This document shows positions 1 to 64,000 of a stretch of DNA of 64,000 bases, piece after piece. Within the stretch, counting starts at the first letter, position 1. Each line of letters starts with the position of its first letter. The position numbers and the translations under genes were made by a program. Source of the stretch: Staphylococcus sp. IVB6214. Its GTDB lineage: Bacteria > Bacillota > Bacilli > Staphylococcales > Staphylococcaceae. Below the pieces are notes generated by a model, which had not been told where the DNA came from, ran no database searches, and was given only the letters and a program-made list of their open reading frames with translations. The stretch spans positions 372,001 through 436,000 of the forward strand of contig NZ_CP094723.1 of NCBI RefSeq assembly GCF_025558585.1, in the 5' to 3' direction.

Positions 1-586
1 AGCTGAAACCCCATCATACAAAAAATTGATTCGTAATGCCGATTACATCATCCCTGATGGAACAGGTGTTGTAAAAGCTGCCAAATGGTTAGGCACACCA
101 TTACCGGAACGTGTACCAGGTATAGAAGTGATGGAAAAGTGTTTGGAGATTGCACAACAGGAAGGATTGCGTGTGTTCTTGTTAGGTGCGACGGATGAAG
201 TGGTAAAGGGAGCGGTACTAAACATTCAAAATAAATATCCTAATAGCGAAGTAAAAGGGCATCATGGATTTGCACCTTTAGATGATACGTCAGTAGTAGA
301 TGAAATACGTGCATTCCAGCCTGACTTTGTTTTTGTAGGGATGGGCTACCCGAAACAAGAACAATGGATTCAACAGCATCGCAATCACTTTGAACATACG
401 TTGATGATGGGTGTAGGGGGATCGATTGATGTTTTCAGTGGTACAGTGAAACGAGCACCACGTATATGGCGTCAACTCAACTTGGAATGGCTTTATCGTA
501 TTTTAAAAGATGTGAAACGTATCAAACGATCTCACAGAATTCCTAAGTTTGTTTGGGCAGTTTTAAAGCAAAAAATGAAAAAGTAA
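1..586 (+). CDS. tagA: TagA/TarA N-acetylmannosaminyltransferase, 5' end cut by window edge
   Basis: WecG/TagA/CpsF-family glycosyltransferase. It adds ManNAc to undecaprenyl-PP-GlcNAc, the first committed step of the wall teichoic acid linkage unit, at the cytoplasmic membrane face. The reading frame is open to base 2, so the true start lies outside the window and about 190 C-terminal residues remain (family length about 250). The frame contains the family-typical NADYIIPDGTGVV and FVGMGYPKQEQWI motifs and a basic C-terminal tail. A TTG at 26 is in frame but internal to the conserved domain. It is convergent with tagH across a bidirectional terminator. Identity is confident; the start is not visible. 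Confidence 0.93.
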   Translation, partial: AETPSYKKLIRNADYIIPDGTGVVKAAKWLGTPLPERVPGIEVMEKCLEIAQQEGLRVFLLGATDEVVKGAVLNIQNKYPNSEVKGHHGFAPLDDTSVVDEIRAFQPDFVFVGMGYPKQEQWIQQHRNHFEHTLMMGVGGSIDVFSGTVKRAPRIWRQLNLEWLYRILKDVKRIKRSHRIPKFVWAVLKQKMKK

Positions 587-608
587 ATATCTTGATATCA
601 ATCACTAT

Positions 609-650
609 AAAAACGCTGTGATAGCGACAATGACTATCACAGCGTTGAAC
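609..650. terminator. Bidirectional terminator between tagA and tagH
   Basis: A 12-bp perfect inverted repeat (AACGCTGTGATA at 612-623, TATCACAGCGTT at 635-646) lies between two convergent stop codons. A-rich and T-rich flanks on the two sides would serve both genes. Confidence 0.85.
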
Positions 651-651
651 T

Positions 652-1799
<1,148 letters not shown>

Positions 1800-2603
1800 A
1801 TGAATTCTGTAGCAGTAGTGTTAAAAGAACATTTAAAAAGTTTTTATTTAATTCAAAGATTAGCACAATTCCAGTTGAAAATTTCGAATCATAATAATTA
1901 TCTAGGCTTAGCATGGGAACTTATAAATCCAGCTATTCAAATTTTGGTATACTGGTTTGTTTTTGGGTTTGGTATTCGAAGTAACCAACCTATTGAAGGT
2001 GTCCCTTTTATTTATTGGCTACTTGTCGGGATTAGCATGTGGTTCTTTATTAATCAAGGAGCCTTAGAAGGAACAAAGGCTATTACAATGAAGTATAATC
2101 AAGTGGCTAAGATGAATTTTCCACTGTCGATCATTCCCACCTATATCCTTACAAGTAAATTATACGGGCACTTGGCATTAGTTGGTTCTATTATTGTTTT
2201 ATGTACTATTTTTGGCATTATGCCATCTATTTATATTATTCAATTGTTGCTATATATTCCGTTTGCTTTTATGTTTACAATGTCTGTTACATTATTGACA
2301 TCAACATTAGCCGTCCTTATACGCGATACGCAAATGGCGATGCAAGCAATACTAAGAATTCTTTTTTATGCATCACCCATTTTATGGGTACCACAACCAG
2401 GATCAATTCCTGAAAAATTGATGATGTTAAACCCTGTATATTTTATTGCAGAAAGTTATCGTTCAGCAATTCTTTTTAAAGAATGGTATTTTATCACGCA
2501 TTGGGAATTGGCATTGTATAATGTGTGTGTCATACTGTTATTCTTTGTACTTGGGTCTATGTTGCATATGCGTTACAGAGATCACTTTGCTGATTTTATG
2601 TAA
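1800..2603 (+). CDS. tagG: TagG, permease of the teichoic acid ABC exporter
   Basis: ABC-2 type membrane subunit that moves lipid-linked wall teichoic acid across the membrane, paired with TagH. The protein is 267 aa, close to the 270 aa of S. aureus TarG. It has about six hydrophobic segments, the conserved N-terminal YLIQRLAQFQ stretch before the first membrane segment, and the NPVYFIAESYR segment before the last helices. The ATG at 1800 gives the family-typical N-terminus. A strong terminator follows. TarG is the target of targocil-type inhibitors in S. aureus. Confidence 0.95.
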   Translation: MNSVAVVLKEHLKSFYLIQRLAQFQLKISNHNNYLGLAWELINPAIQILVYWFVFGFGIRSNQPIEGVPFIYWLLVGISMWFFINQGALEGTKAITMKYNQVAKMNFPLSIIPTYILTSKLYGHLALVGSIIVLCTIFGIMPSIYIIQLLLYIPFAFMFTMSVTLLTSTLAVLIRDTQMAMQAILRILFYASPILWVPQPGSIPEKLMMLNPVYFIAESYRSAILFKEWYFITHWELALYNVCVILLFFVLGSMLHMRYRDHFADFM

Positions 2604-2614
2604 CATTATAAAGA

Positions 2615-2651
2615 CGCCTTCAATACAACGATAGTGTATTGAAGGCGATTT
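2615..2651 (+). terminator. Terminator after tagG
   Basis: A 12-bp perfect inverted repeat (CGCCTTCAATAC at 2615-2626, GTATTGAAGGCG at 2636-2647) is followed by ATTT, 12 bases after the tagG stop. It separates tagG from tagB, so tagB probably has its own promoter or depends on read-through. Confidence 0.8.
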
Positions 2652-2687
2652 GCTTATAAGATGGATAAATCTAATGAGGTGTCATAT

Positions 2688-3785
2688 ATGATTCGTATGA
2701 TAATAAAAAAAATCTATTTAATATTAGTAACTATGATGCAATGTTTGTGTAGTAGACAACGTGTACAAGAGAACCATGTCGTTGTAATGATGACTTTCAA
2801 AGAGGACTTGTTACCCATTATTGAAAAACTAAGTGCAAAGGGCTATCAAGTGACCGTATTTACAAAAGTATCTCACTTTGAAGCATTGAAGCATCTTCAA
2901 AATATTCATATTGTATCAATGAATCGTCGCAATCTTTATCAGCAGATTCGTGAACTTCGTTCGGCAAAAGTTATTTTTATTGACACTTACTATCATTTGT
3001 TCGGAGCATTTAAAAAGCAATCAAAACAAACAGTTATACAAACTTGGCATGCCGCAGGTGCATTGAAGCAATTTGGATTAGAAGATCATGCGGTAAATAG
3101 AGACAACAAAAGAGAAGTGGCACAACACCAAGCTGTATATGATGCGACAGATAAGTATATAGTTGGATGTCCTCAAATGGCACGATGCTTCAAACAATCT
3201 TTTGGTGCAGAAGATCATCAATTTCTTAACTATGGTGTACCGAGATTAACGGGTCATTTGAATGTTGATATTCTAGCAGAGCAACACCAGCTGAAACAGA
3301 AAATGGGAATTCAAGGGAAAGTAGCAGTATATTTACCGACATATCGTGAAGAAGGCCAATTGAATCGTGTCATTGATCAACAAGCTTTCAACCAAGCATT
3401 GCCAGATTATATATTATTAAGTCAATACCACCCAGCTGTTGAAGCGCCGGAGACTGAACAACCTTTATCACTCAGTACACGTGAGCTATTAATGATTGCA
3501 GATGTAGTGATTACGGATTATAGTTCACTTGCTATTGAAGCAAGTTTATATGGAAAACCCGCTATTTTCTATGTCTATGACGAAATGGCCTATGAACAGA
3601 TAAGAGGGCTTAATAATTATTATTATGATATTCCAAAACGATACAAAGTCTATCATGAAGTGGCGTTGCATCAACGTATTAGAGAAGGCAATCTTGAACC
3701 ATTATTTGAAGACTGGCATGTATTTAATACAAAAGAAAATTTAGAAAAACTAATAAATTATATGGATGAAATCATATTTTTATAA
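2688..3785 (+). CDS. tagB: TagB/TarB primer glycerophosphotransferase
   Basis: CDP-glycerol:linkage-unit glycerophosphotransferase that adds the first glycerol phosphate to the ManNAc-GlcNAc lipid. It is a membrane-associated Glyphos_transf protein. It shows the family motifs TWHAAGALKQFG, LPTYREE, a SQYHP histidine, and ITDYSSLAIEASLYGKPAIF. The ORF can begin upstream at 2661, but GAGGTG at 2676-2681 sits 6 nt before the ATG at 2688. That start gives 365 aa, matching the S. aureus length of 367. The N-terminus is amphipathic or hydrophobic. The next gene is tagD; the tagX gene seen here in S. aureus is missing. Confidence 0.92.
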   Translation: MIRMIIKKIYLILVTMMQCLCSRQRVQENHVVVMMTFKEDLLPIIEKLSAKGYQVTVFTKVSHFEALKHLQNIHIVSMNRRNLYQQIRELRSAKVIFIDTYYHLFGAFKKQSKQTVIQTWHAAGALKQFGLEDHAVNRDNKREVAQHQAVYDATDKYIVGCPQMARCFKQSFGAEDHQFLNYGVPRLTGHLNVDILAEQHQLKQKMGIQGKVAVYLPTYREEGQLNRVIDQQAFNQALPDYILLSQYHPAVEAPETEQPLSLSTRELLMIADVVITDYSSLAIEASLYGKPAIFYVYDEMAYEQIRGLNNYYYDIPKRYKVYHEVALHQRIREGNLEPLFEDWHVFNTKENLEKLINYMDEIIFL

Positions 3786-3862
3786 CAGTGGTTTTGAGTG
3801 GGGAAAACCGGTATGCTATAATTTGACTAATAATATATGAATAAATTAAAGGAGTTAAAGAT

Positions 3863-4261
3863 ATGAAACGCGTAATTACATATGGAACGTACGACTTATT
3901 ACACTATGGACACATTGAATTGTTACGTCGCGCACGCGAATTAGGAGATTATCTAGTTGTAGCGTTATCTAGTGATGAGTTTAATCAAATAAAAAACAAA
4001 AAATCTTATTATGATTATGAGAAACGTAAGATGATGTTAGAATCTATCCGATATGTTGACTTAGTTATCCCTGAGCATGATTGGGAACAGAAGGTCAAAG
4101 ATGTAGAAAAGTATGAAATCGATACATTTGTGATGGGACATGACTGGGAAGGTGAATTCGACTTCTTAAAATACAAATGTGAAGTGATTTATTTAAAACG
4201 AACAGAAGGTATTTCTACTACGCAAATTAAACAAGAGTTGTACGGTAAAGATGCCAAATAA
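3863..4261 (+). CDS. tagD: TagD/TarD glycerol-3-phosphate cytidylyltransferase
   Basis: Makes CDP-glycerol from CTP and sn-glycerol-3-phosphate for teichoic acid synthesis; cytoplasmic. At 132 aa it is exactly family-sized. The HxGH nucleotide-binding motif is H14-Y-G-H17 and the C-terminal RTEGISTT signature is at residues 113-120. A strong AAAGGAG precedes the ATG. It follows tagB after 77 bp and ends in a bidirectional terminator shared with convergent pbp4. Confidence 0.97.
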   Translation: MKRVITYGTYDLLHYGHIELLRRARELGDYLVVALSSDEFNQIKNKKSYYDYEKRKMMLESIRYVDLVIPEHDWEQKVKDVEKYEIDTFVMGHDWEGEFDFLKYKCEVIYLKRTEGISTTQIKQELYGKDAK

Positions 4262-4300
4262 AAAAACGTTCTTTTCGATCATTCGAAAAGAACGTTTTTT
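4261..4300. terminator. Bidirectional terminator between tagD and pbp4
   Basis: An 18-bp perfect inverted repeat (AAAAAACGTTCTTTTCGA and its complement) around a 4-nt loop fills the gap between two convergent stop codons. The A and T runs are part of the stem, so it can work in both directions. Confidence 0.9.
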
Positions 4301-5575
4301 CTACTTACGAAAACGCAGTAGTACATAGTATATTGGAATGCTCAATAATAAGACTGAAAAGAAGAGAACGAATAAAGTTAAGGCGGGATGTGCAGACCAA
4401 CTTGACTCTACAATAGACTTAGACGTATGAATCAAAGGGCGTTCGACTTTGACAGTTGGTGGACCATATGAAGATGTGATGAATTTTCGATCATAATCAA
4501 TATGGACTTTGCCGTCTTCAACAACGAACTTGTAATCGTCGTTCATATTTTTAGGAACAACGTCGTAAAAATCTTGGGTAACGTGGTATTTTGTTCCGTT
4601 GATTTCATGCTCACCTTTTGAAAGGATTTGGCGATATTCGTATTGATCAAATAAATAGTTAATCATGCTAGCATTGATCATGTCACGCTGTTCTTCGCCG
4701 CCAATGCGATAGTAATCTCCGACTCCCATAATGACACTATGAATTCTAAATTGACCACGCTTCGTTGTCACGGTGCTGTTATAATCTGCCACATCGCTTG
4801 AACCCGTTTTTAAACCATCTGTTCCCGGCACGCTCATATCTGCACCTTCTAAAAGGTTGTTGAAAGTGTAGTATGTTACACCATGCTGTGTCGGTGCCAC
4901 TTGCTTGGTAAAGGTTAAAATATCTGGCGTATCATTCACGGTATGTTGTGCCAAAATAGCGTAATCATGAGCAGAACTGACGGTTGCAGATTCAGAGCGA
5001 TATCGCTCGGGGGCATAATCTTTGAGAAGTCTATTCTCTGCACCTGTTGGATTGACATAATGTGTGTTATTCATACCAAGATCTTTGGCTGTTTGGTTCA
5101 TTAAATCTACAAAATCAGAAGTACTATCAGATACTAAGTTAGCTAAAATGAGTGAAGACGCATTGCTTGAAGCTGATACAGTAATTTGTAAAAGTTCTGC
5201 TACGGTATATGTTTCGCCCGGATAAAGTTTTGTATTGCTCAACTCTGGTAATGTAGACATACGATAATGATCATCTGTAATTTTCACGGTATCTGTTAAT
5301 TTGAATTTCCCATCATCAATGGCTTTTAATGTAAGGTACATTGTCATTAGCTTCGTCATTGATGCTGGATCCCATTGTTGATGGTCTTCGAAGTTATAGA
5401 GCACTTGCCCAGTATGACTTATACCAACATATCCTACTGGTTGAAACCGGTTATCAACAGAATAACCTGCTTGTTGTGAAATATCGACAGGTGTCAGTGT
5501 GTTTGCCTTCGCAAAAGGTGATATACTGATGGTAGCGAAGAATACGACAATGATCGTGTAAAATATCTTTTTCAT
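4301..5575 (-). CDS. pbp4: PBP4, low-molecular-weight penicillin-binding protein
   Basis: Serine DD-peptidase/transpeptidase that increases peptidoglycan cross-linking and is linked to beta-lactam resistance in staphylococci. The 424-aa protein has an N-terminal signal sequence ending near the alanine-rich FAKA. The catalytic motifs are S72-M-T-K75, S136-S-N138 and K256-T-G258. A beta-rich C-terminal domain follows, then a C-terminal membrane anchor (about 395-420) with a basic end. It is divergent from abcA, as in S. aureus, where the shared intergenic region is regulated by MgrA and others. Identity is firm. Confidence 0.96.
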   Translation of the reverse strand: MKKIFYTIIVVFFATISISPFAKANTLTPVDISQQAGYSVDNRFQPVGYVGISHTGQVLYNFEDHQQWDPASMTKLMTMYLTLKAIDDGKFKLTDTVKITDDHYRMSTLPELSNTKLYPGETYTVAELLQITVSASSNASSLILANLVSDSTSDFVDLMNQTAKDLGMNNTHYVNPTGAENRLLKDYAPERYRSESATVSSAHDYAILAQHTVNDTPDILTFTKQVAPTQHGVTYYTFNNLLEGADMSVPGTDGLKTGSSDVADYNSTVTTKRGQFRIHSVIMGVGDYYRIGGEEQRDMINASMINYLFDQYEYRQILSKGEHEINGTKYHVTQDFYDVVPKNMNDDYKFVVEDGKVHIDYDRKFITSSYGPPTVKVERPLIHTSKSIVESSWSAHPALTLFVLFFSVLLLSIPIYYVLLRFRK

Positions 5576-5812
5576 ATGAAACTCCCTTTTAATACGTTAA
5601 AAATGCAAAAATAACATATTTATATTAGCATAATTATGTTAGTAATTGTATGGTACTTTTATTTTGAATATGAATTATTGTAGTAAAAGATTCAATGATG
5701 ATGGATGTATAAGGATATGAAATGAAAATAAAGCGGTCAGACAACCCGCACACTGACGTGAAAATGCGAGGGGTCTTGGGAGAAATTATGATGTAATGAG
5801 GTATGACAAAAT

Positions 5813-7543
5813 ATGAAATCAAATAATCCATTAGTTTATTTATTAAAAAAAATCACATGGCCTGTCGGATTGATTATAACAGCAGTAGTAATCTCATCAT
5901 TAGGCAGTTTGAGCGGCCTTCTTGTGCCTCTATTCACGGGTCAAATGGTTGATAAGTTTACTCTGTCATCCATTAATCCATGGTTTATAGGGGCGTTAAT
6001 CTTAGTCTTTTTATTGAATGCCCTGTTAAGTGGTATTGGATATTATTTACTCAATAAAATTGGGGAGAAGATGATCTATGCCATTCGCTCGGTTTTATGG
6101 CAGCATATTATTCATTTGAAAATGCCTTTTTTTGATCAAAATGAAAGTGGGCAATTGATGAGTCGATTGACAGATGATACCAAAGTTATCAATGACTTTA
6201 TTTCTCAAAAGCTTCCTAACTTGCTCCCATCTGTTATTACTTTAATAGGCTCATTTATTATGTTATTCATCCTTGATTGGCAAATGACTTTGATGACGTT
6301 TATTACAATTCCATTATTTATTATTGTGATGATACCACTCGGAAGAATTATGCAAAAAATATCCAAAAATACACAAAGTGAAATTGCGGAATTCAGTGGG
6401 TTGCTTGGGCGTGTGTTGACTGAGATGCGTTTAGTAAAAGTATCAAACACGGAAAAGTTAGAGTTAGAAAAAGCACATGATAACTTATCAGAGATTTACC
6501 GTCTCGGCTTAAAACAAGCAAAAATTGCTGCGGTGATTCAACCAATCTCTGGTATTATTATGCTCGCAACGATTGGTATTATTTTAGGATTTGGTGGTTT
6601 GCGTATTGCATCGGGTGCTATTTCTGCCGGGACACTTGTTGCAATGATTTTCTACGTTTTGAATTTATCTATGCCGTTGATTAATTTATCAACATTGATT
6701 ACAGATTATAAAAAGGCAGTAGGTGCAAGTAGTCGAATTGATGAAATACTGCATGAACCTTTGGAACATATTACGTTACCTGATGAAAACAATCGTATTT
6801 TTACAGGTGATTTAGTATTTGATCATGTTGACTTTGGATATGATGCGCAGCCTGTGCTACAAGACGTATCTTTGCGCATTAAACCAGGTGCAGTAACAGC
6901 ATTTGTTGGGCCATCTGGGTCAGGAAAAAGCACGGTATTTAGTCTGATTGAAAGAATGTATGATGTCTCGCATGGAACCATTACATACGGTGGTACATCT
7001 ATATACGATCTCTCCTTAACTGATTGGCGTCGTAAAATCGGCTATGTGATGCAAAGTAATGCAATGATGAATGGATCGATTCGAGATAATATATTATACG
7101 GTATCGATCGTGAAGTCTCAGATGAAGAACTGATTCATTATGCACGCTTAGCACATTGTCATGACTTTATCATGGCGTTTGATCAAGGCTATGATACGTT
7201 AGTTGGTGAACGTGGTTTGAAGTTGTCAGGTGGACAAAGGCAACGAATAGATATTGCACGTAGCTTTGTGAAAAATCCAGACATATTACTGTTGGATGAA
7301 GCAACTGCTAATCTCGATAGTGAGAGTGAACGCAAAATTCAAGAAGCTTTGGAAACACTCATGATGAACCGAACGACGATTGTGATCGCGCATCGATTAT
7401 CTACAATAAAAAAAGCAGAACAAATTATTTTCTTAGATCAAGGACGTGTTACAGGCGTAGGCCGTCACGAAACATTGATGGCAACACATGAAAAATATCA
7501 ACAGTTTGTAGAAACGCAAAGTTTAACCCAACAAAATCAATAA
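5813..7543 (+). CDS. abcA: AbcA, homodimeric ABC exporter
   Basis: Half-transporter with an N-terminal six-helix domain (residues about 15-310) and a C-terminal NBD, 576 aa. It shows Walker A GPSGSGKST, signature LSGGQRQR, Walker B ILLLDEAT and the H-loop in IVIAHRLSTI. In S. aureus AbcA exports phenol-soluble modulins and confers tolerance to some beta-lactams and dyes. The place opposite pbp4 supports orthology. GAGGT lies about 10 nt before the ATG. It is followed by a hairpin shared with the feo cluster. Confidence 0.93.
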   Translation: MKSNNPLVYLLKKITWPVGLIITAVVISSLGSLSGLLVPLFTGQMVDKFTLSSINPWFIGALILVFLLNALLSGIGYYLLNKIGEKMIYAIRSVLWQHIIHLKMPFFDQNESGQLMSRLTDDTKVINDFISQKLPNLLPSVITLIGSFIMLFILDWQMTLMTFITIPLFIIVMIPLGRIMQKISKNTQSEIAEFSGLLGRVLTEMRLVKVSNTEKLELEKAHDNLSEIYRLGLKQAKIAAVIQPISGIIMLATIGIILGFGGLRIASGAISAGTLVAMIFYVLNLSMPLINLSTLITDYKKAVGASSRIDEILHEPLEHITLPDENNRIFTGDLVFDHVDFGYDAQPVLQDVSLRIKPGAVTAFVGPSGSGKSTVFSLIERMYDVSHGTITYGGTSIYDLSLTDWRRKIGYVMQSNAMMNGSIRDNILYGIDREVSDEELIHYARLAHCHDFIMAFDQGYDTLVGERGLKLSGGQRQRIDIARSFVKNPDILLLDEATANLDSESERKIQEALETLMMNRTTIVIAHRLSTIKKAEQIIFLDQGRVTGVGRHETLMATHEKYQQFVETQSLTQQNQ

Positions 7544-7550
7544 ATAGTAA

Positions 7551-7585
7551 AGCCCCCTTATGCATCTCGCATAAGGGGGCTCATC
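7551..7585. terminator. Terminator between abcA and the feo cluster
   Basis: A 13-bp perfect inverted repeat (AGCCCCCTTATGC at 7551-7563 and its complement ending 7581) with a 5-nt loop lies between convergent stops. The G/C-rich base suggests a stable bidirectional terminator, although the T tracts are short. Confidence 0.75.
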
Positions 7586-7586
7586 A

Positions 7587-7745
7587 TTATTGTAGGTGTT
7601 TTGGAAGGTTCTCTGTTGGACATTGTTGATTGCTTTCGCATGCGCTACATTTTCCTTGTTTTGAACGTTTGAAATATCGAACGAGTACAAAGATGGAATA
7701 GCCAACGATAAGTGCCAGAAGTATTAAGTTAATCAAAAGTGTCAT
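7587..7745 (-). CDS. FeoB-associated Cys-rich membrane protein
   Basis: A 52-aa protein with one membrane helix near the N-terminus, a basic stretch (RYFKRSKQGK) and a cysteine cluster CSACESNQQCP. This is the layout of the FeoB-associated small protein family found downstream of feoB in Firmicutes. Its role is unknown but is presumed to support or regulate FeoB. A longer ORF extends to 7853, but an AGGAGG 9 nt before the ATG at 7745 and the family-like N-terminus favour the short form. It lies 14 bp after feoB and is probably co-transcribed. Confidence 0.8.
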   Translation of the reverse strand: MTLLINLILLALIVGYSIFVLVRYFKRSKQGKCSACESNQQCPTENLPKHLQ

Positions 7746-7759
7746 CACATGATACCTCC

Positions 7760-9754
7760 TTATATGAAAAGCGAGCCGATTTGATAAATTGCCATCGAAA
7801 TGACGTACGCGATGACAAATGGGTATGTTCCTGCAAATAGTGTCCATTTCCATGAAGTTGTTTCTTTACGAATCGCAGCAACTGTTGCTAAGCATGGAAC
7901 ATAAAGCAAAATAAATACCATAAATGAATAGGCAGACAATGCAGTGAAATGCGTTGATACCATTGATACTAGCGCATCATCATTTACAGCATAAATGATG
8001 GCCATAGCGCTGACGATGACTTCTTTAGCTAAGAAACCTGGTATCAGTGTTGCAGCTGCTTGCCATGAACTGAAACCGAGTGGAATAAGAATCGGTGCAA
8101 TAGCAGCGCCAATCATGTGTAAGAAGCTTTCTTCAATTGGTACATCGATGCCATTTGGACCTGCATAGTTGAGCAACCAGATAATAACAGAACCAGCAAA
8201 AATAAATGTACCTGCTTTTTTTACAAAGCCTTTCCCTTTTTCCCATGTGCTACGCCATAGCGTTTTTAGAGATGGTAACCGATAAGGTGGGAGTTCTACG
8301 ACGAAAATAGACGTATCTTTTTTTAGCACTGTTTTGGATAAGATCCAGCTGACAATCAATGCTACGATAATGCCAAGTACATACAAACTTAAAACTACAA
8401 GTGCTTGATGTTGTGCAAAGAAAATTCCTACAAATAAAGCATACACAGGTAGTCGTGCGGAACATGACATAAATGGTGCAATCAAGATCGTAGTTAAGCG
8501 TTCTTTCTCTTCTTCGATACTACGTGCTGCCATAATACCAGGTACATTACAGCCAAAACCGATAATCATTGGAATGAAAGATTTTCCGTTAAGACCAAAT
8601 CCTTCCATAATGCGGTCCATAATAACTGCAATACGTGCCATATAGCCTGAGTCTTCTAATAGAGAAATAAAGAAGAATAGGACTAAAATCTGTGGAACGA
8701 AAACAAGTACACCGCCGACACCGGCAATAATACCGTCTGTTACCATATCCTGCAATGCCGGATAAATACCGATGCTTGTCATTGTTTGTTTGGCAAAGTC
8801 TGTGAGTGGTCCACCAAAGAATGCATCTAATTGATCTGATAGTGGTGTCCCAACCCATGTGAAAGTGGTTTGGAAAATCAACCACATAATGCCTAAAAAG
8901 ATCGGAATTCCGAGTATTTTATGTGTCAGTAATGCATCGACACGCTCTGTAAAATGGTGTTTGCGTGCATCTGGATACGAAACAACATCTGAGAGAATAT
9001 GCTGGATATAATCTTGTCGACATGTTTGGATCTGCTTTACGATGTCTGCGTCTGACAGTGATGTTGTGGCAGCAATCGTCGTATTAAGTTTTTCACATAG
9101 TTCTAGACCAAGATAGGTTTTGACAGCTGGATTACCAAGCAAATATTGAATAGCTAAAAAGCGATAATGTTTATTCGCAAGTGTTAGCGTATCAGGAAGT
9201 TTTGCAACAAGTGCGCGAATCAAGTTTTCAATATCTTCGCCATAATCAATGACGAGCGGACGTCGCGTTGACACATGGTGGTCACTGAGTGCTTTGAGAA
9301 CATCACTACTTCCCTTTCCAGTACGCGCAATCACCGGGATAATCGGTGTTCGTAGTTGTGTCATTAACTTCTGATGATCAATGCGAATACCACGTTTACT
9401 CGCAACATCGACCATGTTTAAGCCAATGAGTAGAGGGGCTCCGAACTCCATCAATTGAATCGTTAAGTTGAAGTTACGCTCAATCTGTGCGGCATCAATA
9501 ATATTGACCATCCCGTCAAATTGTTCATTGAGTAGATACGTTGTAACGACCGTTTCATCTCTTGAAATAGGAACAAGATCATAAATGCCAGGTAAGTCAA
9601 CTAAATGACCCGCCTGGTCTTTCAGTTTTCCAAGTTTTTTTTCTACGGTAACACCACTCCAGTTCCCCACATATTCGTATGAACCTGTCAGTGCGTTGAA
9701 GAGTGAGGTTTTACCGACATTCGGGTTACCGAGAATACAATACGTGCTACTCAT
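7760..9754 (-). CDS. feoB: FeoB ferrous iron transporter
   Basis: Membrane Fe(II) transporter with an N-terminal G-protein domain (P-loop [16 protein letters not shown] switch region) followed by a helical regulatory segment and two Gate repeats. Conserved gate motifs GCNVPG and SCSARLPVY are present. The start at 9754 gives 664 aa and has GGAG about 8 nt upstream. The longer ORF start at 9814 would add residues that overlap feoA. It overlaps the feoA stop by 8 bp, indicating translational coupling. Probably Fur-controlled with feoA. Confidence 0.95.
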
Positions 9755-9983
9755 AATGGTACTCCAATCGAATGTTACAAGCGTCACAATTTCGGACGCA
9801 AATTTGTTGGCCATTAATATTCAATGTACAAGGGCCTTTGAAAAGCCCTTTTTGATGTATAGAGACTTTACTTCCTTCGATACAACCGAGTGCACGCAAT
9901 CGATGTTTTAATTGCGCATTATCCATGTTTAAGGACTTTATACGATATTGTGTGCCGATTTCAGCATTTGCTACATGAATCAT
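9747..9983 (-). CDS. feoA: FeoA, SH3-like partner of FeoB
   Basis: A small (78 aa) cytoplasmic SH3-like protein needed for FeoB function. Residues such as [16 protein letters not shown] and the C-terminal [12 protein letters not shown] stretch fit the FeoA fold. It is the first gene of a three-gene feoA-feoB-small protein unit, and a Fur-like box lies just upstream. The last codons overlap the feoB start. Confidence 0.93.
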
Positions 9984-10004
9984 ACGATCACCTACTTTTT
10001 ACAT

Positions 10005-10021
10005 ATAATGATAATCATTTT
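10005..10021. promoter_or_regulatory. Fur-like box upstream of feoA
   Basis: AATGAT-A-ATCATT is a perfect 6-1-6 palindrome (10007-10019), close to the core of the Fur consensus TGATAATGATTATCA. It lies about 25 bp upstream of the feoA start. It implies iron repression of ferrous uptake. The assignment to Fur rather than a paralogue such as PerR rests on the downstream genes. Confidence 0.75.
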
Positions 10022-10342
10022 CAATTATAGGATACGTCTATTTTAAGTTTGATGCAATAAGTATTTACACTTAAATATGTAAAATTATTGAAAAGTGAAA
10101 GCAAAATCATTGATTTTTAAAAAATAAAGAGAGTCATTGTTATTCTGAGTTTTCTAAGTGGATTTTAGTAATTTGTTTTGGTTTGATGATGTGACATTGA
10201 AGAATTTTAATCTAAAGAGATAGTTAGTTTTTTAATATAACTATTAAATAATTGTAGCGTTTACAAATTGTATTTTCACAATTTATACTGCATGGTATAA
10301 TTGCTTTGATTTAAATTCAAAGAAGGGTAAGAGGTATCGGTT
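10022..10342. promoter_or_regulatory. Intergenic region with nupC promoter elements
   Basis: About 320 bp of AT-rich sequence with no credible gene. Near its right end is a likely -10 (TATAAT, 10296-10301). Upstream are a 7-bp inverted repeat (AAATTGT/ACAATTT, about 10265-10284) and a weak cre-like string TGTAGCGTTTACA (about 10252-10264, two mismatches to consensus). The inverted repeat would overlap the -35 region and could be an operator for nupC. Confidence 0.4.
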
Positions 10343-11569
10343 ATGTTCTTATTAATTAATATCATAGGCTTACTTGTGTTTTTAGGCGTTGCTGTTATCT
10401 TCTCGCGTGACCGTAAAAACATTCAGTGGGGTTCTGTCGGTGTTTTAATCGTATTAAACTTAATTTTAGCTTGGTTTTTTGTTTATTTTCCAGCAGGGAC
10501 ATTTGTCGTTGAAAAAGGGGCAGCTGCAATTTCATGGTTAATAGATGCCGCTTTTTCGGGAATTGGCTTCGCATTTAATAGTTTTACAAAAACCGATCAA
10601 ATGGATATGGCTGTTGCAGCACTTATGCCTATTTTATTAGTCGTTCCATTGTTTGATATTTTAATGTATTTAGGTATTTTGCCGTGGATTATTCGTGGCA
10701 TTGGCTGGGTGCTTGCTAAAATCACACGCCAACCAAAGTTTGAGTCGTTCTTCGGTATTGAGATGATGTTTTTAGGGAATACAGAAGCACTAGCGGTTTC
10801 AAGTGAGCAGTTGAAACGTATGAACGATGCGCGTGTCTTAACGATTGCGATGATGTCAATGAGTTCTGTATCAGGTGCAATTGTTGGTGCATACGTAACA
10901 ATGATTCCTGGAGAACTTGTGTTAACAGCGATTCCGTTAAATATTGTTAACGCAATGATTGTTTCATCTATATTAAATCCTATTAAGTTAGATCCAGAAG
11001 AAGATGTTGTTTATGACTTGCGCTCAAATGAAGCACGTCAACCATTCTTCTCATTTTTAGGAGATTCTGTGTTGAACGCAGGAAAACTTGTCTTGATCAT
11101 TATTGCGTTTGTAATCAGTTTCGTTGCACTTGCTGAACTAGCAGATCGCTTGATTCACTTGATTACAGGCGGCTTTGCATCACTTATGCACATCAAAGGC
11201 AGCTTTGGACTTGACCAAATTTTAGGCGTATTCATGTATCCATTTGCATTGCTTTTAGGCTTACCGTTTGATGAAGCATGGTTGGTTGCGCAACAAATGG
11301 CTAAAAAAATTGTGACAAACGAATTTGTTGTGATGGGTGAGATCGCGGGAGAAGTGAATGGTTATGATCCGCACCGTCGTGCGATTATTTCGACATTCTT
11401 AATTTCATTTGCAAACTTCTCAACAATTGGAATGATTATTGGAACATTAAAAGGGATTGTAAAAGAGACAACGTCAGACTTTGTGTCTAAATATGTACCG
11501 ATGATGTTGTTAGCAGGGATTTTAGTATCATTATTAACAGCAGGATTTGTTGGATTATTTGCATGGTAA
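10343..11569 (+). CDS. nupC: NupC-type concentrative nucleoside transporter
   Basis: CNT-family cation/nucleoside symporter, 408 aa, with eight or more hydrophobic segments. The family hallmark region reads FFGIEMMFLGNTEALAVSS, followed by SMSSVSGAIVGAYV. A second conserved block near the C-terminus contains ISFANFSTIGMIIGTLKG. It imports nucleosides for salvage. A monocistronic layout is suggested by its own promoter region and a downstream hairpin. The exact substrate range cannot be told from sequence. Confidence 0.9.
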   Translation: MFLLINIIGLLVFLGVAVIFSRDRKNIQWGSVGVLIVLNLILAWFFVYFPAGTFVVEKGAAAISWLIDAAFSGIGFAFNSFTKTDQMDMAVAALMPILLVVPLFDILMYLGILPWIIRGIGWVLAKITRQPKFESFFGIEMMFLGNTEALAVSSEQLKRMNDARVLTIAMMSMSSVSGAIVGAYVTMIPGELVLTAIPLNIVNAMIVSSILNPIKLDPEEDVVYDLRSNEARQPFFSFLGDSVLNAGKLVLIIIAFVISFVALAELADRLIHLITGGFASLMHIKGSFGLDQILGVFMYPFALLLGLPFDEAWLVAQQMAKKIVTNEFVVMGEIAGEVNGYDPHRRAIISTFLISFANFSTIGMIIGTLKGIVKETTSDFVSKYVPMMLLAGILVSLLTAGFVGLFAW

Positions 11570-11580
11570 TCAATATATAG

Positions 11581-11684
11581 AAAAACACGCATGGGATTAA
11601 GACATAATAAATTTGCGTTCTGAGAGACCAATATAGGGTGTCTCACAAGCAGAATTTTGTCGAAACGTCATGCGTGTTTTCATT
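11581..11684 (+). terminator. nupC terminator with a dispersed repeat in its loop
   Basis: AAAACACGCATG (ending 11593) and CATGCGTGTTTT (11669-11680) are perfect complements, with a T-rich tail after the second arm. The loop is 75 nt long and consists of a copy of the dispersed repeat. Without it this would be a standard Rho-independent terminator. Confidence 0.7.
11594..11668 (+). repeat. Dispersed structured repeat, copy R1 (short)
   Basis: It shares GACATAATAAATTTG and the following 25-nt hairpin module with copies at 20595, 58739 and 63832. Here the hairpin (11621-11645) has arms TGAGA/TCTCA plus ACC/GGT. About 25 bases of the second module follow (GCAGAATTTTGTCG), then the element stops. 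It lies inside the nupC terminator loop. Confidence 0.8.
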
Positions 11685-11697
11685 TTAATACATAAAA

Positions 11698-11785
11698 GAG
11701 GTAGGTACTCGAGCCAATACCTACCTATGAGCAAAACTATTCTCACTATAAACAACACAAAGGAGATATCCTATTTGTTGTATAA
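11698..11785 (+). other. Two consecutive hairpins upstream of the yitT-like gene
   Basis: The first hairpin has 9-bp perfect arms AGGTAGGTA/TACCTACCT (11699-11707, 11718-11726). The second is nested, with ACAACA/TGTTGT outer arms (11752-11757, 11776-11781) and a GGA/TCC core. They lie in a 280-bp stretch that has no gene. They may be a leader RNA, a small RNA, or a weak second terminator; nothing in the sequence decides. Confidence 0.35.
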
Positions 11786-11965
11786 AACAACCAATAAGGT
11801 AATTCTAATTATACATAATGATGAATGATAAGTAAACTAAAAAATCAGAAAATTAAACACTTCTTTTATAACTTAATTGAAAAGTCATCTAATAGCATTT
11901 CGTTTTGTGTCAATATTGTGATAATATGACATATGATAGTGATATATAGGGAAGGGTGTGATTGG

Positions 11966-12799
11966 GTGAAACGAACAGTTAGAGATTTAATATTAGTCCT
12001 AGTGGGCTCTTTTATATTTGCATTGGGTGTCAATGCGTTTATCATTTCGGGTGACTTAGGTGAAGGTGGCGTGACCGGTCTGGCGATCATTTTCTACTAT
12101 GCATTTCATATCTCACCTGCCATAACGAACTTTGTAGTCAATGCCGTGCTCATCGTCGTTGGTTATAAGTTTTTAAGTAAACGCAGTATGTATTTAACAA
12201 TTGTGGCAACAGTGCTAATTTCAGTATTTTTAAGTTTAACTGAAACGTGGCAAGTACATACAGACAATATTATGATTAATGCAGTATTTGGTGGATTGTC
12301 TGTCGGACTTGGGATAGGCGTTATTGTATTGGCTGGGGGTACAACAGCTGGAACAACAATTTTAGCGCGTATTGCTAATAAATATCTGGACGTTAGCACG
12401 CCGTATGCCTTGTTATTCTTTGATCTGATCGTTGTGCTGATTTCACTGTCAGTCATTCCATTAGACCGAGCACTTGTTACGGTCATCAGTTTATATATTG
12501 GTACGAAAGTGATGGACTTTGTCATTGAAGGTTTGAATCCTAAGAAGGCAGTGACGATTATTTCTAAATCACCAGATCGTATTGCGAAAATGATTGATGA
12601 AGATATTGGACGTGGCATTACAATTCTTAATGGACGTGGTTATTTTTCAAAAAGAGATACAGATGTACTTTATGCGGTAATCAGCAAAACACAGTTATCT
12701 CGAACGAAGCGGTTGATTCGTCAGATTGATGCGGACGCATTCGTTGTCGTCCATGATGTACGTGATGTATACGGGAATGGCTTCTGGGTAGAAGATTAG
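11966..12799 (+). CDS. YitT-family membrane protein (DUF161/DUF2179)
   Basis: A 277-aa protein with about five to six N-terminal membrane segments, including the conserved NAFIISGDLGEGGVTGLAI stretch and a glycine-rich GGTTAGTTI loop. It ends in a soluble DUF2179 domain (about 195-277, with GRGITILNGRGYFS). The family function is unresolved. The GTG at 11966 is chosen as the start because a GGAAGGG lies just upstream; an ATG at 11933 without a Shine-Dalgarno is also in frame. It ends in a strong hairpin. Confidence 0.8.
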   Translation: MKRTVRDLILVLVGSFIFALGVNAFIISGDLGEGGVTGLAIIFYYAFHISPAITNFVVNAVLIVVGYKFLSKRSMYLTIVATVLISVFLSLTETWQVHTDNIMINAVFGGLSVGLGIGVIVLAGGTTAGTTILARIANKYLDVSTPYALLFFDLIVVLISLSVIPLDRALVTVISLYIGTKVMDFVIEGLNPKKAVTIISKSPDRIAKMIDEDIGRGITILNGRGYFSKRDTDVLYAVISKTQLSRTKRLIRQIDADAFVVVHDVRDVYGNGFWVED

Positions 12800-12808
12800 C
12801 GATTGTGA

Positions 12809-12856
12809 AAATAATGAAGAGATGTGTGTATGAACACGCATCTCTTCATTATTTAT
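12809..12856 (+). terminator. Terminator after the yitT-like gene
   Basis: A 21-bp inverted repeat with one G-T pair (AATGAAGAGATG ... CATCTCTTCATT core) around a 4-nt loop, 9 bp after the stop codon. Confidence 0.85.
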
Positions 12857-12917
12857 ATCAATTTTCACAATGAGATACAGTTAGGCAAAAGATTTAAAAG
12901 ATGGTATAATACGCAAG

Positions 12918-12936
12918 TATGATAATGATTCTCAAT
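12918..12936. promoter_or_regulatory. Fur-like box upstream of fhuC
   Basis: TGATAATGATTCTCA (12920-12934) differs from the palindromic consensus TGATAATGATTATCA at one position. It lies about 55 bp before the fhuC start and just after a -10-like TATAAT (12905-12910). This predicts iron-dependent repression of fhuCBG. Confidence 0.8.
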
Positions 12937-12989
12937 AAGAATAAAGATTATGATATAGAGACGTATGACAGACAGAAAGAGGGAGAAGA

Positions 12990-13793
12990 ATGAGCAGATT
13001 GACAGGGAAGGAAGTTACAATAGGTTATGGAGATCGTGTCATTGTTAATAATTTAGATGTTACAATTCCTGACGGTAAGATTACGTCAATTATTGGTCCG
13101 AACGGCTGTGGTAAATCAACTTTACTAAAAGCATTATCACGATTACTTCAAACGAAAAATGGTGAGATCTTACTTGATGGTAAAAACATTCAGATGCAAC
13201 CTACCAAAGAAGTCGCTAAAAAGATCGCAATATTACCACAATCTCCAGATGTTGCAGATGGGTTAACAGCTGGCGAATTGGTATCATATGGGCGTTTTCC
13301 ACATCAAAAAGGATTTGGTCGATTGAGCGAACAAGATAAAGAAGAAATTGATTGGGCAATGCGTGTAACAGGAACAATTGACTTTAAACATCGTGCGGTG
13401 AATGATCTCAGTGGTGGCCAGAGACAGCGTGTATGGATTGCAATGGCATTGGCACAAAAAACAGACATTATCTTTTTAGATGAACCAACGACTTATCTTG
13501 ATATTTCACATCAGTTAGAAATATTAGAACTGGTTCAAGAGTTAAATGCAGAACATGGGACAACAATTATTATGGTATTACATGATATTAACCAAGCAAT
13601 CCGTTTTTCTGATCATTTGATTACTATGAAACAAGGAAATATTATTAAACAGGGTGAAACACAAGATGTGTTAAGTAATGAAATATTAGAAGAAGTATTC
13701 AATATTGATGCTGAGTTAAGTACTGATCCTAGAACGGGCAAACCGATGTTAGTGACGTATAACTTATTATGTAAGCATTATGACAAATTATAA
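12990..13793 (+). CDS. fhuC: FhuC, siderophore ABC transporter ATPase
   Basis: ATPase for Fe(III)-hydroxamate import; in S. aureus it also energises other siderophore permeases. It is 267 aa, with Walker A GPNGCGKST, signature LSGGQRQR, Walker B IIFLDEPTTYLD and H-loop MVLHDIN. Sequence and gene order (C-B-G) match S. aureus fhuCBG. A GGGAGAAG lies just before the ATG. No substrate-binding lipoprotein gene is adjacent, as in S. aureus where the binding proteins are encoded elsewhere. Confidence 0.95.
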   Translation: MSRLTGKEVTIGYGDRVIVNNLDVTIPDGKITSIIGPNGCGKSTLLKALSRLLQTKNGEILLDGKNIQMQPTKEVAKKIAILPQSPDVADGLTAGELVSYGRFPHQKGFGRLSEQDKEEIDWAMRVTGTIDFKHRAVNDLSGGQRQRVWIAMALAQKTDIIFLDEPTTYLDISHQLEILELVQELNAEHGTTIIMVLHDINQAIRFSDHLITMKQGNIIKQGETQDVLSNEILEEVFNIDAELSTDPRTGKPMLVTYNLLCKHYDKL

Positions 13794-13814
13794 AGGTGCA
13801 TAGAGGGAATCATT

Positions 13815-14816
13815 ATGAGAAGAAAACAAATAAGTCATCTCAATTTTTCGATACAACTACTCGTTGCGATCATCGTACTATGTACATTATTTGTGCTTTC
13901 CGTCATTCTAGGCGAAGCACATGTCCATGTTGCAACAATTATAGAAGCAATTCTACATTATGATGCTGCGAACCAAGTGCATAATGTGATTGCTGAAATA
14001 CGCATCCCTCGAAACATCGGTGCTGTGTTAGTCGGTATGGCACTTGCAACAGCAGGTGCAGTCATTCAAGGCGTTACAAAAAATGGCTTAGCAGACCCGA
14101 GTTTGATTGGTTTAAATGCAGGAGCGGCGTTTGCCTTAGCAACAACTTTTGCCTTTTATCCGGGGGCACCTTTTCTTATTTTAATTTTTACAGGATTTGT
14201 TGGAGCGGTTTTTGGTGGTATGACTGTCCTTATGATTGGTTCATCTCGACGTGACGGCTTTCATCCAATGCGTTTAATTCTAGCTGGAGCGGCCGTTAGT
14301 GCATTGCTTACCGCACTGAGTCAAGGTATCGCTTTAATATTCCGCCTCAACCAATCGATTAACTTTTGGAGTGCAGGTGGCGTTTCAGGGACAAACTGGC
14401 AACAAGTTTGGATTAGCGCACCTATCATCTTTTGCACAATTATTTTACTTATCCTGATGAGCAGACAATTAACGATACTGAGCTTGGGAGACGAGCTTGC
14501 GTCAGGGTTAGGTCAAAATGTTAAAACCATTCGTCTTGTGAGCCTATTATTGACAATGTTACTTGCAGGTATTTCTGTGGCAATGGTCGGTCAAATTGCT
14601 TTTGTCGGTCTCATCGTCCCACACATTGTCCGCTTTCTAGTTGGAACGGATTATGTCAAAGTATTACCGATGGCAGCGGTATTAGGTGGAACGCTCGTTC
14701 TAGCCGCAGACATGCTCGCACGTATGCTCGGTGAAGCACCGATGAGCGCCATTATTTCATTTATTGGTGTCCCATATTTTCTATATCTCATTCGTAAAGG
14801 AGGGCGTACGATATGA
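13815..14816 (+). CDS. fhuB: FhuB, siderophore permease subunit
   Basis: FecCD-family membrane subunit, 333 aa, with about nine to ten hydrophobic helices. Family signatures RIPRNIGAVLVGMALATAGA near the N-terminus and FVGLIVPHIVRFLVG near the C-terminus are present; the latter holds the coupling helix for FhuC. It is 21 bp after fhuC and overlaps fhuG by 4 bp, so the three genes form one operon. Confidence 0.93.
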   Translation: MRRKQISHLNFSIQLLVAIIVLCTLFVLSVILGEAHVHVATIIEAILHYDAANQVHNVIAEIRIPRNIGAVLVGMALATAGAVIQGVTKNGLADPSLIGLNAGAAFALATTFAFYPGAPFLILIFTGFVGAVFGGMTVLMIGSSRRDGFHPMRLILAGAAVSALLTALSQGIALIFRLNQSINFWSAGGVSGTNWQQVWISAPIIFCTIILLILMSRQLTILSLGDELASGLGQNVKTIRLVSLLLTMLLAGISVAMVGQIAFVGLIVPHIVRFLVGTDYVKVLPMAAVLGGTLVLAADMLARMLGEAPMSAIISFIGVPYFLYLIRKGGRTI

Positions 14817-15829
14817 TGCATCCGAAGCTTAAGTTACAACAGCGTCTAACCTTCTTGGTTGTCATTGTATTGTTAGCAGCTGCAATCGTCTGGAGTATGA
14901 CGACAGGTGAATATGCGATGTCCTTCTCTCAAGTTGTTCAAACATTGCTCGGTAATGGAACTTATGCAGACCAATTAATTTTGATTGATTTTCGCTTGCC
15001 ACGTATTTTTATTACATTGCTTGCGGGCTTGGCATTAAGCATGAGTGGCGCAGTATTACAAAGTGTCACTAAGAACCCATTGGCGGAACCTGGGATTTTA
15101 GGCATTAATGCAGGCAGTGGCTTTGCAATTGCATTGTTTATTGCGGTTGGACAGATTCATGCAGATGACTTTGTTTACATATTGCCGTTTGTCAGCATGA
15201 TCGGTGGCCTACTAACAGCACTTTTTATTTTTGTGTTTAGTTATAGCGGTGAGAAAGGTCTATCTCCAGCGAGTATGGTCTTAGTGGGTGTCGGGATTTC
15301 AACAGCACTATCTGGTGGCGCACTGACGATTATGTCAACATTTGATCGTGATCAATCGGAATTTATAGCGACGTGGTTGGCAGGAAATATTTGGGGAGAC
15401 AGTTGGCCATTTGTATGGGTCTTTCTTCCTTGGCTATTATTGCTTGTCCCATACTTATTTTTCAAATCAGAAACACTCAATATCTTACATACAAATGAAC
15501 ATACAGCGATCAGTTTAGGTGTGTCATTGAATAAAACAAGATTTGTCCTTGTATGCATTGCCGTGATGTTATCCTCAGCAGCGGTTTCAGTCGCGGGTGC
15601 AATTGGGTTTATAGGTTTGATGGGGCCACACATTGCCAAATCAATTGTCGGACCACGACATCAGTATTTTTTACCGATAGCCTTAGTGATAGGGGCGCTT
15701 TTATTAATCGTATCAGATACGATTGGTAAGGTTGTTCTTCAACCCACAGGGGTGCCGGCAGGTGTTGTTGTCGCAATTATTGGTGCACCATACTTTCTCT
15801 TTCTTATGTATCGCACACGTGCACTTTAG
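14813..15829 (+). CDS. fhuG: FhuG, siderophore permease subunit
   Basis: Second FecCD-family subunit, 338 aa, pairing with FhuB. Motifs FRLPRIFITLLAGLALSMSGA and FIGLMGPHIAKSIVGP mirror those in FhuB. The start overlaps the fhuB stop (ATGATG at 14813), and an alternative ATG at 14816 would shorten it by one residue. An AAAGGAGG lies just upstream, inside fhuB. It is the last gene of the operon. Confidence 0.93.
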   Translation: MMHPKLKLQQRLTFLVVIVLLAAAIVWSMTTGEYAMSFSQVVQTLLGNGTYADQLILIDFRLPRIFITLLAGLALSMSGAVLQSVTKNPLAEPGILGINAGSGFAIALFIAVGQIHADDFVYILPFVSMIGGLLTALFIFVFSYSGEKGLSPASMVLVGVGISTALSGGALTIMSTFDRDQSEFIATWLAGNIWGDSWPFVWVFLPWLLLLVPYLFFKSETLNILHTNEHTAISLGVSLNKTRFVLVCIAVMLSSAAVSVAGAIGFIGLMGPHIAKSIVGPRHQYFLPIALVIGALLLIVSDTIGKVVLQPTGVPAGVVVAIIGAPYFLFLMYRTRAL

Positions 15830-15932
15830 AAAGAAGATACATCATGCTATAATAAAAATTGCAGTGTGAAAGTCAATTTTGTGATACACTAGACGTATTA
15901 AAAATGACAGGATAAAGTTTGGGAGGAGCGCC

Positions 15933-16433
15933 ATGAAAGATTTAATTAAAAACCATGTGTTAAACGGTGAATTTGAATCAGTGAAACATTTAATGGCTGC
16001 GACGGATTTTCTAGCTTTTGAAGAAGCATTCATCTCAAGCGCACACGAGCAAGAAAGCGTGATGTACTACACGTGTTTACTCGATATGATCAAAGAGAAT
16101 GAAACATCTGAGATTCATGATTTGGCTTTCTTACTACTTGTTTATCCCCTCAGTGATGTACCAGGTGCATTGGATGCAGCCTATTATCATGCAGAGGCAT
16201 CGATTGAGCTGACTGGCGGCCAAGAAGTCAAAAGTCTATTACAGATGTTGTTACTGCATGCAATTCCAGAGCCGGTTATTTCTGATAAGCAAGCATTCAA
16301 TACAGCAAAACAAATCCTAAAGTTAGATCCGAATAATAAAGTTGCGCGTAACGTACTTAAAGAAACAGCAAAACGAATGGATCAAGTCGTTGTAGACTTC
16401 AATCAGATAACAGAGCATAAAGATGCTAATTAA
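15933..16433 (+). CDS. Conserved staphylococcal hypothetical protein
   Basis: A 166-aa soluble, acidic, mostly alpha-helical protein that I do not recognise. It has no signal peptide, membrane segment or cysteine-based motif. Its C-terminal half (about 95-150: paired helices and the KLDPNNKVARNVLKE stretch) resembles a TPR-like repeat, which would suggest a protein-binding role; this is inference only. It is preceded by GGGAGGAG and followed by its own terminator, so it seems monocistronic. Confidence 0.7.
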   Translation: MKDLIKNHVLNGEFESVKHLMAATDFLAFEEAFISSAHEQESVMYYTCLLDMIKENETSEIHDLAFLLLVYPLSDVPGALDAAYYHAEASIELTGGQEVKSLLQMLLLHAIPEPVISDKQAFNTAKQILKLDPNNKVARNVLKETAKRMDQVVVDFNQITEHKDAN

Positions 16434-16460
16434 GTAATATCCACATAGAATGTTTTTAGG

Positions 16461-16517
16461 AACGAGCTTTACTTATTGCGTATGTAATCATACGTGATCA
16501 GTAGGCTCGTTTTTTTG
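16461..16517 (+). terminator. Terminator after the hypothetical gene
   Basis: AACGAGC (16461-16467) pairs with GCTCGT (16505-16510), followed by seven T. An inner hairpin (CGTATG taat CATACG) extends the stem. Confidence 0.8.
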
Positions 16518-16614
16518 TCATAGTTATATTTCTTAGTCTAAGCATGTAACTTTTCTTTTAACGAACAGGTTTGTATAATAGCAAAGTTACTTTAATTTTA
16601 AGGAGAATACGAAC

Positions 16615-18039
16615 ATGGCAGAACAGAAGCATACAAAAGTAATTATGGCAGTCTTTTTAATTGGTGCCTTTTTTATGATTTTAAATGAAACATTGCTCAA
16701 TATTGCGTTAAAAGAGTTAATGGAACAATTCGATATATCAAGAGCGACAGTACAGTGGATGGCAAGTGGCTTTATGATGGTTATCGCTATTGTATCACCA
16801 CTATCAGCATTAATTATTCAATGGTTTACGACAAGACGTTTATTCTTATTTATTATTGTCGTTTTTATAACAGGATCATTCATTGCGGGGATGGCGGTTA
16901 ACTTCCCAATGCTATTAACAGGGCGTATGATTCAAGCAGTAGGAACAGGTCTTATCATGCCATTGATTATGAATACCATGTTAATGATGTTTGACGTCTC
17001 TGTTCGAGGACGTGTGATGGGGTTCTTCGGTCTGATCATTATGTTCGCGCCTGCAATCGGTCCAACCTTATCTGGCGTGATTGTGGACTATTTAGGATGG
17101 CGTTGGTTGTTCTTTAGTGTGGTTCCGTTTATGATTTTTGCATTTATCTTTGGGTGGCGTTATCTTGAAAATGTTGGAGAAGTAACACGCCCTAAGATTG
17201 ATATTCTATCCGTCATCCTTTCCACTGTGGGGATTACGGGTGTCATTTATAGTATATCAATGGCGAGTGATGCAGATATTTTATCAGCACAAATTCTTGT
17301 CCCGTTCACTATCGGACTGATTTCTGCCATTGCTTTTATTCGTCGTCAGCTAAAACTTACAACACCTATTTTAGATTTTTGTGTTTTACAAGTACGCAAT
17401 TATCGTCGTGGCATGTTGATTTTTGTCATCGTTGTCATGAGCTTATTCGCATCCGAAATTGTGATGCCGATGTATTTACAAGGGCCAATGGGCTTTTCGG
17501 CTAAATTAGCAGGTATCATTCTATTGCCGGGTGCATTGTTAAATGGACTTTTATCACCAGTAATGGGAAGAATATTTGATAGTATCGGACCACGTAAAAT
17601 GATTATACCGGGCCTTGTCACTTTATTAGCTGTTATGATCTTTTACACAACCATTCACCCCGGTGTGCCAGTGTGGCAATTTATCGTAGCATACATGTTA
17701 CTTATGGTAGCAGTTGCAGCAATTATGATGCCATCAAGTACAAATGGATTGAATGCGCTACCGGCTGAAAAATATCCACATGGTACAGCTATATTTAACG
17801 TGTTACAGCCGCTCGCAGGTTCTGCAGGTATTTCTGTATTTGTCGGCATTTTGACAGGCGTTCAAAATAATGAAATGAGTAAACACGGGGAAGTGACTCT
17901 AGCTGTACAGGATCAAGCGATGACTTCTGGTCTTCACGCAGCTTACTTGTTTGCGATTGCATTGATTGTCATTGGAATTGTGATTGCGGTAACTTTGACG
18001 AACGCAGCGAATGAAAGTAAACAACAAATAACAGAGTAA
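16615..18039 (+). CDS. DHA2-family (EmrB/QacA type) MFS multidrug efflux protein
   Basis: Proton-driven drug exporter, 474 aa, with about 14 hydrophobic segments. Motif C region GLIIMFAPAIGPTLSGVIVDYLGWRWLF and the upstream GRMIQAVGTGLIMPL motif place it in DHA2. Charged residues within the first helix (NETLLNIAL) are typical. AAGGAG sits before the ATG. The substrate cannot be assigned; several staphylococcal DHA2 pumps (MdeA, LmrS, SdrM types) are similar. No regulator is adjacent. It ends without a clear hairpin. Confidence 0.85.
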   Translation: MAEQKHTKVIMAVFLIGAFFMILNETLLNIALKELMEQFDISRATVQWMASGFMMVIAIVSPLSALIIQWFTTRRLFLFIIVVFITGSFIAGMAVNFPMLLTGRMIQAVGTGLIMPLIMNTMLMMFDVSVRGRVMGFFGLIIMFAPAIGPTLSGVIVDYLGWRWLFFSVVPFMIFAFIFGWRYLENVGEVTRPKIDILSVILSTVGITGVIYSISMASDADILSAQILVPFTIGLISAIAFIRRQLKLTTPILDFCVLQVRNYRRGMLIFVIVVMSLFASEIVMPMYLQGPMGFSAKLAGIILLPGALLNGLLSPVMGRIFDSIGPRKMIIPGLVTLLAVMIFYTTIHPGVPVWQFIVAYMLLMVAVAAIMMPSSTNGLNALPAEKYPHGTAIFNVLQPLAGSAGISVFVGILTGVQNNEMSKHGEVTLAVQDQAMTSGLHAAYLFAIALIVIGIVIAVTLTNAANESKQQITE

Positions 18040-18429
18040 ATCATGAGTTCTACTCGAATTCTAAGCGTTCGGTCCCAACTTTGGTATTTTTATTAAAGAT
18101 AAAATTCAATAAAGTGATTAAGAAAAATCAATACGGGTATAGTATACAAATAATATATTAATAAAAAATTACATTAAAAATTGATGCAAAATAATCTGTG
18201 ATTTCATTAATTCAATGATATGATGTATTTTTATGCGTTATTGTTGTCTTTATTTGTATTGATATACATATTTGTGTATGAATAAAGCGCTTAAAATTCA
18301 TTTAATAGTGCTTTAATCCCTATGATATCAATGGTTTTAGAGTTTTTGTGTGATGGAATGAATTTGAAATAAATCGTATATTATGGTTTAATGTTTAACG
18401 TGTTTTGCAAATCGAGGAGGTCAAAACAG
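18040..18429. other. Intergenic region with repeat remnant and a leader hairpin
   Basis: About 390 bp with no gene. At about 18052-18085 a short string (TCTAAGCGTTCGGTCCCAAC) resembles the end of the dispersed repeat and may be a degenerate copy. At 18284-18315 there is a hairpin with arms AAAGCGCT/AGTGCTTT extended by TAAA/TTTA past a bulge, upstream of the YkvI-type gene. The remainder is AT-rich and plain. Confidence 0.4.
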
Positions 18430-19497
18430 ATGCAAAAATATAGAGAAGCAATCAAAATTGCTTTTGCATACGTCGGAGTTGTGGTAGGTGCCGGTTTCTC
18501 AACAGGACAAGAAGTATTACAATTCTTTAGTAAATACGGTATTTACTCTTATATCGGCGTGATTATTTCAGGGATTATTTTAACATTTATTGGGCGCCAA
18601 GTTGCCAAAATAGGAACAGCGTTCGATGCAGACAACCACGAAACAACACTTGAATATTTATTTGGTAAGAAATTTGGACTGATTATTGACTACGTACTGA
18701 TTTTATCATTATTCGCTGTTACGATTACGATGATTGCTGGTGCGGGTTCAACGTTCCAAGAAAGTTTTAACATTCCAGTATGGTTAGGTGCACTTATTAT
18801 GTGTGTTCTCGTCTACCTTACATTGTTGATGGACTTTAACAAAATTGTAGGCGCACTTGGTCTTGTAACACCAGTACTTATTGTACTTGTTGTCATTATC
18901 GCAGCTACATATCTATTTAAAGGGTCTATCTCATTCTCACAAATCAATGGTGTCGTAGAAGAACCAAGTTTATTGATGGGAATTTGGAAAGGATTCAACT
19001 ATGGTGGTTTAGCATTTGCCGTTGGTTTTAGTACACTAGTTGCTATTGGTGGCGATGCATCAAAACGTATGGTATCTGGTATGGGTGGACTCATGGGTGG
19101 TATTGTTTACCTAGTATTATTAGGATTGATTAACTTTGCGTTACAATCTGAATATCCAAGCATTGAGGGCTCAGCCATTCCAACACTTGTTTTAGCAAAC
19201 AACATTTCACCAATTCTTACATTTATTCTTTCTATCGTTATGTTAGCTGTTATGTACAATACGATTTTAGGATTGTCATATTCATTTGCTGCACGATTCA
19301 CAACACCATATTCTAAAAAATATTACATTATGATTTCTATTATCGTACCACTTGCATATGCATTAAGCTTTGCAGGTTTCGAAGTATTAATCGAATACGT
19401 ATACCCGGTGATGGGAGCAATTGGCTTAATTATCGTTGCGGGTGTTATCGTGAAATACATTTATAGAAAATCTCAAGATAAGAAATTTATTGCTTAA
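18430..19497 (+). CDS. YkvI-family membrane transporter
   Basis: A 355-aa protein with about ten hydrophobic segments and an N-terminal AYVGVVVGAGFSTGQEV motif, typical of the YkvI family (LeuT-fold/APC-like transporters of unknown substrate). GAGGAGG at about 18414-18420 lies before the ATG at 18430; the longer ORF from 18391 would place this Shine-Dalgarno inside the coding region. It is followed closely by the esterase gene (42 bp), so the two may be co-transcribed. Confidence 0.82.
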   Translation: MQKYREAIKIAFAYVGVVVGAGFSTGQEVLQFFSKYGIYSYIGVIISGIILTFIGRQVAKIGTAFDADNHETTLEYLFGKKFGLIIDYVLILSLFAVTITMIAGAGSTFQESFNIPVWLGALIMCVLVYLTLLMDFNKIVGALGLVTPVLIVLVVIIAATYLFKGSISFSQINGVVEEPSLLMGIWKGFNYGGLAFAVGFSTLVAIGGDASKRMVSGMGGLMGGIVYLVLLGLINFALQSEYPSIEGSAIPTLVLANNISPILTFILSIVMLAVMYNTILGLSYSFAARFTTPYSKKYYIMISIIVPLAYALSFAGFEVLIEYVYPVMGAIGLIIVAGVIVKYIYRKSQDKKFIA

Positions 19498-19539
19498 TGA
19501 TTGAGGTATGTTACAATTTCCGTGAAAGGAAAGATCGTT

Positions 19540-20568
19540 ATGACATACCAAAAAAAGAGATGGTTTATCGCGTCTTTAATCATTTTGCTCGTCATAGCCG
19601 GTCTCGTTGCCGGCTATTTTTTTATTCATCAAAAAGGCCAACAAACAAAACATAAAGCAGCTGTTCAAAATAAAAATGTTGCGACATATACAGATATTAC
19701 ATATATGTCAGGATTACCGAATAGTCAATTAGATATTTTGATGCCGAACCGTGTGAACGCAAATGATAAGCTCCCTGTTATTTTTTGGGCGCACGGTGGT
19801 GGCTTTATCGCAGGTGATAAGCAATACAAGAATGCGCTACTGTCTCATATTGTAGAGAGAGGGTATGTAGTGGTGAATATAAACTATGCATTAGCACCCG
19901 AGTACCAATATCCAACACCATTGATTCAGATGCGTCATGCTGTTGACTTTATTAAGAAGAATGAACGTAACTTGCCTGTTGATATGAATCAAGTGATTAT
20001 TGGCGGTGATTCTGCAGGTGCACAGATTAACAGTCAGTTTGCAGCCATTCAAACAAATGCAGATTTAAGAAAGCAAATGGACTTCCCGCAACAATTGACA
20101 CCACAACAGATTAAAGGTGCCATATTTTTAGGTGGTTTTTATGATATGGAAACGGTGCGGGAGACAGAATTTCCACGTATTGATTTGTTTATGAGAAGTT
20201 ATACAGGTGTTAAAGACTGGGAGAACCAATTCAAAAAGATTACTGAGATGTCGACGGTAGAGCAGGTGACAAATGCGTACCCTGCTACGTATCTCTCTGT
20301 GGGGGATGCGGATCCATTCACAACGCAAAATGATACGTTTGTGAAGACATTGCACGCACACAATGTCCCTGTTGATACACATTTTTATGATGGGTCACAT
20401 AATCTAAAACACCAGTATCAGTTCCATTTGGAGAAACCCGAATCTAAGGAAAATATTCGACGTATATTGAGTTTTTTAAGTCGACATACGAAACAAACAC
20501 AGCGTGATATTTCTGAAGATAGCACACCACATACGGAACTTAATTTAAATCCTTATGATATGAATTAA
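19540..20568 (+). CDS. Membrane-anchored or secreted alpha/beta hydrolase (esterase)
   Basis: A 342-aa hormone-sensitive-lipase-type esterase. Residues 8-28 form an N-terminal membrane segment without a clear cleavage site, so the enzyme probably faces outward and stays attached. The oxyanion-hole motif HGGG is at 85-88 and the nucleophile lies in GGDSAG (S158). A likely Asp (GDADPF) and His (DGSHNLKH) complete the triad. The ATG at 19540 has AAAGGAAAG upstream; the in-frame TTG at 19501 is unlikely. Substrate unknown. Confidence 0.82.
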   Translation: MTYQKKRWFIASLIILLVIAGLVAGYFFIHQKGQQTKHKAAVQNKNVATYTDITYMSGLPNSQLDILMPNRVNANDKLPVIFWAHGGGFIAGDKQYKNALLSHIVERGYVVVNINYALAPEYQYPTPLIQMRHAVDFIKKNERNLPVDMNQVIIGGDSAGAQINSQFAAIQTNADLRKQMDFPQQLTPQQIKGAIFLGGFYDMETVRETEFPRIDLFMRSYTGVKDWENQFKKITEMSTVEQVTNAYPATYLSVGDADPFTTQNDTFVKTLHAHNVPVDTHFYDGSHNLKHQYQFHLEKPESKENIRRILSFLSRHTKQTQRDISEDSTPHTELNLNPYDMN

Positions 20569-20594
20569 TGGATGCACCTGTTCTACTAGGGGGT

Positions 20595-20748
20595 GAGACA
20601 TAATAAATTTGTGCTCTGGGAAGCTGATAAACGGTGTCCCAAAAGCAGGGTTTTCGGCAGAACTCCCACGATTTCGGCAAAATTTGAAAAGCAATTTTGC
20701 TCATCGTTCGGTTCTGCTCAAATCTTAAGCATTTTTGTCCCAACCTCG
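20595..20748 (+). repeat. Dispersed structured repeat, copy R2
   Basis: Full module A: GAGACATAATAAATTTG, then a 25-nt hairpin at 20617-20641 with arms TGGGA/TCCCA. A diverged module B follows, in which GCAGAAC pairs with GTTCTGC and an inner hairpin has arms AAAATT/AATTTT (20679-20698). It ends at the CAACCTCG common to other copies. It fills the gap between the esterase gene and graR. A spurious N-terminal extension of graR reads through it. Confidence 0.85.
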
Positions 20749-20856
20749 TACGAATGGGTGTTTATTTATTTGGATGTATCGCATAATTTTGTAAGACATT
20801 TGTCGATAAACACGCTATATTTAATGTATGTGATAGATGTGATTAGGGGGGATCTG

Positions 20857-21537
20857 ATGAAGATTCTATTAGTTGAAGATGATCAAACACTGTGTCAACA
20901 AATTACTGAAGCACTTGTACAGTGGGACTTTGAAGTGATTGCTGTGACAGATTTTAGCAGTATTTTACAAACATTCATAGATGTTGCACCACAAATTGTA
21001 ATTATGGATGTGACATTGCCGAAATATGATGGTTTTTACTGGACGAGACGAATTAGAAATCAATCCAATGTTCCGATTGTTTTTCTATCATCGAGAGATA
21101 ACCCGATGGATCAGGTGATGAGTATGGAGTTGGGAGCGGATGATTACATGCAAAAACCATTTCATATGCCTGTACTTGTTGCGAAGTTGCAAGCAATCTA
21201 TCGACGAGTGTACCAATACAATCAAGAAGCGAAACGGACAGTGATGTGGCAAGAGTGTGTTGTTGACCTAACGAGAGATTGTATTGAATATAATGATCAA
21301 TGTATCACACTGTCTAAAACAGAAATGTTAATTTTGGATGTCTTGTTGTCTAAAAAGAATCAAATTGTATCACGTGATGAGCTGATGACAGCATTATGGG
21401 AAGATGAGTCCTTTGTAAGTGACAATACGCTGACTGTGAATATCAATCGTCTACGTAAAAAGTTACGTGCATTTAATATGCAACAAGCCATTGAAACAAA
21501 AGTAGGAAAGGGCTACATGGCACATGAAACACTTTAA
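20857..21537 (+). CDS. graR: GraR response regulator
   Basis: OmpR-type regulator of cationic antimicrobial peptide resistance genes (dlt, mprF, vraFG in S. aureus). It is 226 aa, with a receiver domain carrying D51 (IVIMDVTLP) and the SSRDNPMDQVMSMELGADDYMQKPF segment almost identical to S. aureus GraR, then a winged-helix domain ending in VGKGYMAHE. AGGGGGGAT precedes the ATG at 20857; upstream in-frame sequence belongs to repeat R2. It overlaps graS by 14 bp. No graX lies upstream. Confidence 0.95.
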   Translation: MKILLVEDDQTLCQQITEALVQWDFEVIAVTDFSSILQTFIDVAPQIVIMDVTLPKYDGFYWTRRIRNQSNVPIVFLSSRDNPMDQVMSMELGADDYMQKPFHMPVLVAKLQAIYRRVYQYNQEAKRTVMWQECVVDLTRDCIEYNDQCITLSKTEMLILDVLLSKKNQIVSRDELMTALWEDESFVSDNTLTVNINRLRKKLRAFNMQQAIETKVGKGYMAHETL

Positions 21538-22543
21538 ATGGATAACGATTTGGTTGCGTGAACGTCATGTGTGGATATGGCTACTCATTTTATTAGATAT
21601 GATATTAATCAGTGCTAGCTATCTAGATGAACGTATGTCAATAGAAAGTGTCTTGTTTGTTTTCGGCTTACATGTGATCGTGGGCATTTTTTATTTGATT
21701 TTTACATATATTAAAGAGATAAAATTCTATGAAAAGTTGCATGAAGGCGTGAGTATTCGTGAAATACGACATCGTGATTATGCAGAAAGTCCATTTGAAA
21801 AAGTAGTCATGGATTACTTAGAAAATAACTTGAAGATACAGCAACATACCTTAGAAACACAACGGCATTGGCTAAATGTGAATGAACAATCTATGACAGA
21901 GTTTGTACATGATATTAAAACGCCTGTGACTGCATTGAAGTTACTCATTGAACAGGAACCGGACTTCAAAAGACGTCAACAATTAATGTATGAATGGTCT
22001 CGCATTGCGTATATGTTAGATCAGCAGCTGTTTTTATCACGACTCAATCACAAAGCACATGATATGTTTTTTGAAGTCGCTTCATTGCGACAATTAGTTG
22101 TTGATGAAGTACGAGAAACAAGACATATTAGTATGCGTAAAGGCATTGGATTTGAAATAGACGTAGCACCTGAGATCGAAGTTTATACGGATAAACGTTG
22201 GTTTAAAATGGTGATACGCCAAATTATTTCTAATGCGGTCAAATACACGATGTCAGGGGATATTGTTATTCGTGGCGTTATAGATGATGCACATGTTTCA
22301 CTGACGATAGAAGATCAAGGATGTGGTATTCCATCTCATGACTTACCGAGAATTTTTTCACGTGGATTTACAGGAGATGTACCTGAATCAGAAAATGCTT
22401 CCGGTATGGGATTGTATCTTGTAGATAGTGTCAAAGAGGCATTGGGACTAACAATTGATGTACAATCAGAAGTTGGTCAGGGGACAACTGTGACATTATT
22501 CTTTTCTAAACAGAATCAACACACACAACGCATGTCGAAGTGA
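21524..22543 (+). CDS. graS: GraS intramembrane-sensing histidine kinase
   Basis: Sensor kinase partner of GraR, 339 aa. Two membrane helices (about 16-33 and 44-62) flank a very short outer loop of about ten residues that is rich in acid (YLDERMSIES), as in S. aureus GraS, where acidic loop residues sense cationic peptides. The phosphoacceptor is H129 in EFVHDIKTP. The ATPase domain has N-box NAVKYT and G-box DQGCGIP and GMGLYLV motifs. It acts with the VraFG transporter in signal detection. Confidence 0.94.
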   Translation: MKHFKWITIWLRERHVWIWLLILLDMILISASYLDERMSIESVLFVFGLHVIVGIFYLIFTYIKEIKFYEKLHEGVSIREIRHRDYAESPFEKVVMDYLENNLKIQQHTLETQRHWLNVNEQSMTEFVHDIKTPVTALKLLIEQEPDFKRRQQLMYEWSRIAYMLDQQLFLSRLNHKAHDMFFEVASLRQLVVDEVRETRHISMRKGIGFEIDVAPEIEVYTDKRWFKMVIRQIISNAVKYTMSGDIVIRGVIDDAHVSLTIEDQGCGIPSHDLPRIFSRGFTGDVPESENASGMGLYLVDSVKEALGLTIDVQSEVGQGTTVTLFFSKQNQHTQRMSK

Positions 22544-22557
22544 CAAAATTGTCACAT
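22541..22557. promoter_or_regulatory. GraR-like binding palindrome upstream of vraF
   Basis: GTGACAA-AA-TTGTCAC is a perfect 7-bp palindrome overlapping the graS stop. Its core ACAAAATTGT (22543-22552) differs by one base from the ACAAATTTGT palindrome reported for GraR-regulated S. aureus promoters, including that of vraFG. A second inverted repeat (GCGTTT/AAACGC, about 22565-22589) follows. Confidence 0.65.
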
Positions 22558-22648
22558 GAGCCGTGCGTTTTGTTATATGATTCAAACGCAATAAACAGTG
22601 GGAACCGGTATGATAAATGTAACAAATACGAAAAGGAAGTGAAGCCAC

Positions 22649-23410
22649 ATGTCTATTTTAAATGCCAAACATGTGACAAAAGTATATGGAAATCATCATC
22701 AATCATTTGAAGTGTTGAAAGATATTAATCTCGAGGTGAAGCGTGGTGGCTTTGTATCAATTATGGGGCCTTCAGGGTCAGGTAAGACGACCTTACTTAA
22801 TGTACTCAGTTCCATCGATTATGTAACAAATGGCCAGATTGAAGTAAATGGTCAAGATATTACACGTATGTCGAATAAACAATTATCAAACTTCCGCAAG
22901 CAAGAAGTAGGGTTTATTTTTCAAGATTATAATGTGCTATATACATTAACAGTTCGTGAAAACATTATGTTGCCACTTTCAATTATGAATCTGAGTCGCT
23001 CTGAAAAAGAACGTCGTTATGAAGAGGTTACAGCAGCATTGGGAATTCAAGAAATGGGTAATAAGTATCCGAATGAAATATCAGGTGGACAAAAACAAAG
23101 AACAGCAGCTGCACGTGCACTCATCGGAAAACCAGCCATTATCTTTGCTGATGAGCCGACGGGAGCACTCGATTCAAAGAGTGCACAAGACTTGTTAGTT
23201 CGTCTTGAACAAATCAATCGTGATATGGGAACAACGATTGTGATGGTTACGCATGATCCTGTCGCAGCAAGCTATTCAGATCGTGTCATTATGTTGAAAG
23301 ACGGTCAAATCCATACGGAACTCTTTCAAGGAGATAAGACAACCGCACACTTTTATCAAGAAATTATTCACAATCAAAGTGTATTAGGTGGTGTCACTTA
23401 TGAGCTTTAA
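22649..23410 (+). CDS. vraF: VraF, ATPase of BceAB-type transporter
   Basis: A 253-aa MacB/BceA-type NBD with Walker A GPSGSGKT, signature ISGGQKQR and Walker [14 protein letters not shown]. VraFG is needed for sensing of cationic peptides by GraS. It follows graS by 105 bp with a GraR-like site in the gap, so it may have its own promoter as well as read-through from graRS. AAGGAAGTG precedes the ATG. Confidence 0.95.
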
Positions 23411-25307
23411 TCAAATTATTTTTAAAAACTTAGCACAAAATCTTAGACATTATGCCATATACCTTATCTCCATAATCATAAGCATTAGTATGTATTTTAG
23501 TTTTGTAACGTTAAAATATACAGACGAAGTGACGGAATCAGATGGTACAGAGATGTTAGCGAAAGCAGCAAGTATTGGTGACAAGTTCTTATTTATCATT
23601 ATTCTTTTCTTTTTAATGTACGCCAATCGTTTGTTTATTAAAAAGCGTGCAAAAAGTTTTGCCCTATTCCAATTGATTGGTCTTTCTCGTAAAGATCTCA
23701 TGCGTATGTTGGGTATTGAGCAACTGGCTATTTTTGTCTCAACAACCTTTGTCAGTATCATCATCGGTATTTTTGGTTCTCGTTTACTTCAACTTATTGT
23801 TAAAAAATTTATTCACATACCCATCGATATTAAAATGGGGATTCAATCTGAAGCGGTTGTTGCAACATTAGTGCTTGTGATAAGCGCATGGTTGTTAATT
23901 ATGGTTCAAAGCTTCACCTTTATTAGACGCCGTTCTATCGTCCAGTTAATGAGTGATGTACAAAAATCAGAAGCAACGACATTCCGCATCACATTGTGGG
24001 AAGTTATTTTCGGTATACTTGGTATAGGGATGATTGGATCAGGTTATTATTTATCAACAGTTATGTTTGAATCGAAATACTTAATAGGTGCGGTCTTTTT
24101 TGTGGCACTTGTCATTTTATTCTTAACAGTATTTGGTGCCTACTTTTTCTTTAGAAGTTTTGTGTCGCTTGTCTTTAAAACATTGAAGAAATTCAAAAAA
24201 GGAAATGTGACAGTAACAGATGTCGTGTTCACATCATCTATTATGCATCGTATGAAGAAAAATGCCTTTTCGTTAACACTGATTGGGATTATTTCAGCAA
24301 TTACAATTACCATTCTATCATTTGCAGCATTAGGTCAATCAAGTGTGCAAAAAAATGTAAATCTAACATCACCTTATGAATACACATATTTTGATACAAA
24401 TTCAGCAGAGAAATTTGAAGATGCTTTGAAAGAGAAAAACATTCCATACAAGAAATATACACAACACCTTATTGAAATGCCTATTAAAGGGAAAAAACAT
24501 AAATTAGGTGAATACTTTGATGTGACACCTCTTATGCGTGATTCAGAACTAGAAGAAATTGATGTTGCGGCAGGAGAAGTGCAATTTGTCAATATGTTTT
24601 CAATTACGCAAAAGGCTGTAAAGGTTGAAGAAGGGAATCAAGTCATCTTAGGTAAAGAGAATCACCAAAAGACATTAAAAGTGGATAAGATGACAAGTCA
24701 GAACTATATTGCTAACGACTTACTGTTTGGTTCGCCTGTTGCCGTTGTAGATGATGCAACGTATAAAGAACTTGAGCCAGCGAATGCAAATAACAAAGAA
24801 ATGCCAAAACGTTTGCAAATAGGTTTTGAATTAAAACAAGATAAGGCTAAGCATTTGGCGAATGAATTGAATGGGCAGTTCAATAAAACAAATCCATCAC
24901 CGCGTTCTGCTATTGAGAAAGAGTCTTTAGCGTTTGCAGGTATGTTTATTTTTGTGAGTAGTTTCTTAGGTATTGTTTTCCTTATAGCAGCTGGCTGTAT
25001 CATTTACATTAAGCAAATGGATGAGACGGACGATGAGATGCAGAACTATCAAATCTTACGTAAAATCGGTTACACACATCAAGATATGACGAAAGGTCTG
25101 GCACTTAAAACATTCTTTAACTTTGGCTTACCGCTTATTGTCGGATTATGTCATGCATACTTTGCTGCTAAAGCTTTTAATGTCTTAATGGACAGCCCGA
25201 ACTTGGTACCTGCATATATTATGATGGCCATTTATTCTGGTATTTATGCAGTGTTTGCATTGATTGCCTTTATACATGCTAAAAGAACGATTAAATTCAC
25301 AATTTAG
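23400..25307 (+). CDS. vraG: VraG, permease of BceAB-type transporter
   Basis: A 635-aa FtsX-type permease with ten predicted membrane helices and one large extracellular domain between helices 7 and 8 (about 320-520), the BceB layout. The domain is lysine-rich ([18 protein letters not shown] and similar), in keeping with the S. aureus loop implicated in peptide sensing. The ATG at 23400 overlaps vraF by 11 bp and is preceded by AGGTGG; an in-frame GTG at 23388 is less likely. A terminator follows. Confidence 0.93.
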
Positions 25308-25341
25308 CCAATGGAACAATAGATTATCAGTATTTTGTAAC

Positions 25342-25380
25342 AATAAGACTGGGAGGTGCATATTTCCTAGTCTTATTTAT
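25342..25380 (+). terminator. Terminator after vraG
   Basis: AATAAGACT (25342-25350) pairs with AGTCTTATT (25369-25377), with a T-rich tail. It closes the graRS-vraFG unit. Confidence 0.75.
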
Positions 25381-25586
25381 TTTGACTTTTTGTTATATAA
25401 GTAAATAAAATGTTAAGGTTTTGTAAATTCGATTGTCGGCTGACGTAATATGTGATATTTTCAAATATAGGTAAAAAATCTGAATGAAAACAAGTGGCTT
25501 TTAGTCATTTGAATAAATAAACGGCAACTTGGTAACGATCATCACAATGAGAGTGATTGCCCGACTTGCTGAACGGAGGATTTAAC

Positions 25587-26204
25587 ATGATTAAGAAAAA
25601 AAAGGATAAGTTCATGGAGCGATTGGAAGATATGATCTTCAACCTAGATCGAGCGGCAGTAGAGTTCGGGAAGATGGACTTTAAGACGCACCTTGATTTA
25701 AGAACTTATGCTGAAAATATTAAGACGTATGAATCGCACGGTGATGATTTGATGCATCAAGTAATTACAGACTTGAACCAAACATTTATTACACCAATCG
25801 AACGTGAGGATATCATGGCACTATGTAATGCGATTGATGATGTGTTAGATGCGATGGAAGAAACGTCTGCCATGTTTGAAATGTACTCTATCGAATATTC
25901 AGATGAATACATGTTAGAATTTGTAGAAAATATCCAAAAAGCCATTGGTGAGATGAAGTTAGCCATTGGATTATTAACTGAAAAGAAATTATCACACATG
26001 CGTGTACATTCTATTAATATTAAAGAATATGAAACGAATTGTGATGGTATTTTGCGTCAATCAATTAAACATATCTTCAATAGTGAGATAGATCCGATTA
26101 CTTTGGTCAAAATCAAAGATATCTATGAGAGCTTGGAGAATATTGCTGACCGTTGTCAAACAGTCGCAAACAACTTTGAAACAATTATCATGAAAAATAG
26201 CTAA
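25587..26204 (+). CDS. DUF47/PhoU-like protein, partner of PiT transporter
   Basis: A 205-aa, all-helical, acidic protein of the DUF47 (PhoU-related) family, which usually sits directly before pit genes and is thought to regulate phosphate uptake by the transporter. Metal-binding-type acidic motifs such as ESHGDDLMHQ and the EREDIMALCNAIDDVLD segment are present. The ATG at 25587 has CGGAGGA upstream; the 10-residue longer frame lacks support. It is 13 bp before pit. Confidence 0.88.
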   Translation: MIKKKKDKFMERLEDMIFNLDRAAVEFGKMDFKTHLDLRTYAENIKTYESHGDDLMHQVITDLNQTFITPIEREDIMALCNAIDDVLDAMEETSAMFEMYSIEYSDEYMLEFVENIQKAIGEMKLAIGLLTEKKLSHMRVHSINIKEYETNCDGILRQSIKHIFNSEIDPITLVKIKDIYESLENIADRCQTVANNFETIIMKNS

Positions 26205-26217
26205 GGAGTCCTCACTT

Positions 26218-27219
26218 ATGGAGTATTTGATATTTGTAACGATTGCGATCGTTATATTTTCGTTGGTTTTTGACTTTATCAATGGATTTCATGACACAGC
26301 GAATGCAGTTGCTACGGCTGTTTCAACACGTGCATTGTCACCACGACACGCGATCTTTTTAGCGGCGATTATGAACTTTATCGGTGCGTTGACTTTCACA
26401 GGTGTTGCGTCAACGATTACGAAAGAGATTGTCAATCCATTCCATCTTGATAATGGATTAGTTGTCGTACTTGCGGCCATTTTAGCAGCGATTATCTGGA
26501 ACTTAGTCACTTGGTACTACGGTATTCCGAGTTCATCATCACATGCATTAATTGGTGCGATAGCCGGTGCAGCCATTGCATCAGCCGGCTCAATTAGTGT
26601 CTTACATTTACAAGGTTTTACTAAAATTGTCCTTGTATTAATTCTGTCACCTTTAATTGCGTTTGCTGTCGGTTTTACAATGTATTCAATTGTGAAGATT
26701 GTTTTTAAAAATGCGAATCTCGCACGTACAAATCGTAACTTCCGTGTTTTTCAAATTTTTACAGCAGCATTGCAATCATTCTCACACGGTACAAATGATG
26801 CACAGAAATCAATGGGTATCATTACAATGGCGTTAATCGTTGCGGGCATGCAAACAAGTGTTGAACCTGCATTATGGGTAAAAGTATCCTGTGCGGCGGC
26901 AATGGGTCTTGGTACAGCAGTCGGTGGTTGGAAAATCATCAAAACAGTGGGGGGTAATATTATGAAAATCCGTCCAGCAAATGGTGCAGCAGCTGACTTA
27001 TCATCTGCTTTAACGATCTTCGTTGCATCATCATTGCACTTCCCACTTTCTACAACACATGTGGTATCATCTTCTATCCTAGGTGTAGGTTCTGCCAACC
27101 GTATTAAAGGTGTGCATTGGAATACTGCAAAACGTATGATCGTAACATGGTTTATTACATTACCAATATCTGCTTTACTTGCAGCGTTAATTTATATTGT
27201 TTTAAATTTATTTTTCTAA
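26218..27219 (+). CDS. pit: PiT-family low-affinity inorganic phosphate transporter
   Basis: A 333-aa membrane transporter with about ten helices and the duplicated PiT signatures: N-terminal FDFINGFHDTANAVAT and C-terminal SFSHGTNDAQKSMGI. It imports metal-phosphate with protons. It pairs with the preceding DUF47 gene in a two-gene operon ended by a strong hairpin. Confidence 0.93.
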   Translation: MEYLIFVTIAIVIFSLVFDFINGFHDTANAVATAVSTRALSPRHAIFLAAIMNFIGALTFTGVASTITKEIVNPFHLDNGLVVVLAAILAAIIWNLVTWYYGIPSSSSHALIGAIAGAAIASAGSISVLHLQGFTKIVLVLILSPLIAFAVGFTMYSIVKIVFKNANLARTNRNFRVFQIFTAALQSFSHGTNDAQKSMGIITMALIVAGMQTSVEPALWVKVSCAAAMGLGTAVGGWKIIKTVGGNIMKIRPANGAAADLSSALTIFVASSLHFPLSTTHVVSSSILGVGSANRIKGVHWNTAKRMIVTWFITLPISALLAALIYIVLNLFF

Positions 27220-27222
27220 TAC

Positions 27223-27263
27223 AAAAGGATTGCGTACACAAAGCGTGTACGCAATCCTTTTTG
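27223..27263. terminator. Bidirectional terminator, pit / LysM-CHAP gene
   Basis: A 17-bp perfect inverted repeat (AAAAGGATTGCGTACAC at 27223-27239 and its complement ending 27261) with a 5-nt loop and A/T flanks lies between convergent genes. Confidence 0.9.
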
Positions 27264-27281
27264 CTTTAGTTATGAGTTGTA

Positions 27282-28154
27282 TTAATGAATATAGTTGTAG
27301 CTACTTGTTAATGAACCTGGAATTGTACGGTATCCTACTTGTCCTGGTGAAGTATTGTAGTTCATCTCTGATACTAAAATACTACCGTCTGGGTTGACAC
27401 GTTCAACATATGCAACATGCCCCATAGGACCTTCTGTCGTCTGCATAATGGCACCTACTTGTGGCGCATTGTTGACAGTGTATCCGTCAGAAGATGCAGC
27501 ACTTGCCCAGTTGCTTGCGTTCCACCAATATGTACTAATCGGTTGACCTGTTTCAGAACGACGATTGAATACATGCCATGTACATTGTCCCCAAGTGTAA
27601 AGATTACTTTGGTTCACAGAGGGTGTTTGTGTTTGTGTACTTGTTTGTACTGTTTGAACACCATTACCTCCTGCAGCAGCTGTATTGACATTTGATGTTG
27701 ATACAGCGCCAGATTGTCCTGGAATTTGTAATGTCTGATTAGGGTGGATAAGATAACTGCTCATCCCATTAGCGTTCATTAAGTCTTGAACGGTAACGCC
27801 GTATTGTGCTGCGATGATATCTAATGATTCACCTGCAACCACTTTGTGACCGTTGCCTGAAGTTTGAGTCGTCGTTACATTGTATGATGTTGTATTTTGT
27901 GTTTGAGCATTAGACTGTGCTGTCTCATTGCTCGCACTACCACCAATTGTCAATGTTTGACCAGGGAAAATCATGTTGTTAGAAAGACCATTTGCTTGTT
28001 TAATGGCATCTACTGTTGTGCCGTATTGTTCGGCAACTGTCCATAAAGAGTCACCTGACTGTACGGCGTGTTGTGTTGATGCTTGTGCATCTTGATGAGT
28101 AAGCACTGCGGCAGCCCCAGAAGTCACTGTCAGTGCGAATGCGAATTTTTTCAA
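27282..28154 (-). CDS. Secreted LysM-LysM-CHAP peptidoglycan hydrolase (Sle1/SsaA-like)
   Basis: A 290-aa secreted cell-wall hydrolase. It has a signal peptide (about 1-26, ending at DAQA), two LysM domains (about 28-71 and 105-148), a Ser/Thr/Gln-rich linker and a C-terminal CHAP domain. The catalytic Cys is in [10 protein letters not shown] and the His in [12 protein letters not shown]. It probably acts as an amidase or endopeptidase in cell separation and turnover. Sle1 of S. aureus has three LysM domains, so this is a shorter relative rather than a clear orthologue. A WalR-like site lies upstream. Confidence 0.9.
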
Positions 28155-28247
28155 AGTGTTGCCTCCTTATGTATTAAAACTTTATCGTTGATTGTTTCGA
28201 AATGTTATCTTTTACATAATATCAAAGATTATTTTAAATTTGTGGAA

Positions 28248-28264
28248 TGTTACGAATCTGTAAT
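28248..28264. promoter_or_regulatory. WalR-like box upstream of the CHAP hydrolase
   Basis: TGTTAC-GAATC-TGTAAT matches the direct-repeat consensus TGTWAH-N5-TGTWAH of the WalKR regulon, which includes many staphylococcal CHAP and LysM hydrolases. It lies about 95 bp upstream of the hydrolase start, read on the strand opposite to the gene. It is also 117 bp before the divergent BI-1 gene. Confidence 0.5.
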
Positions 28265-28380
28265 GAATTTAACATGTTGTACTCAATGTGATTTAGGGTA
28301 AAGTACTGTGAGATGTGACATACGTATGTTAAAGTAAATGTTACAATCAACAAGAAAGATGAAATATAAAGGAGATTTTT

Positions 28381-29016
28381 ATGAGTTCAAGTACAGAACA
28401 ACAGTCATCAGACTATAAACGATATGGACAAGTATGGTTATTCTTTATGTATTATTGGTTAATATTTGGTATTTCGGTATATTTTGGTCAGTATTTACCA
28501 GCGGAATGGCGTCAACCAATGTCTATCGGGTTAGCGATGCTCATTCTTATTACGATGGTCGTGCAACGTGCGCGTTTTAGTGGTCCAATCATTTCACATA
28601 TTTACACTATCGTTGCAGGATTATTATCTTATGCAACATTCATGTATTCATTTGCAAATCTAGGTGCACACACCTTTTTCATGATTGTGTTATTAGCAAT
28701 TACAGGGTTTGTCGTGTTTGGTGTCGTTGGCTTTTTTGTTATTCGTGACGCATCAAGTATGGGGAAATATTTATTTGTGACACTTATCGCGCTAATCTGT
28801 ATGAGTATTGTTGGCTGGTTTGTTCATATCCCTATGCTTTATACAGTTATTTCAGTTGTTGGGTTAGGTCTGTTCTTACTTTACACGTTATATGATTTTA
28901 ACCGATTGAAGCGGGGTGCCTTTGCGCCAAGAGAGATGGGGTTTAATTTATTTCTAAACTTATTCCGCATCATTCGCCACGCATTAAACTTAGCCCAAAA
29001 AGTAAAAAGATCATAA
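28381..29016 (+). CDS. Bax inhibitor-1 (BI-1/UPF0005) family membrane protein
   Basis: A 211-aa integral membrane protein with about seven helices. The TYTIVAGLLSYATFMYS-like helix, the IVGWFVHIP turn and the ending LYDFNRLKRG...RHALNL resemble the BI-1 family, whose bacterial members are proposed pH-sensitive calcium leak channels. Function here is unknown. AAAGGAGA precedes the ATG. It is divergent from the CHAP hydrolase and upstream of the TPP riboswitch. Confidence 0.65.
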   Translation: MSSSTEQQSSDYKRYGQVWLFFMYYWLIFGISVYFGQYLPAEWRQPMSIGLAMLILITMVVQRARFSGPIISHIYTIVAGLLSYATFMYSFANLGAHTFFMIVLLAITGFVVFGVVGFFVIRDASSMGKYLFVTLIALICMSIVGWFVHIPMLYTVISVVGLGLFLLYTLYDFNRLKRGAFAPREMGFNLFLNLFRIIRHALNLAQKVKRS

Positions 29017-29076
29017 AGATTTGATTCGATGGTCAGTTTTTAATATGATGATACTAGAGAACAATTAAATGGTTAA

Positions 29077-29176
29077 ATATCCACTGGAAGTGCCATATGA
29101 ACCGTTGGCTGAGATTGAAACGTATTTCAAAATTCCTGAACCTGATCCAGTTAGTACTGGCGTAGGAAAGTGGTTT
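29077..29176 (+). promoter_or_regulatory. TPP (THI-box) riboswitch
   Basis: The two conserved THI-box cores are present in order: TGGCTGAGATTG (29106-29117) and CCTGAACCTGATCCAG (29135-29150), followed by TACTGGCGTAGGAAAG. P1 is closed by CCACT (29081-29085) and AGTGG (29169-29173). A terminator hairpin follows at 29196-29236, then the thiazole operon. The layout predicts transcription attenuation when thiamine pyrophosphate is abundant. Confidence 0.93.
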
Positions 29177-29195
29177 TGCTTACGTATAAAATGTG

Positions 29196-29238
29196 AAGCT
29201 ACTTTTCTGCAGTGTGTAGAAGAGTAGCTTTTTATTTT
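29196..29238 (+). terminator. Expression-platform terminator of the TPP riboswitch
   Basis: AAGCTACTTTTCT (29196-29208) pairs imperfectly with AGAAGAGTAGCTT (29218-29230), followed by a T run. It sits 20 nt after P1 of the riboswitch and 33 nt before the tenI start. Confidence 0.85.
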
Positions 29239-29270
29239 TATCTCAAGTGGTGTTTGGAAAGGGGGGTTAC

Positions 29271-29861
29271 ATGATTATTGCAGTGACACCTTATGAATTG
29301 TTAACTGAGCAACATATTCAACGTCTGAATTTGATAGAGCCACATATTGACGGTGTCCTTTTGCGAACACCGATGAGACAACAGCGTCTCATTGAATGGC
29401 TCCATGTTCTGTTGCGAGAAGGATTCCCTAAGTCAAAGGTCATTATACATACAGACATTACATTAGCAAAGGATATGGGAATTCAACGTTTACATTTCAG
29501 AGAAGGTGATGAACAGGCGTTTGACTTGAAATCCACACACCCTTCATACAGTGTAAGCATGTCTGTGCATTGTGTTGAATCAATTATCAAGGCACACAAT
29601 CATCGATTAGATTTCGGTCTATTTGGACATATTTTCCCTTCAGCATCAAAAGAGGGAACACCACCGCGTACAAGTACAGAGGTGTGTGCAGCGTTATCAG
29701 AGCATTTACCGCTCATTGCGATTGGGGGTATTGATCAGAACACTGTCATGCGTGTTGACCCAAAGTTCATCGGTATTGCATGTATTCGCAGTGTCTTTGA
29801 TACACCGATAAAAGTATTTGATGAGATGGTACAAAAATGGAGAATGAATAAGGAGGAATGA
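29271..29861 (+). CDS. tenI: TenI-like thiazole tautomerase / ThiE-like protein
   Basis: A 196-aa TIM-barrel protein of the ThiE/TenI superfamily. Features are the conserved VHCVESI segment, the GHIFPSASKEGTPPRT loop matching the thiazole-binding loop of TenI, and IAIGGID near the end. TenI aromatises the thiazole phosphate formed by ThiG. The ATG at 29271 has GGAAAGGGGGG upstream. It is the first gene of tenI-thiS-thiG-thiF under the TPP riboswitch. No separate ThiE-type diphosphate-binding signature is evident, so TenI is preferred. Confidence 0.82.
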   Translation: MIIAVTPYELLTEQHIQRLNLIEPHIDGVLLRTPMRQQRLIEWLHVLLREGFPKSKVIIHTDITLAKDMGIQRLHFREGDEQAFDLKSTHPSYSVSMSVHCVESIIKAHNHRLDFGLFGHIFPSASKEGTPPRTSTEVCAALSEHLPLIAIGGIDQNTVMRVDPKFIGIACIRSVFDTPIKVFDEMVQKWRMNKEE

Positions 29862-29862
29862 C

Positions 29863-30066
29863 ATGATTGAGATACAAGTAAATGGGGAGCGTCAGCAATT
29901 TCAGTCAGATACAACGATTCAAGATGTATTGAATCATTTTGGAATTGAAGCAAAACGAATGGCGGTTGAGCATAATGAAACAGTTGTGAAGCGTTCAGAA
30001 TGGGCATCTACCTATTTGCGCCCTGATGATCGATTAGAGTTATTAGAATTTGTAGGAGGCGGATAA
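29863..30066 (+). CDS. thiS: ThiS sulfur carrier protein
   Basis: A 67-aa ubiquitin-like protein ending in the required Gly-Gly (EFVGGG). Its C-terminus is adenylated by ThiF and converted to a thiocarboxylate that gives sulfur to the thiazole. AAGGAGGA precedes the ATG, one base after the tenI stop. It is tightly packed between tenI and thiG. Confidence 0.93.
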
Positions 30067-30067
30067 T

Positions 30068-30835
30068 ATGTTTAACATTGGAGATTTAACATTTCATTCA
30101 AGATTATTTTTGGGAACAGGAAAGTTTGATAATGAGCAAGTTCAAAGTGCAGCGATTGCAGCATCTGAAACAGAAGTATTAACATTTGCCGTACGACGCA
30201 TGCACTTATACGATCGTGATTTACCGAATCCACTTGCGAATGTAGATTTAGAACAGTTTGTAACTTTCCCAAATACAGCAGGAGCCAAAACTGCGGAAGA
30301 AGCAGTACGTATTGCTGAATTGGCACATGAAGCAGGTGTGTGCGATATGATCAAAGTAGAAGTAATCGGTGATGATGACACACTATTACCTGATCCTTTT
30401 GAAACGTATAAAGCATGTGAAATCTTATTGGAAAAGGGATACACTGTGTGTCCTTACATTTCGGATGATGTTGTTTTAGCGCAGCGTTTAGAAGCACTCG
30501 GAGTTCATGCAATTATGCCACTTGCGTCACCCATTGGTACAGGAAGAGGCATTAGTAATCCGCTAAATTTACGTTATATTATTGAAAAAAGTAAAGTACC
30601 AGTAATTGTTGATGCAGGTATCGGCTCAGCAAAAGATTGTGCTGAAGCAATGGAGCTCGGTGCAGATGCAATTTTGCTGAACTCTGCAGTTTCACGTGCA
30701 AAAGATCCTGTCAAAATGGCCGAAGCGATGAAGAAGGGTATCGAAGCAGGGCGTTTAAGTTATGAAGCAGGACGTATTCCAATCAAATATAATGCCGTAC
30801 AATCCAGTCCATCAGAAGGACTTGGCTTTTTGTAA
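30068..30835 (+). CDS. thiG: ThiG thiazole synthase
   Basis: A 255-aa TIM-barrel enzyme that condenses deoxyxylulose phosphate, dehydroglycine and ThiS-thiocarboxylate into the thiazole. The Schiff-base lysine is K96 in [11 protein letters not shown]. The GTGKF start, [12 protein letters not shown] loop and [10 protein letters not shown] phosphate-binding segment are typical. It begins one base after thiS and its stop overlaps the thiF start. Confidence 0.95.
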
Positions 30836-31835
30836 TGGAACGCTATGATAGACAGATAAAATATGCACATTTTGGTCAGCAAGGGCAACAAAAACTTCGA
30901 AACCTTCGCGTGATTGTTATGGGTGTTGGTGCATTAGGAGTGGTGTTGCAGAACAACTCGTACGAAGCGGTGTGGGGCATATCACACTTGTCGACAAAGA
31001 TATTGTGACTATGTCTAATCTGCATCGTCAAAGTTGTTATGTGACGGCTGATGCAGAGTCAATGCTACCTAAGGTCATTGCTTTACAACAGCATCTCATA
31101 GCTATTAATCCTGATGTGAAAATAACGACATATAATGAAGAAGTGACAGCGCAAAATATTATAAACATACTCGAACAGGTCAAACCAGACATAGTCTTAG
31201 ATGGTATGGATACATTTGAAATGCGTTTTTTGTTGAATGAAGCAACACGGAAGTTACAGATTCCTTATATTTATGGTGCGGTTGTAGGAAGTCAAGTCAG
31301 TGTTCTACCTATTCACGGTGAAGGGCCTTGTTTGCATTGTATTTTACCAGAAGTACCGAAAACAATGGAACGCTGTGAAATCAACGGTGTGTTACCTCCT
31401 GCTGTTCATATGGCTTGTAGCTTAATTGTTGCAGAAGTGTTTCGCTATCTGATGCACGGTCATTTTACGAGCAAGATGACAACGATAGATATACACACAC
31501 TAAAGATGAGAACGGTTGATGTTACTGCATTGAAAGAATCTGAATGTACAGTTTGTGGGCAAGGACAATATCGACGCTTATCATATGATGATGTTGATCA
31601 CATACGTGAGTTATGTGGCGGTGTGTTTCAGATACGATTGCCACAAGAAGCTTTTGACGCCACACTTCATTCAAATATTACAGTCGGCATTGCCAATCAA
31701 TATGTGAAAAGATTGATGAAAGATGACTACGATATGACATTATATCAAGATGGACGGTTATTAATCTACGGTGCAAGCAGTGCGGAAGAAGCTGAAAACG
31801 TGCGTGATCAATTATTCGTTGCACATGATGATTGA
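30835..31835 (+). pseudogene. thiF: thiF/moeB-like adenylyltransferase, frameshifted
   Basis: The frame opens with ATG at 30835, overlapping the thiG stop, and reads [14 protein letters not shown]...VIVMGVGALG, the normal start of a ThiF/MoeB adenylyltransferase. It then shifts and ends at a TGA near 31005. The second frame continues with VAEQLVRSGVGHITLVDKDIV. The join is at about 30937-30944 (GGAGTGGTGTT), where one base seems to be missing, inside the glycine-rich ATP loop. The rest is intact to 31835, with zinc-type CxxC pairs (one in CTVCG). Either a real inactivating mutation or a sequencing error. ThiF charges ThiS. Confidence 0.85.
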
Positions 31836-31911
31836 CACATGTTGCTTTCAGATAAAAATACCATGTATAATAAAGGGTAATCTAAAAAGCAATTGAAAGC
31901 GAGATGGAAGA

Positions 31912-32625
31912 ATGGGACGTAAATGGAATAACATTAAGGAGAAAAAAGCACAAAAGGATAAAAATACAAGCCGTATCTACGCGAAATTTGGTAAAGAAAT
32001 CTATGTAGCGGCGAAGTCTGGTGAACCAGATCCAGAATCTAACCAAGCGTTGAAGCTTGTTTTAGAGCGTGCGAAAACATATTCTGTACCGAACCATATC
32101 ATTGATAGAGCGATTGACAAAGCAAAAGGTGGCGGCGATGAAAATTTTGATGCATTACGCTATGAAGGCTTTGGTCCAAGCGGCTCAATGTTAATTGTCG
32201 ACGCCTTAACAAATAACGTAAACCGTACAGCATCTGATGTGCGTGCGGCATTTGGTAAAAACGGCGGCAACATGGGTGTTTCTGGCTCAGTTGCATATAT
32301 GTTCGATCACACTGCAACGTTTGCATTTGAAGGTTATGATGCAGATACAGTATTAGAACAGTTGATGGAGCAAGATATCGATGTGCGTGATGTCATTGAA
32401 GAAGGCGGACTCACAATTGTCTATGCAGAGCCAGATCAATTTGCATCTGTACAACAAGCGTTACGTGACCTAGGTGTTCAAGACTTCGAAGTGGCAGAAT
32501 TAGAAATGTTACCACAATCAGAAGTTGAATTATCAGGTGATGATTTAGCAACTTTTGAAAAGCTTGTTGACGTGTTGGAAGACCTTGAAGATGTACAGCA
32601 CATTTTCCATAACGTTTCATTATAA
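31912..32625 (+). CDS. YebC/PmpR/TACO1-family protein
   Basis: A 237-aa member of the YebC family, with the N-terminal [18 protein letters not shown] block, the [19 protein letters not shown] segment and [13 protein letters not shown]. The family includes DNA-binding regulators (PmpR, YebC) and translation factors that relieve stalling at proline runs (YebC2/TACO1). Subtype cannot be set confidently here. It overlaps the ORF of the next gene only in that gene's unused upstream extension. Confidence 0.9.
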
Positions 32626-32642
32626 TGTGTGGAGGACAACGT

Positions 32643-33122
32643 ATGCAGGCTAAAGATTGGATTCAGCATTTATCATTAACACCACATCCTGAAGGTGGTT
32701 ATTACCGTCAAACAATTCTGAGTTCAGATGCTGTGGACGGTCGCCCTAATTATTCGAGTATATACTTTTTATTAGAGGATACGAACATCTCTCATTTCCA
32801 TCAAATCGATGCAGATGAAATTTGGTACTATCATGCAGGCGCAACTTTGACGCTTCATATGATTCATCCGGATCATACGTATGAAACAGTGAAAGTTGGG
32901 CCGAATGTAGATCAAGGTGATGTGTTGCAATATGTTGTACCAAAAAATACAATATTCGCTTCGTCGATTGAAACACCACAAGCCTTTGCCGTGGTAGGCT
33001 GTATGGTTCAACCAGCCTTTCAATTCGATACGTTTAAGTTATACACACAACAAGAATTGTTACAAAAATATCCCGAACATGAAGCGGTGATTCTCCGATA
33101 TGCGAAGCAATCAATTGAATAA
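32643..33122 (+). CDS. Cupin DUF985 (YML079W-like) protein
   Basis: A 159-aa single-domain cupin. The conserved N-terminus LTPHPEGGYYRQT, SSIYFLLE, the metal-site-like FHQIDADEIWYYHAG and the C-terminal FAVVGCMVQPAFQFDTF are typical of the DUF985/cupin_5 family. Biochemical function is unknown. GGAGG lies about 8 nt before the ATG at 32643. It follows yebC closely and ends in a terminator. Confidence 0.85.
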   Translation: MQAKDWIQHLSLTPHPEGGYYRQTILSSDAVDGRPNYSSIYFLLEDTNISHFHQIDADEIWYYHAGATLTLHMIHPDHTYETVKVGPNVDQGDVLQYVVPKNTIFASSIETPQAFAVVGCMVQPAFQFDTFKLYTQQELLQKYPEHEAVILRYAKQSIE

Positions 33123-33136
33123 TAGATGATATAAGC

Positions 33137-33182
33137 ACACCCTTTTCTACTGCATGATGTCGGTAGGAATAGGGTGTCTCTT
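33137..33182 (+). terminator. Terminator after the cupin gene
   Basis: ACACCCTTTTCTAC (33137-33150) pairs with GTAGGAATAGGGTGT (33163-33177) with one or two mismatches, and a short T run follows. Confidence 0.65.
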
Positions 33183-33290
33183 TGAGCCGATTTTTAGTGT
33201 TCAAAGGGTTAGCCGTTCTATCTCTGTGTAACTGAACGAGTGACAGAGAACTATTAATTTTATATAATAAACGAAAGGAGGAGGGTTGCT

Positions 33291-33854
33291 GTGAAAGTAA
33301 AATATATCGATAAACGTCACTGGCGTCGCCTCTTAGACCGTGATTATATAGAAGTAAAAGTGAACAATAATAAATTTAAGGGGATTATCGGCTTGATTAC
33401 GATTAACAAAGTGAGAGAGCCATTAGAAGTAACAGTTATAGGGAAGAAGATGGTTGTTGCCGATGAACAATACCAATGGTTACAAATTGTGCCGGAAAAA
33501 AAGCGTTACAGCTTGACGGTGATGTTTAATGAAGATGGGCAACCATTACAATATTATTTTGATATCAATTTGAAAAATATTACGCAAAAAGGGAAGGTAC
33601 GTACAGTTGATCTGTATTTAGATGTGCTTGTGCTTCCTGATGGTCGATATGAACTGGTCGACCAAGAAGACTTAGAGCGTGCATTGCGTGCGAAGAAGAT
33701 TACACGAAAACAGTATCATGAAGCATATATTATTGCACATCAGCTCATGATTCAAATTGATGAAGATTTTCAAAGTATACATGAAAAAGCAATGTATTGT
33801 TTCAATAAAATCCGTCATAAACACCTGAAACATGAACGCTCAGGCAGATATTGA
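33291..33854 (+). CDS. DUF402 family protein
   Basis: A 187-aa soluble protein whose middle (YYFDINLKNITQKGKVRTVDLYLDVLVLPDGRYELVDQEDLE split across about 83-127) matches the DUF402 fold. This fold is shared with nucleoside di/triphosphatases (Ntdp) and FomD. Whether this one is an active phosphatase is unknown. AAAGGAGGAGG lies upstream of the annotated start. It sits between a terminator and a LysR-type regulator. Confidence 0.8.
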   Translation: MKVKYIDKRHWRRLLDRDYIEVKVNNNKFKGIIGLITINKVREPLEVTVIGKKMVVADEQYQWLQIVPEKKRYSLTVMFNEDGQPLQYYFDINLKNITQKGKVRTVDLYLDVLVLPDGRYELVDQEDLERALRAKKITRKQYHEAYIIAHQLMIQIDEDFQSIHEKAMYCFNKIRHKHLKHERSGRY

Positions 33855-33952
33855 CTGTTAATAAGTAAGATGTACAATCGGAAGGGACAAGGCTGTGTTC
33901 CTTGATTGAACTAGATCATCACACAATGCGAACTTGTAGAGGAGGAACCGTG

Positions 33953-34840
33953 ATGAAGATGGATGATTATCGTTTGCTCATCACATTGGATGAAACAAGA
34001 ACGTTGCGTAAGGCAGCTGAGCAACTCTATATCTCACAACCTGCTGTGACACAACGCTTAAAATCAATTGAGCGTTATTTTGGTGTTGAGATTTTTATCC
34101 GTACAAAAAAACAACTTATTACAACAACTGAAGGTGCAATGGTCATTGCACATGCCAAAGAAATGCTCAATCAAGAACATTTATTTAAAGATAAGATTAA
34201 AGCACATATCGGTGCAATTAACGGGAGCTTATCCATCGGCTGCTCATCGCTTGTCGGACAAACATTGTTACCAGAAGTATTAAGTCAATATACATCAGAA
34301 TACCCGAATGTCGAAGTAAAGCTTCATGTAGGGTCAAGTGATGAAATCAAGCAGCAGTACAATGATTACCACATTATGATTGTTCGTGGCAACCAGTTGT
34401 TAAATAAGCATAATGACCATTTGATGGACGATCAACATTACTTTATATATCCAACGAACAGAACGGCAGAATTACATAAATTACCGTTTATAGAGTTCCA
34501 AGCAGACCCGGTATATATTAATCAAATTAAGTCTTGGTATTATCAACATATGTCACAAGATTATCATGCGCGAATTAAAGTTGATCAAGTGGCGACATGT
34601 AAAGCGTTATTATTAAGTGGTGTCGGTGTGACAATCCTGCCAGAAATTATGACAAAAGATTTGGATGATGCGCAATTTACGAAGATTAAGGTTGATATTG
34701 AGGAGCGCCCTCTCGTACGAGCAACCTATTTGAGTTATGATATGAGTATGATGCAGCTCCCTCAAGTCAGTGCATTTATTAATGTATTGAAGACATACAT
34801 TAAAGAAGTGAATATATTATCTCAGACGGTTGATGGATAA
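33953..34840 (+). CDS. LysR-family transcriptional regulator
   Basis: A 295-aa LTTR with an N-terminal winged HTH (about 1-60, TLRKAAEQLYISQPAVTQRLK) and a substrate-binding-like effector domain (about 88-290). The ATG at 33953 has GAGGAGGA upstream; an in-frame start at 33902 lacks support. The neighbouring MFS gene 140 bp downstream on the same strand is a possible target, but this is inference. The effector is unknown. Confidence 0.85.
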   Translation: MKMDDYRLLITLDETRTLRKAAEQLYISQPAVTQRLKSIERYFGVEIFIRTKKQLITTTEGAMVIAHAKEMLNQEHLFKDKIKAHIGAINGSLSIGCSSLVGQTLLPEVLSQYTSEYPNVEVKLHVGSSDEIKQQYNDYHIMIVRGNQLLNKHNDHLMDDQHYFIYPTNRTAELHKLPFIEFQADPVYINQIKSWYYQHMSQDYHARIKVDQVATCKALLLSGVGVTILPEIMTKDLDDAQFTKIKVDIEERPLVRATYLSYDMSMMQLPQVSAFINVLKTYIKEVNILSQTVDG

Positions 34841-34861
34841 ATGATGACATCCATTATAATA

Positions 34862-34979
34862 ATAGGTGCGTGTTAAGGCTAACAGATACACTGAGCAGCC
34901 CGGATTGCTTATGTGAATTTAAGAAAGGCCTAAACGCACTTATTTTGTTGCGTTAGATACATTAGAAAAGGAGAAAATT
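34862..34979 (+). promoter_or_regulatory. Candidate structured leader of the sugar-efflux-type MFS gene
   Basis: GTGCGT (34866-34871) plus a bulged GGC pairs with GCCTAA-ACGCAC (34928-34939), enclosing a hairpin with TGAGCA/TGCTTA arms around a GCCCGGAT loop. The same AACGCA can instead pair with a downstream TGCGTT (about 34948-34953), 20 or so bases before AAAGGAG. The two pairings exclude each other, a riboswitch-like layout. I do not recognise the class. Confidence 0.4.
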
Positions 34980-36185
34980 ATGTTTCGTGAACTATTAACG
35001 ATAAAGAACTATAAATTATTTGTTGTAAATATGATGCTGATTGGTATGGGGATTGCAGTAACTGTTCCATTCTTTGTGTTATTTGCAACGAATCAACTCG
35101 GTATGACGACGAATCAATTCGGTCTTTTACTTGCGTTAGCAGCAATCAGTCAATTTACGATGAATACTATTGTTGCGCGTTTTTCAGATACCCATGCGAT
35201 CAATCGAAAAGCTATTATTGTTGTCGCACTTTTAATGGGGGCAATCAGCTTTTCATTACCATTTTTTGTAGACAATATTATTTTATTCATTGTTTTATAC
35301 GCTATTTTTCAAGGTCTTTTTGCACCTGCAATGCCTCAGTTGTATGCTTCAGCACGTGAGTCTATTAATCAGTCAACATCAAGTAGTCGCGCCATCTTTG
35401 CCAATTCTGTACTGCGTTCGATGTTCTCATTCGGCTTTCTATTCGGCCCATTAGTAGGGAATATTTTGAATCAGTCAATGGGTTATAACGGTTTATTTGG
35501 TGGGACCGTTGCGATTATCTTAACGACACTCGTCTTACAATTATTCTTCTTCAAAGATATTAAAGCAGCAAAACCTGTCAGCAACCAAGCACATACGGAA
35601 CAAAATGCACCATCAATGCTTACACACACATACTTAATTGTGCCATTTCTCGCATTTATCTTGTTACATATCGGACAGTGGATGTATACATTGAATATGC
35701 CATTATACGTGACCAACTATTTACACGAAGATGAAAAGTATGTTGGACATTTGGCAAGTTTATGTGCAGGACTAGAAGTACCATTTATGATTATTTTAGG
35801 AATTGTTGCGAGTAGAGTAGCAACGAGAACACTACTCGCTATTGCAGCTGTATGCGGAAGTGCTTTCTTTGGTAGCATTGGTCTTTTTGAGAGTGTCCAT
35901 ATGATGTTAGTCGGACAAGTGCTATTAGCTGCATTTTTAGCGGTGTTATTAGGAATAGGGATTAGTTACTTCCAAGATATTTTGCCTCATTTCCCGGGTT
36001 ATGCTTCAACACTCTTTGCAAATGCAATGGTCATCGGTCAACTGCTCGGTAATTTACTCGGTGGTGCGATGAGTAACTGGGTCGGTTTAGGTAATGTTTT
36101 TTATGTTTCAGCTTTTTCACTTACTTGTGGATTTATATTAATTTTATTTACAAAAAAAGAAGTAACATCACGTACAACCGTGTAG
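34980..36185 (+). CDS. SetA/B-like sugar efflux MFS transporter
   Basis: A 401-aa MFS protein with 12 helices. The N-terminal FREL..IKNYKLFVVNMMLIGMGIAVTVPFF, the DTHAINRKAI loop after helix 2-3 and SARESINQSTSSSRAIF are those of the staphylococcal proteins annotated as sugar efflux transporters (SET family). Actual substrate is unproven. AAAAGGAG precedes the ATG. A structured leader lies upstream, and a DUF456 membrane gene follows after 19 bp. Confidence 0.85.
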   Translation: MFRELLTIKNYKLFVVNMMLIGMGIAVTVPFFVLFATNQLGMTTNQFGLLLALAAISQFTMNTIVARFSDTHAINRKAIIVVALLMGAISFSLPFFVDNIILFIVLYAIFQGLFAPAMPQLYASARESINQSTSSSRAIFANSVLRSMFSFGFLFGPLVGNILNQSMGYNGLFGGTVAIILTTLVLQLFFFKDIKAAKPVSNQAHTEQNAPSMLTHTYLIVPFLAFILLHIGQWMYTLNMPLYVTNYLHEDEKYVGHLASLCAGLEVPFMIILGIVASRVATRTLLAIAAVCGSAFFGSIGLFESVHMMLVGQVLLAAFLAVLLGIGISYFQDILPHFPGYASTLFANAMVIGQLLGNLLGGAMSNWVGLGNVFYVSAFSLTCGFILILFTKKEVTSRTTV

Positions 36186-36204
36186 ATGATGGAAGGAGAG
36201 ACAA

Positions 36205-36699
36205 ATGGATACTTTACAAGTTGCGTTATGGTTATTGATTCTATCTGCTTTTGCACTCGGATTTATTAGCTTGATCAAACCGATTATTCCAGGTGTATTG
36301 TTATTATGGATTGGATTCTTCATCTATCATTGGGGAATCAATAGCGACAGCTTATCATGGTGGTTTTGGGGGTCAGCGATTGTTTGGACGCTGTTTATCT
36401 TTATCTCAGATTTACTACTCAGTCGCTATTTTGTAAATCGCTTTGGCGGTTCAAAAACCGCAGAGCGTACAGCGATTATCGCAGTCATCGTTGGCGCTTT
36501 TGTCTTCCCGCCATTCGGTATTCTTATCGTGCCATTTATTGCTGTTTTAGTCGTGGAGTTATTGCAAGGTGTTAATGTGCAGATGGCTATGCGTGCAAGT
36601 GTCGGAACGATTGCTGCCATTTTTACAAGTTCTATCGTACAAGCATTCATTATGACATTCATGATTGTTTGGTTCTTTATCGATGCATTAGTTATATAA
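36205..36699 (+). CDS. DUF456 membrane protein
   Basis: A 164-aa small membrane protein with about four to five helices arranged as in DUF456: LIKPIIPGVLLLWIGFF near the start, then a glycine-rich FVFPPFGILIVPFIAVLVVELLQG segment. Function unknown. GGAAGGAGAG precedes the ATG. It is probably co-transcribed with the MFS gene and is followed by tandem repeats. Confidence 0.85.
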   Translation: MDTLQVALWLLILSAFALGFISLIKPIIPGVLLLWIGFFIYHWGINSDSLSWWFWGSAIVWTLFIFISDLLLSRYFVNRFGGSKTAERTAIIAVIVGAFVFPPFGILIVPFIAVLVVELLQGVNVQMAMRASVGTIAAIFTSSIVQAFIMTFMIVWFFIDALVI

Positions 36700-36710
36700 A
36701 ATTTGACAAA

Positions 36711-37109
36711 ACGAGGTTGTGAGAGAAGCGTTTAGGGATTGAGCAGAACCCAAGCGGTGAGCAAAATCGCTTTTTGATTTTGTAGAGCCACGAAGTTCTG
36801 TCGCAAATTCTGTACTTTGAACACTGACATCAAACGAGGTTGTGAAAGAAGCGTTTAGGGATTGAGCAGAACCCAAGCGGTGAGCAAAATCGCTTTTTGA
36901 TTTTGTAGATCTGCGACGTTCTACCGAAAGCCCTGCTTCTCGAACACTGACATCAAACGAGGTTGTGAAAGAAGCGTTTAGGGATTGAGCAGAACCCAAG
37001 CGGTGAGCAAAATCGCTTTTTGATTTTGTAGATCTGCGACGTTCTGCCGAAAGCCCTGCTTCTCGAACACTGACATCACAACATTGGGACACCGTATATT
37101 GGTCTCCCA
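36711..37109 (-). repeat. Dispersed structured repeat, copy R3: three 123-bp tandem units
   Basis: The string ACGAGGTTGTGA occurs at 36711, 36834 and 36957, an exact 123-bp period. On the minus strand the array starts with a module A hairpin (37085-37109, arms TGGGA/TCCCA and ACC/GGT), then three module B units. Each unit has the nested helices AGAAGC/GCTTCT, AGGG/CCCT, GCAGAAC/GTTCTGC and AAAATC/GATTTT (or near variants). The first two minus-strand units are nearly identical; the last is more diverged. It lies between two convergent genes. Confidence 0.92.
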
Positions 37110-37129
37110 GTATGCGTCTTAGTTTCTTT

Positions 37130-37813
37130 TTAACGCCATGATGCACGATGATTAGTTTGTTGTTTGCCATTGAGATATAGTCCGATTGGCAAAATAACAA
37201 AAGAAATCAAAACAAAGGTCCAATTATTGACGAGTATATAAGGTCCGAATTGAAAGAGTTGCTGCGGAAAGAAGAAGATTTCGAACATTAATATAAAAAG
37301 ACAAATCAGTACGATATAGCCTATGAGCCATGCCAATCGGGAATAGTGAAAGGCTTGAAGTTGTACCATTTTAAAACAAGACCAAACAAACAAAAAGCTG
37401 ACAAATAAGCCACTGATGAGCGTTAATGGAAATGTATAGATAAAGATACGTGGGTCATTAATAAAGAAACCAAGAAACCCTTTTAAAAAACAAAATAAGC
37501 CTAGTAAAAAGACAATATGTTGATAGATGTAGTGACAAATATTTATAAATGTATGATTGGGCAATGCTTTGATTGTTTCGTTCGCATGATGTTTAGGGTC
37601 ATGATTGAAGAAATCCATCGCATGCATGCCTTTATTTTCAGCTTTGAGTAGGTGCGCTAGAATTTGTTGCAATACTTTTTCAGAGTCATAAGCGTTGACA
37701 CGCATATCGGCACGGACATAGGTCATATAGCTTTCAAAGATTTGACGATCTGTGTTATTCAAGCGCAATGCCTTTACATTGTTTTCTTTCATCAGTTCAT
37801 TTGTTGTTTTCAT
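37130..37813 (-). CDS. DUF1129 family membrane protein
   Basis: A 227-aa protein with a soluble N-terminal part (1-90: NNTDRQIFESYMTYVRADMR..., EKVLQQILAHLLKAENKG) and four to five C-terminal membrane helices, fitting DUF1129. Function unknown. GAGGAGGTG lies before the ATG. Its 3' end abuts repeat R3, which can be read in another frame as a false repetitive ORF. Confidence 0.82.
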   Translation of the reverse strand: MKTTNELMKENNVKALRLNNTDRQIFESYMTYVRADMRVNAYDSEKVLQQILAHLLKAENKGMHAMDFFNHDPKHHANETIKALPNHTFINICHYIYQHIVFLLGLFCFLKGFLGFFINDPRIFIYTFPLTLISGLFVSFLFVWSCFKMVQLQAFHYSRLAWLIGYIVLICLFILMFEIFFFPQQLFQFGPYILVNNWTFVLISFVILPIGLYLNGKQQTNHRASWR

Positions 37814-37992
37814 GTCGCACCTCCTCAGTATTCATTGCATATTTTACTATGCTCTATTATGACGACTTTGCGATTATAAATCAATTAACGTTCGATATTT
37901 TAATCGTTATGAAATATTGTGTAACACATGCGAAGAACCCTCATACATGCTAAAATAGAAACGTAGCGATTCAAAATTGGAGAGAGACGAAA

Positions 37993-38301
37993 ATGAAAAA
38001 AATAGGTGTCATCATGCTTACAGCAACATTCCTTTTAACAGGGTGTGGCAACAGTGAAAAAGCCAAGTTGCAAGATGAAATCCAGTCATTAGAAAAAGAA
38101 CAAAAAATATTAAAAGAAGAAAATAAAAAGCTAAAAAATCAGAGTGATAAGTTAGATGATAAGATAAAAGAAGCAGAAGAGAAGATCAATCAGTCAACGA
38201 GTGATCACAAATCAAAAGATACGAAAACCGATGAGACTCAAAACAAAGAAGACACATCGACAGGTGAATCAAATAAGGAAGAGACATCAAAAGCATCTTA
38301 A
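37993..38301 (+). CDS. Small coiled-coil lipoprotein
   Basis: A 102-aa protein with a type II signal peptide, lipobox LLTGC (C18). A long charged coiled coil follows (about 25-75, with Glu/Lys heptads such as EIQSLEKEQKILKEENKKLK), then a hydrophilic Ser/Thr/Glu/Lys tail. It is probably tethered to the outer face of the membrane as a spacer or partner protein. No specific function recognised. Confidence 0.82.
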   Translation: MKKIGVIMLTATFLLTGCGNSEKAKLQDEIQSLEKEQKILKEENKKLKNQSDKLDDKIKEAEEKINQSTSDHKSKDTKTDETQNKEDTSTGESNKEETSKAS

Positions 38302-38391
38302 TAACGAGATGTGTGGTGCGTTTAAGTAACTTATCAGTAGGGTATTGAAAGATACATATAAAACGAATGTAAAGAAAAGAGGAAAGCGACA

Positions 38392-38691
38392 ATGTATGAA
38401 AAAGAGTTTGCACTTTTAGAAGGACGTGAAATGTCACTTGTAACATTGGGAAGAGAACTTGAAAACATTACAGGTTATGAACTGTATGATTCGACAGGAG
38501 AACTAGATCGTGTCATCGCATTGAAGCCAAACTTTTCTCATGATTGGGAAACGTTCAGAGCAACTTATCGATTAAAGCATCGCAATGACTTCATTGATGC
38601 TGTGTTTACAATCGTAAAAGACTACAATAAAGAACGTATAAAAGAAGTTCCAGTTAAGATTCAATTATTGAGTTATATTTCAAGAGCATAA
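38392..38691 (+). CDS. Conserved hypothetical protein, 99 aa
   Basis: A short soluble protein with no recognised domain. It has an alternating charged and hydrophobic pattern (EFALLEGREMSLVTLGRELE...), two likely helices at the ends and no signal sequence. GAGGAAAG precedes the ATG and a terminator follows, supporting a real gene. Function unknown. Confidence 0.65.
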   Translation: MYEKEFALLEGREMSLVTLGRELENITGYELYDSTGELDRVIALKPNFSHDWETFRATYRLKHRNDFIDAVFTIVKDYNKERIKEVPVKIQLLSYISRA

Positions 38692-38709
38692 AATACATGT
38701 GATTAAAGG

Positions 38710-38745
38710 CGTTCTAAAGCTATGCTCTAGAACGTTTTATTTATT
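38710..38745 (+). terminator. Terminator after the 99-aa gene
   Basis: CGTTCTA (38710-38716) pairs with TAGAACG (38728-38734), followed by TTTTATTTATTTT. Confidence 0.8.
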
Positions 38746-38807
38746 TTGATTTGCTGCTAAGCTTTATTGAGAATAAGTTGGTTTTAAACATAGAGAGGGG
38801 GCTAAGG

Positions 38808-39371
38808 ATGACAGTCTATATAGAAACAGGACGGTTACGTTTGCGCAGTTGGGAACGCTCAGATTTATTACCACTACAACAATTGAATGCACATCGTCAA
38901 GCACGTCAGTTTTTCCCGAGTATCTTAAGTTATCAAAGAACAGAGCAGTTACTTGATGCGATTCGTACGTATTTAGACACACATCATATTGGCCTGTTTG
39001 CAGTAGAACTAAAAGCGACTAAAGAATGGATTGGCATGGTAGGACTTAACTACTTGTCTGATACGCATGATTATCCATTTCGCAACCTGCCTTTTTATGA
39101 AATTGGTTGGAGACTTGTACCTGACGTATGGAATAATGGGATTGCGACAGAAGCGGCAAAAGCAGTGCTAGACTATGCAAAAGATCTAGGGATACAAGAA
39201 GTGTACGCAATTGCAGCAGAACAAAACCAAGCCTCTATTCGTGTAATGGAAAAAATAGGCATGCATCGTTATGATAAGTTTGAGTTTCGACAATTCGGCT
39301 TACAGCACCCACTCAAGCGGCAAGTGCGTTATCACATCGACTTAACGCATAAGAAGGACACATCTACTTAG
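38808..39371 (+). CDS. GNAT N-acetyltransferase (RimJ/RimL type)
   Basis: A 187-aa acetyltransferase_3 domain: ETGRLRLRSWERSDLLPL at the start, ELKATKEWIGMVGL in the core and the acetyl-CoA region WRLVPDVWNNGIATEAAKAVLDYA, then AIAAEQNQASIRVMEKIGM. The substrate is unknown. AGAGGGGG and an AAGG lie just before the ATG at 38808; the longer frame is not supported. It ends in a terminator facing a convergent gene. Confidence 0.85.
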   Translation: MTVYIETGRLRLRSWERSDLLPLQQLNAHRQARQFFPSILSYQRTEQLLDAIRTYLDTHHIGLFAVELKATKEWIGMVGLNYLSDTHDYPFRNLPFYEIGWRLVPDVWNNGIATEAAKAVLDYAKDLGIQEVYAIAAEQNQASIRVMEKIGMHRYDKFEFRQFGLQHPLKRQVRYHIDLTHKKDTST

Positions 39372-39411
39372 AAGACCGAGCACCCACATTCAGGGACTCG
39401 GTCTTTTTGTG
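39372..39411 (+). terminator. Terminator after the GNAT gene
   Basis: AAGACCGAG (39372-39380) pairs with CTCGGTCTT (39397-39405), with a run of T after. Confidence 0.85.
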
Positions 39412-39420
39412 TATATTGAG

Positions 39421-39993
39421 TTAGTTATAAGTACGTGTAGAAATAGGTTTTGCATCTTTTAACCCAGCTAATAATGCTTCTGGAGTCTCATATAAGCGTG
39501 CTAGATTTTCGTATTTAGCGTCGATAAAACCTTCTTGAATCATATGTGCAATTAATTGGTGAAGTGGGTTGTAAAACTGTTTAATATTATAAATGCCAAT
39601 TGGTTTTTGATGAAGACCAATTTGTGCCCAACAGTACACTTCGAAAAACTCTTCAAGTGATCCCGCACCACCGGGAGCCATCACAAAAGCATCTGCTAAC
39701 TCTGCCATTTTTTGTTTTCGTTCGTGCATAGAATCAACGAGTATGAGTTCAGATAACCGTTGGCTTGTAATCTCTCGCTCATCAAGCATCTTTGGCATTA
39801 CACCAATGGCTGTACCACCATGGTCTAAAACACCATCTTGAATGGCCCCCATAATACCAATAGAACCCGCACCAAATACGAGTTCGATACCCTGTTCCGC
39901 AAAATATTTACCCAGTTCATAAGCTGATTCAACATACTCTGGTTGGTTTCCTTTACTCGCCCCACAATATACAGCAATTCGTTTAATTGTCAT
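39421..39993 (-). CDS. LOG family (TIGR00730) Rossmann-fold protein
   Basis: A 190-aa lysine-decarboxylase-like/LOG protein. It has AVYCGASKGN at the start, GAGSIGIMGAIQDGV, and the signature PGGAGSLEEFFEVYCWAQIG, a variant of PGGxGTxxE with Ser for Thr. LOG proteins cleave nucleoside monophosphates to free bases (cytokinin activation in plants). AAAGGAGAT precedes the ATG at 39993; a longer in-frame start at 40050 is unlikely. Confidence 0.87.
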   Translation of the reverse strand: MTIKRIAVYCGASKGNQPEYVESAYELGKYFAEQGIELVFGAGSIGIMGAIQDGVLDHGGTAIGVMPKMLDEREITSQRLSELILVDSMHERKQKMAELADAFVMAPGGAGSLEEFFEVYCWAQIGLHQKPIGIYNIKQFYNPLHQLIAHMIQEGFIDAKYENLARLYETPEALLAGLKDAKPISTRTYN

Positions 39994-40071
39994 TGTAACA
40001 TCTCCTTTAGTTGTTAATTGTAGTATACGTCTTTTCATTTTGTTGAACAATCCGTATTGGAAAAGCGTCGT

Positions 40072-40539
40072 TTATTCAAATGAATGTGACTGTAGAAGGA
40101 TATGCATCAATTTTTGTTTGAATGCAAGATGTTGTGCTTGAGTAAAAGGTTTTGGGCCCTTGTGATGACGCTTTGTTTGTTGGCGTAACTGTTGATGGTG
40201 ATAACGTTGTGCTAGAAGTTCATCTATCTTTTCAGTAGTATATTGATAGCCTGTATGATGTAAAAGATAAGCTGCTTTATTTAAAGCTAAACTTGCCAAA
40301 CCATAATCTTGTGTAACAACAATGTCAGTTGAGCTGACTTCACGTAAAAGTGCAAAGTCAACGGCATCACGTCCACCATCCAAATATTTTACTTGAACGT
40401 GCGACGGATACACTTGATATGAAAAGTGATCATAACTACGAAATATGCAAACAGAGACGCCTGCACGTTCTGATAATTGAACAATCGTGTCAATCACAGG
40501 GCAGGCATCTCCATCAATAAGTATACGTGTGATTTGCAT
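40072..40539 (-). CDS. YaiI/YqxD family protein (UPF0178, DUF188)
   Basis: A 155-aa PIN-like fold protein. The start RILIDGDACPV, the middle DFALLREVSSTDIVVTQDYGLASLAL and the RHHKGPKPF stretch are hallmarks of UPF0178. Conserved Asp residues suggest a metal-dependent nuclease-like site, but activity is not established. Its ATG overlaps the stop of the preceding coiled-coil gene by one base, so the two are translationally coupled. Confidence 0.88.
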   Translation of the reverse strand: MQITRILIDGDACPVIDTIVQLSERAGVSVCIFRSYDHFSYQVYPSHVQVKYLDGGRDAVDFALLREVSSTDIVVTQDYGLASLALNKAAYLLHHTGYQYTTEKIDELLAQRYHHQQLRQQTKRHHKGPKPFTQAQHLAFKQKLMHILLQSHSFE

Positions 40540-41336
40540 TATAAATCAGGTGTTTGATTGTGTACTTGATCACTTCTGTATGTTGTTTCTTTCGCTTGGT
40601 GACGTTCTGACAAAGTCTTAATACGTTGTGGTTGTTGAGTCGAATGCAAGTTTGAATCAGTTTGTTGCTTTTTCTTATCTTCTTTTTGTGTTTGTTTTAA
40701 TTGTTTTTTCAATGCTTTTTGTCGTTTTTGACGTACTTTCTCTTCAACTTTATGACGTTTTTGAATGTTTTTTTGAAGTTTTTTATCTAACTTACTGACT
40801 ATTTTCTTATTTTTCTTAGCGATCTTGTCACCATGTGCTTCTATTTCTGGTTCAACTGTATTTGGTTCAAAGCCCACCTGTTTAGAATATTTTTGCATGC
40901 GTTGTAAATCTTTCTTCATTTGCTTTTGACGGTGCGCTTGTGCTTTTTCTTCAGCTTTATGACGCTTATCCATCGCTTTTTGAAGTTTTTTATCGAGCTT
41001 TTGAATCCCTTTATTATTTTCTTTAGCAAGTTGTTCACCACGAGCATGAACATTTTCAGGACGCATTGCACGTTCAGCTGCTTCAGCTTGTTTTACAGCT
41101 TTTTTATAATCATGTTGCGCTTTTTTCGCTTTGACATGTGATGTTACCTTATGTGTGCGGTCAACGACACCATCTTTGACATGTACTGCAGCATGGCCAG
41201 TTTTAGTTGCTGCTGTTTTTGATGACGCTGCTATTTTTTGAACATCTGGATGTTCTTTAAATTTTTTACGTTCTAAAATGAGTGGTACTAAGAAGACAGG
41301 AAGTACAGTGATGATCATTTTGATTGTTTTATTCAT
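40539..41336 (-). CDS. Basic membrane-anchored coiled-coil protein with an internal repeat
   Basis: A 265-aa protein that I do not recognise. A short N-terminal hydrophobic segment (about 6-21) is followed by an extremely Lys/Gln-rich helical body. Two copies of a roughly 53-residue unit are visible, at about 95-150 and 165-220. They share the order acid-H-G/ARG-E/D-x-[LI]AK-N-N/K-K, then LDKKLQK, KRHK-EEK and RQK. The tail is polar. It probably binds acidic polymers (nucleic acid or teichoic acid), which is inference. GGAGG precedes the ATG at 41336. It is coupled to the UPF0178 gene. Confidence 0.75.
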   Translation of the reverse strand: MNKTIKMIITVLPVFLVPLILERKKFKEHPDVQKIAASSKTAATKTGHAAVHVKDGVVDRTHKVTSHVKAKKAQHDYKKAVKQAEAAERAMRPENVHARGEQLAKENNKGIQKLDKKLQKAMDKRHKAEEKAQAHRQKQMKKDLQRMQKYSKQVGFEPNTVEPEIEAHGDKIAKKNKKIVSKLDKKLQKNIQKRHKVEEKVRQKRQKALKKQLKQTQKEDKKKQQTDSNLHSTQQPQRIKTLSERHQAKETTYRSDQVHNQTPDL

Positions 41337-41423
41337 ATTCGTTGCCTCCATTTTGTTTAATTTGATAACTACTTTATACCCAATGTACCATAAAATAAAC
41401 ACATATACCCATTAAGAAGATAT

Positions 41424-41490
41424 GAAAGAAGCGTTTAGCATTCGAGCAGAATTCGAATAATGAGCAAAATCGCTTTTTGATTTTGTGGCG
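41424..41490 (-). repeat. Dispersed structured repeat, copy R4 (half unit)
   Basis: On the minus strand this reads as the second half of module B: AAAATCAAAAAGCGATTTT (inner hairpin), a TTCTGCTC segment and AAACGCTTCTTTC. The 5' arms are absent, so it is a truncated copy. It lies upstream of the coiled-coil gene and after the uppP terminator. Confidence 0.75.
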
Positions 41491-41501
41491 TATTTATAAT
41501 A

Positions 41502-41533
41502 AAAAACATCAGCGCCTATAAATGACGCCGATG
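41502..41533 (-). terminator. Terminator after uppP
   Basis: On the minus strand CATCGGCGTC pairs with GGCGCTGATG (10 bp including two G-T pairs), followed by TTTTTT. Confidence 0.75.
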
Positions 41534-41552
41534 CCAAATATTATTTCAATCA

Positions 41553-42404
41553 TTATAAGATCACGTAGTAAACGACTGCGATTACCACAACGAGTACGAT
41601 GCGGTAGATGGCAAATGGTATTAGTTTCACGTTTTGAATTAATTTCAAGAAGAGTTTGATTGAAATAAAACCAACGATAAATGCTGCTAAAAAGCCGATG
41701 ATATAGAATGGAATATGTGATAAGTCAATATAATCATAATGTTTCACAATTGATAATGTACTGGCTGCCAACATGACAGGTACGGCCATAATAAATGTGA
41801 AATCAGATGCAGATTTATGATCTAATTTCATGAGTACCCCTGTCGAAATTGTAGAACCAGAACGGGAAAAGCCTGGCCACATTGCAACGGCTTGTGAAAG
41901 ACCAATTACAAATGCTTGAAAGTATGAAATCTCATCAACAGAGACTGTGTTACGCACATTGCGACTATATCTATCTGCAATAATCATATAAACAGCACCT
42001 AAAAATAATCCAATAAGTACAGTTGGTAAACTGAATAAATACTTTTCGATTAAGTCATCAAACAACAAGCCAAGTACGCCTGCAGGAATCATCCCAACTA
42101 AAATATGTGTTAATTTTAAGCGTTTTGGCTTTGAGCGAAGACCTACTTCGTGTGTCGGTGCATATTTTCCGATGTGAAACATTTCGAAGTATTTATGGCG
42201 GAAGATCCATGCTGCCGCAAAAACAGAGCCAAGTTGGATGACGATTTTGAATGTAAAGGCCGACTCAGAACCTAAAAATTCGGTTGATTTTAACCACATA
42301 TCGTCTACTAAAATCATATGACCTGTTGAAGAAACAGGTGCAAATTCTGTGAGTCCTTCTACAATCCCAAGTATTAGTGCTTTAATCAGTTCAAAAAAAA
42401 GCAT
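41553..42404 (-). CDS. uppP: UppP (BacA) undecaprenyl-diphosphatase
   Basis: Recycles undecaprenyl-PP for peptidoglycan and teichoic acid synthesis; linked to bacitracin resistance. It is 283 aa, integral membrane. Active-site motifs are EGLTEFAPVSSTGH near the N-terminus and PGFSRSGSTIS in the second half. The ATG at 42404 lies just after an AAGAGGAA. It is upstream of and convergent with nothing close; mgrA lies 188 bp away on the same strand, further upstream. Confidence 0.95.
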   Translation of the reverse strand: MLFFELIKALILGIVEGLTEFAPVSSTGHMILVDDMWLKSTEFLGSESAFTFKIVIQLGSVFAAAWIFRHKYFEMFHIGKYAPTHEVGLRSKPKRLKLTHILVGMIPAGVLGLLFDDLIEKYLFSLPTVLIGLFLGAVYMIIADRYSRNVRNTVSVDEISYFQAFVIGLSQAVAMWPGFSRSGSTISTGVLMKLDHKSASDFTFIMAVPVMLAASTLSIVKHYDYIDLSHIPFYIIGFLAAFIVGFISIKLFLKLIQNVKLIPFAIYRIVLVVVIAVVYYVIL

Positions 42405-42592
42405 AAAAAATTCCTCTTCATTCTATTTAATTTCTTTGCACATCATAGCATACCACAATGTGACTTGTCTGTTGAGACTAAATCATTCAGACCAAAGTAT
42501 GAAATATGCGCCCATTCAAACGGTATGTTCAAATGGATGCATCATATAATATATATAAAGCTAGGTGATGCCTAATTTTTTGCTAGAGGGCG

Positions 42593-43042
42593 TTAGTGTT
42601 CACTTTTGTTTGCTTCACTAAAGCCACTAATCACTTTTTCGAGCAAAATATTTAATTCTTGGATTTCATCAAGTGTTAATGAAGATGCTTTTGCTACGAA
42701 TGTAGCAGCATCGCAGAGTTGTGATTCCATCGCACTACTTTTATCTGTGAGATGAACGAAAACTTCTCGTTGATCTACTTCGGAACGCTCACGTTTAATT
42801 AAATCCATGTTTTCCATGCGTTTAAGCAATGGTGACACTGTACCAGTATCAAGGGCAAGGTCTGTTACGATTTTCTTTACGTTTACAGGTGATTCTTGCC
42901 ATAATATTTCAAGTACTAAATATTGCGGGTATGTGATACCGTGATCTTTAAAAATCATATTCGAGTAATATCGATTTACTTGTCGTTGTGCATTGTAAAG
43001 ATTAAAGCACACTTGACCTTTCAAGTTGAGATAGTTAGACAT
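42593..43042 (-). CDS. mgrA: MgrA (NorR/Rat), MarR-family global regulator
   Basis: A 149-aa MarR/SarA-type regulator controlling autolysis, efflux (norA, abcA) and virulence in S. aureus. The redox Cys is retained as C12 ([13 protein letters not shown]). The winged-helix core [20 protein letters not shown]...[15 protein letters not shown] and SEVDQREVF is nearly that of S. aureus MgrA. Two in-frame ATGs (43048, 43042) follow GGAGGAGA; the second gives better spacing and the normal [12 protein letters not shown] start. The C-terminal helix diverges. Confidence 0.95.
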
Positions 43043-43265
43043 CAGCATTCTCCTCCAGATAATTTATCCGCTTTCTTTCATTTATTAGATTGTGTTCTGC
43101 CTGTATTAGTGAGTTTATATGAAACAGTAGTGCTAAGTTTGATACTATTGTAAGATGATAGTATCCGGTCATTTTAGAAGATAGCCAAACTATTTGCAAG
43201 CTAAAAATCTAAAACAACATACATATTATAACAGATTTATAAAAATTTTTAAGCGAGGGATATTT

Positions 43266-44189
43266 GTGGACAATAAAAATACAAATATTACGATTGTCAG
43301 TGGCTTTCTTGGTAGTGGGAAAACTACTTTCTTAAATCAGTATATGAATAAAATATTAGAAAAAACCAATCAAGTAGCGCTCATTGTGAATGAATTTGGC
43401 AATTTCGACGTCGATAGCCATATTTTAGATAAAACAGCACTATCAGTTTCAATGCTACAAGGGTGTATTTGTTGTGATTTACAAGATGATCTTGTTGCGC
43501 AGTTGCATCAACTGTCTCAGCAAGATGTCTCACACGTAGTGATAGAAGCAACCGGTATTGCCAACCCGATTGAAATGTTGTCAGCTTGCCAAGATCCAGT
43601 CATTGCACATTTATATGAACCACCTACAATCATTACGGTCGTCGATAGCGTACGTATGCTGAAATTTCAATATGCAACGGAAGCAACAGAGACACTGATG
43701 CATGATCAGATTCGAGCCAGCCAACACCTAGTATTGAGTAAGGTAGATTTACTGGACTCTGATGCGCAGCGTGCACAAGTGATAGATCAAGTGGCTCAAA
43801 TTGCACCTCATAGTCAGATTGATATTGCACTTAATGGTGAGATTCAAGAAACAGTCAAAAAAGGGGAGCTCTCATCACCAGTACAACATGAATCATCAAC
43901 ACACCCACACGCGCATTATGAAGTGTTAAGTTATCGTTTTACACATCCTGTTTCACGTGAACAATTGATTCAATTTATTTTAAATACGCCTGATGCTATT
44001 TTGAGAATGAAAGGCTATATTCAGTTTCGAGATGTGCCAAACGAAACCTTCTTACTACAATATTCAAGCGGTTTGCCTTCTCTTGATAGTGTTGGAGAGG
44101 TTCACTTGCCGACAACCATTGTTATCATTGGTGAAAAACTAGACAAACCTGCACTGAAAAATAAGTTGGAACTGTTACAATTTGGTTAA
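43266..44189 (+). CDS. CobW/COG0523 metal-chaperone GTPase
   Basis: A 307-aa G3E-family GTPase with P-loop SGFLGSGKTT (12-21), the metal-binding GCICC motif (C67-x-C69-C70) and SKVDLLD as the base-recognition motif. A small C-terminal CobW_C domain follows (about 215-300). A His-rich segment (STHPHAHYE) precedes it. Family members deliver zinc or cobalt. GTG at 43266 with GCGAGGG upstream is the best start; the longer ORF begins without one. No Zur box was recognised. Confidence 0.83.
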   Translation: MDNKNTNITIVSGFLGSGKTTFLNQYMNKILEKTNQVALIVNEFGNFDVDSHILDKTALSVSMLQGCICCDLQDDLVAQLHQLSQQDVSHVVIEATGIANPIEMLSACQDPVIAHLYEPPTIITVVDSVRMLKFQYATEATETLMHDQIRASQHLVLSKVDLLDSDAQRAQVIDQVAQIAPHSQIDIALNGEIQETVKKGELSSPVQHESSTHPHAHYEVLSYRFTHPVSREQLIQFILNTPDAILRMKGYIQFRDVPNETFLLQYSSGLPSLDSVGEVHLPTTIVIIGEKLDKPALKNKLELLQFG

Positions 44190-44267
44190 CGTCCAGCCAA
44201 CACATGCAATATAGTACGACATTCGTTACAATTTAATTAAACAATCATTATTCTTGAGGTGAAACAA

Positions 44268-45176
44268 ATGAAAAAAATTAAAATTAATCAACATGTTTCA
44301 TATTCTAACTTGATACAAGGCTTTTATCGTGCAGATAAATGGCAGATGTCCGCACAAGAGATGAACCGTTTCTTGCATGAACTTGTTGATCGAGGCATTA
44401 CAACGATGGATCATGCGGATATTTATGGAAAGTATACGGTTGAAAAGATGTTTGGTGAGGCATTAGCTTTATCACCTGAACTACGCGATCAAATCCAATT
44501 AGTAACAAAGTGTGGAATCGTGCAGCCGAATGATATATATCCTGATCAAACGGCGCACCGCTATGACTTGAGCGAGGCACATATTAAACGTTCGGTAGAG
44601 CGATCATTGCAACAATTGCAAGTAGACTATATCGACACACTATTGATTCATCGCCCATCTCCGCTAATGAAACCATGTCAGATTACAGATGCACTTAAAT
44701 CATTAGTCGATGAAGGAAAAGTGCGTGCGTTCGGTGTTTCTAACTTCAGACGTTCACAATATGAGTTATTGAATGATTGTCTTAAAGATGATCGTTTTCA
44801 TATTGCAGTCAATCAAGTAGAAGTTTCTCCGTATATGTTACAATCGTTTCATGATGGTACTTTAGATGATATGTATAAAGATAAAGTCAAAATTATGGCG
44901 TGGGGTCCGTTTGCGGGAGGTCGTTTATTTGATAAAGATGATAAGACGGCACAGCGTGTGTTACCTGTATTGCAACGTATTGCGAAAGCACATGAGACGT
45001 CAGTAGAAGCAATTGTTGTGGCATGGCTAACAAGACATCCCGCTACGATTATGCCGATATTAGGAACGCAACGTTTAGATCGTGTAGATGCAGCGATTGC
45101 AGGATTAGATGTAACACTCCATGATCAGGAATGGTTTGATATCTATACAGCAGCTCAAGGATATGATATACCATAA
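44268..45176 (+). CDS. Aldo/keto reductase (YdhF-like)
   Basis: A 302-aa TIM-barrel oxidoreductase. The catalytic tetrad is suggested by D in TTMDHADIYGKY, Y in the same segment, K in LVTKCGI and H in TLLIHRP. The QPNDIYPDQTAHRYDLS and GVSNFRRSQYELL segments match the E. coli YdhF-like branch. NADPH binding is expected from the C-terminal PILGTQRLDRV loop. TTGAGGTG precedes the ATG at 44268. Physiological substrate unknown. Confidence 0.88.
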   Translation: MKKIKINQHVSYSNLIQGFYRADKWQMSAQEMNRFLHELVDRGITTMDHADIYGKYTVEKMFGEALALSPELRDQIQLVTKCGIVQPNDIYPDQTAHRYDLSEAHIKRSVERSLQQLQVDYIDTLLIHRPSPLMKPCQITDALKSLVDEGKVRAFGVSNFRRSQYELLNDCLKDDRFHIAVNQVEVSPYMLQSFHDGTLDDMYKDKVKIMAWGPFAGGRLFDKDDKTAQRVLPVLQRIAKAHETSVEAIVVAWLTRHPATIMPILGTQRLDRVDAAIAGLDVTLHDQEWFDIYTAAQGYDIP

Positions 45177-45214
45177 GAGATGGCAGATTAAGTGAATGAA
45201 ATGGGGCAGTGACT

Positions 45215-45499
45215 ATGACTGAAAAAGAATACAAACAGCGTAATCAGTTTAGACTGTATGTTGTTGCATTACCGTACGGATTGTTCGGTTTGATCGTCGC
45301 ACTTATTTTTATGTTTGATCCTAAACCGATATGGCTGGTGACAGTATTCGGAGTCTTCATGGTTTATAACGTAATTGCGACGTTCACAGCGTTTTTGTTT
45401 AAGTATGGTAAAGAAACACTATATTTATTATTTTTAACCCTTTGTATGACGGGTGTTTTTGGTTTCTTCATAAATACACTATTTAAAGGTTTGAGTTAA
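45215..45499 (+). CDS. Small three-helix membrane protein
   Basis: A 94-aa protein with a charged N-terminus (MTEKEYKQRNQFR) and three hydrophobic helices (about 15-36, 41-61, 67-90). No family recognised. It starts 38 bp after the aldo/keto reductase with a weak GGGGCAG upstream, and a terminator-like hairpin follows, so it is likely the second gene of a two-gene unit. Confidence 0.65.
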   Translation: MTEKEYKQRNQFRLYVVALPYGLFGLIVALIFMFDPKPIWLVTVFGVFMVYNVIATFTAFLFKYGKETLYLLFLTLCMTGVFGFFINTLFKGLS

Positions 45500-45506
45500 G
45501 ATATAC

Positions 45507-45550
45507 ATGCATGTAGGCGATGAGTTTATCACCTATGTGCATTTTTTATG
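45507..45550 (+). terminator. Terminator after the small membrane protein gene
   Basis: ATGCATGTAGGCGAT (45508-45522) pairs imperfectly with ATCACCTATGTGCAT (45528-45542), followed by six T. Confidence 0.65.
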
Positions 45551-45570
45551 TTTGAGCATTTAAATTTAAG

Positions 45571-45621
45571 GGTAAGCGCTTACAAATTTAAGTTAAATAT
45601 CATAGATGACAATGTTATAAT
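45571..45621 (+). promoter_or_regulatory. cre site and promoter of mdh
   Basis: GGTAAGCGCTTACA (45571-45584) contains the perfect palindrome GTAAGCGCTTAC and fits the CcpA cre consensus except at the first base. A promoter with weak -35 TTAAAT (45593-45598) and -10 TATAAT (45616-45621), 17-bp spacing, follows. The cre just upstream suggests carbon catabolite control of mdh; whether it represses or activates is not decided by position alone. Confidence 0.65.
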
Positions 45622-45654
45622 AAACTTGAATGATAAGTAAGGGGGAATCATCAT

Positions 45655-46593
45655 ATGAAACGTAAAAAAGTATCAATTATCGGCTCTGGCCATACAGGGG
45701 CAACTTTGGCGTTTATTATTGCAACACAGGGAATGGCAGATGTGCTAATTGTTGACCGTGAGAAGAATGAGCAATCAATGAAGGGGAAGGCACTAGACAT
45801 TTTACAAAGTGGACCGATTCTTGGCTTTGACACAAAAGTCTCATCCACTGTTGATTATGCAGATACAAAAAATTCGGATATTGTTGTGATTACAGCCGGT
45901 GTACCACGACGTCCGGGGATGAGTCGTGATGATCTTGTTCAAACAAATGAAGAAATTATGGTAGATGTGACAGAGAAGATTGTCCGCTATTCGCCTGACT
46001 GTACGATTATTGTTTTAACGAACCCAGTTGATGCGATGACGTATACAGTATATAAAGCATCAGGCTTTCCAAGTGAACGTGTTATCGGACAATCAGGTGT
46101 CTTAGATACGGCACGATTCAGTACGTTCATTGCCGAAGCGTTAGATGTGGCAGTCAAAGATGTTACAGGTCTCGTACTTGGTGGACATGGTGATACGATG
46201 GTTCCACTTGTGCGTCACAGCCAAGTGAACGGGGTTCCTTTGACAGAGTTGATGTCACAAGAAGATATCGATGCAATTGTTGAGCGTACACGTAATGGTG
46301 GTGCAGAAATTGTAAAACTTCTCGGTGACGGCTCAGCATATTACGCACCATCGGCAGCTATTTATGAGATGATTGAAGCGATATTATTTGATAAGAAGCG
46401 CTTGATTCCAGCTATTGCTTATTGTACAGGTCAGTTCGATTTGGATGATTTGTACATTGGTGTGCCAACCATCCTAGGCGCAAATGGTGTTGAACGTATC
46501 GTCGAACTATCATTGAATGAAGATGAACGTGCACAACTTGAGCAATCTGCAGCATCTGTTGAAAAGGTAAAAGCGACATTGCGTCAAAAGTAA
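45655..46593 (+). CDS. mdh: NAD-dependent malate dehydrogenase (LDH-like type)
   Basis: A 312-aa protein of the LDH/MDH superfamily, the same length as B. subtilis Mdh. The dinucleotide-binding motif is GSGHTG, with D34 favouring NAD. The substrate-specificity loop reads [10 protein letters not shown]; an Arg there (R86) marks malate/oxaloacetate specificity, whereas lactate dehydrogenases have Gln. The catalytic His is H178 in GGHGDTMVP and the Asp-containing [10 protein letters not shown] is normal. AAGGGGGAAT precedes the ATG. Confidence 0.92.
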
Positions 46594-46613
46594 TGATGTA
46601 AGTTAGGGATAAG

Positions 46614-46659
46614 GAAGAAGACCAGCAGTAAGTGTGAATTTACTGCTGGTCTTCTTCAT
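46614..46659. terminator. Bidirectional terminator, mdh / CPBP gene
   Basis: A 17-bp perfect inverted repeat (GAAGAAGACCAGCAGTA at 46614-46630 and complement at 46641-46657) lies between convergent genes. Confidence 0.9.
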
Positions 46660-46668
46660 ATGCTTCAT

Positions 46669-47379
46669 TCAAGTCATTTGTTGCAAAATGGCGATGAATG
46701 CAATGCCGTTATTCATGATATGGGTTACTATCGCAACAATGATGTTTCCGTTACTCTTTACATAAGTGATGGTGAACATTGTTCCGAGTAAAAGATATGG
46801 AATGATTTCGAGCGGAGAATGTGCAGTTTGCATATGTAATAGTGCAAAAGATACAACAGATAGAATACTCATAAAACCGACACCGAACTTTTTGCCGAGT
46901 TCGCCGATTAAAACGTGTCGAAATAACAATTCTTCTGTCATCGGGGTCAGTATCACGATACCGAGAAATACAAAGGGGAGCCAGATAGGTTGTTCGAAAA
47001 AAATCATCAAGCTGTCTTGATTGCCTGTATCTTTAAACTGCCATTTGGTGGGTAATTGTGTCATGATAGCCATAAAAATAGCATTAGACAGTAGATATCC
47101 AATATACGTGAATACAATCAATTTGATATGCTGACGTAAATCTTTGAGATGAATCACGAGTTTGGAACGAAATTGCTGACGGTGTGATACGATTAGAAAC
47201 AGAATAACAAAAATTGAAGTCAGTATGATACCGATCATTAACATAATCGGTTCAGGCATATTGAGTTTTAAATGTGTAAACACAGTTAAAATCATGAAGG
47301 GCAAAGTGACCTGACCTAATATGTAAATCACAAAGGCGCACAAATCACGCCAGACTACTTTTGTTGATGTGTGAAACAT
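46669..47379 (-). CDS. CPBP-family intramembrane metalloprotease
   Basis: A 236-aa membrane protein with about six to seven helices and the CAAX-protease/bacteriocin-processing (Abi) motifs EELLFRHVLIGEL, a SFALLHM motif and the C-terminal HIMNN. Staphylococcal relatives include SpdA/B/C, which affect surface protein display; specific identity is not clear. GGAGGTTGAG precedes the ATG. It is divergent from norA. Confidence 0.85.
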   Translation of the reverse strand: MFHTSTKVVWRDLCAFVIYILGQVTLPFMILTVFTHLKLNMPEPIMLMIGIILTSIFVILFLIVSHRQQFRSKLVIHLKDLRQHIKLIVFTYIGYLLSNAIFMAIMTQLPTKWQFKDTGNQDSLMIFFEQPIWLPFVFLGIVILTPMTEELLFRHVLIGELGKKFGVGFMSILSVVSFALLHMQTAHSPLEIIPYLLLGTMFTITYVKSNGNIIVAIVTHIMNNGIAFIAILQQMT

Positions 47380-47574
47380 GGCTCAACCTCCAGTGGTTTT
47401 ACAAGGATTAATATACTATAATGACAATCTTAGAAGATGTATGTCTATAATTCATTCTTATACTTATAGTAAGCATTATATAATAGTTGAAAATAGCAAA
47501 CAAACATCTTTATAACGTATTCTTGTTAGTATATAATATTTCAATGCACAATTTTGATAACGAGAGAGGTTTAT

Positions 47575-48732
47575 ATGAAGAAACAATTTATTATTTTATA
47601 TATGAATATTTTCTTAGTGTTTCTTGGCATTGGTCTCGTCATTCCTGTACTCCCTGTCTATCTGAAAGATTTAGGTTTAACAGGTGCAGACCTTGGTGTA
47701 ATGGTCGCGGCGTTTGCACTCGCACAGATGATTATTTCCCCGTTCGGTGGTGCGATGGCAGATAAGCTTGGTAAGAAACTAATTATTTGTATCGGGCTTA
47801 TTTTATTTAGTATTTCAGAATTTTTATTTGCGGTGAGTCATACATTTTCTTTACTACTTGTTTCTCGTGTGCTTGGTGGTTTCAGTGCTGGGATGATTAT
47901 GCCGGGTGTAACTGGATTAATCGCTGATTTATCACCGATGCAAGACAAGGCAAGAAACTTTGGCTATATGTCAGCAATTATTTCTGCCGGTTTTATTCTT
48001 GGACCGGGAGCGGGCGGTTTTCTGGCAGAGATTTCACACCGGATGCCATTCTATTTTGCAGGAGCGCTTGGCGTCTTGGCATTTTTCGGCACGGTTATTT
48101 TTGTTCAGTCACCGAAACATGAAACAACTCAAGGATTTGCGTCATTTGAAAAGTCTGAACTTGAAAAAATACAGGTTAAACAATTCATTACACCCGCTAT
48201 TTTAACGTTAATACTTGCGTTTGGTTTGTCTGCATTTGAGACATTATTTCCACTTTACACAGCGGATAAAATAGATTTCCAACCAGCAGATATCTCAATT
48301 GCGATAACAGGTGGAGGTATTTTTGGGGCGATTTTCCAAGTGTTTTTATTCGATAAGATGGTTCGTTATTTAAATGAACTCACGCTTATTGTGTATTCAC
48401 TTGTTTATTCTGCACTGATTCTAGGTTTATTAATTTTTGCCCACTCATATTGGCATGTTATGTTAATTTGTTTCATCGTATTCATCGGTTTCGACTTGAT
48501 TCGACCAGCACTGACAAATTACTTTTCGAATATTGCAGGTAATCGACAAGGATTTGCAGGAGGCTTGAACTCGACGTTTACGAGTATGGGTAACTTTATC
48601 GGGCCACTTATTGCAGGGAGCTTATACGATGTCAATATTGAATATCCTTTAATTATGTCAATATTATTTATGTTAATGGGGTGTGTTGTTATTATGATTG
48701 AGAAGGTTATTAGAAAACGATATATCTCATAA
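47575..48732 (+). CDS. norA: NorA multidrug efflux pump
   Basis: A 385-aa DHA1-family MFS exporter of quinolones and dyes. The N-terminal FLGIGLVIPVLPVYLKDLGLTG, PGVTGLIADLSP, GFILGPGAGGFLAEISHRMPFYFAGALG and GFAGGLNSTFTSMGNFIGPLIAGSLYDV segments are nearly those of S. aureus NorA. GAGAGG lies about 7 nt before the ATG at 47575. In S. aureus it is regulated by MgrA, also present in this window. A terminator follows. Confidence 0.95.
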   Translation: MKKQFIILYMNIFLVFLGIGLVIPVLPVYLKDLGLTGADLGVMVAAFALAQMIISPFGGAMADKLGKKLIICIGLILFSISEFLFAVSHTFSLLLVSRVLGGFSAGMIMPGVTGLIADLSPMQDKARNFGYMSAIISAGFILGPGAGGFLAEISHRMPFYFAGALGVLAFFGTVIFVQSPKHETTQGFASFEKSELEKIQVKQFITPAILTLILAFGLSAFETLFPLYTADKIDFQPADISIAITGGGIFGAIFQVFLFDKMVRYLNELTLIVYSLVYSALILGLLIFAHSYWHVMLICFIVFIGFDLIRPALTNYFSNIAGNRQGFAGGLNSTFTSMGNFIGPLIAGSLYDVNIEYPLIMSILFMLMGCVVIMIEKVIRKRYIS

Positions 48733-48747
48733 GTATTAAGTATAAAG

Positions 48748-48797
48748 AACGAGACGAGAAGGCAATGGAATCGATTGCTTTCTGTCTCGTTTTTTGT
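48748..48797 (+). terminator. Terminator after norA
   Basis: AACGAGACGAGAAGGCAAT (48748-48766) pairs with ATTGCTTTCTGTCTCGTT with two mismatches, then TTTTT. Confidence 0.8.
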
Positions 48798-48877
48798 ATG
48801 GAATATGTCAGAAACCACGATAAAATGAGTTCATGGTATAATGAGTGCAAATATGAGATAAGAGGAGCGATTGAGTG

Positions 48878-51187
48878 ATGCGCATCAAAATACTAGGGTA
48901 CAATATCTTTCAAAAGGGTGGAACGTCACGAAGCAACTTAAACCTTGTGCAAGCATTAGTAGCGGAAGGTTTTGAAGTGACTTATGTGAACTATATAGCC
49001 TTTCAGCAACGTCAGTTGAAAAGCCTAAGAGCATCGGACAGTAGTGCGTTAGCAGGTGCAAAAGTCACTGCATTCCGTGGTATCCAATCATTACTTGATA
49101 CTGATTTGTTAATTTTCACGAGAGAGAGCTTTTTCAATATGGCACGTGAAGTGAAGCATTGTGATGCACGTATTCGAATTCTAGGAGAAGTACATGGCCC
49201 GCTTGCTTATATATCGGATCAAACGGATCTTGCATTAGAAGCAATTGATGTGATACGTGTCAGTACGCAACAAATCGCTGAAGAATTTAAACAGCGTTAT
49301 GATTATCCATATGTTTTTCCAATGTATGTGAACACATCGCATGTTTCATGGGAAGTGAAACCTTATGTAGCAAATAAAAATATATTTATGAAAGTACGCT
49401 TTGAAGATGAGATTAAAGGGGTATCATATGTATTGAAATTGGTGCATTATGCTGTTCATACACGAGGTGAAAAAGCGTTGCATTTCTATTTGGAAGGATA
49501 TGGCCCTTCGCGCTCCTTATATGAAAAGCTCATTGATTATTATGAACTACATGAGCATGTTCATATCAATGAAAAAGAGCCAGCGCATTATATTTACTTG
49601 TCTGCATCACCATATGAAACACTCGGCTATTCTATTTTAGAATCAGTAGCCGCAGGTCATCAAGCATTGATCTATCCTGGAAAAGATGGGGTGTTACATA
49701 ATATATATGCAGATTATCATGCGATTGACTTTATTGAAAAAGATTTATCAACAGATTTTGATGTGATGATGGCTGCTTTTAGTCAAGGATATACGTCATT
49801 GCAGCAACAAGAAGATCAGCAAAGATATGAATCACAATTTTTAATAGAACATTACGGTGAACAACTCGTTCAACAAGTGATGCAACTGGCGGAATTGCAT
49901 AGGATTGATGTATCAAATGTGCCCCAACCTAAAATAACGGCGAAGCAACATTTTAGGTCAGGACAACGCCGACGATTTCTAGGAAAACTAAAGCGTACAG
50001 TATCGGTGCCGCAGAAAATACGTAATAATGTTTGGACACAGAGAACAGCAAGAGTGGCCCTATTGGTTGAAAGTCAGCTGAAAAGTTATCGCCAACAAAC
50101 AGTACGACAAGATGCTATATTTATTGAGTCATTTCATGGCAAAAACTTTTCGGGGGATCCTAAGTATATTGCTTTAGCATTACAACGACAAAATCCTAAC
50201 GTTAGGATTTTTGTGAGTGCACAAAATGAACTCGTAGAAATGGAAATACGTTCATACGGTATGGTGCCTATTCGTTTTGGATCTAGAGCATATATTCGAG
50301 CATTTAATCAGTGCAGATATGTGATTATTAATGGAAACTTGTGGGACAAACTATCTAAACAAAAAGACCAACAAGTGATTCAGACGTGGCATGGTTTTCC
50401 GTTGAAGCGAATGGTGAACGATCTGATGAATTCAGAAGAACGTCATCGTCAAGCTGAAAGATTTAAACCAAATATGTTGAAGTGGGATGTTTTTTTGACT
50501 GTATCACGTCAATATGAGCGTTATGTTACGTCAGCGTTTGATTTGAATGTGCATCCATCATTGCGTGTTTTCCCATACGGTGCACCACGCAATAGTTATT
50601 TGATTCGTCATCGACATGATGATAAAGAACGTGAAGCCATTCAAGAAAAGTATTTATTTAACAAAGATGATACGAAGCGTTACATTTTATTTTGTCCAAC
50701 ATGGCGTAAAGAAACACGGAGTAATGTATCTCAGTTAGATTTGGTGTCATTGTTAGAAAGGTTACCATCTCATTATGAAATTATCGTCAAACTACATCCG
50801 AATGAAGGACATCTATATCAGACATATCGAGCAATGCATGAACGCATTCATTGTTTTGACAATGCATTAGTGGATATTCAAGAGTTGTATTTGTTAGCAG
50901 ATATTTTAATGACGGATTATTCTTCAGCTATGTTTGATTATGCACATTTACAGCGTCCAATCTTAGTTTTAGATGAAGATACAGTATCATATGGGCAAGA
51001 AGTAGGCTTCTATTTTGATGTCACACAATTAACATCTATTCATCACGTAAAACCAGATGTGCAAAAAGTGACGGACTTGATTCAACAAATAGAAACGGTA
51101 GATCATCACTCATTGATTGAACAATTTATGACTTATGATACTGCGACATCAGATGACGTAGTAGCGAACGAAATTTGGCAACTTTGA
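48878..51187 (+). CDS. Two-domain glycosyltransferase / CDP-glycerol glycerophosphotransferase-like protein
   Basis: A 769-aa protein. The first part (about 1-330) resembles a GT-B glycosyltransferase: start RIKILGYNIFQKGGTSRSN and the LSASPYETLGYSILESVAAGHQAL donor-binding block. After a basic linker (about 345-400), the second part (about 405-765) is a Glyphos_transf domain with TWHGFPLKRMVND, FCPTWRKE, VKLHPNEGH and MTDYSSAMFDYAHLQRPIL. It may build or decorate a glycerol-phosphate polymer. ATG at 48878 has AGAGGAGC upstream. It is far from the main tag cluster; substrate unknown. Confidence 0.82.
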   Translation: MRIKILGYNIFQKGGTSRSNLNLVQALVAEGFEVTYVNYIAFQQRQLKSLRASDSSALAGAKVTAFRGIQSLLDTDLLIFTRESFFNMAREVKHCDARIRILGEVHGPLAYISDQTDLALEAIDVIRVSTQQIAEEFKQRYDYPYVFPMYVNTSHVSWEVKPYVANKNIFMKVRFEDEIKGVSYVLKLVHYAVHTRGEKALHFYLEGYGPSRSLYEKLIDYYELHEHVHINEKEPAHYIYLSASPYETLGYSILESVAAGHQALIYPGKDGVLHNIYADYHAIDFIEKDLSTDFDVMMAAFSQGYTSLQQQEDQQRYESQFLIEHYGEQLVQQVMQLAELHRIDVSNVPQPKITAKQHFRSGQRRRFLGKLKRTVSVPQKIRNNVWTQRTARVALLVESQLKSYRQQTVRQDAIFIESFHGKNFSGDPKYIALALQRQNPNVRIFVSAQNELVEMEIRSYGMVPIRFGSRAYIRAFNQCRYVIINGNLWDKLSKQKDQQVIQTWHGFPLKRMVNDLMNSEERHRQAERFKPNMLKWDVFLTVSRQYERYVTSAFDLNVHPSLRVFPYGAPRNSYLIRHRHDDKEREAIQEKYLFNKDDTKRYILFCPTWRKETRSNVSQLDLVSLLERLPSHYEIIVKLHPNEGHLYQTYRAMHERIHCFDNALVDIQELYLLADILMTDYSSAMFDYAHLQRPILVLDEDTVSYGQEVGFYFDVTQLTSIHHVKPDVQKVTDLIQQIETVDHHSLIEQFMTYDTATSDDVVANEIWQL

Positions 51188-51211
51188 TATTGAGTAAGAG
51201 GTGTGTGAAAG

Positions 51212-51688
51212 ATGAAAGTGAAAAAAACAAATGCAATGCGCATATTAGACAGAGCTAAAATAGATTACGAAATGCGCACATTCGAAGTGGATGCGGCGCA
51301 TATTGAAGGTTCGGAAGTAGCAGAACGTATCGGTGTTAACGATGCGCAAGTGTTTAAAACGCTTGTACTTACAAATGGTAAACGAGATTATTTTGTGTTT
51401 GTCATTCCAGTTTCGGGTCATCTTGATATGAAGGCAGCTGCATCAAGTGTCCATGAGAAAAAACTAAACTTAATGCCGCTTGATGATTTGAAGAAAGTAA
51501 CAGGGTATATTCGTGGTGGATGTTCGCCAATTGGCATGAAAACTAAGTTTCCAACTGTTGTTGATGCATCGATTAAGCATATAGATCAAGTTTTTGTCAG
51601 TGCTGGTCAACGTGGTGTGCAAATGGGCGTTGCACCAGATGATTTAATTCAAGCAGCAGAAGCACAGATTGCGACAGTTGCAGAATAA
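51212..51688 (+). CDS. ybaK: YbaK/EbsC Cys-tRNA(Pro) deacylase
   Basis: A 158-aa YbaK-family editing protein that hydrolyses mischarged Cys-tRNA(Pro). It has KTNAMRILDRAKIDYEMRTFE at the start, VFKTLVLTNGKRDYFVFVIPVSGHLDMKAAAS, GYIRGGCSPIG and FVSAGQRGVQMGVAPDDLI. The size and motifs are standard. AGAGGTG precedes the ATG, 24 bp after the two-domain transferase gene. Confidence 0.93.
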   Translation: MKVKKTNAMRILDRAKIDYEMRTFEVDAAHIEGSEVAERIGVNDAQVFKTLVLTNGKRDYFVFVIPVSGHLDMKAAASSVHEKKLNLMPLDDLKKVTGYIRGGCSPIGMKTKFPTVVDASIKHIDQVFVSAGQRGVQMGVAPDDLIQAAEAQIATVAE

Positions 51689-51724
51689 TAAAAAAAGAGA
51701 ACGGGTTAGTTCGCCTTTTTGTGG

Positions 51725-51759
51725 TGGGATGGCATGAAATGCTGTCCTGCTTTTTTTCA
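51725..51759 (+). terminator. Terminator after ybaK
   Basis: GGATGGCAT (51728-51736 approximately) pairs with ATGCTGTCC (51739-51747) allowing G-T, followed by TGC and seven T. Confidence 0.7.
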
Positions 51760-51765
51760 AATAAA

Positions 51766-51903
51766 AAAGCGCTCATGCCTCTATCATTTTAAGTGACCAA
51801 ACAAAAAATTGAGAGGAGACATGATGCGCCTATGTGTGATGATATATTAAAACTACCAAAAATAAAAGATGAAAATATTCAAGTTTTTAAAGTGGAAGTG
51901 TGA
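51766..51903 (+). pseudogene. ISL3-like transposase remnant
   Basis: Bases 51769-51830 carry an inverted repeat (GCGCTCATGCCTCT ... AGAGGAGACATGATGCGC) like the leader upstream of staphylococcal ISL3-family transposases. It is followed by an ATG at 51832 reading MCDDILKLPKIKDENIQVF before a stop at 51901-51903. This resembles the start of an ISL3 transposase (xLxLxxIKDxNI pattern). The rest of the gene is gone. Confidence 0.5.
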
Positions 51904-52200
51904 TTAATAAATTTTTTCTTTACCTTTTATTGGGGTGAGATTCACAGTGATAATCTCGAATTGTTTTACTATATCTCATTATCTACTGAATGATCATAAT
52001 CATATTCGGTTTCTAAGTATTTGCTACCAGTAATAAAATTTTTGAATGTATTGCTATTGTATAGCAATGGTTTTATATACGGGTCATATATTTCTTGAAA
52101 GTGCTTTGTGAATAAATGGGATTACATATGACTGGATTTGAATGGTCTGTGTCCTTTTTATGACTTTTATTGATTGAATATGAATGAATATGATTGTTTG
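51904..52200. other. AT-rich gap between IS remnant and the fru promoter
   Basis: About 300 bp with no supported gene or strong hairpin. It may be decayed IS sequence. Confidence 0.4.
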
Positions 52201-52203
52201 TGA

Positions 52204-52232
52204 TTGATTTTTGAAAACGAATACATTATACT
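52204..52232 (+). promoter_or_regulatory. fruRKA promoter with cre site
   Basis: -35 TTGATT (52204-52209) and -10 TATACT (52227-52232) are 17 bp apart. Between them TTGAAAACGAATACA (52211-52225) matches the cre consensus WTGNAANCGNWWNCA at every fixed position. A CcpA site in the spacer should repress the operon when glucose is present. Confidence 0.8.
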
Positions 52233-52254
52233 GTAAGAGAATTGAGGTGGTTAG

Positions 52255-53004
52255 ATGCTAACGGATAAGCGACATGCTTTGATTATTGATGTTTTAGGTC
52301 AACATAACTTTCTAAGTTTGCAGCAGTTGATGGATTATACGGGATCGAGCGCATCAACGATTCGTCGAGATTTGACGAAGCTCCAATCAGAAGGATTACT
52401 GACACGTGTACATGGTGGTGCAAAGTTGATAGATTCAGGAGTGGAGCCGGAATTATCAATGAAACGCACGCAGCATATCGAAGAAAAGATTGAGATTGCA
52501 AAACAAGCAGCTAGCCTGATCAATGATAATGATTGCGTGTATTTGGATGCTGGCTCAACAACGCTAGAAATGATTCCTTTTATTAGCGCAACAGATATCA
52601 CAGTAGTAACGAATGGGTTAACACATGTTGAGTCCTTGTTGAAACAAGGGATTCGTATTTACATTGTCGGTGGTGAAATGAAATCGACTACGATGGCAGT
52701 TGTTGGGACACGTGCTGTAAACTTTTTAAGAAACTACTGTTTCAATAAGGTATTTCTTGGTATTAATGGGATTGATGTTGCAACGGGATTAACGACCCCG
52801 GATGAGCGAGAAGCATTAATGAAAGAAGTGGCAATACAACAAAGTCAACAAACGTATGTGCTAGCAGATGCATCGAAGTTTTATCAAACGCATTTTGCAA
52901 CGGTAAAGGCAGTAGAACCACCTATTGTGATTACATCGGCATTTGGTCGTCAGCGTGGCAAAGAGATATTAAAAACAACAAATATAGAACTTCTAGGAGG
53001 ATGA
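52255..53004 (+). CDS. fruR: FruR, DeoR-family repressor of the fructose operon
   Basis: A 249-aa regulator with an N-terminal DeoR HTH (LQQLMDYTGSSASTIRRDL, about residues 22-40) and a sugar-phosphate-sensing C-terminal domain with VYLDAGSTTLEM, TNGLTH and GINGID...TTPDE motifs. The likely inducer is fructose-1-phosphate. GAGGTGG precedes the ATG. It is the first gene of fruR-fruK-fruA and its stop overlaps the fruK leader. Confidence 0.92.
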   Translation: MLTDKRHALIIDVLGQHNFLSLQQLMDYTGSSASTIRRDLTKLQSEGLLTRVHGGAKLIDSGVEPELSMKRTQHIEEKIEIAKQAASLINDNDCVYLDAGSTTLEMIPFISATDITVVTNGLTHVESLLKQGIRIYIVGGEMKSTTMAVVGTRAVNFLRNYCFNKVFLGINGIDVATGLTTPDEREALMKEVAIQQSQQTYVLADASKFYQTHFATVKAVEPPIVITSAFGRQRGKEILKTTNIELLGG

Positions 53005-53006
53005 CT

Positions 53007-53930
53007 ATGATTTATACAGTGACGCTAAATCCATCGATTGACTATGTCATGTTTGTAGATGGTTTTGAAGCGGGGGCGTTAAATCGCACAACTGCAACAG
53101 CAAAGTTTGCAGGGGGTAAAGGGATTAACGTATCGCGTGTGTTACAAACATTAGATGTGCCATCAACTGCACTTGGTTTTGTAGGTGGCTTCCCAGGAAA
53201 GTTTGTAGAAGATACATTAACTTCTGCAGGCATTCAAACAGCATTTACACAAGTAGATGAAGATACACGAATTAATGTGAAGTTGAAAAGTGGTTCGGAA
53301 ACAGAAATCAATGCGACAGGTCCAACGATTACAGAAGAGAACATCTCTGCATTATTAACGCAACTTCGACAAACAACGTCAGATGATATTGTCGTGATTG
53401 CAGGAAGTGTACCAAGTAGTGTACCGCAAACAATTTATGCAGAGATAGCAAAAATTGTACAACAAACAGGTGCACAATTCGTTGTAGATGCTGAGAAGTC
53501 TTTAGTAGAAGGGATTTTACCGTATGGTCCACGATTGATTAAACCTAACAAGGTTGAGTTGGAAGAAATGTTTGATACGACAATTACGTCTGATGTAGAT
53601 GTGCTGAAATACGGACGTAAGTTATTAGACAAAGGGGCACAATCAGTATTGGTTTCTCTTGGTGGAGATGGTGCAATCTACATTGATGCATCTCAAGCAT
53701 ATAAAGTTTCTGCGCCAAAGGGCAAAGTCATCAACACGGTTGGTGCAGGTGATAGCACAGTTGCTGGAATGGTTGCTGGGTTTACACAGGAATTGCCTCA
53801 ACAAGAAACATTAGCATTAGCAATTGCATCAGGTTCAGCGACAGCATTTAATGATGACTTAGCGGAACGCTCTATGATTGATACATTATTAGAAAATATT
53901 AGCATGACGCAGTTACATGAGGAGGGGTAA
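53007..53930 (+). CDS. fruK: FruK 1-phosphofructokinase
   Basis: A 307-aa PfkB-family kinase that converts fructose-1-phosphate to fructose-1,6-bisphosphate. It begins YTVTLNPSIDYVM, has the GGKGINVSRVL signature and the C-terminal TVGAGDSTVAG with the catalytic Asp. AGGAGGAT, inside the end of fruR, precedes the ATG at 53007. Its stop is directly followed by the fruA ATG. Confidence 0.93.
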   Translation: MIYTVTLNPSIDYVMFVDGFEAGALNRTTATAKFAGGKGINVSRVLQTLDVPSTALGFVGGFPGKFVEDTLTSAGIQTAFTQVDEDTRINVKLKSGSETEINATGPTITEENISALLTQLRQTTSDDIVVIAGSVPSSVPQTIYAEIAKIVQQTGAQFVVDAEKSLVEGILPYGPRLIKPNKVELEEMFDTTITSDVDVLKYGRKLLDKGAQSVLVSLGGDGAIYIDASQAYKVSAPKGKVINTVGAGDSTVAGMVAGFTQELPQQETLALAIASGSATAFNDDLAERSMIDTLLENISMTQLHEEG

Positions 53931-53931
53931 T

Positions 53932-55836
53932 ATGAGAATTACAGAGTTATTGACAAAAGATACCGTTGCAATGGATCTTGCAGCAACTTCAAAAGATGCA
54001 GCAATTTCAGAATTAGCACAACAATTGAATAAAGCAGGCAAATTGAATAACTTAGCGGATTTTGAAGAAGCAATCCACGCGCGTGAATCACAAAGTTCAA
54101 CAGGAATTGGTGAAGGAATTGCCATTCCACACGCGAAAGTAGCAGCGGTAGACACACCTGCGATTGCTTTCGGTAAATCTAAAGCAGGAATTGACTATCA
54201 AAGTCTTGACATGCAACCAGCACACTTATTCTTTATGATTGCAGCACCAGCATCAGGGGCTCAAACACACTTAGATGCACTTGCAAAATTATCAGGGATT
54301 TTAATGGATGACAAAGTACGTGAAGCTTTATTACATGCTGAGTCACCAGAAGAAGTGTTAGCAATTATTAACAAAGCAGATGATGAAGTAGCAGATGAGG
54401 ACGAAGTAGTAGCACCAGCTGACTTAGACGCAAGTGAACCTTATGTGCTTGCTGTTACAGCTTGTCCAACAGGTATTGCGCATACGTTCATGGCACGTGA
54501 TGCTTTGAAAAAACAAGCAGAAGCAATGGGCGTCCAAATTAAAGTTGAAACTAACGGTGCAGGTGGTATTAAAAATCATTTAACAGCAGAAGATATCGAA
54601 AAAGCAGATGGTATCATCGTTGCAGCAGACGTACATGTTGAAACAAACCGTTTTGACGGTAAAAATGTCGTACAAGTACCTGTTGCGGATGGAATTAAAC
54701 GACCAGAAGCATTAATTAATACAGCATTAGATAAAAGTAGAAAACCATTCGTTGCAGAAAAAGGTGCAAGTACATCAGCAGGTAATGATGAAAAACTTGG
54801 CATTGGTAAAATAATCTATAAACATTTAATGAATGGTGTATCAAATATGTTACCGCTTGTTATCGCGGGTGGTATCTTAATGGCAATTGTATTCATGTTC
54901 CATCCGAATGCTTTTGATCCAGAAAGTACTCATTATAATGCATTCGCAGCATCATTATGGGAAATTGGTAGTAAGAGTGCCTTTGCGTTAATCATTCCAA
55001 TCTTATCTGGTTACATCGCACGTAGTATCGCTGACAAACCAGGTTTCGCAGCTGGTCTTGTTGGTGGTATGTTAGCAGTATCAGGTGGATCAGGTTTCAT
55101 CGGTGGTATTATCGCAGGTTTCTTGGCAGGTTACTTAACAGAAGTTATTAAAGCAGCAACAAAGAACTTCCCACAAATGCTTGAAGGTTTAAAACCAACA
55201 TTGATTTATCCATTGATTTCAGTAACAATTACTGGTTTAGCAATGATTTATATCTTTAATACACCAGCAGCATGGTTGAACAATGCATTGATTTCAGGTT
55301 TAGATAGTTTATCAGGTACAAACGTTGTGATTCTTGGTGTTGTGCTTGGTGCCATGATGGCTATCGATATGGGTGGACCGTTCAATAAAGCAGCTTATGT
55401 ATTTAGTACAGCAGCATTAACAGCAGGTAATCCAGAACCAATTACAGCAGCAATGGTCGGTGGTATGGTACCACCAATCGCACTTGCAATTGCGATGTTA
55501 ATTTTCGGTAACAAATTTACAAAAGCACAAAAAGGTTCTATCGTTCCTAACTTTGTGATGGGCGCAAGTTTTATTACAGAAGGTGCAATTCCTTTTGCAG
55601 CAGCTGACCCATTACGTGTGATTCCTTCAATGATGGTTGGGTCAGGTATCGCAGGTGGTTTAGCATTACTTTTCGGTTCTCAAATTCAAGCCCCACACGG
55701 CGGACTTGTCGTAATCTTTGGAACAGACTGGAGCCATTCATTGTTTACAATTATTGCAATCTTAATCGGTTCTTTAGTCGGTGCAGTGATGTATAGTTTA
55801 TTGAAGAAAAAACCAACAGATACACCAACAATTTAA
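53932..55836 (+). CDS. fruA: FruA, fructose PTS EIIABC
   Basis: A 634-aa fructose-specific permease that imports fructose as fructose-1-phosphate. EIIA (1-150) has phospho-His H67 in GIAIPHAK. An acidic linker (DDEVADEDEVV) joins it to EIIB, whose phospho-Cys is about C178 in TACPTGIAHTF. EIIC (about 290-630) has about nine helices and the GSxFITEGAIPF-like motif. GAGGAGGGG precedes the ATG at 53932. A terminator follows. Confidence 0.95.
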   Translation: MRITELLTKDTVAMDLAATSKDAAISELAQQLNKAGKLNNLADFEEAIHARESQSSTGIGEGIAIPHAKVAAVDTPAIAFGKSKAGIDYQSLDMQPAHLFFMIAAPASGAQTHLDALAKLSGILMDDKVREALLHAESPEEVLAIINKADDEVADEDEVVAPADLDASEPYVLAVTACPTGIAHTFMARDALKKQAEAMGVQIKVETNGAGGIKNHLTAEDIEKADGIIVAADVHVETNRFDGKNVVQVPVADGIKRPEALINTALDKSRKPFVAEKGASTSAGNDEKLGIGKIIYKHLMNGVSNMLPLVIAGGILMAIVFMFHPNAFDPESTHYNAFAASLWEIGSKSAFALIIPILSGYIARSIADKPGFAAGLVGGMLAVSGGSGFIGGIIAGFLAGYLTEVIKAATKNFPQMLEGLKPTLIYPLISVTITGLAMIYIFNTPAAWLNNALISGLDSLSGTNVVILGVVLGAMMAIDMGGPFNKAAYVFSTAALTAGNPEPITAAMVGGMVPPIALAIAMLIFGNKFTKAQKGSIVPNFVMGASFITEGAIPFAAADPLRVIPSMMVGSGIAGGLALLFGSQIQAPHGGLVVIFGTDWSHSLFTIIAILIGSLVGAVMYSLLKKKPTDTPTI

Positions 55837-55846
55837 GATTATTTCA

Positions 55847-55882
55847 AAAGAGGCTAGGTCATTGACCAGTCTCTTTTTTTGG
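55847..55882 (+). terminator. Terminator of the fruRKA operon
   Basis: AAAGAGGCTAGGTCA pairs with TGACCAGTCTCTT (imperfect in the middle) and is followed by a seven-T run. Confidence 0.75.
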
Positions 55883-56178
55883 TCTTAAATATTACGATAT
55901 ATTTTTCGTTTTTAATTTGTTACTTACGGGTATATTACACAGTCGGCAACCACTGATGTGAGACTTTTAATCGCGTGCCATATTCTTATGTATAAATTCA
56001 TAATAAGTTGTGGTATGATAAAATTAATATTTTTATGTCTGGAGGTAGCTCAATGGGAAGGATTTAGTACGTTTAATGTATCAGAAAATATCTGTCACAA
56101 ATAAAAACATGACGACATCACTTTCTATTGAGTGGTGTTAATTTAACGGAGGTGAATCCCTAGTTATTAGGGAACTAA
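55883..56178 (+). promoter_or_regulatory. mpfA 5' leader with two short ORFs and hairpins around the Shine-Dalgarno
   Basis: GGAGG (56041-56045) precedes a 4-codon ORF (56053-56067, M-G-R-I-stop). A second ORF of 21 codons runs 56076-56141. A hairpin ACATCACT/AGTGGTGT (56115-56138) ends just before the mpfA Shine-Dalgarno GGAGGTGA (56148-56155). Between that and the TTG start lies CCCTA-GTTAT-TAGGG (56158-56172), which can be looped out. An alternative TAGTT/AACTA pairing is also possible. No known riboswitch class recognised. Confidence 0.5.
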
Positions 56179-57525
56179 TTGGACAGTACGACCATCATTT
56201 ATTTAATCATATTTTTTATATTAATTGCATTGACAACCGTCTTTGTAGGTTCGGAGTTCGCCTTAGTAAAAGTGCGTGCGACGAGAATTGAACAATTAAT
56301 CGGTGAAGGGAACGGAAATGCCCGAGTGGTGAAAAAGATGATTTCCAACTTGGATTATTATCTTTCAGCGTGTCAGTTGGGGATTACAGTCACGTCATTA
56401 GGACTTGGTTGGTTAGGGGAACCATTGTTTGAACGTCTTCTACATCCAATCATTGAACTGGTTAATATCCCTGATGCACTTGTAACAACGATATCAATCG
56501 TCACAGCATTTACGATTGTGACGTATATTCATGTCGTTGTCGGTGAGCTAGCACCTAAAACATTGGCAATTCAATATACTGAACGCATCGCACTACTTTA
56601 TGCACGTCCACTTTATTATTTTGGGTTTGTGATGAAGCCGCTCATCTGGTTGATGAATGGTTCAGCCCGCCTGATTATTCGTATGTTTGGTGTAGATCCA
56701 AATGACTCGAATGAAGCAATGTCAGAAGAAGAGCTTAAAATCATTATGAATAATAGCTATCACGGTGGAGAAATCAACCAGACAGAACTCGCATACATGC
56801 AAAATATCTTTTCATTTGATGAGCGACATGCTAAAGACATCATGGTACCACGAACACAAATGGTGACATTAAACGAGCCATTCAATGTGGATGACCTGTT
56901 GGAAACCGTCAAAGAACATCAGTTTACACGCTATCCAATTACTGAAGATGGCGACAAAGACCATATTAAAGGATTTATCAATGTAAAAGAATTTTTAACA
57001 GAGTATGCTTCAGGTGTTCCAATTAAAACGAGTGACTATATCCATGAGTTACCGATGATCTCTGAAACAACACGTATTAGTGATGCACTCGTTCGTATGC
57101 AACGAGAACATGTCCATATCAGTTTGATTATCGATGAATATGGCGGAACAGCTGGTATTTTAACGATGGAAGATATTTTAGAAGAAATCGTTGGCGAAAT
57201 TCGAGATGAGTTTGATGATGATGAAGTCAACGACATTGTACAATTAGATGAAAAGACATATCAAATCAATGGACGTGTTTTATTAAGTGATCTTGAAGAA
57301 CAGTACGACATTGAATTTGAAGACTCGGAAGATATCGATACAATTGGTGGCTGGTTGCAAGCACAAAATACAAACTTAGAGCAAGATGATTTTGTAGATA
57401 CCGTATTTGATCGTTGGGTTATTTCGGAGATTGAAAACCACCAAATTATTCATGTTTTATTACGTTATGAATATAATGCAGAACGCCCTAAAAATATGGA
57501 TGAAGATGATCAAGATGAGCATTAA
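56179..57525 (+). CDS. mpfA: MpfA-like CNNM/CorC family protein (HlyC/CorC)
   Basis: A 448-aa CNNM-type membrane protein. DUF21 covers about 1-190, with four helices and the SACQLGITVTSLGLGWLGEP and GELAPK motifs. Two CBS domains cover about 215-335 (DIMVPRTQM; EYGGTAGILTMEDILEEIVGEI) and a CorC_HlyC domain about 350-435. S. aureus MpfA is proposed to export Mg2+ and gives tolerance to high Mg2+. The TTG at 56179 must be the start because TAA is immediately upstream in frame. Its Shine-Dalgarno lies 24 nt away across a small hairpin. Confidence 0.9.
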   Translation: MDSTTIIYLIIFFILIALTTVFVGSEFALVKVRATRIEQLIGEGNGNARVVKKMISNLDYYLSACQLGITVTSLGLGWLGEPLFERLLHPIIELVNIPDALVTTISIVTAFTIVTYIHVVVGELAPKTLAIQYTERIALLYARPLYYFGFVMKPLIWLMNGSARLIIRMFGVDPNDSNEAMSEEELKIIMNNSYHGGEINQTELAYMQNIFSFDERHAKDIMVPRTQMVTLNEPFNVDDLLETVKEHQFTRYPITEDGDKDHIKGFINVKEFLTEYASGVPIKTSDYIHELPMISETTRISDALVRMQREHVHISLIIDEYGGTAGILTMEDILEEIVGEIRDEFDDDEVNDIVQLDEKTYQINGRVLLSDLEEQYDIEFEDSEDIDTIGGWLQAQNTNLEQDDFVDTVFDRWVISEIENHQIIHVLLRYEYNAERPKNMDEDDQDEH

Positions 57526-57540
57526 CCGATAGAAACAGAG

Positions 57541-57582
57541 AACATCACTTTTGTAATAAGAATCAAAAGTGATGTTTTTTTG
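57541..57582 (+). terminator. Terminator after mpfA
   Basis: AACATCACTTTTG (57541-57553) pairs with CAAAAGTGATGTT (57564-57576), followed by six T. Confidence 0.9.
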
Positions 57583-57718
57583 TTTGACAGGTATTTTCTA
57601 TGTAAATTTTTGAATACAAGTTATAATGTTGAATAAATTGGGTAGAGTAAAAATTGAAATAAAGATAACTGGTAATACATTGAATTGATAATTGAACAAT
57701 AAAGTAGGTGTACTGAAA

Positions 57719-58729
57719 GTGAAAGTAAGAGTAATTGTACCTTGTTATAATGAAACAGCTGTTTTACAACGTACGATCGATAAGTTACAGGAAATTTTAG
57801 ATGAGGATGCGATAAAACAAGGTTACACATATGACTTATTATTTGTAGATGATGGTAGTAAAGATACGACAATCGATATTTTGCAACAAGCAGCAACACA
57901 GTCCCCCGTTGTGAAGTTTATATCTTTTAGCCGTAATTTTGGCAAAGAAGCTGCTATGATTGCAGGATTTGAACATAGTGTCGATTGTGATGCAGTCGTG
58001 ATGATTGATGCAGATTTACAACATCCCCCAGAAATGATTCCCGATATGATCAAAGCATACGCTGACGGTTATGATCAAGTAGTTGCAAAGCGCAATCGTG
58101 ACGGTGAAACAGCAAGTCGCAAGTGGATGACACGCTTGTATTATAAGATGATAAATCACTGGGTTGAAGATATTGAATTGGTAGATGGTATTGGAGACTT
58201 TCGTCTGTTGAGTCAACGTGCAGTACGTTCTCTCGTTAGTATGCGTGAGTATAATCGTTTTTCAAAAGGTCTTTTTGCATGGATTGGTTATAGTACAAAA
58301 ATTATCAGTTATGACAACGTGATGCGAGAAGCAGGTGAATCTAAATGGTCATTTAGAAGCTTGCTTAACTATGCTATTGATGGACTAATCTCCTTTAACA
58401 ATAAGCCGCTCCGCATGATGATATACTTAGGTGTATCGGTTTTTGGTGTTAGTCTTCTGTATATTATCTATCTGTTGATTGATACGCTTTTACATGGCGT
58501 CTCTGTACCTGGATATGTCACAATGATTGCTGCAATCTTGCTTATGGGTGGTATCCAGCTGATTTCTATCGGAGTAATTGGTGAATATATCGGACGTATT
58601 TATTATGAGGTAAAACAACGACCAAACTATATTGTTCGTGCTGCAAATGTTGACCGACCTTCTAAAGATTCATATGACGCCTCATATACGAATCATATGG
58701 AAGAGAAACAACATAGTATTTCTAAATAA
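57719..58729 (+). CDS. csbB: CsbB-like GT2 glycosyltransferase
   Basis: A 336-aa polyprenyl-phosphate glycosyltransferase of the GtrB/DPM1 type. It has VIVPCYNE at the start, VDDGSKDTT, the catalytic MIDADLQHPPEMI and two C-terminal membrane helices (about 230-255 and 265-290). In S. aureus CsbB loads GlcNAc on a lipid for lipoteichoic acid glycosylation with YfhO. Orthology is likely from sequence type and neighbourhood to mpfA, but is not proven. The GTG at 57719 follows a TAGGTG; the 9-residue longer TTG start is less likely. Confidence 0.75.
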   Translation: MKVRVIVPCYNETAVLQRTIDKLQEILDEDAIKQGYTYDLLFVDDGSKDTTIDILQQAATQSPVVKFISFSRNFGKEAAMIAGFEHSVDCDAVVMIDADLQHPPEMIPDMIKAYADGYDQVVAKRNRDGETASRKWMTRLYYKMINHWVEDIELVDGIGDFRLLSQRAVRSLVSMREYNRFSKGLFAWIGYSTKIISYDNVMREAGESKWSFRSLLNYAIDGLISFNNKPLRMMIYLGVSVFGVSLLYIIYLLIDTLLHGVSVPGYVTMIAAILLMGGIQLISIGVIGEYIGRIYYEVKQRPNYIVRAANVDRPSKDSYDASYTNHMEEKQHSISK

Positions 58730-58736
58730 TATTGAA

Positions 58737-59016
58737 GAGGCTGAGACATATTACATTTATGTTCCGGGAAACTAATATATGGTATCTCTAAAACAGAGCT
58801 TTTGTCGGAAATTCGCAACTTTGAAAAATAAGAAACCGATTTTGAGAATTGCTTGGGTTCTGCTCAACCCCTAAGCGCTTCTTTCACAACCTCGTGATGT
58901 CAGTGTTCAAGAAGCAGGGCTTTCGACAGAACGTCGCAATTCCCCAAAATAAAAAAGCTATTTTGAGAATTGCTTGGGTTCTGCTCAACCCCTAACCGCT
59001 TCTTTCACAACCTCGT
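58737..59016 (+). repeat. Dispersed structured repeat, copy R5: module A and two module B units
   Basis: It opens with GAGACATATTACATTTATG and a 25-nt hairpin at 58765-58789 (GGGA/TCTC with G-T pairing). Two module B units follow, both ending in CTTTCACAACCTCG. The second has the inner hairpin AAAATA/TATTTT (58946-58964), GACAGAAC/GTTCTGCTC arms and AGAAGCAGGG/CCCCTAACCGCTTCT outer arms. It lies directly after the csbB-like gene. Confidence 0.88.
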
Positions 59017-59025
59017 TTGTGATGT

Positions 59026-59260
59026 GCATCCCAAAAGTTGGATTAAAAATCTAACTTTATGGGGTGTATTTTTTATGAGTAGATATGATAAATTTGAATT
59101 TAAAATGTAAATCGTTCAAGAATACTTAAATGATAATTGATGCTTTAAAAACTTAGCAAAAAATACGATCTCCCTGTAAAATTTTTATTTAGAGATTTTG
59201 TGTCACCATATAATGCACCATTGTGCTGGAGACTTTTTCTACTTCTGAAATAGATTGAAC
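59026..59260 (+). pseudogene. IS3-family orfA remnant
   Basis: A hairpin with AAAGTTGGATT/AATCTAACTTT arms (59034-59058) and a T-rich stretch precede ATG at 59075, which reads MSRYDKFEFKM then a stop. Continuing in the same frame past the stop gives IVQEYLNDN, stop, CFKNLAKN. This is the decayed start of an IS3/IS150-type orfA (xRYxxEFKxKIVQEYL pattern). No orfB is left. Confidence 0.7.
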
Positions 59261-59430
59261 TTAGCAATTAGTATTTGCAGGTGATTGCTGTAAGTATAGT
59301 CATGCTCACTCGTACTTGTTAAAACCGCATGATGTATAGAAGTCGTAATGCACTATTATCATTAAATATACTTTGTATAAAATTAGACGTAAAAAGAAGA
59401 AACATCGCTTTTTATTTTTTCAGTTTTAAA
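59261..59430. other. AT-rich gap before the TetR-ABC operon
   Basis: About 170 bp with no supported gene; probably decayed IS sequence. Confidence 0.4.
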
Positions 59431-59434
59431 AGCA

Positions 59435-59497
59435 TTGACAAGTGAGTGAGTACTCACTATAATACAAGTAGCTAATAGGTGAGTGAGTACTCACTCG
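59435..59497 (+). promoter_or_regulatory. Promoter with twin palindromic TetR operators
   Basis: A near-ideal promoter: -35 TTGACA (59435-59440), 17-bp spacer, -10 TATAAT (59458-59463). Operator 1 (GTGAGTACTCAC, 59446-59457) fills the spacer. Operator 2 is the perfect 16-bp palindrome GAGTGAGTACTCACTC (59481-59496), downstream of the -10. Their centres are 37 bp apart. The third gene of the operon encodes a TetR-family protein, the likely ligand. Confidence 0.88.
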
Positions 59498-59517
59498 AAT
59501 AAAATGAGGTGATAATA

Positions 59518-60237
59518 ATGGAAAAGATGATTGAAATCAATCACTTAAAGAAATCATTCGATTCTCAGGTTGTATTGAATGGTGTCTCACTTGATGTAGT
59601 AGGTGGTGAGATTATTGGACTGATTGGTCCATCAGGTTCTGGTAAATCAACGTTAATTAAAACAGTTTTAGGCATGGAAAAGGCAGATGGTGGCGAAGCA
59701 TTTGTATTAGATATATCGATGCCTAACAGAAAAATACTTGCAGACATTGGCTATATGGCACAGTCGGATGCACTCTACGAAGCATTGTCAGCGAAAGAAA
59801 ATTTATTATTTTTCGGTCAAATGAAAGGAATTAACAAAGAAGATCTGAAGCAACAAATTCAACATGTTTCAGAAGTTGTAGAATTAACAGACCAGTTGAA
59901 TAAAAGAGTGGGAAGTTATTCTGGAGGGATGAAACGTCGATTATCCTTAGCGATCGCTTTGCTAGGAAAACCGAGATTATTGATTTTAGATGAACCGACC
60001 GTTGGTATAGACCCGTCTTTAAGAAAAAAGATATGGCGAGAGTTAGATGCATTACGTCAAGAAGGTTGCGGCATTTTGATTACAACACATGTTATGGATG
60101 AAGCGGAATTGACAGATAAAGTTGCATTGTTATTACGTGGTGACGTCATTGCATTTGATACACCCGCACAATTAAAGGAACTGTATCAAGTAAACACTGT
60201 TGAAGAAGCATTTTTGAAAGCAGAAGGAGGGCAATAA
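59518..60237 (+). CDS. ABC exporter ATPase (DrrA/CcmA-like)
   Basis: A 239-aa NBD with Walker A GPSGSGKST, signature YSGGMKRRLS and Walker B LLILDEPTVGIDPS, typical of ABC-2 drug or lipid exporters. It pairs with the permease gene one base further on. ATGAGGTGAT lies upstream of the ATG at 59518. It is controlled by the twin-operator promoter. Exported substrate unknown. Confidence 0.9.
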   Translation: MEKMIEINHLKKSFDSQVVLNGVSLDVVGGEIIGLIGPSGSGKSTLIKTVLGMEKADGGEAFVLDISMPNRKILADIGYMAQSDALYEALSAKENLLFFGQMKGINKEDLKQQIQHVSEVVELTDQLNKRVGSYSGGMKRRLSLAIALLGKPRLLILDEPTVGIDPSLRKKIWRELDALRQEGCGILITTHVMDEAELTDKVALLLRGDVIAFDTPAQLKELYQVNTVEEAFLKAEGGQ

Positions 60238-60238
60238 C

Positions 60239-61345
60239 ATGAGAGCATTTGCGATTGCTAAAAAAGTATTTAAAGAATTAATTCGAGATAAACGCACACT
60301 TGCATTAATGTTTGTTGCGCCCATTTTTATTATGTGGCTCATGAATGTCATGTTCACAGCAAACAATACAACAGAAGTGAACATGGCGGTAGTGGGTGTT
60401 GACCAAAACATCGTATCCACAATGGATGATGTCAAACATGTGTCAGCTAAAAATTATGAACGTATTGATGCAGCTGAAAAAGCACTTAGCAAAGAAAAAG
60501 TGGATGCGATTGTATCAACAGATGATAATGAAAACTTTAGCATTATTTATGCTAATAGAGATGCTTCCAAAACTGCGATGAGTAAGCAAGTGTTTAAACA
60601 AGCAGTGACATCTTCACAAGTAAAAGAGATGACAAAAAATGTACAGGCACTTGTAAAAGCAAGTCCAAATCCGAAAGCATCAGATCAGTTACAAAAACCG
60701 TCTATTTCTTTAGACGAATATTATGATTACGGTGATGAAGATTCTGGATTTTTCATTAAGATGATTCCAGTATTGATGGGCTTTATGGTCTTCTTCTTTG
60801 TCTTTTTAATTTCGGGAATGGCATTGTTGAAGGAGCGAACATCTGGAACTTTAGATCGCTTACTAGCAACGCCGGTACGCCGAGCGGATATCGTATTTGG
60901 CTATATGCTCAGTTATGGATTTTTAGCGATTATCCAGACATTAGTTATTGTTATTGCAACGATTAATTTATTGAAAATTGAAGTGGTTGGAAGTATTGCT
61001 TATGTTGTATTGGTTAATTTTGTACTTGCAATGGTTGCATTGGCATTTGGAATTTTGATGTCAACACTTGCTAAGTCAGAATTCCAAATGATGCAATTTA
61101 TCCCATTAGTTGTAATGCCACAGCTGTTTTTCTCAGGGTTGATTCCTTTAGAAAATATGGCGAATTGGGTTCAAGTCATTGGAAAAATATTGCCGTTATC
61201 GTATTCAGGACATGCCTTGTCACAAATTATTCTTTGGGGTAATGGATGGAATGAAATTATAGGTGATTTAGGTATTTTAATGCTCTTCTTAATTGTTTTG
61301 ACAGCATTGAATATCATTGTTTTAAAACGTTATCGTAAGGTATAA
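60239..61345 (+). CDS. ABC-2 type exporter permease
   Basis: A 368-aa ABC2_membrane_3-type permease (YhgE/YbhR-like). One N-terminal helix (about 20-40) is followed by a roughly 140-residue extracytoplasmic domain, then five to six C-terminal helices (about 175-360). KERTSGTLDRLLATPVRR and the FFSGLIPLENM helix are typical. A GGAGGG at the end of the ATPase gene precedes the ATG. It forms a transporter with the preceding ATPase. Confidence 0.9.
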   Translation: MRAFAIAKKVFKELIRDKRTLALMFVAPIFIMWLMNVMFTANNTTEVNMAVVGVDQNIVSTMDDVKHVSAKNYERIDAAEKALSKEKVDAIVSTDDNENFSIIYANRDASKTAMSKQVFKQAVTSSQVKEMTKNVQALVKASPNPKASDQLQKPSISLDEYYDYGDEDSGFFIKMIPVLMGFMVFFFVFLISGMALLKERTSGTLDRLLATPVRRADIVFGYMLSYGFLAIIQTLVIVIATINLLKIEVVGSIAYVVLVNFVLAMVALAFGILMSTLAKSEFQMMQFIPLVVMPQLFFSGLIPLENMANWVQVIGKILPLSYSGHALSQIILWGNGWNEIIGDLGILMLFLIVLTALNIIVLKRYRKV

Positions 61346-61352
61346 TGAGCAT

Positions 61353-61979
61353 ATGAATACAAATCAATTTCCAACATTTAAAGAACAATTAGAAAGTGCG
61401 TCTATGCCACCTGGACAAAGAAAAGCCATGTTAGCAGCAATCAAACTTTTTTCAGAGCAAGGATATCATGCGACATCGACAGCCCAAATTGCGAAAGAAG
61501 CCGGAATCAGTCAAGCAACAATCTTTAAATATTTTAGTACGAAAGAAGAATTATTGATGGGACTACTTGAGCCTTTAAAAGAGATTGTAGGCAAGACATT
61601 TATCAAAGATTTGACTCAACATCAAGACTTGGAAAGCTTAATTCATTTCATCGTTACAGATCGGTATGCTTTCTTTTCAGCAAATGGAGATTTTCTCAAA
61701 ATTATCTTTCAAGAAGCGATGATTTCACCTAAGTTAAGAGAAGCATTGATAACCAACTCTAAAAAGTTAATGCCAAACTTATTTCATCATATTAATAGCG
61801 TTTTAGAAAGTGACGCGAAGCTAGATAGAAGTCTTACAAAAGTAGATCGTATACGAACAATTATCGCACCACTGTTCATGTATATATTACAAACGCAAAT
61901 TTTTTCGATTAAAACAGGTGATGCAGAAACAGAATTACAAATGGTAGCCTCCCAAATTATCAAAAGTTTACGTCAATAA
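61353..61979 (+). CDS. TetR-family repressor of the ABC exporter operon
   Basis: A 208-aa TetR protein with an N-terminal HTH (about 20-66: AIKLFSEQGYHATSTAQIAKEAGISQATIFKYFSTKEEL) and an all-helical ligand domain. It is the last gene of the three-gene unit and probably represses it by binding the twin palindromes at 59446 and 59481, which is inference from layout. The start codon is 7 bp after the permease stop. A strong terminator follows. Confidence 0.92.
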   Translation: MNTNQFPTFKEQLESASMPPGQRKAMLAAIKLFSEQGYHATSTAQIAKEAGISQATIFKYFSTKEELLMGLLEPLKEIVGKTFIKDLTQHQDLESLIHFIVTDRYAFFSANGDFLKIIFQEAMISPKLREALITNSKKLMPNLFHHINSVLESDAKLDRSLTKVDRIRTIIAPLFMYILQTQIFSIKTGDAETELQMVASQIIKSLRQ

Positions 61980-62012
61980 AAAAACGGTTTGCAATTGCAA
62001 ACCGTTTTTTAC
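61979..62012. terminator. Bidirectional terminator after tetR-type gene
   Basis: AAAAACGGTTTGCAA directly abuts its complement TTGCAAACCGTTTTT (61980-62010), a 15-bp palindrome with A and T ends, between convergent genes. Confidence 0.88.
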
Positions 62013-62023
62013 TACGTTATCAC

Positions 62024-62278
62024 TTATTTTTTACCGCGAAGTGCACCTAAGATAAGTGACACAACTGCGATAAAGATAATTGAGCCGATCAATGCTGGGA
62101 ATACATAGATGCCACCGAATGATGGTCCCCATGCGCCTAGGAACATGCCGCCTACCCAAGAACCGAGTAAACCAGCGATAATATTACCTAAAATCCCACC
62201 TGGGATATCTTTACCTAAAATTGCTCCGGCAGCCCAACCAATGAGACCACCAACTATTAACATGACAATAAAGCCCAT
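62024..62278 (-). CDS. GlsB/YeaQ/YmgE family membrane protein
   Basis: An 84-aa protein with three hydrophobic helices and glycine-rich repeats (GGLIGWAAGAILGKDIPGGILGNIIAGLLGSWVGG). This is the transglycosylase-associated (Transgly_assoc) family, usually stress-induced and sometimes anchoring Asp23-type proteins. AGGAGGCTAT precedes the ATG. Function is not defined. Confidence 0.9.
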   Translation of the reverse strand: MGFIVMLIVGGLIGWAAGAILGKDIPGGILGNIIAGLLGSWVGGMFLGAWGPSFGGIYVFPALIGSIIFIAVVSLILGALRGKK

Positions 62279-62353
62279 TATAATAGCCTCCTTTGTATTT
62301 AAATCTTTGTGATAATACTGATATACCCGGTTGTCATAGATTTAATCATTAAA

Positions 62354-62941
62354 TTATAAAATAAATAATTTTTCTGCGTATAAGATGAAGGCGAACCCAC
62401 CGTATAGCAAGATAAATATATACCAAAAAGGTGTTAGTGCAACGATGACAATCATTGCGATAAGTATGAGCAGTGTTCCTATCCAAAGTGGTTGTTTAAT
62501 TTTGAGACGGCGATATAATTGGTGGAACCAAGCTGAATTGAAAGTGCTTGAAAACAACAGAATCGCACCAAATGCAAAAATAGCAGGTGCAAGATATGGG
62601 ACAGACATATAGAACGACTGATCAGCTGTTTGATCTACCACAACAAGGGAGATACTTATCATAATCGTTAGTATCCCTGTCAAAAACTTTTGTTGTGTCA
62701 TAACAAAAGGGTGATAGTAATGGTTTAAATAATATTGTAAAATCGTCCAGATACAATACATTAGTACAGTAAATATAGATATAAAACTAAGTTTACCCAG
62801 TAAAATTAAATTAATAAAACCATTTATTGTAATAGCAAGCAAGACACTACTAAAGTGTAATGACTGAAATCGGTGTCGATATAAGTCAAAAACGAGTATA
62901 GCAATTACAACGATACTATTTATAATGACAAAAGCGGCCAT
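62354..62941 (-). CDS. Hypothetical polytopic membrane protein
   Basis: A 195-aa protein made almost wholly of hydrophobic segments (about six to seven helices) with short basic loops (DLYRHRFQS; YRRLKIKQP). No family recognised and no catalytic motifs seen. A TTAGGAGAAT precedes the ATG. It stands alone between other minus-strand genes. Confidence 0.65.
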   Translation of the reverse strand: MAAFVIINSIVVIAILVFDLYRHRFQSLHFSSVLLAITINGFINLILLGKLSFISIFTVLMYCIWTILQYYLNHYYHPFVMTQQKFLTGILTIMISISLVVVDQTADQSFYMSVPYLAPAIFAFGAILLFSSTFNSAWFHQLYRRLKIKQPLWIGTLLILIAMIVIVALTPFWYIFILLYGGFAFILYAEKLFIL

Positions 62942-63062
62942 GTTATTCTCCTAACTCATTACATTTCATTTCTATATTATAACAATGTAAATATAAGTTG
63001 GCATGTAAAAAGTGGAGATAACTGGTAATAATTTTGAACATATAGATGCAATAGCGTACAAA

Positions 63063-63102
63063 AAAAGATGAAGTTTCTCGAACGGGAAACTTCATCTTTT
63101 AT
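63063..63102 (-). terminator. Terminator after the coiled-coil membrane gene
   Basis: AAAAGATGAAGTTTC pairs with GAAACTTCATCTTTT (63063-63100), 7-nt loop; on the minus strand it follows the gene at 63104 and leads into a T run. Confidence 0.85.
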
Positions 63103-63103
63103 G

Positions 63104-63796
63104 CTAATTATTAAACCAATCACTAATTTTTTGTGTGATTTCATCGAGTTTAGTATTAACGCGGTTGAGTTGTTCTTGCATCTTTTCTAGATTACCACTT
63201 TGTCGTTCATCTTCAGCATTTTGTAAGTTATCGACTGTATCGTCATATTGATTGGCAACTTGATCTGCTTTTTTGCTATCGATGTCATCTCGTAGTTCTT
63301 GAATTTGTTGTTTCAATTGATCGATTTTACTTTGAGATTCTGCATCATTGGAAGCAATGCTGTCTTGTGTGTCTTTAATTTGCTGTTGTAATTCATTATC
63401 TTTTTGTTGTAACAGTTCTTCATTTGTCACTTGATTTTGTTCTTCTGGATTCATCGTATGATCCGTATCATTTGTACATGAATTAAATAAAAACAGTGCG
63501 ATGACGAAGAGTGAGATGACCATGATAACGAGCAACCACTTATTTTTACGGTTTGTCTTTTGAAGTTCTATATCTTTTTGACGTAAATATTCATAATCTT
63601 GAGTATGTGTGTGTGGCTGTTGCGCAGTGTTTTTAATTAGAATGCCGCCAAAAATATCGTATTGTTGCTGATCGGTTAAAGTATGAATATTGAGATCAGT
63701 ATTCAGTTGATTGCGTTTGTCATAAGCGATAATCGTACCATCTTCTAAAACTTTTTCGACTCTTGGATAAACATCAGAACGTTCTCTGCGTCGCAT
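63104..63796 (-). CDS. Single-pass membrane protein with extracellular coiled coil
   Basis: A 230-aa protein: a soluble N-terminal part (1-70, RERSDVYPRVEKVLEDGT, then TDQQQYDIFGG), a basic stretch, one membrane helix (about 87-105) and a long acidic coiled coil to the end (QQKDNELQQQIKDTQDS and similar heptads). The type II topology places the coil outside. No family recognised. The ATG at 63796 follows AGGAGTG; the longer frame to 63838 would enter repeat R6. Confidence 0.72.
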   Translation of the reverse strand: MRRRERSDVYPRVEKVLEDGTIIAYDKRNQLNTDLNIHTLTDQQQYDIFGGILIKNTAQQPHTHTQDYEYLRQKDIELQKTNRKNKWLLVIMVISLFVIALFLFNSCTNDTDHTMNPEEQNQVTNEELLQQKDNELQQQIKDTQDSIASNDAESQSKIDQLKQQIQELRDDIDSKKADQVANQYDDTVDNLQNAEDERQSGNLEKMQEQLNRVNTKLDEITQKISDWFNN

Positions 63797-63831
63797 TGTA
63801 TCACTCCTATATGTTGGAATCAGATGGGAAC

Positions 63832-64000
63832 GGGACATAATAAATTTGTTTTCTGAGAAAGCAGTATAAGGTGTCCCAATGTTGTGTCAGTGTTCGAGAA
63901 GCAGGGCTTTCGGCAGAACGTCGCAATTCTCCAAAATAAAAAAGCTATTTTGATCGCTGCTCTGGTTCTGTTCAATCCCTAGACGCTTCTCTCACAACTC
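63832..64000 (+). repeat. Dispersed structured repeat, copy R6 (runs to window edge)
   Basis: Module A: GGGACATAATAAATTTG pairs at its ends with TGTCCC, and the 25-nt hairpin is at 63854-63878. Module B is complete, with nested helices: GTTGTG/CACAAC (63881-63886, 63993-63998), AGAAGC/GCTTCT (63897-63902, 63985-63990), AGGG/CCCT, GCAGAAC/GTTCTGT (63913-63919, 63965-63971) and AAAATA/TATTTT (63933-63951). It may continue beyond the window. Confidence 0.9.

Follow-up and report, generated by a model that had tools for sequence, protein, structure and literature searches.

Gene-less hairpin elements with IS1182-like ends probably replace terminator-like hairpins in a Staphylococcus genome

Our analysis indicates that the six dispersed repeats R1-R6 in a 64,000-nt window of the Staphylococcus sp. 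IVB6214 genome (the whole stretch of DNA that was analysed) are probably MITE-like, gene-less elements, mobilised by a DDE transposase of the IS1182 family through stem-loop replacement of the kind described for IS1272 and TnSha1. Of the possibilities raised in the original prediction, a mobile non-autonomous element is borne out by orthologous presence and absence, by IS-like ends and by near-identical scattered copies in genome G046, and the repeat can be explained without invoking a regulatory RNA or a processing site.

Elements in the window and spread of the family

The element unit is about 160 nt long, has the terminal repeats GAGGCTGAGACATAAT and TGTCCCAACCTCGT and contains a small hairpin (A) and a long hairpin (B); by its size it is gene-less, a full unit leaving room for at most about 53 codons. 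All six predicted copies are present, in both orientations and at or within a few bases of where they had been placed:

R1, 11594..11668, plus strand: A module with both flanks, inside the loop of a terminator-like hairpin
R2, 20589..20749, plus strand: full-length element with ends, A hairpin and B hairpin, inside a hairpin loop
R2 left terminal repeat GGGGGTGAGACATAAT, 20589..20604, plus strand
R2 right terminal repeat, 20736..20749, minus strand: reads ACGAGGTTGGGACA inward
R3, 36711..37110, minus strand: three tandem B units and one A hairpin, with convergent genes on either side
R4, 41414..41486, minus strand: B-unit remnant without A, between gene 40539-41402 and uppP
R5, 58737..59016, plus strand: one A hairpin with two B units, immediately after the gene that ends at 58729
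R6, 63826..64000, plus strand: A hairpin with a single B unit, truncated where the window ends
B-end fragment of 39 nt, 18047..18085, plus strand: seen by eye; G069 has a different repeat there

The claim that modules A and B are common to the six copies therefore needs amendment for R4, which is without A, and for R3 (B units at 36711-36824, 36834-36947 and 36957-37070, with a start-to-start spacing of 123 nt) and R5 (58782-58895 and 58903-59016), in which B is repeated. Similarly, all copies lie outside convincing genes, as had been stated, but three of them overlap doubtful ORFs or parts of ORFs. The overlap of R2 is confined to the part by which a response-regulator ORF extends upstream, and R3 overlaps a 170-codon ORF on the opposite strand. 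R6 overlaps the opening codons of an ORF listed at 63104-63838, the true start of which is probably lower, behind a stretch that by eye resembles a Shine-Dalgarno sequence. A gene 3' end was found on at least one side in 20 of 23 element regions by simple ORF calls, which are crude and in several cases overlap element edges.

A B-module model had matches in 42 out of 108 genomes of the family, including that of the window, where 37 matches were obtained at E ≤ 0.001. G069, G098 and G079 carry at least 28 copies each, and in G046 near-identical B copies occur at many distant places. In the window, the only Rfam matches were TPP and sau-5949, both away from the repeats; at 11 related loci no match exceeded the gathering score, and two chance-level matches lay below it. 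Moreover, TGTTGNGGCCC, the motif by which the STAR repeats of S. aureus are defined and in which they differ from the present element, did not occur in the window (0 matches) even if one mismatch was tolerated. R2 had no match in plasmid and phage collections, and a G046 element region had none in the plasmid collection; the phage matches of the latter all fell in the first quarter of the query and were taken for a neighbouring gene.

Empty sites in related genomes

In G069, a sister genome with DNA approximately 90% identical to the window, alignments break at the edges of R1, R2, R3 and R5 and a hairpin segment of 19-31 nt is found instead, so that the proposed comparison of loci with and without a copy in a related genome shows these four to be absent there. 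The R1 site measures 19 nt in G069 versus 75 nt, with a short hairpin in G098 too, and the R2 site 23 nt versus 167 nt; in both cases the outer stem persists around the element (AAAACACGCATG/CATGCGTGTTTT for R1, and the host hairpin stem CACCTGTTC/CGAATGGGTG for R2). R3 stands where G069 has an entire terminator-like hairpin, GGATAGCTGGGGTCAGCTATCC and a T run; as a degenerate B copy is found at this place in G098, the polarity here is uncertain. For the 669 nt of the R5 site (the element and about 390 nt of other DNA), the counterpart in G069 is a terminator-like hairpin of 30 nt with a T run behind it. R4 is common to both genomes and probably older than their split. R6 was not seen at the orthologous place in G069 and G098, and its target is no obvious hairpin.

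In addition to the six window sites, 28 further sites (18 element regions and 10 IS sites) were sought in G069; these 34 sites are a subset of all copies, with L013, five matches in the genome of the window without a locus and further places left out. They comprise 13 cleanly empty sites (eight element, five IS), eight occupied in both genomes (one partly), five with other sequence and eight that did not resolve. The 60-nt fold energy, a test limited to the 13 cleanly empty sites, had a median of -22.4 compared to -6.9 at 1500 random intergenic positions (p=4.6e-7) and, close to gene 3' ends, to -8.0 at 1200 positions (p=9.4e-6). Strong hairpins were present at ten of these 13 sites (six of eight element sites, four of five IS sites) and weak ones at L002 (-8.9 kcal/mol), L017 (-6.4 kcal/mol) and the IS site L187 (-10.4 kcal/mol), with L002 giving no fit by pairs either. 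Direct repeats of at least 4 nt are absent at 12 of the 13, the sole case being CATG at R1, which is part of R1's own stem. Furthermore, one copy is nested, and some sites hold different repeats in neighbouring species.

Resident IS1182-type insertion sequences and element ends

The genome of the window contains ten PF05598 copies of one IS, of which the one protein tested was assigned to the IS1182 family (387.7 bits; cutoff 270). Its left end, GGGGCTGGGACATAAT, is found in all ten copies and its right end, ATGTCTCAGCCC(C), in nine. Compared with the IS left end, the terminal repeat agrees at 14 of 16 bases in R2 and 13 of 16 in R5; the likeness spans only about 14-16 nt, with the sequences differing further in, and many MITEs have only their ends in common with an IS. 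In G046, GGATGGGACATA is the sequence of both IS ends and also of four among the five right ends of elements that turned up in seven loci scanned. Over all genomes in which IS1182-type copies were seen, most of these copies have ends of the type GRGNCTGGGACATAA. A subterminal kinship pairing the A-end with the IS left end and the B-end with the IS right end was considered and dropped, neither end clearly preferring one IS end.

The IS shares the target preference as well: at four of the five cleanly empty IS sites, G069 has a strong hairpin (L177, L185, L189 and L192; L187 is weak), and at L185 the IS takes the place of a perfect stem almost to its base. Neither the target-site rule nor the link to an IS had been part of the original prediction. 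Among 43 loci around PF05598 matches (20 + 23), none contained an A or B module, and the element interior therefore does not come from an IS seen here. PF05598 is present in G000, G046, G091 and G054 and in eight of 16 further genomes; G069, G098 and G079 have many element copies and no PF05598 match, so that in these genomes the transposase was lost or is a different one.

Fold, paired base changes and alternative explanations

The proposal that paired base changes keep the fold holds by some measures over 25 copies and fails by others and in some of the named copies. In module A, the arms were given correctly for R1 (TGAGA/TCTCA) and for R2 and R3 (TGGGA/TCCCA), and ACC/GGT occurs in R1 and R3 but not in R2; the imperfect arms of R6 (TGAGA/TCCCA) and R5 (GGGA/TCTC) had gone unmentioned. 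In module B, AAAATC/GATTTT (R3, R4), AAAATT/AATTTT (R2) and AAAATA/TATTTT (R6 and the second R5 B unit) were recovered, the last being broken in the first R5 B unit. For R2, the folding z-scores of the two strands are -4.1 and -3.0. Misalignment of the B-only rows and of two inner types limited RNAalifold to 9 pairs on the first alignment and left the search model labelled R1 close to a sequence profile; the structure was afterwards set by hand. Set A2 has 25 rows, consisting of 20 of the 25 non-redundant A+B matches and five B-only rows, and leaves out L017, L020, L022 and L030 (odd A-B spacing) as well as L032. In these 25 aligned copies, both-side changes occupied 20 cells compared to 10.2 (sd 2.5) in shuffles and the covariation score was 0.097 versus 0.081, each reached by 0/500 shuffles, while pairs with a both-side change came to 10 versus 7.3 (reached by 58/500) and further pair types to 32 versus 32.1 (316/500), which is no excess. 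In the inner helix, with its register set by eye, 109 of 125 cells are Watson-Crick versus 86.0 (sd 3.7; 0/5000). Since the copies are related, the paired changes are not independent events.

Such covarying helices, together with stable folding (on both strands) and an intergenic location, are what one would expect of an RNA, cis-regulatory or small, whose structure is maintained for a function that it performs at these loci, with the covariation reflecting selection on RNA. We nevertheless regard this explanation as very unlikely, considering that R1, R2, R3 and R5 are missing from the corresponding places in G069 despite its 90% identity, that copies occur in both orientations, in tandem and nested, that ten neighbour proteins scanned have no common function and that Rfam has no match at the repeats; hairpin-templated repair is, moreover, an alternative source of covariation. 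Covariation in a repeat does not necessarily indicate a functional RNA.

The elements could also be mobile hairpin replacers whose movement depends on a transposase outside the IS1182 family, or on an enzyme that acts on single strands and recognises hairpins, the likeness to IS1182 ends being convergent. The shortness of this likeness and the copy-rich genomes without PF05598 fit such an origin, which we consider unlikely all the same, because the genome also contains an IS that nearly matches the elements at its ends and has their unusual target mode in common with them, and because in G046 a species-specific variant is common to the IS ends and most of the element right ends seen. Without any transposase, template switching at replication and gene conversion might extend and swap palindromes, and template switching in hairpins could account for the paired changes as well as for nested palindromes and tandem B units. 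The invaded stems, e.g., that of R1, are however unrelated to the element and so offer no homology to start conversion, and both the sharp edges and the near-identical B copies lying far apart in G046 make this last explanation extremely improbable.

Proposed mechanism and implications

For stem-loop replacement by an IS1182-family transposase, which would be the enzyme moving the elements, we propose that the transposase recognises the element ends and that its target would be a palindrome and not a sequence, the hairpin form presumably being what is recognised. In practice, the target would be an intrinsic terminator hairpin, cut in the stem or at the foot of the stem, and the element would take the place of the loop or of the entire hairpin, with no duplication of the target. 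Being one large hairpin itself, the element would leave the upstream gene with a hairpin and the old T run, so that insertion would be cheap and may still permit transcription to terminate. A simple terminator scan (loops of 3-8 nt only) picked out, in R3, one hairpin at the A end (37093-37116) and three inner hairpins of B, and nothing inside R1, R2, R5 or R6. At the RNA level, the most likely role is that of a substitute for the intrinsic terminator that was replaced, and the arms may be kept complementary by selection for termination or by hairpin-templated repair. As the element would supply fresh hairpin targets, elements would also nest in and replace one another.

If true, this ties abundant unexplained staphylococcal repeats to one transposase family and describes a selfish element that possibly spares its host by assuming the function of the site it destroyed. 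If it is true for the genus, staphylococcal terminators are a battlefield of rival hairpin elements.

Comparison with known systems

Palindromic intergenic repeats are also known as REP and ERIC, from which the present element differs by its 14-nt terminal repeats and target replacement; a kinship to REP via GTAG/CGTC was considered and not retained, the accessible text of PMC3733652 having no staphylococcal family (0 occurrences of Staphylococcus). The pneumococcal RUP, BOX and SPRITE, according to the available part of PMC10969869, are likewise small and insert into each other, and SPRITE is terminator-like; they belong to another genus and are likened here by description, not by sequence. 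By description as well, Sta-1, Sta-3 and Sta-4 of S. aureus are similar, being intergenic stem-loop repeats of 105, 136 and 99 nt in the available part of PMC2267715.

STAR repeats resemble the element as short intergenic staphylococcal repeats with species-specific sites and tandem units (PMC3532100, available part), and their dispersal is left open in the accessible text of Purves et al. 2012. We sought 12 STAR loci of two S. aureus-complex genomes in a third genome, G091, of which five resolve, the others being left out (L232, three places; L245 and L254, no match; L226, L235, L236 and L242, unresolved). In G091, two of the five have a plain terminator-like hairpin, two an element of the present family and one other sequence, and either AGTAGGACAG or an end resembling TG(G/A)GACA opens four of the five STAR-bearing insertions. 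Furthermore, the strict STAR motif is found in the left end of five of eight PF05598 loci in G091 and near none of five such loci in G028, one of which has a looser form. STAR repeats may thus spread likewise, with four of five resolvable loci fitting, and if so, the origin of repeats used for strain typing (PMC3532100, available part) becomes testable. Whether all genus-wide dispersed intergenic repeats, STAR included, are non-autonomous IS1182-ended hairpins that replace terminators and each other is, in our judgement, evenly balanced; such a common mechanism would account for the dispersal of STAR. The available part of PMC7477909 names both STAR and IS1272 without linking them, and in the open-licence full-text literature, as far as its accessible portions extend, we recognised neither an IS1182-derived staphylococcal MITE nor a link between STAR and IS1272.

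The closest parallel in target mode is provided by IS1272 and TnSha1 of the IS1182 family, which, in the accessible portions of PMC5678879 and PMC4923244, replace palindromes, often terminator hairpins, without target duplication, with five TnSha1 targets identified as terminators by RNA-seq; tandem copies of the IS1272 end region are also reported there, comparable to the tandem units seen here. These systems carry a transposase (TnSha1 also fabI), in contrast to about 160 nt without a gene. Whole insertion sequences were already known to transpose by replacing hairpins; in the present case, elements without genes seem to colonise terminators in this manner.

Anatomy and distribution of the element

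The 2.19 Mb genome that contains the window (G000) is that of a Staphylococcus whose uppP protein places it near S. microti (94% identity), S. americanisciuri (93%) and S. rostri (92%), and among 23 genomes compared its nearest uppP relatives are the sister genome G069 (99% identical) and the further relative G098 (97%). Along the window G069 runs collinear at ~90% identity, and the alignments break off at the element positions. All six intergenic copies of the original prediction (R1-R6) are present in the window, and with R2 as blastn query we obtained 37 matching places in G000. A full copy runs from the left end GAGGCTGAGACATAATAAATTT through hairpin A and hairpin B (~114 nt) to the right end TGTCCCAACCTCGT, while the B module is found alone in some places and in tandem in others, spaced 121-123 nt. 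According to crude ORF calls, 23 element regions lie in tandem (13), convergent (7) and divergent (3) settings. Of 108 genomes of the family, 42 had matches to a B-module model: 34 from the genus of G000, which is itself counted, seven from a second genus and one from a third. At most 28 candidates per genome were scored, under strict filters, so that high copy counts are lower bounds. R2 had no match in 72,556 plasmid and 50,697 phage records.

In the family genome G046, 20 of at least 28 copies were fetched, 18 of them with the same B sequence as printed. These loci (L060-L079) show near-identical B copies in many chromosomal places, many within palindromic composites of ~600 nt with further hairpins.

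Other features of the window

29076-29185: TPP riboswitch (RF00059, 76.4 bits), upstream of an ORF starting near 29247
40683-41000: 111-nt stretch repeated at 71% identity within ORF 40539-41402, which has no Pfam match
51763-51822 (minus): match to the staphylococcal sRNA sau-5949 (RF02396), barely over the gathering score
59442-59514: GTGAGTGAGTACTCACT twice, overlapping a 12/12 sigma-70 promoter match (59435-59463), upstream of an ORF at 59509; the pair looks like a repressor operator and is partly preserved in G069 and G098
25542-25552 (9 nt there): opposite it G098 has a long ORF, transposase-like by eye, adjoining a GGGGCTGGGACATAG-type repeat that ends in GTCCCACTCCC

Most sites that are empty in the sister genome are hairpins, which the copies appear to replace

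Comparing loci with and without a copy between relatives, the check named in the original prediction, revealed empty counterparts in G069 for R1, R2, R3 and R5. At the R1 site G069 reads AAAACACGCATG-[19 nt]-CATGCGTGTTTT and G098 has a short hairpin as well, the window keeping the same stem around 75 nt. At R2, the stem CACCTGTTC/CGAATGGGTG is retained and 23 nt of G069 correspond to 167 nt in the window. A terminator-like hairpin with T run corresponds to 423 nt at R3, where the direction of change is ambiguous because G098 carries a degenerate B copy there, and a 30-nt hairpin with T run corresponds to 669 nt at R5, ~280 nt of them element. R4, a B remnant, was found in both species; R6 was seen in neither G069 nor G098, its target not being clearly recognisable.

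Outside the window we looked in G069 for the flanks (100 nt each) of 18 further element regions and of 10 copies of an IS1182-type insertion sequence (IS). These 28 sites and the six of the window make 34, of which 13 are cleanly empty.

Table. State in G069 of 34 element and IS sites
Cleanly empty, elements: R1, R2, R3, R5, L002, L004, L006, L017
Cleanly empty, IS copies: L177, L185, L187, L189, L192
Occupied in both genomes (8/34): R4, L005, L010, L014, L016, L019, L029; L008 partly
Other sequence in G069 (5/34): L003, L007, L012; L020 and L025 (another repeat, starting GGGGCTGATACATAG or AGAGCTGAGACATAT)
Without clear reading (8/34): R6, L022, L026, L181, L183, L190, L194, L195

Measured on 60 nt centred on the replaced piece, the 13 empty sites had a median fold energy of -22.4 kcal/mol, compared to -6.9 for a first control of 1500 random intergenic G069 positions (p=4.6e-7) and -8.0 for a second one, 1200 positions no farther than 100 nt from the 3' end of a gene (p=9.4e-6). 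With the exception of L002, L017 and the IS site L187, the empty sites (10/13) fell within the lowest 6.5% of the first control and the lowest 13.2% of the second. L002 sits within a second repeat with the ends GGGAGTGGGACAG and CGTCCCACCCC. Direct repeats of 4 nt or more were absent at 12/13 empty sites. Overall, there is good support for a mobile element that has no gene of its own and replaces terminators.

Fold and paired changes

The predicted fold of R2 reaches -52.8 kcal/mol (z=-4.1 vs shuffles; complement strand z=-3.0). In the alignment of 25 copies, which share kinship, so that paired changes come from related sequences, the proposed helices were paired in 82.2% of cells (shuffles 81.1%, 1/500 as high), dropping to 31-58% when slid out of place; of the five helices, the one formed by the ends and that of hairpin A are weak, with 73% and 66% of cells paired. 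The claim that both arms change together held for double-sided changes counted by cell (20 vs 10.2 expected, reached by 0/500 shuffles) and for the covariation score (0.097 vs 0.081, 0/500), and did not hold for these changes counted by pair (10 vs 7.3 expected, 58/500 shuffles) or for further pair types (32 vs 32.1, 316/500), both unremarkable. It also held for the inner helix, misaligned by MAFFT and set in register by eye, a choice favouring pairing: 109/125 cells were Watson-Crick (86.0 expected, sd 3.7; 0/5000), as were 74/90 (56.4 expected) in the 18 distinct haplotypes, and positions 1, 3 and 4 show AT/GC swaps.

Comparison with the resident IS and with STAR repeats

The ten G000 matches to the transposase domain PF05598 are all copies of a single IS, ~1.83 kb long. 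A test of one of the transposases showed it to be complete and of the IS1182 family (387.7 bits to NF033551, whose cutoff is 270; PF13751, PF01609, PF05598). The IS left end GGGGCTGGGACATAAT is present in 10/10 copies and the right end TATGTCTCAGCCC(C) in 9/10, that of L190 being different; the element starts with GGGGGTGAGACATAAT in R2 and GAGGCTGAGACATATT in R5. At L185, the IS stands almost to the base in place of a perfect stem AGTGTGACATCCA.../...TGGATGTCACACT upstream of TTTTT. Both IS ends of G046 read GGATGGGACATA, and an end scan covering 7 of the 20 fetched loci found five element right ends, four with the same 12 bases and one (L065) reading GATTGGGACATA; element left ends are less well preserved. 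The mover is likely an IS1182-family transposase, an assignment whose weak points are that element-IS sharing stops after ~14-16 nt, that none of 43 PF05598 loci contains A/B modules and that copy-rich G069, G098 and G079 have no PF05598 match. IS1272 is described as replacing inverted repeats with no duplication (PMC5678879, 2017; 0 occurrences of the word 'MITE' in its main text), and TnSha1 as inserted in hairpins, 5/7 of which were confirmed as terminators by RNA-seq (PMC4923244, 2016).

G091 has 37 occurrences of TGTTGNGGCCC, the motif of STAR (S. aureus repeats), and G028 and G083 have 50 each, compared to 0, 0 and 1 for the pattern read backwards; we infer that these genomes belong to the S. 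aureus complex, on a basis that includes 89-97% identity of most flanks to G091. Five of 12 STAR loci of G028/G083 were readable against G091, which has plain 34-nt hairpins at L253 and L230, our element family at L241 and L250 (nhmmer E 7e-29, 2e-32) and other sequence at L227. The strict motif lies within the left end, upstream of the transposase, in 5/8 PF05598 loci of G091 (L176, L184, L188, L191, L193), the five of G028 having only a looser form, in L271; because IS copies without the motif exist, STAR may be nested into the IS rather than derived from it. In this small test (5 of 12 loci readable) the outcome for STAR goes in the predicted direction, and a common origin of the dispersal of the element and of STAR is possible and testable.
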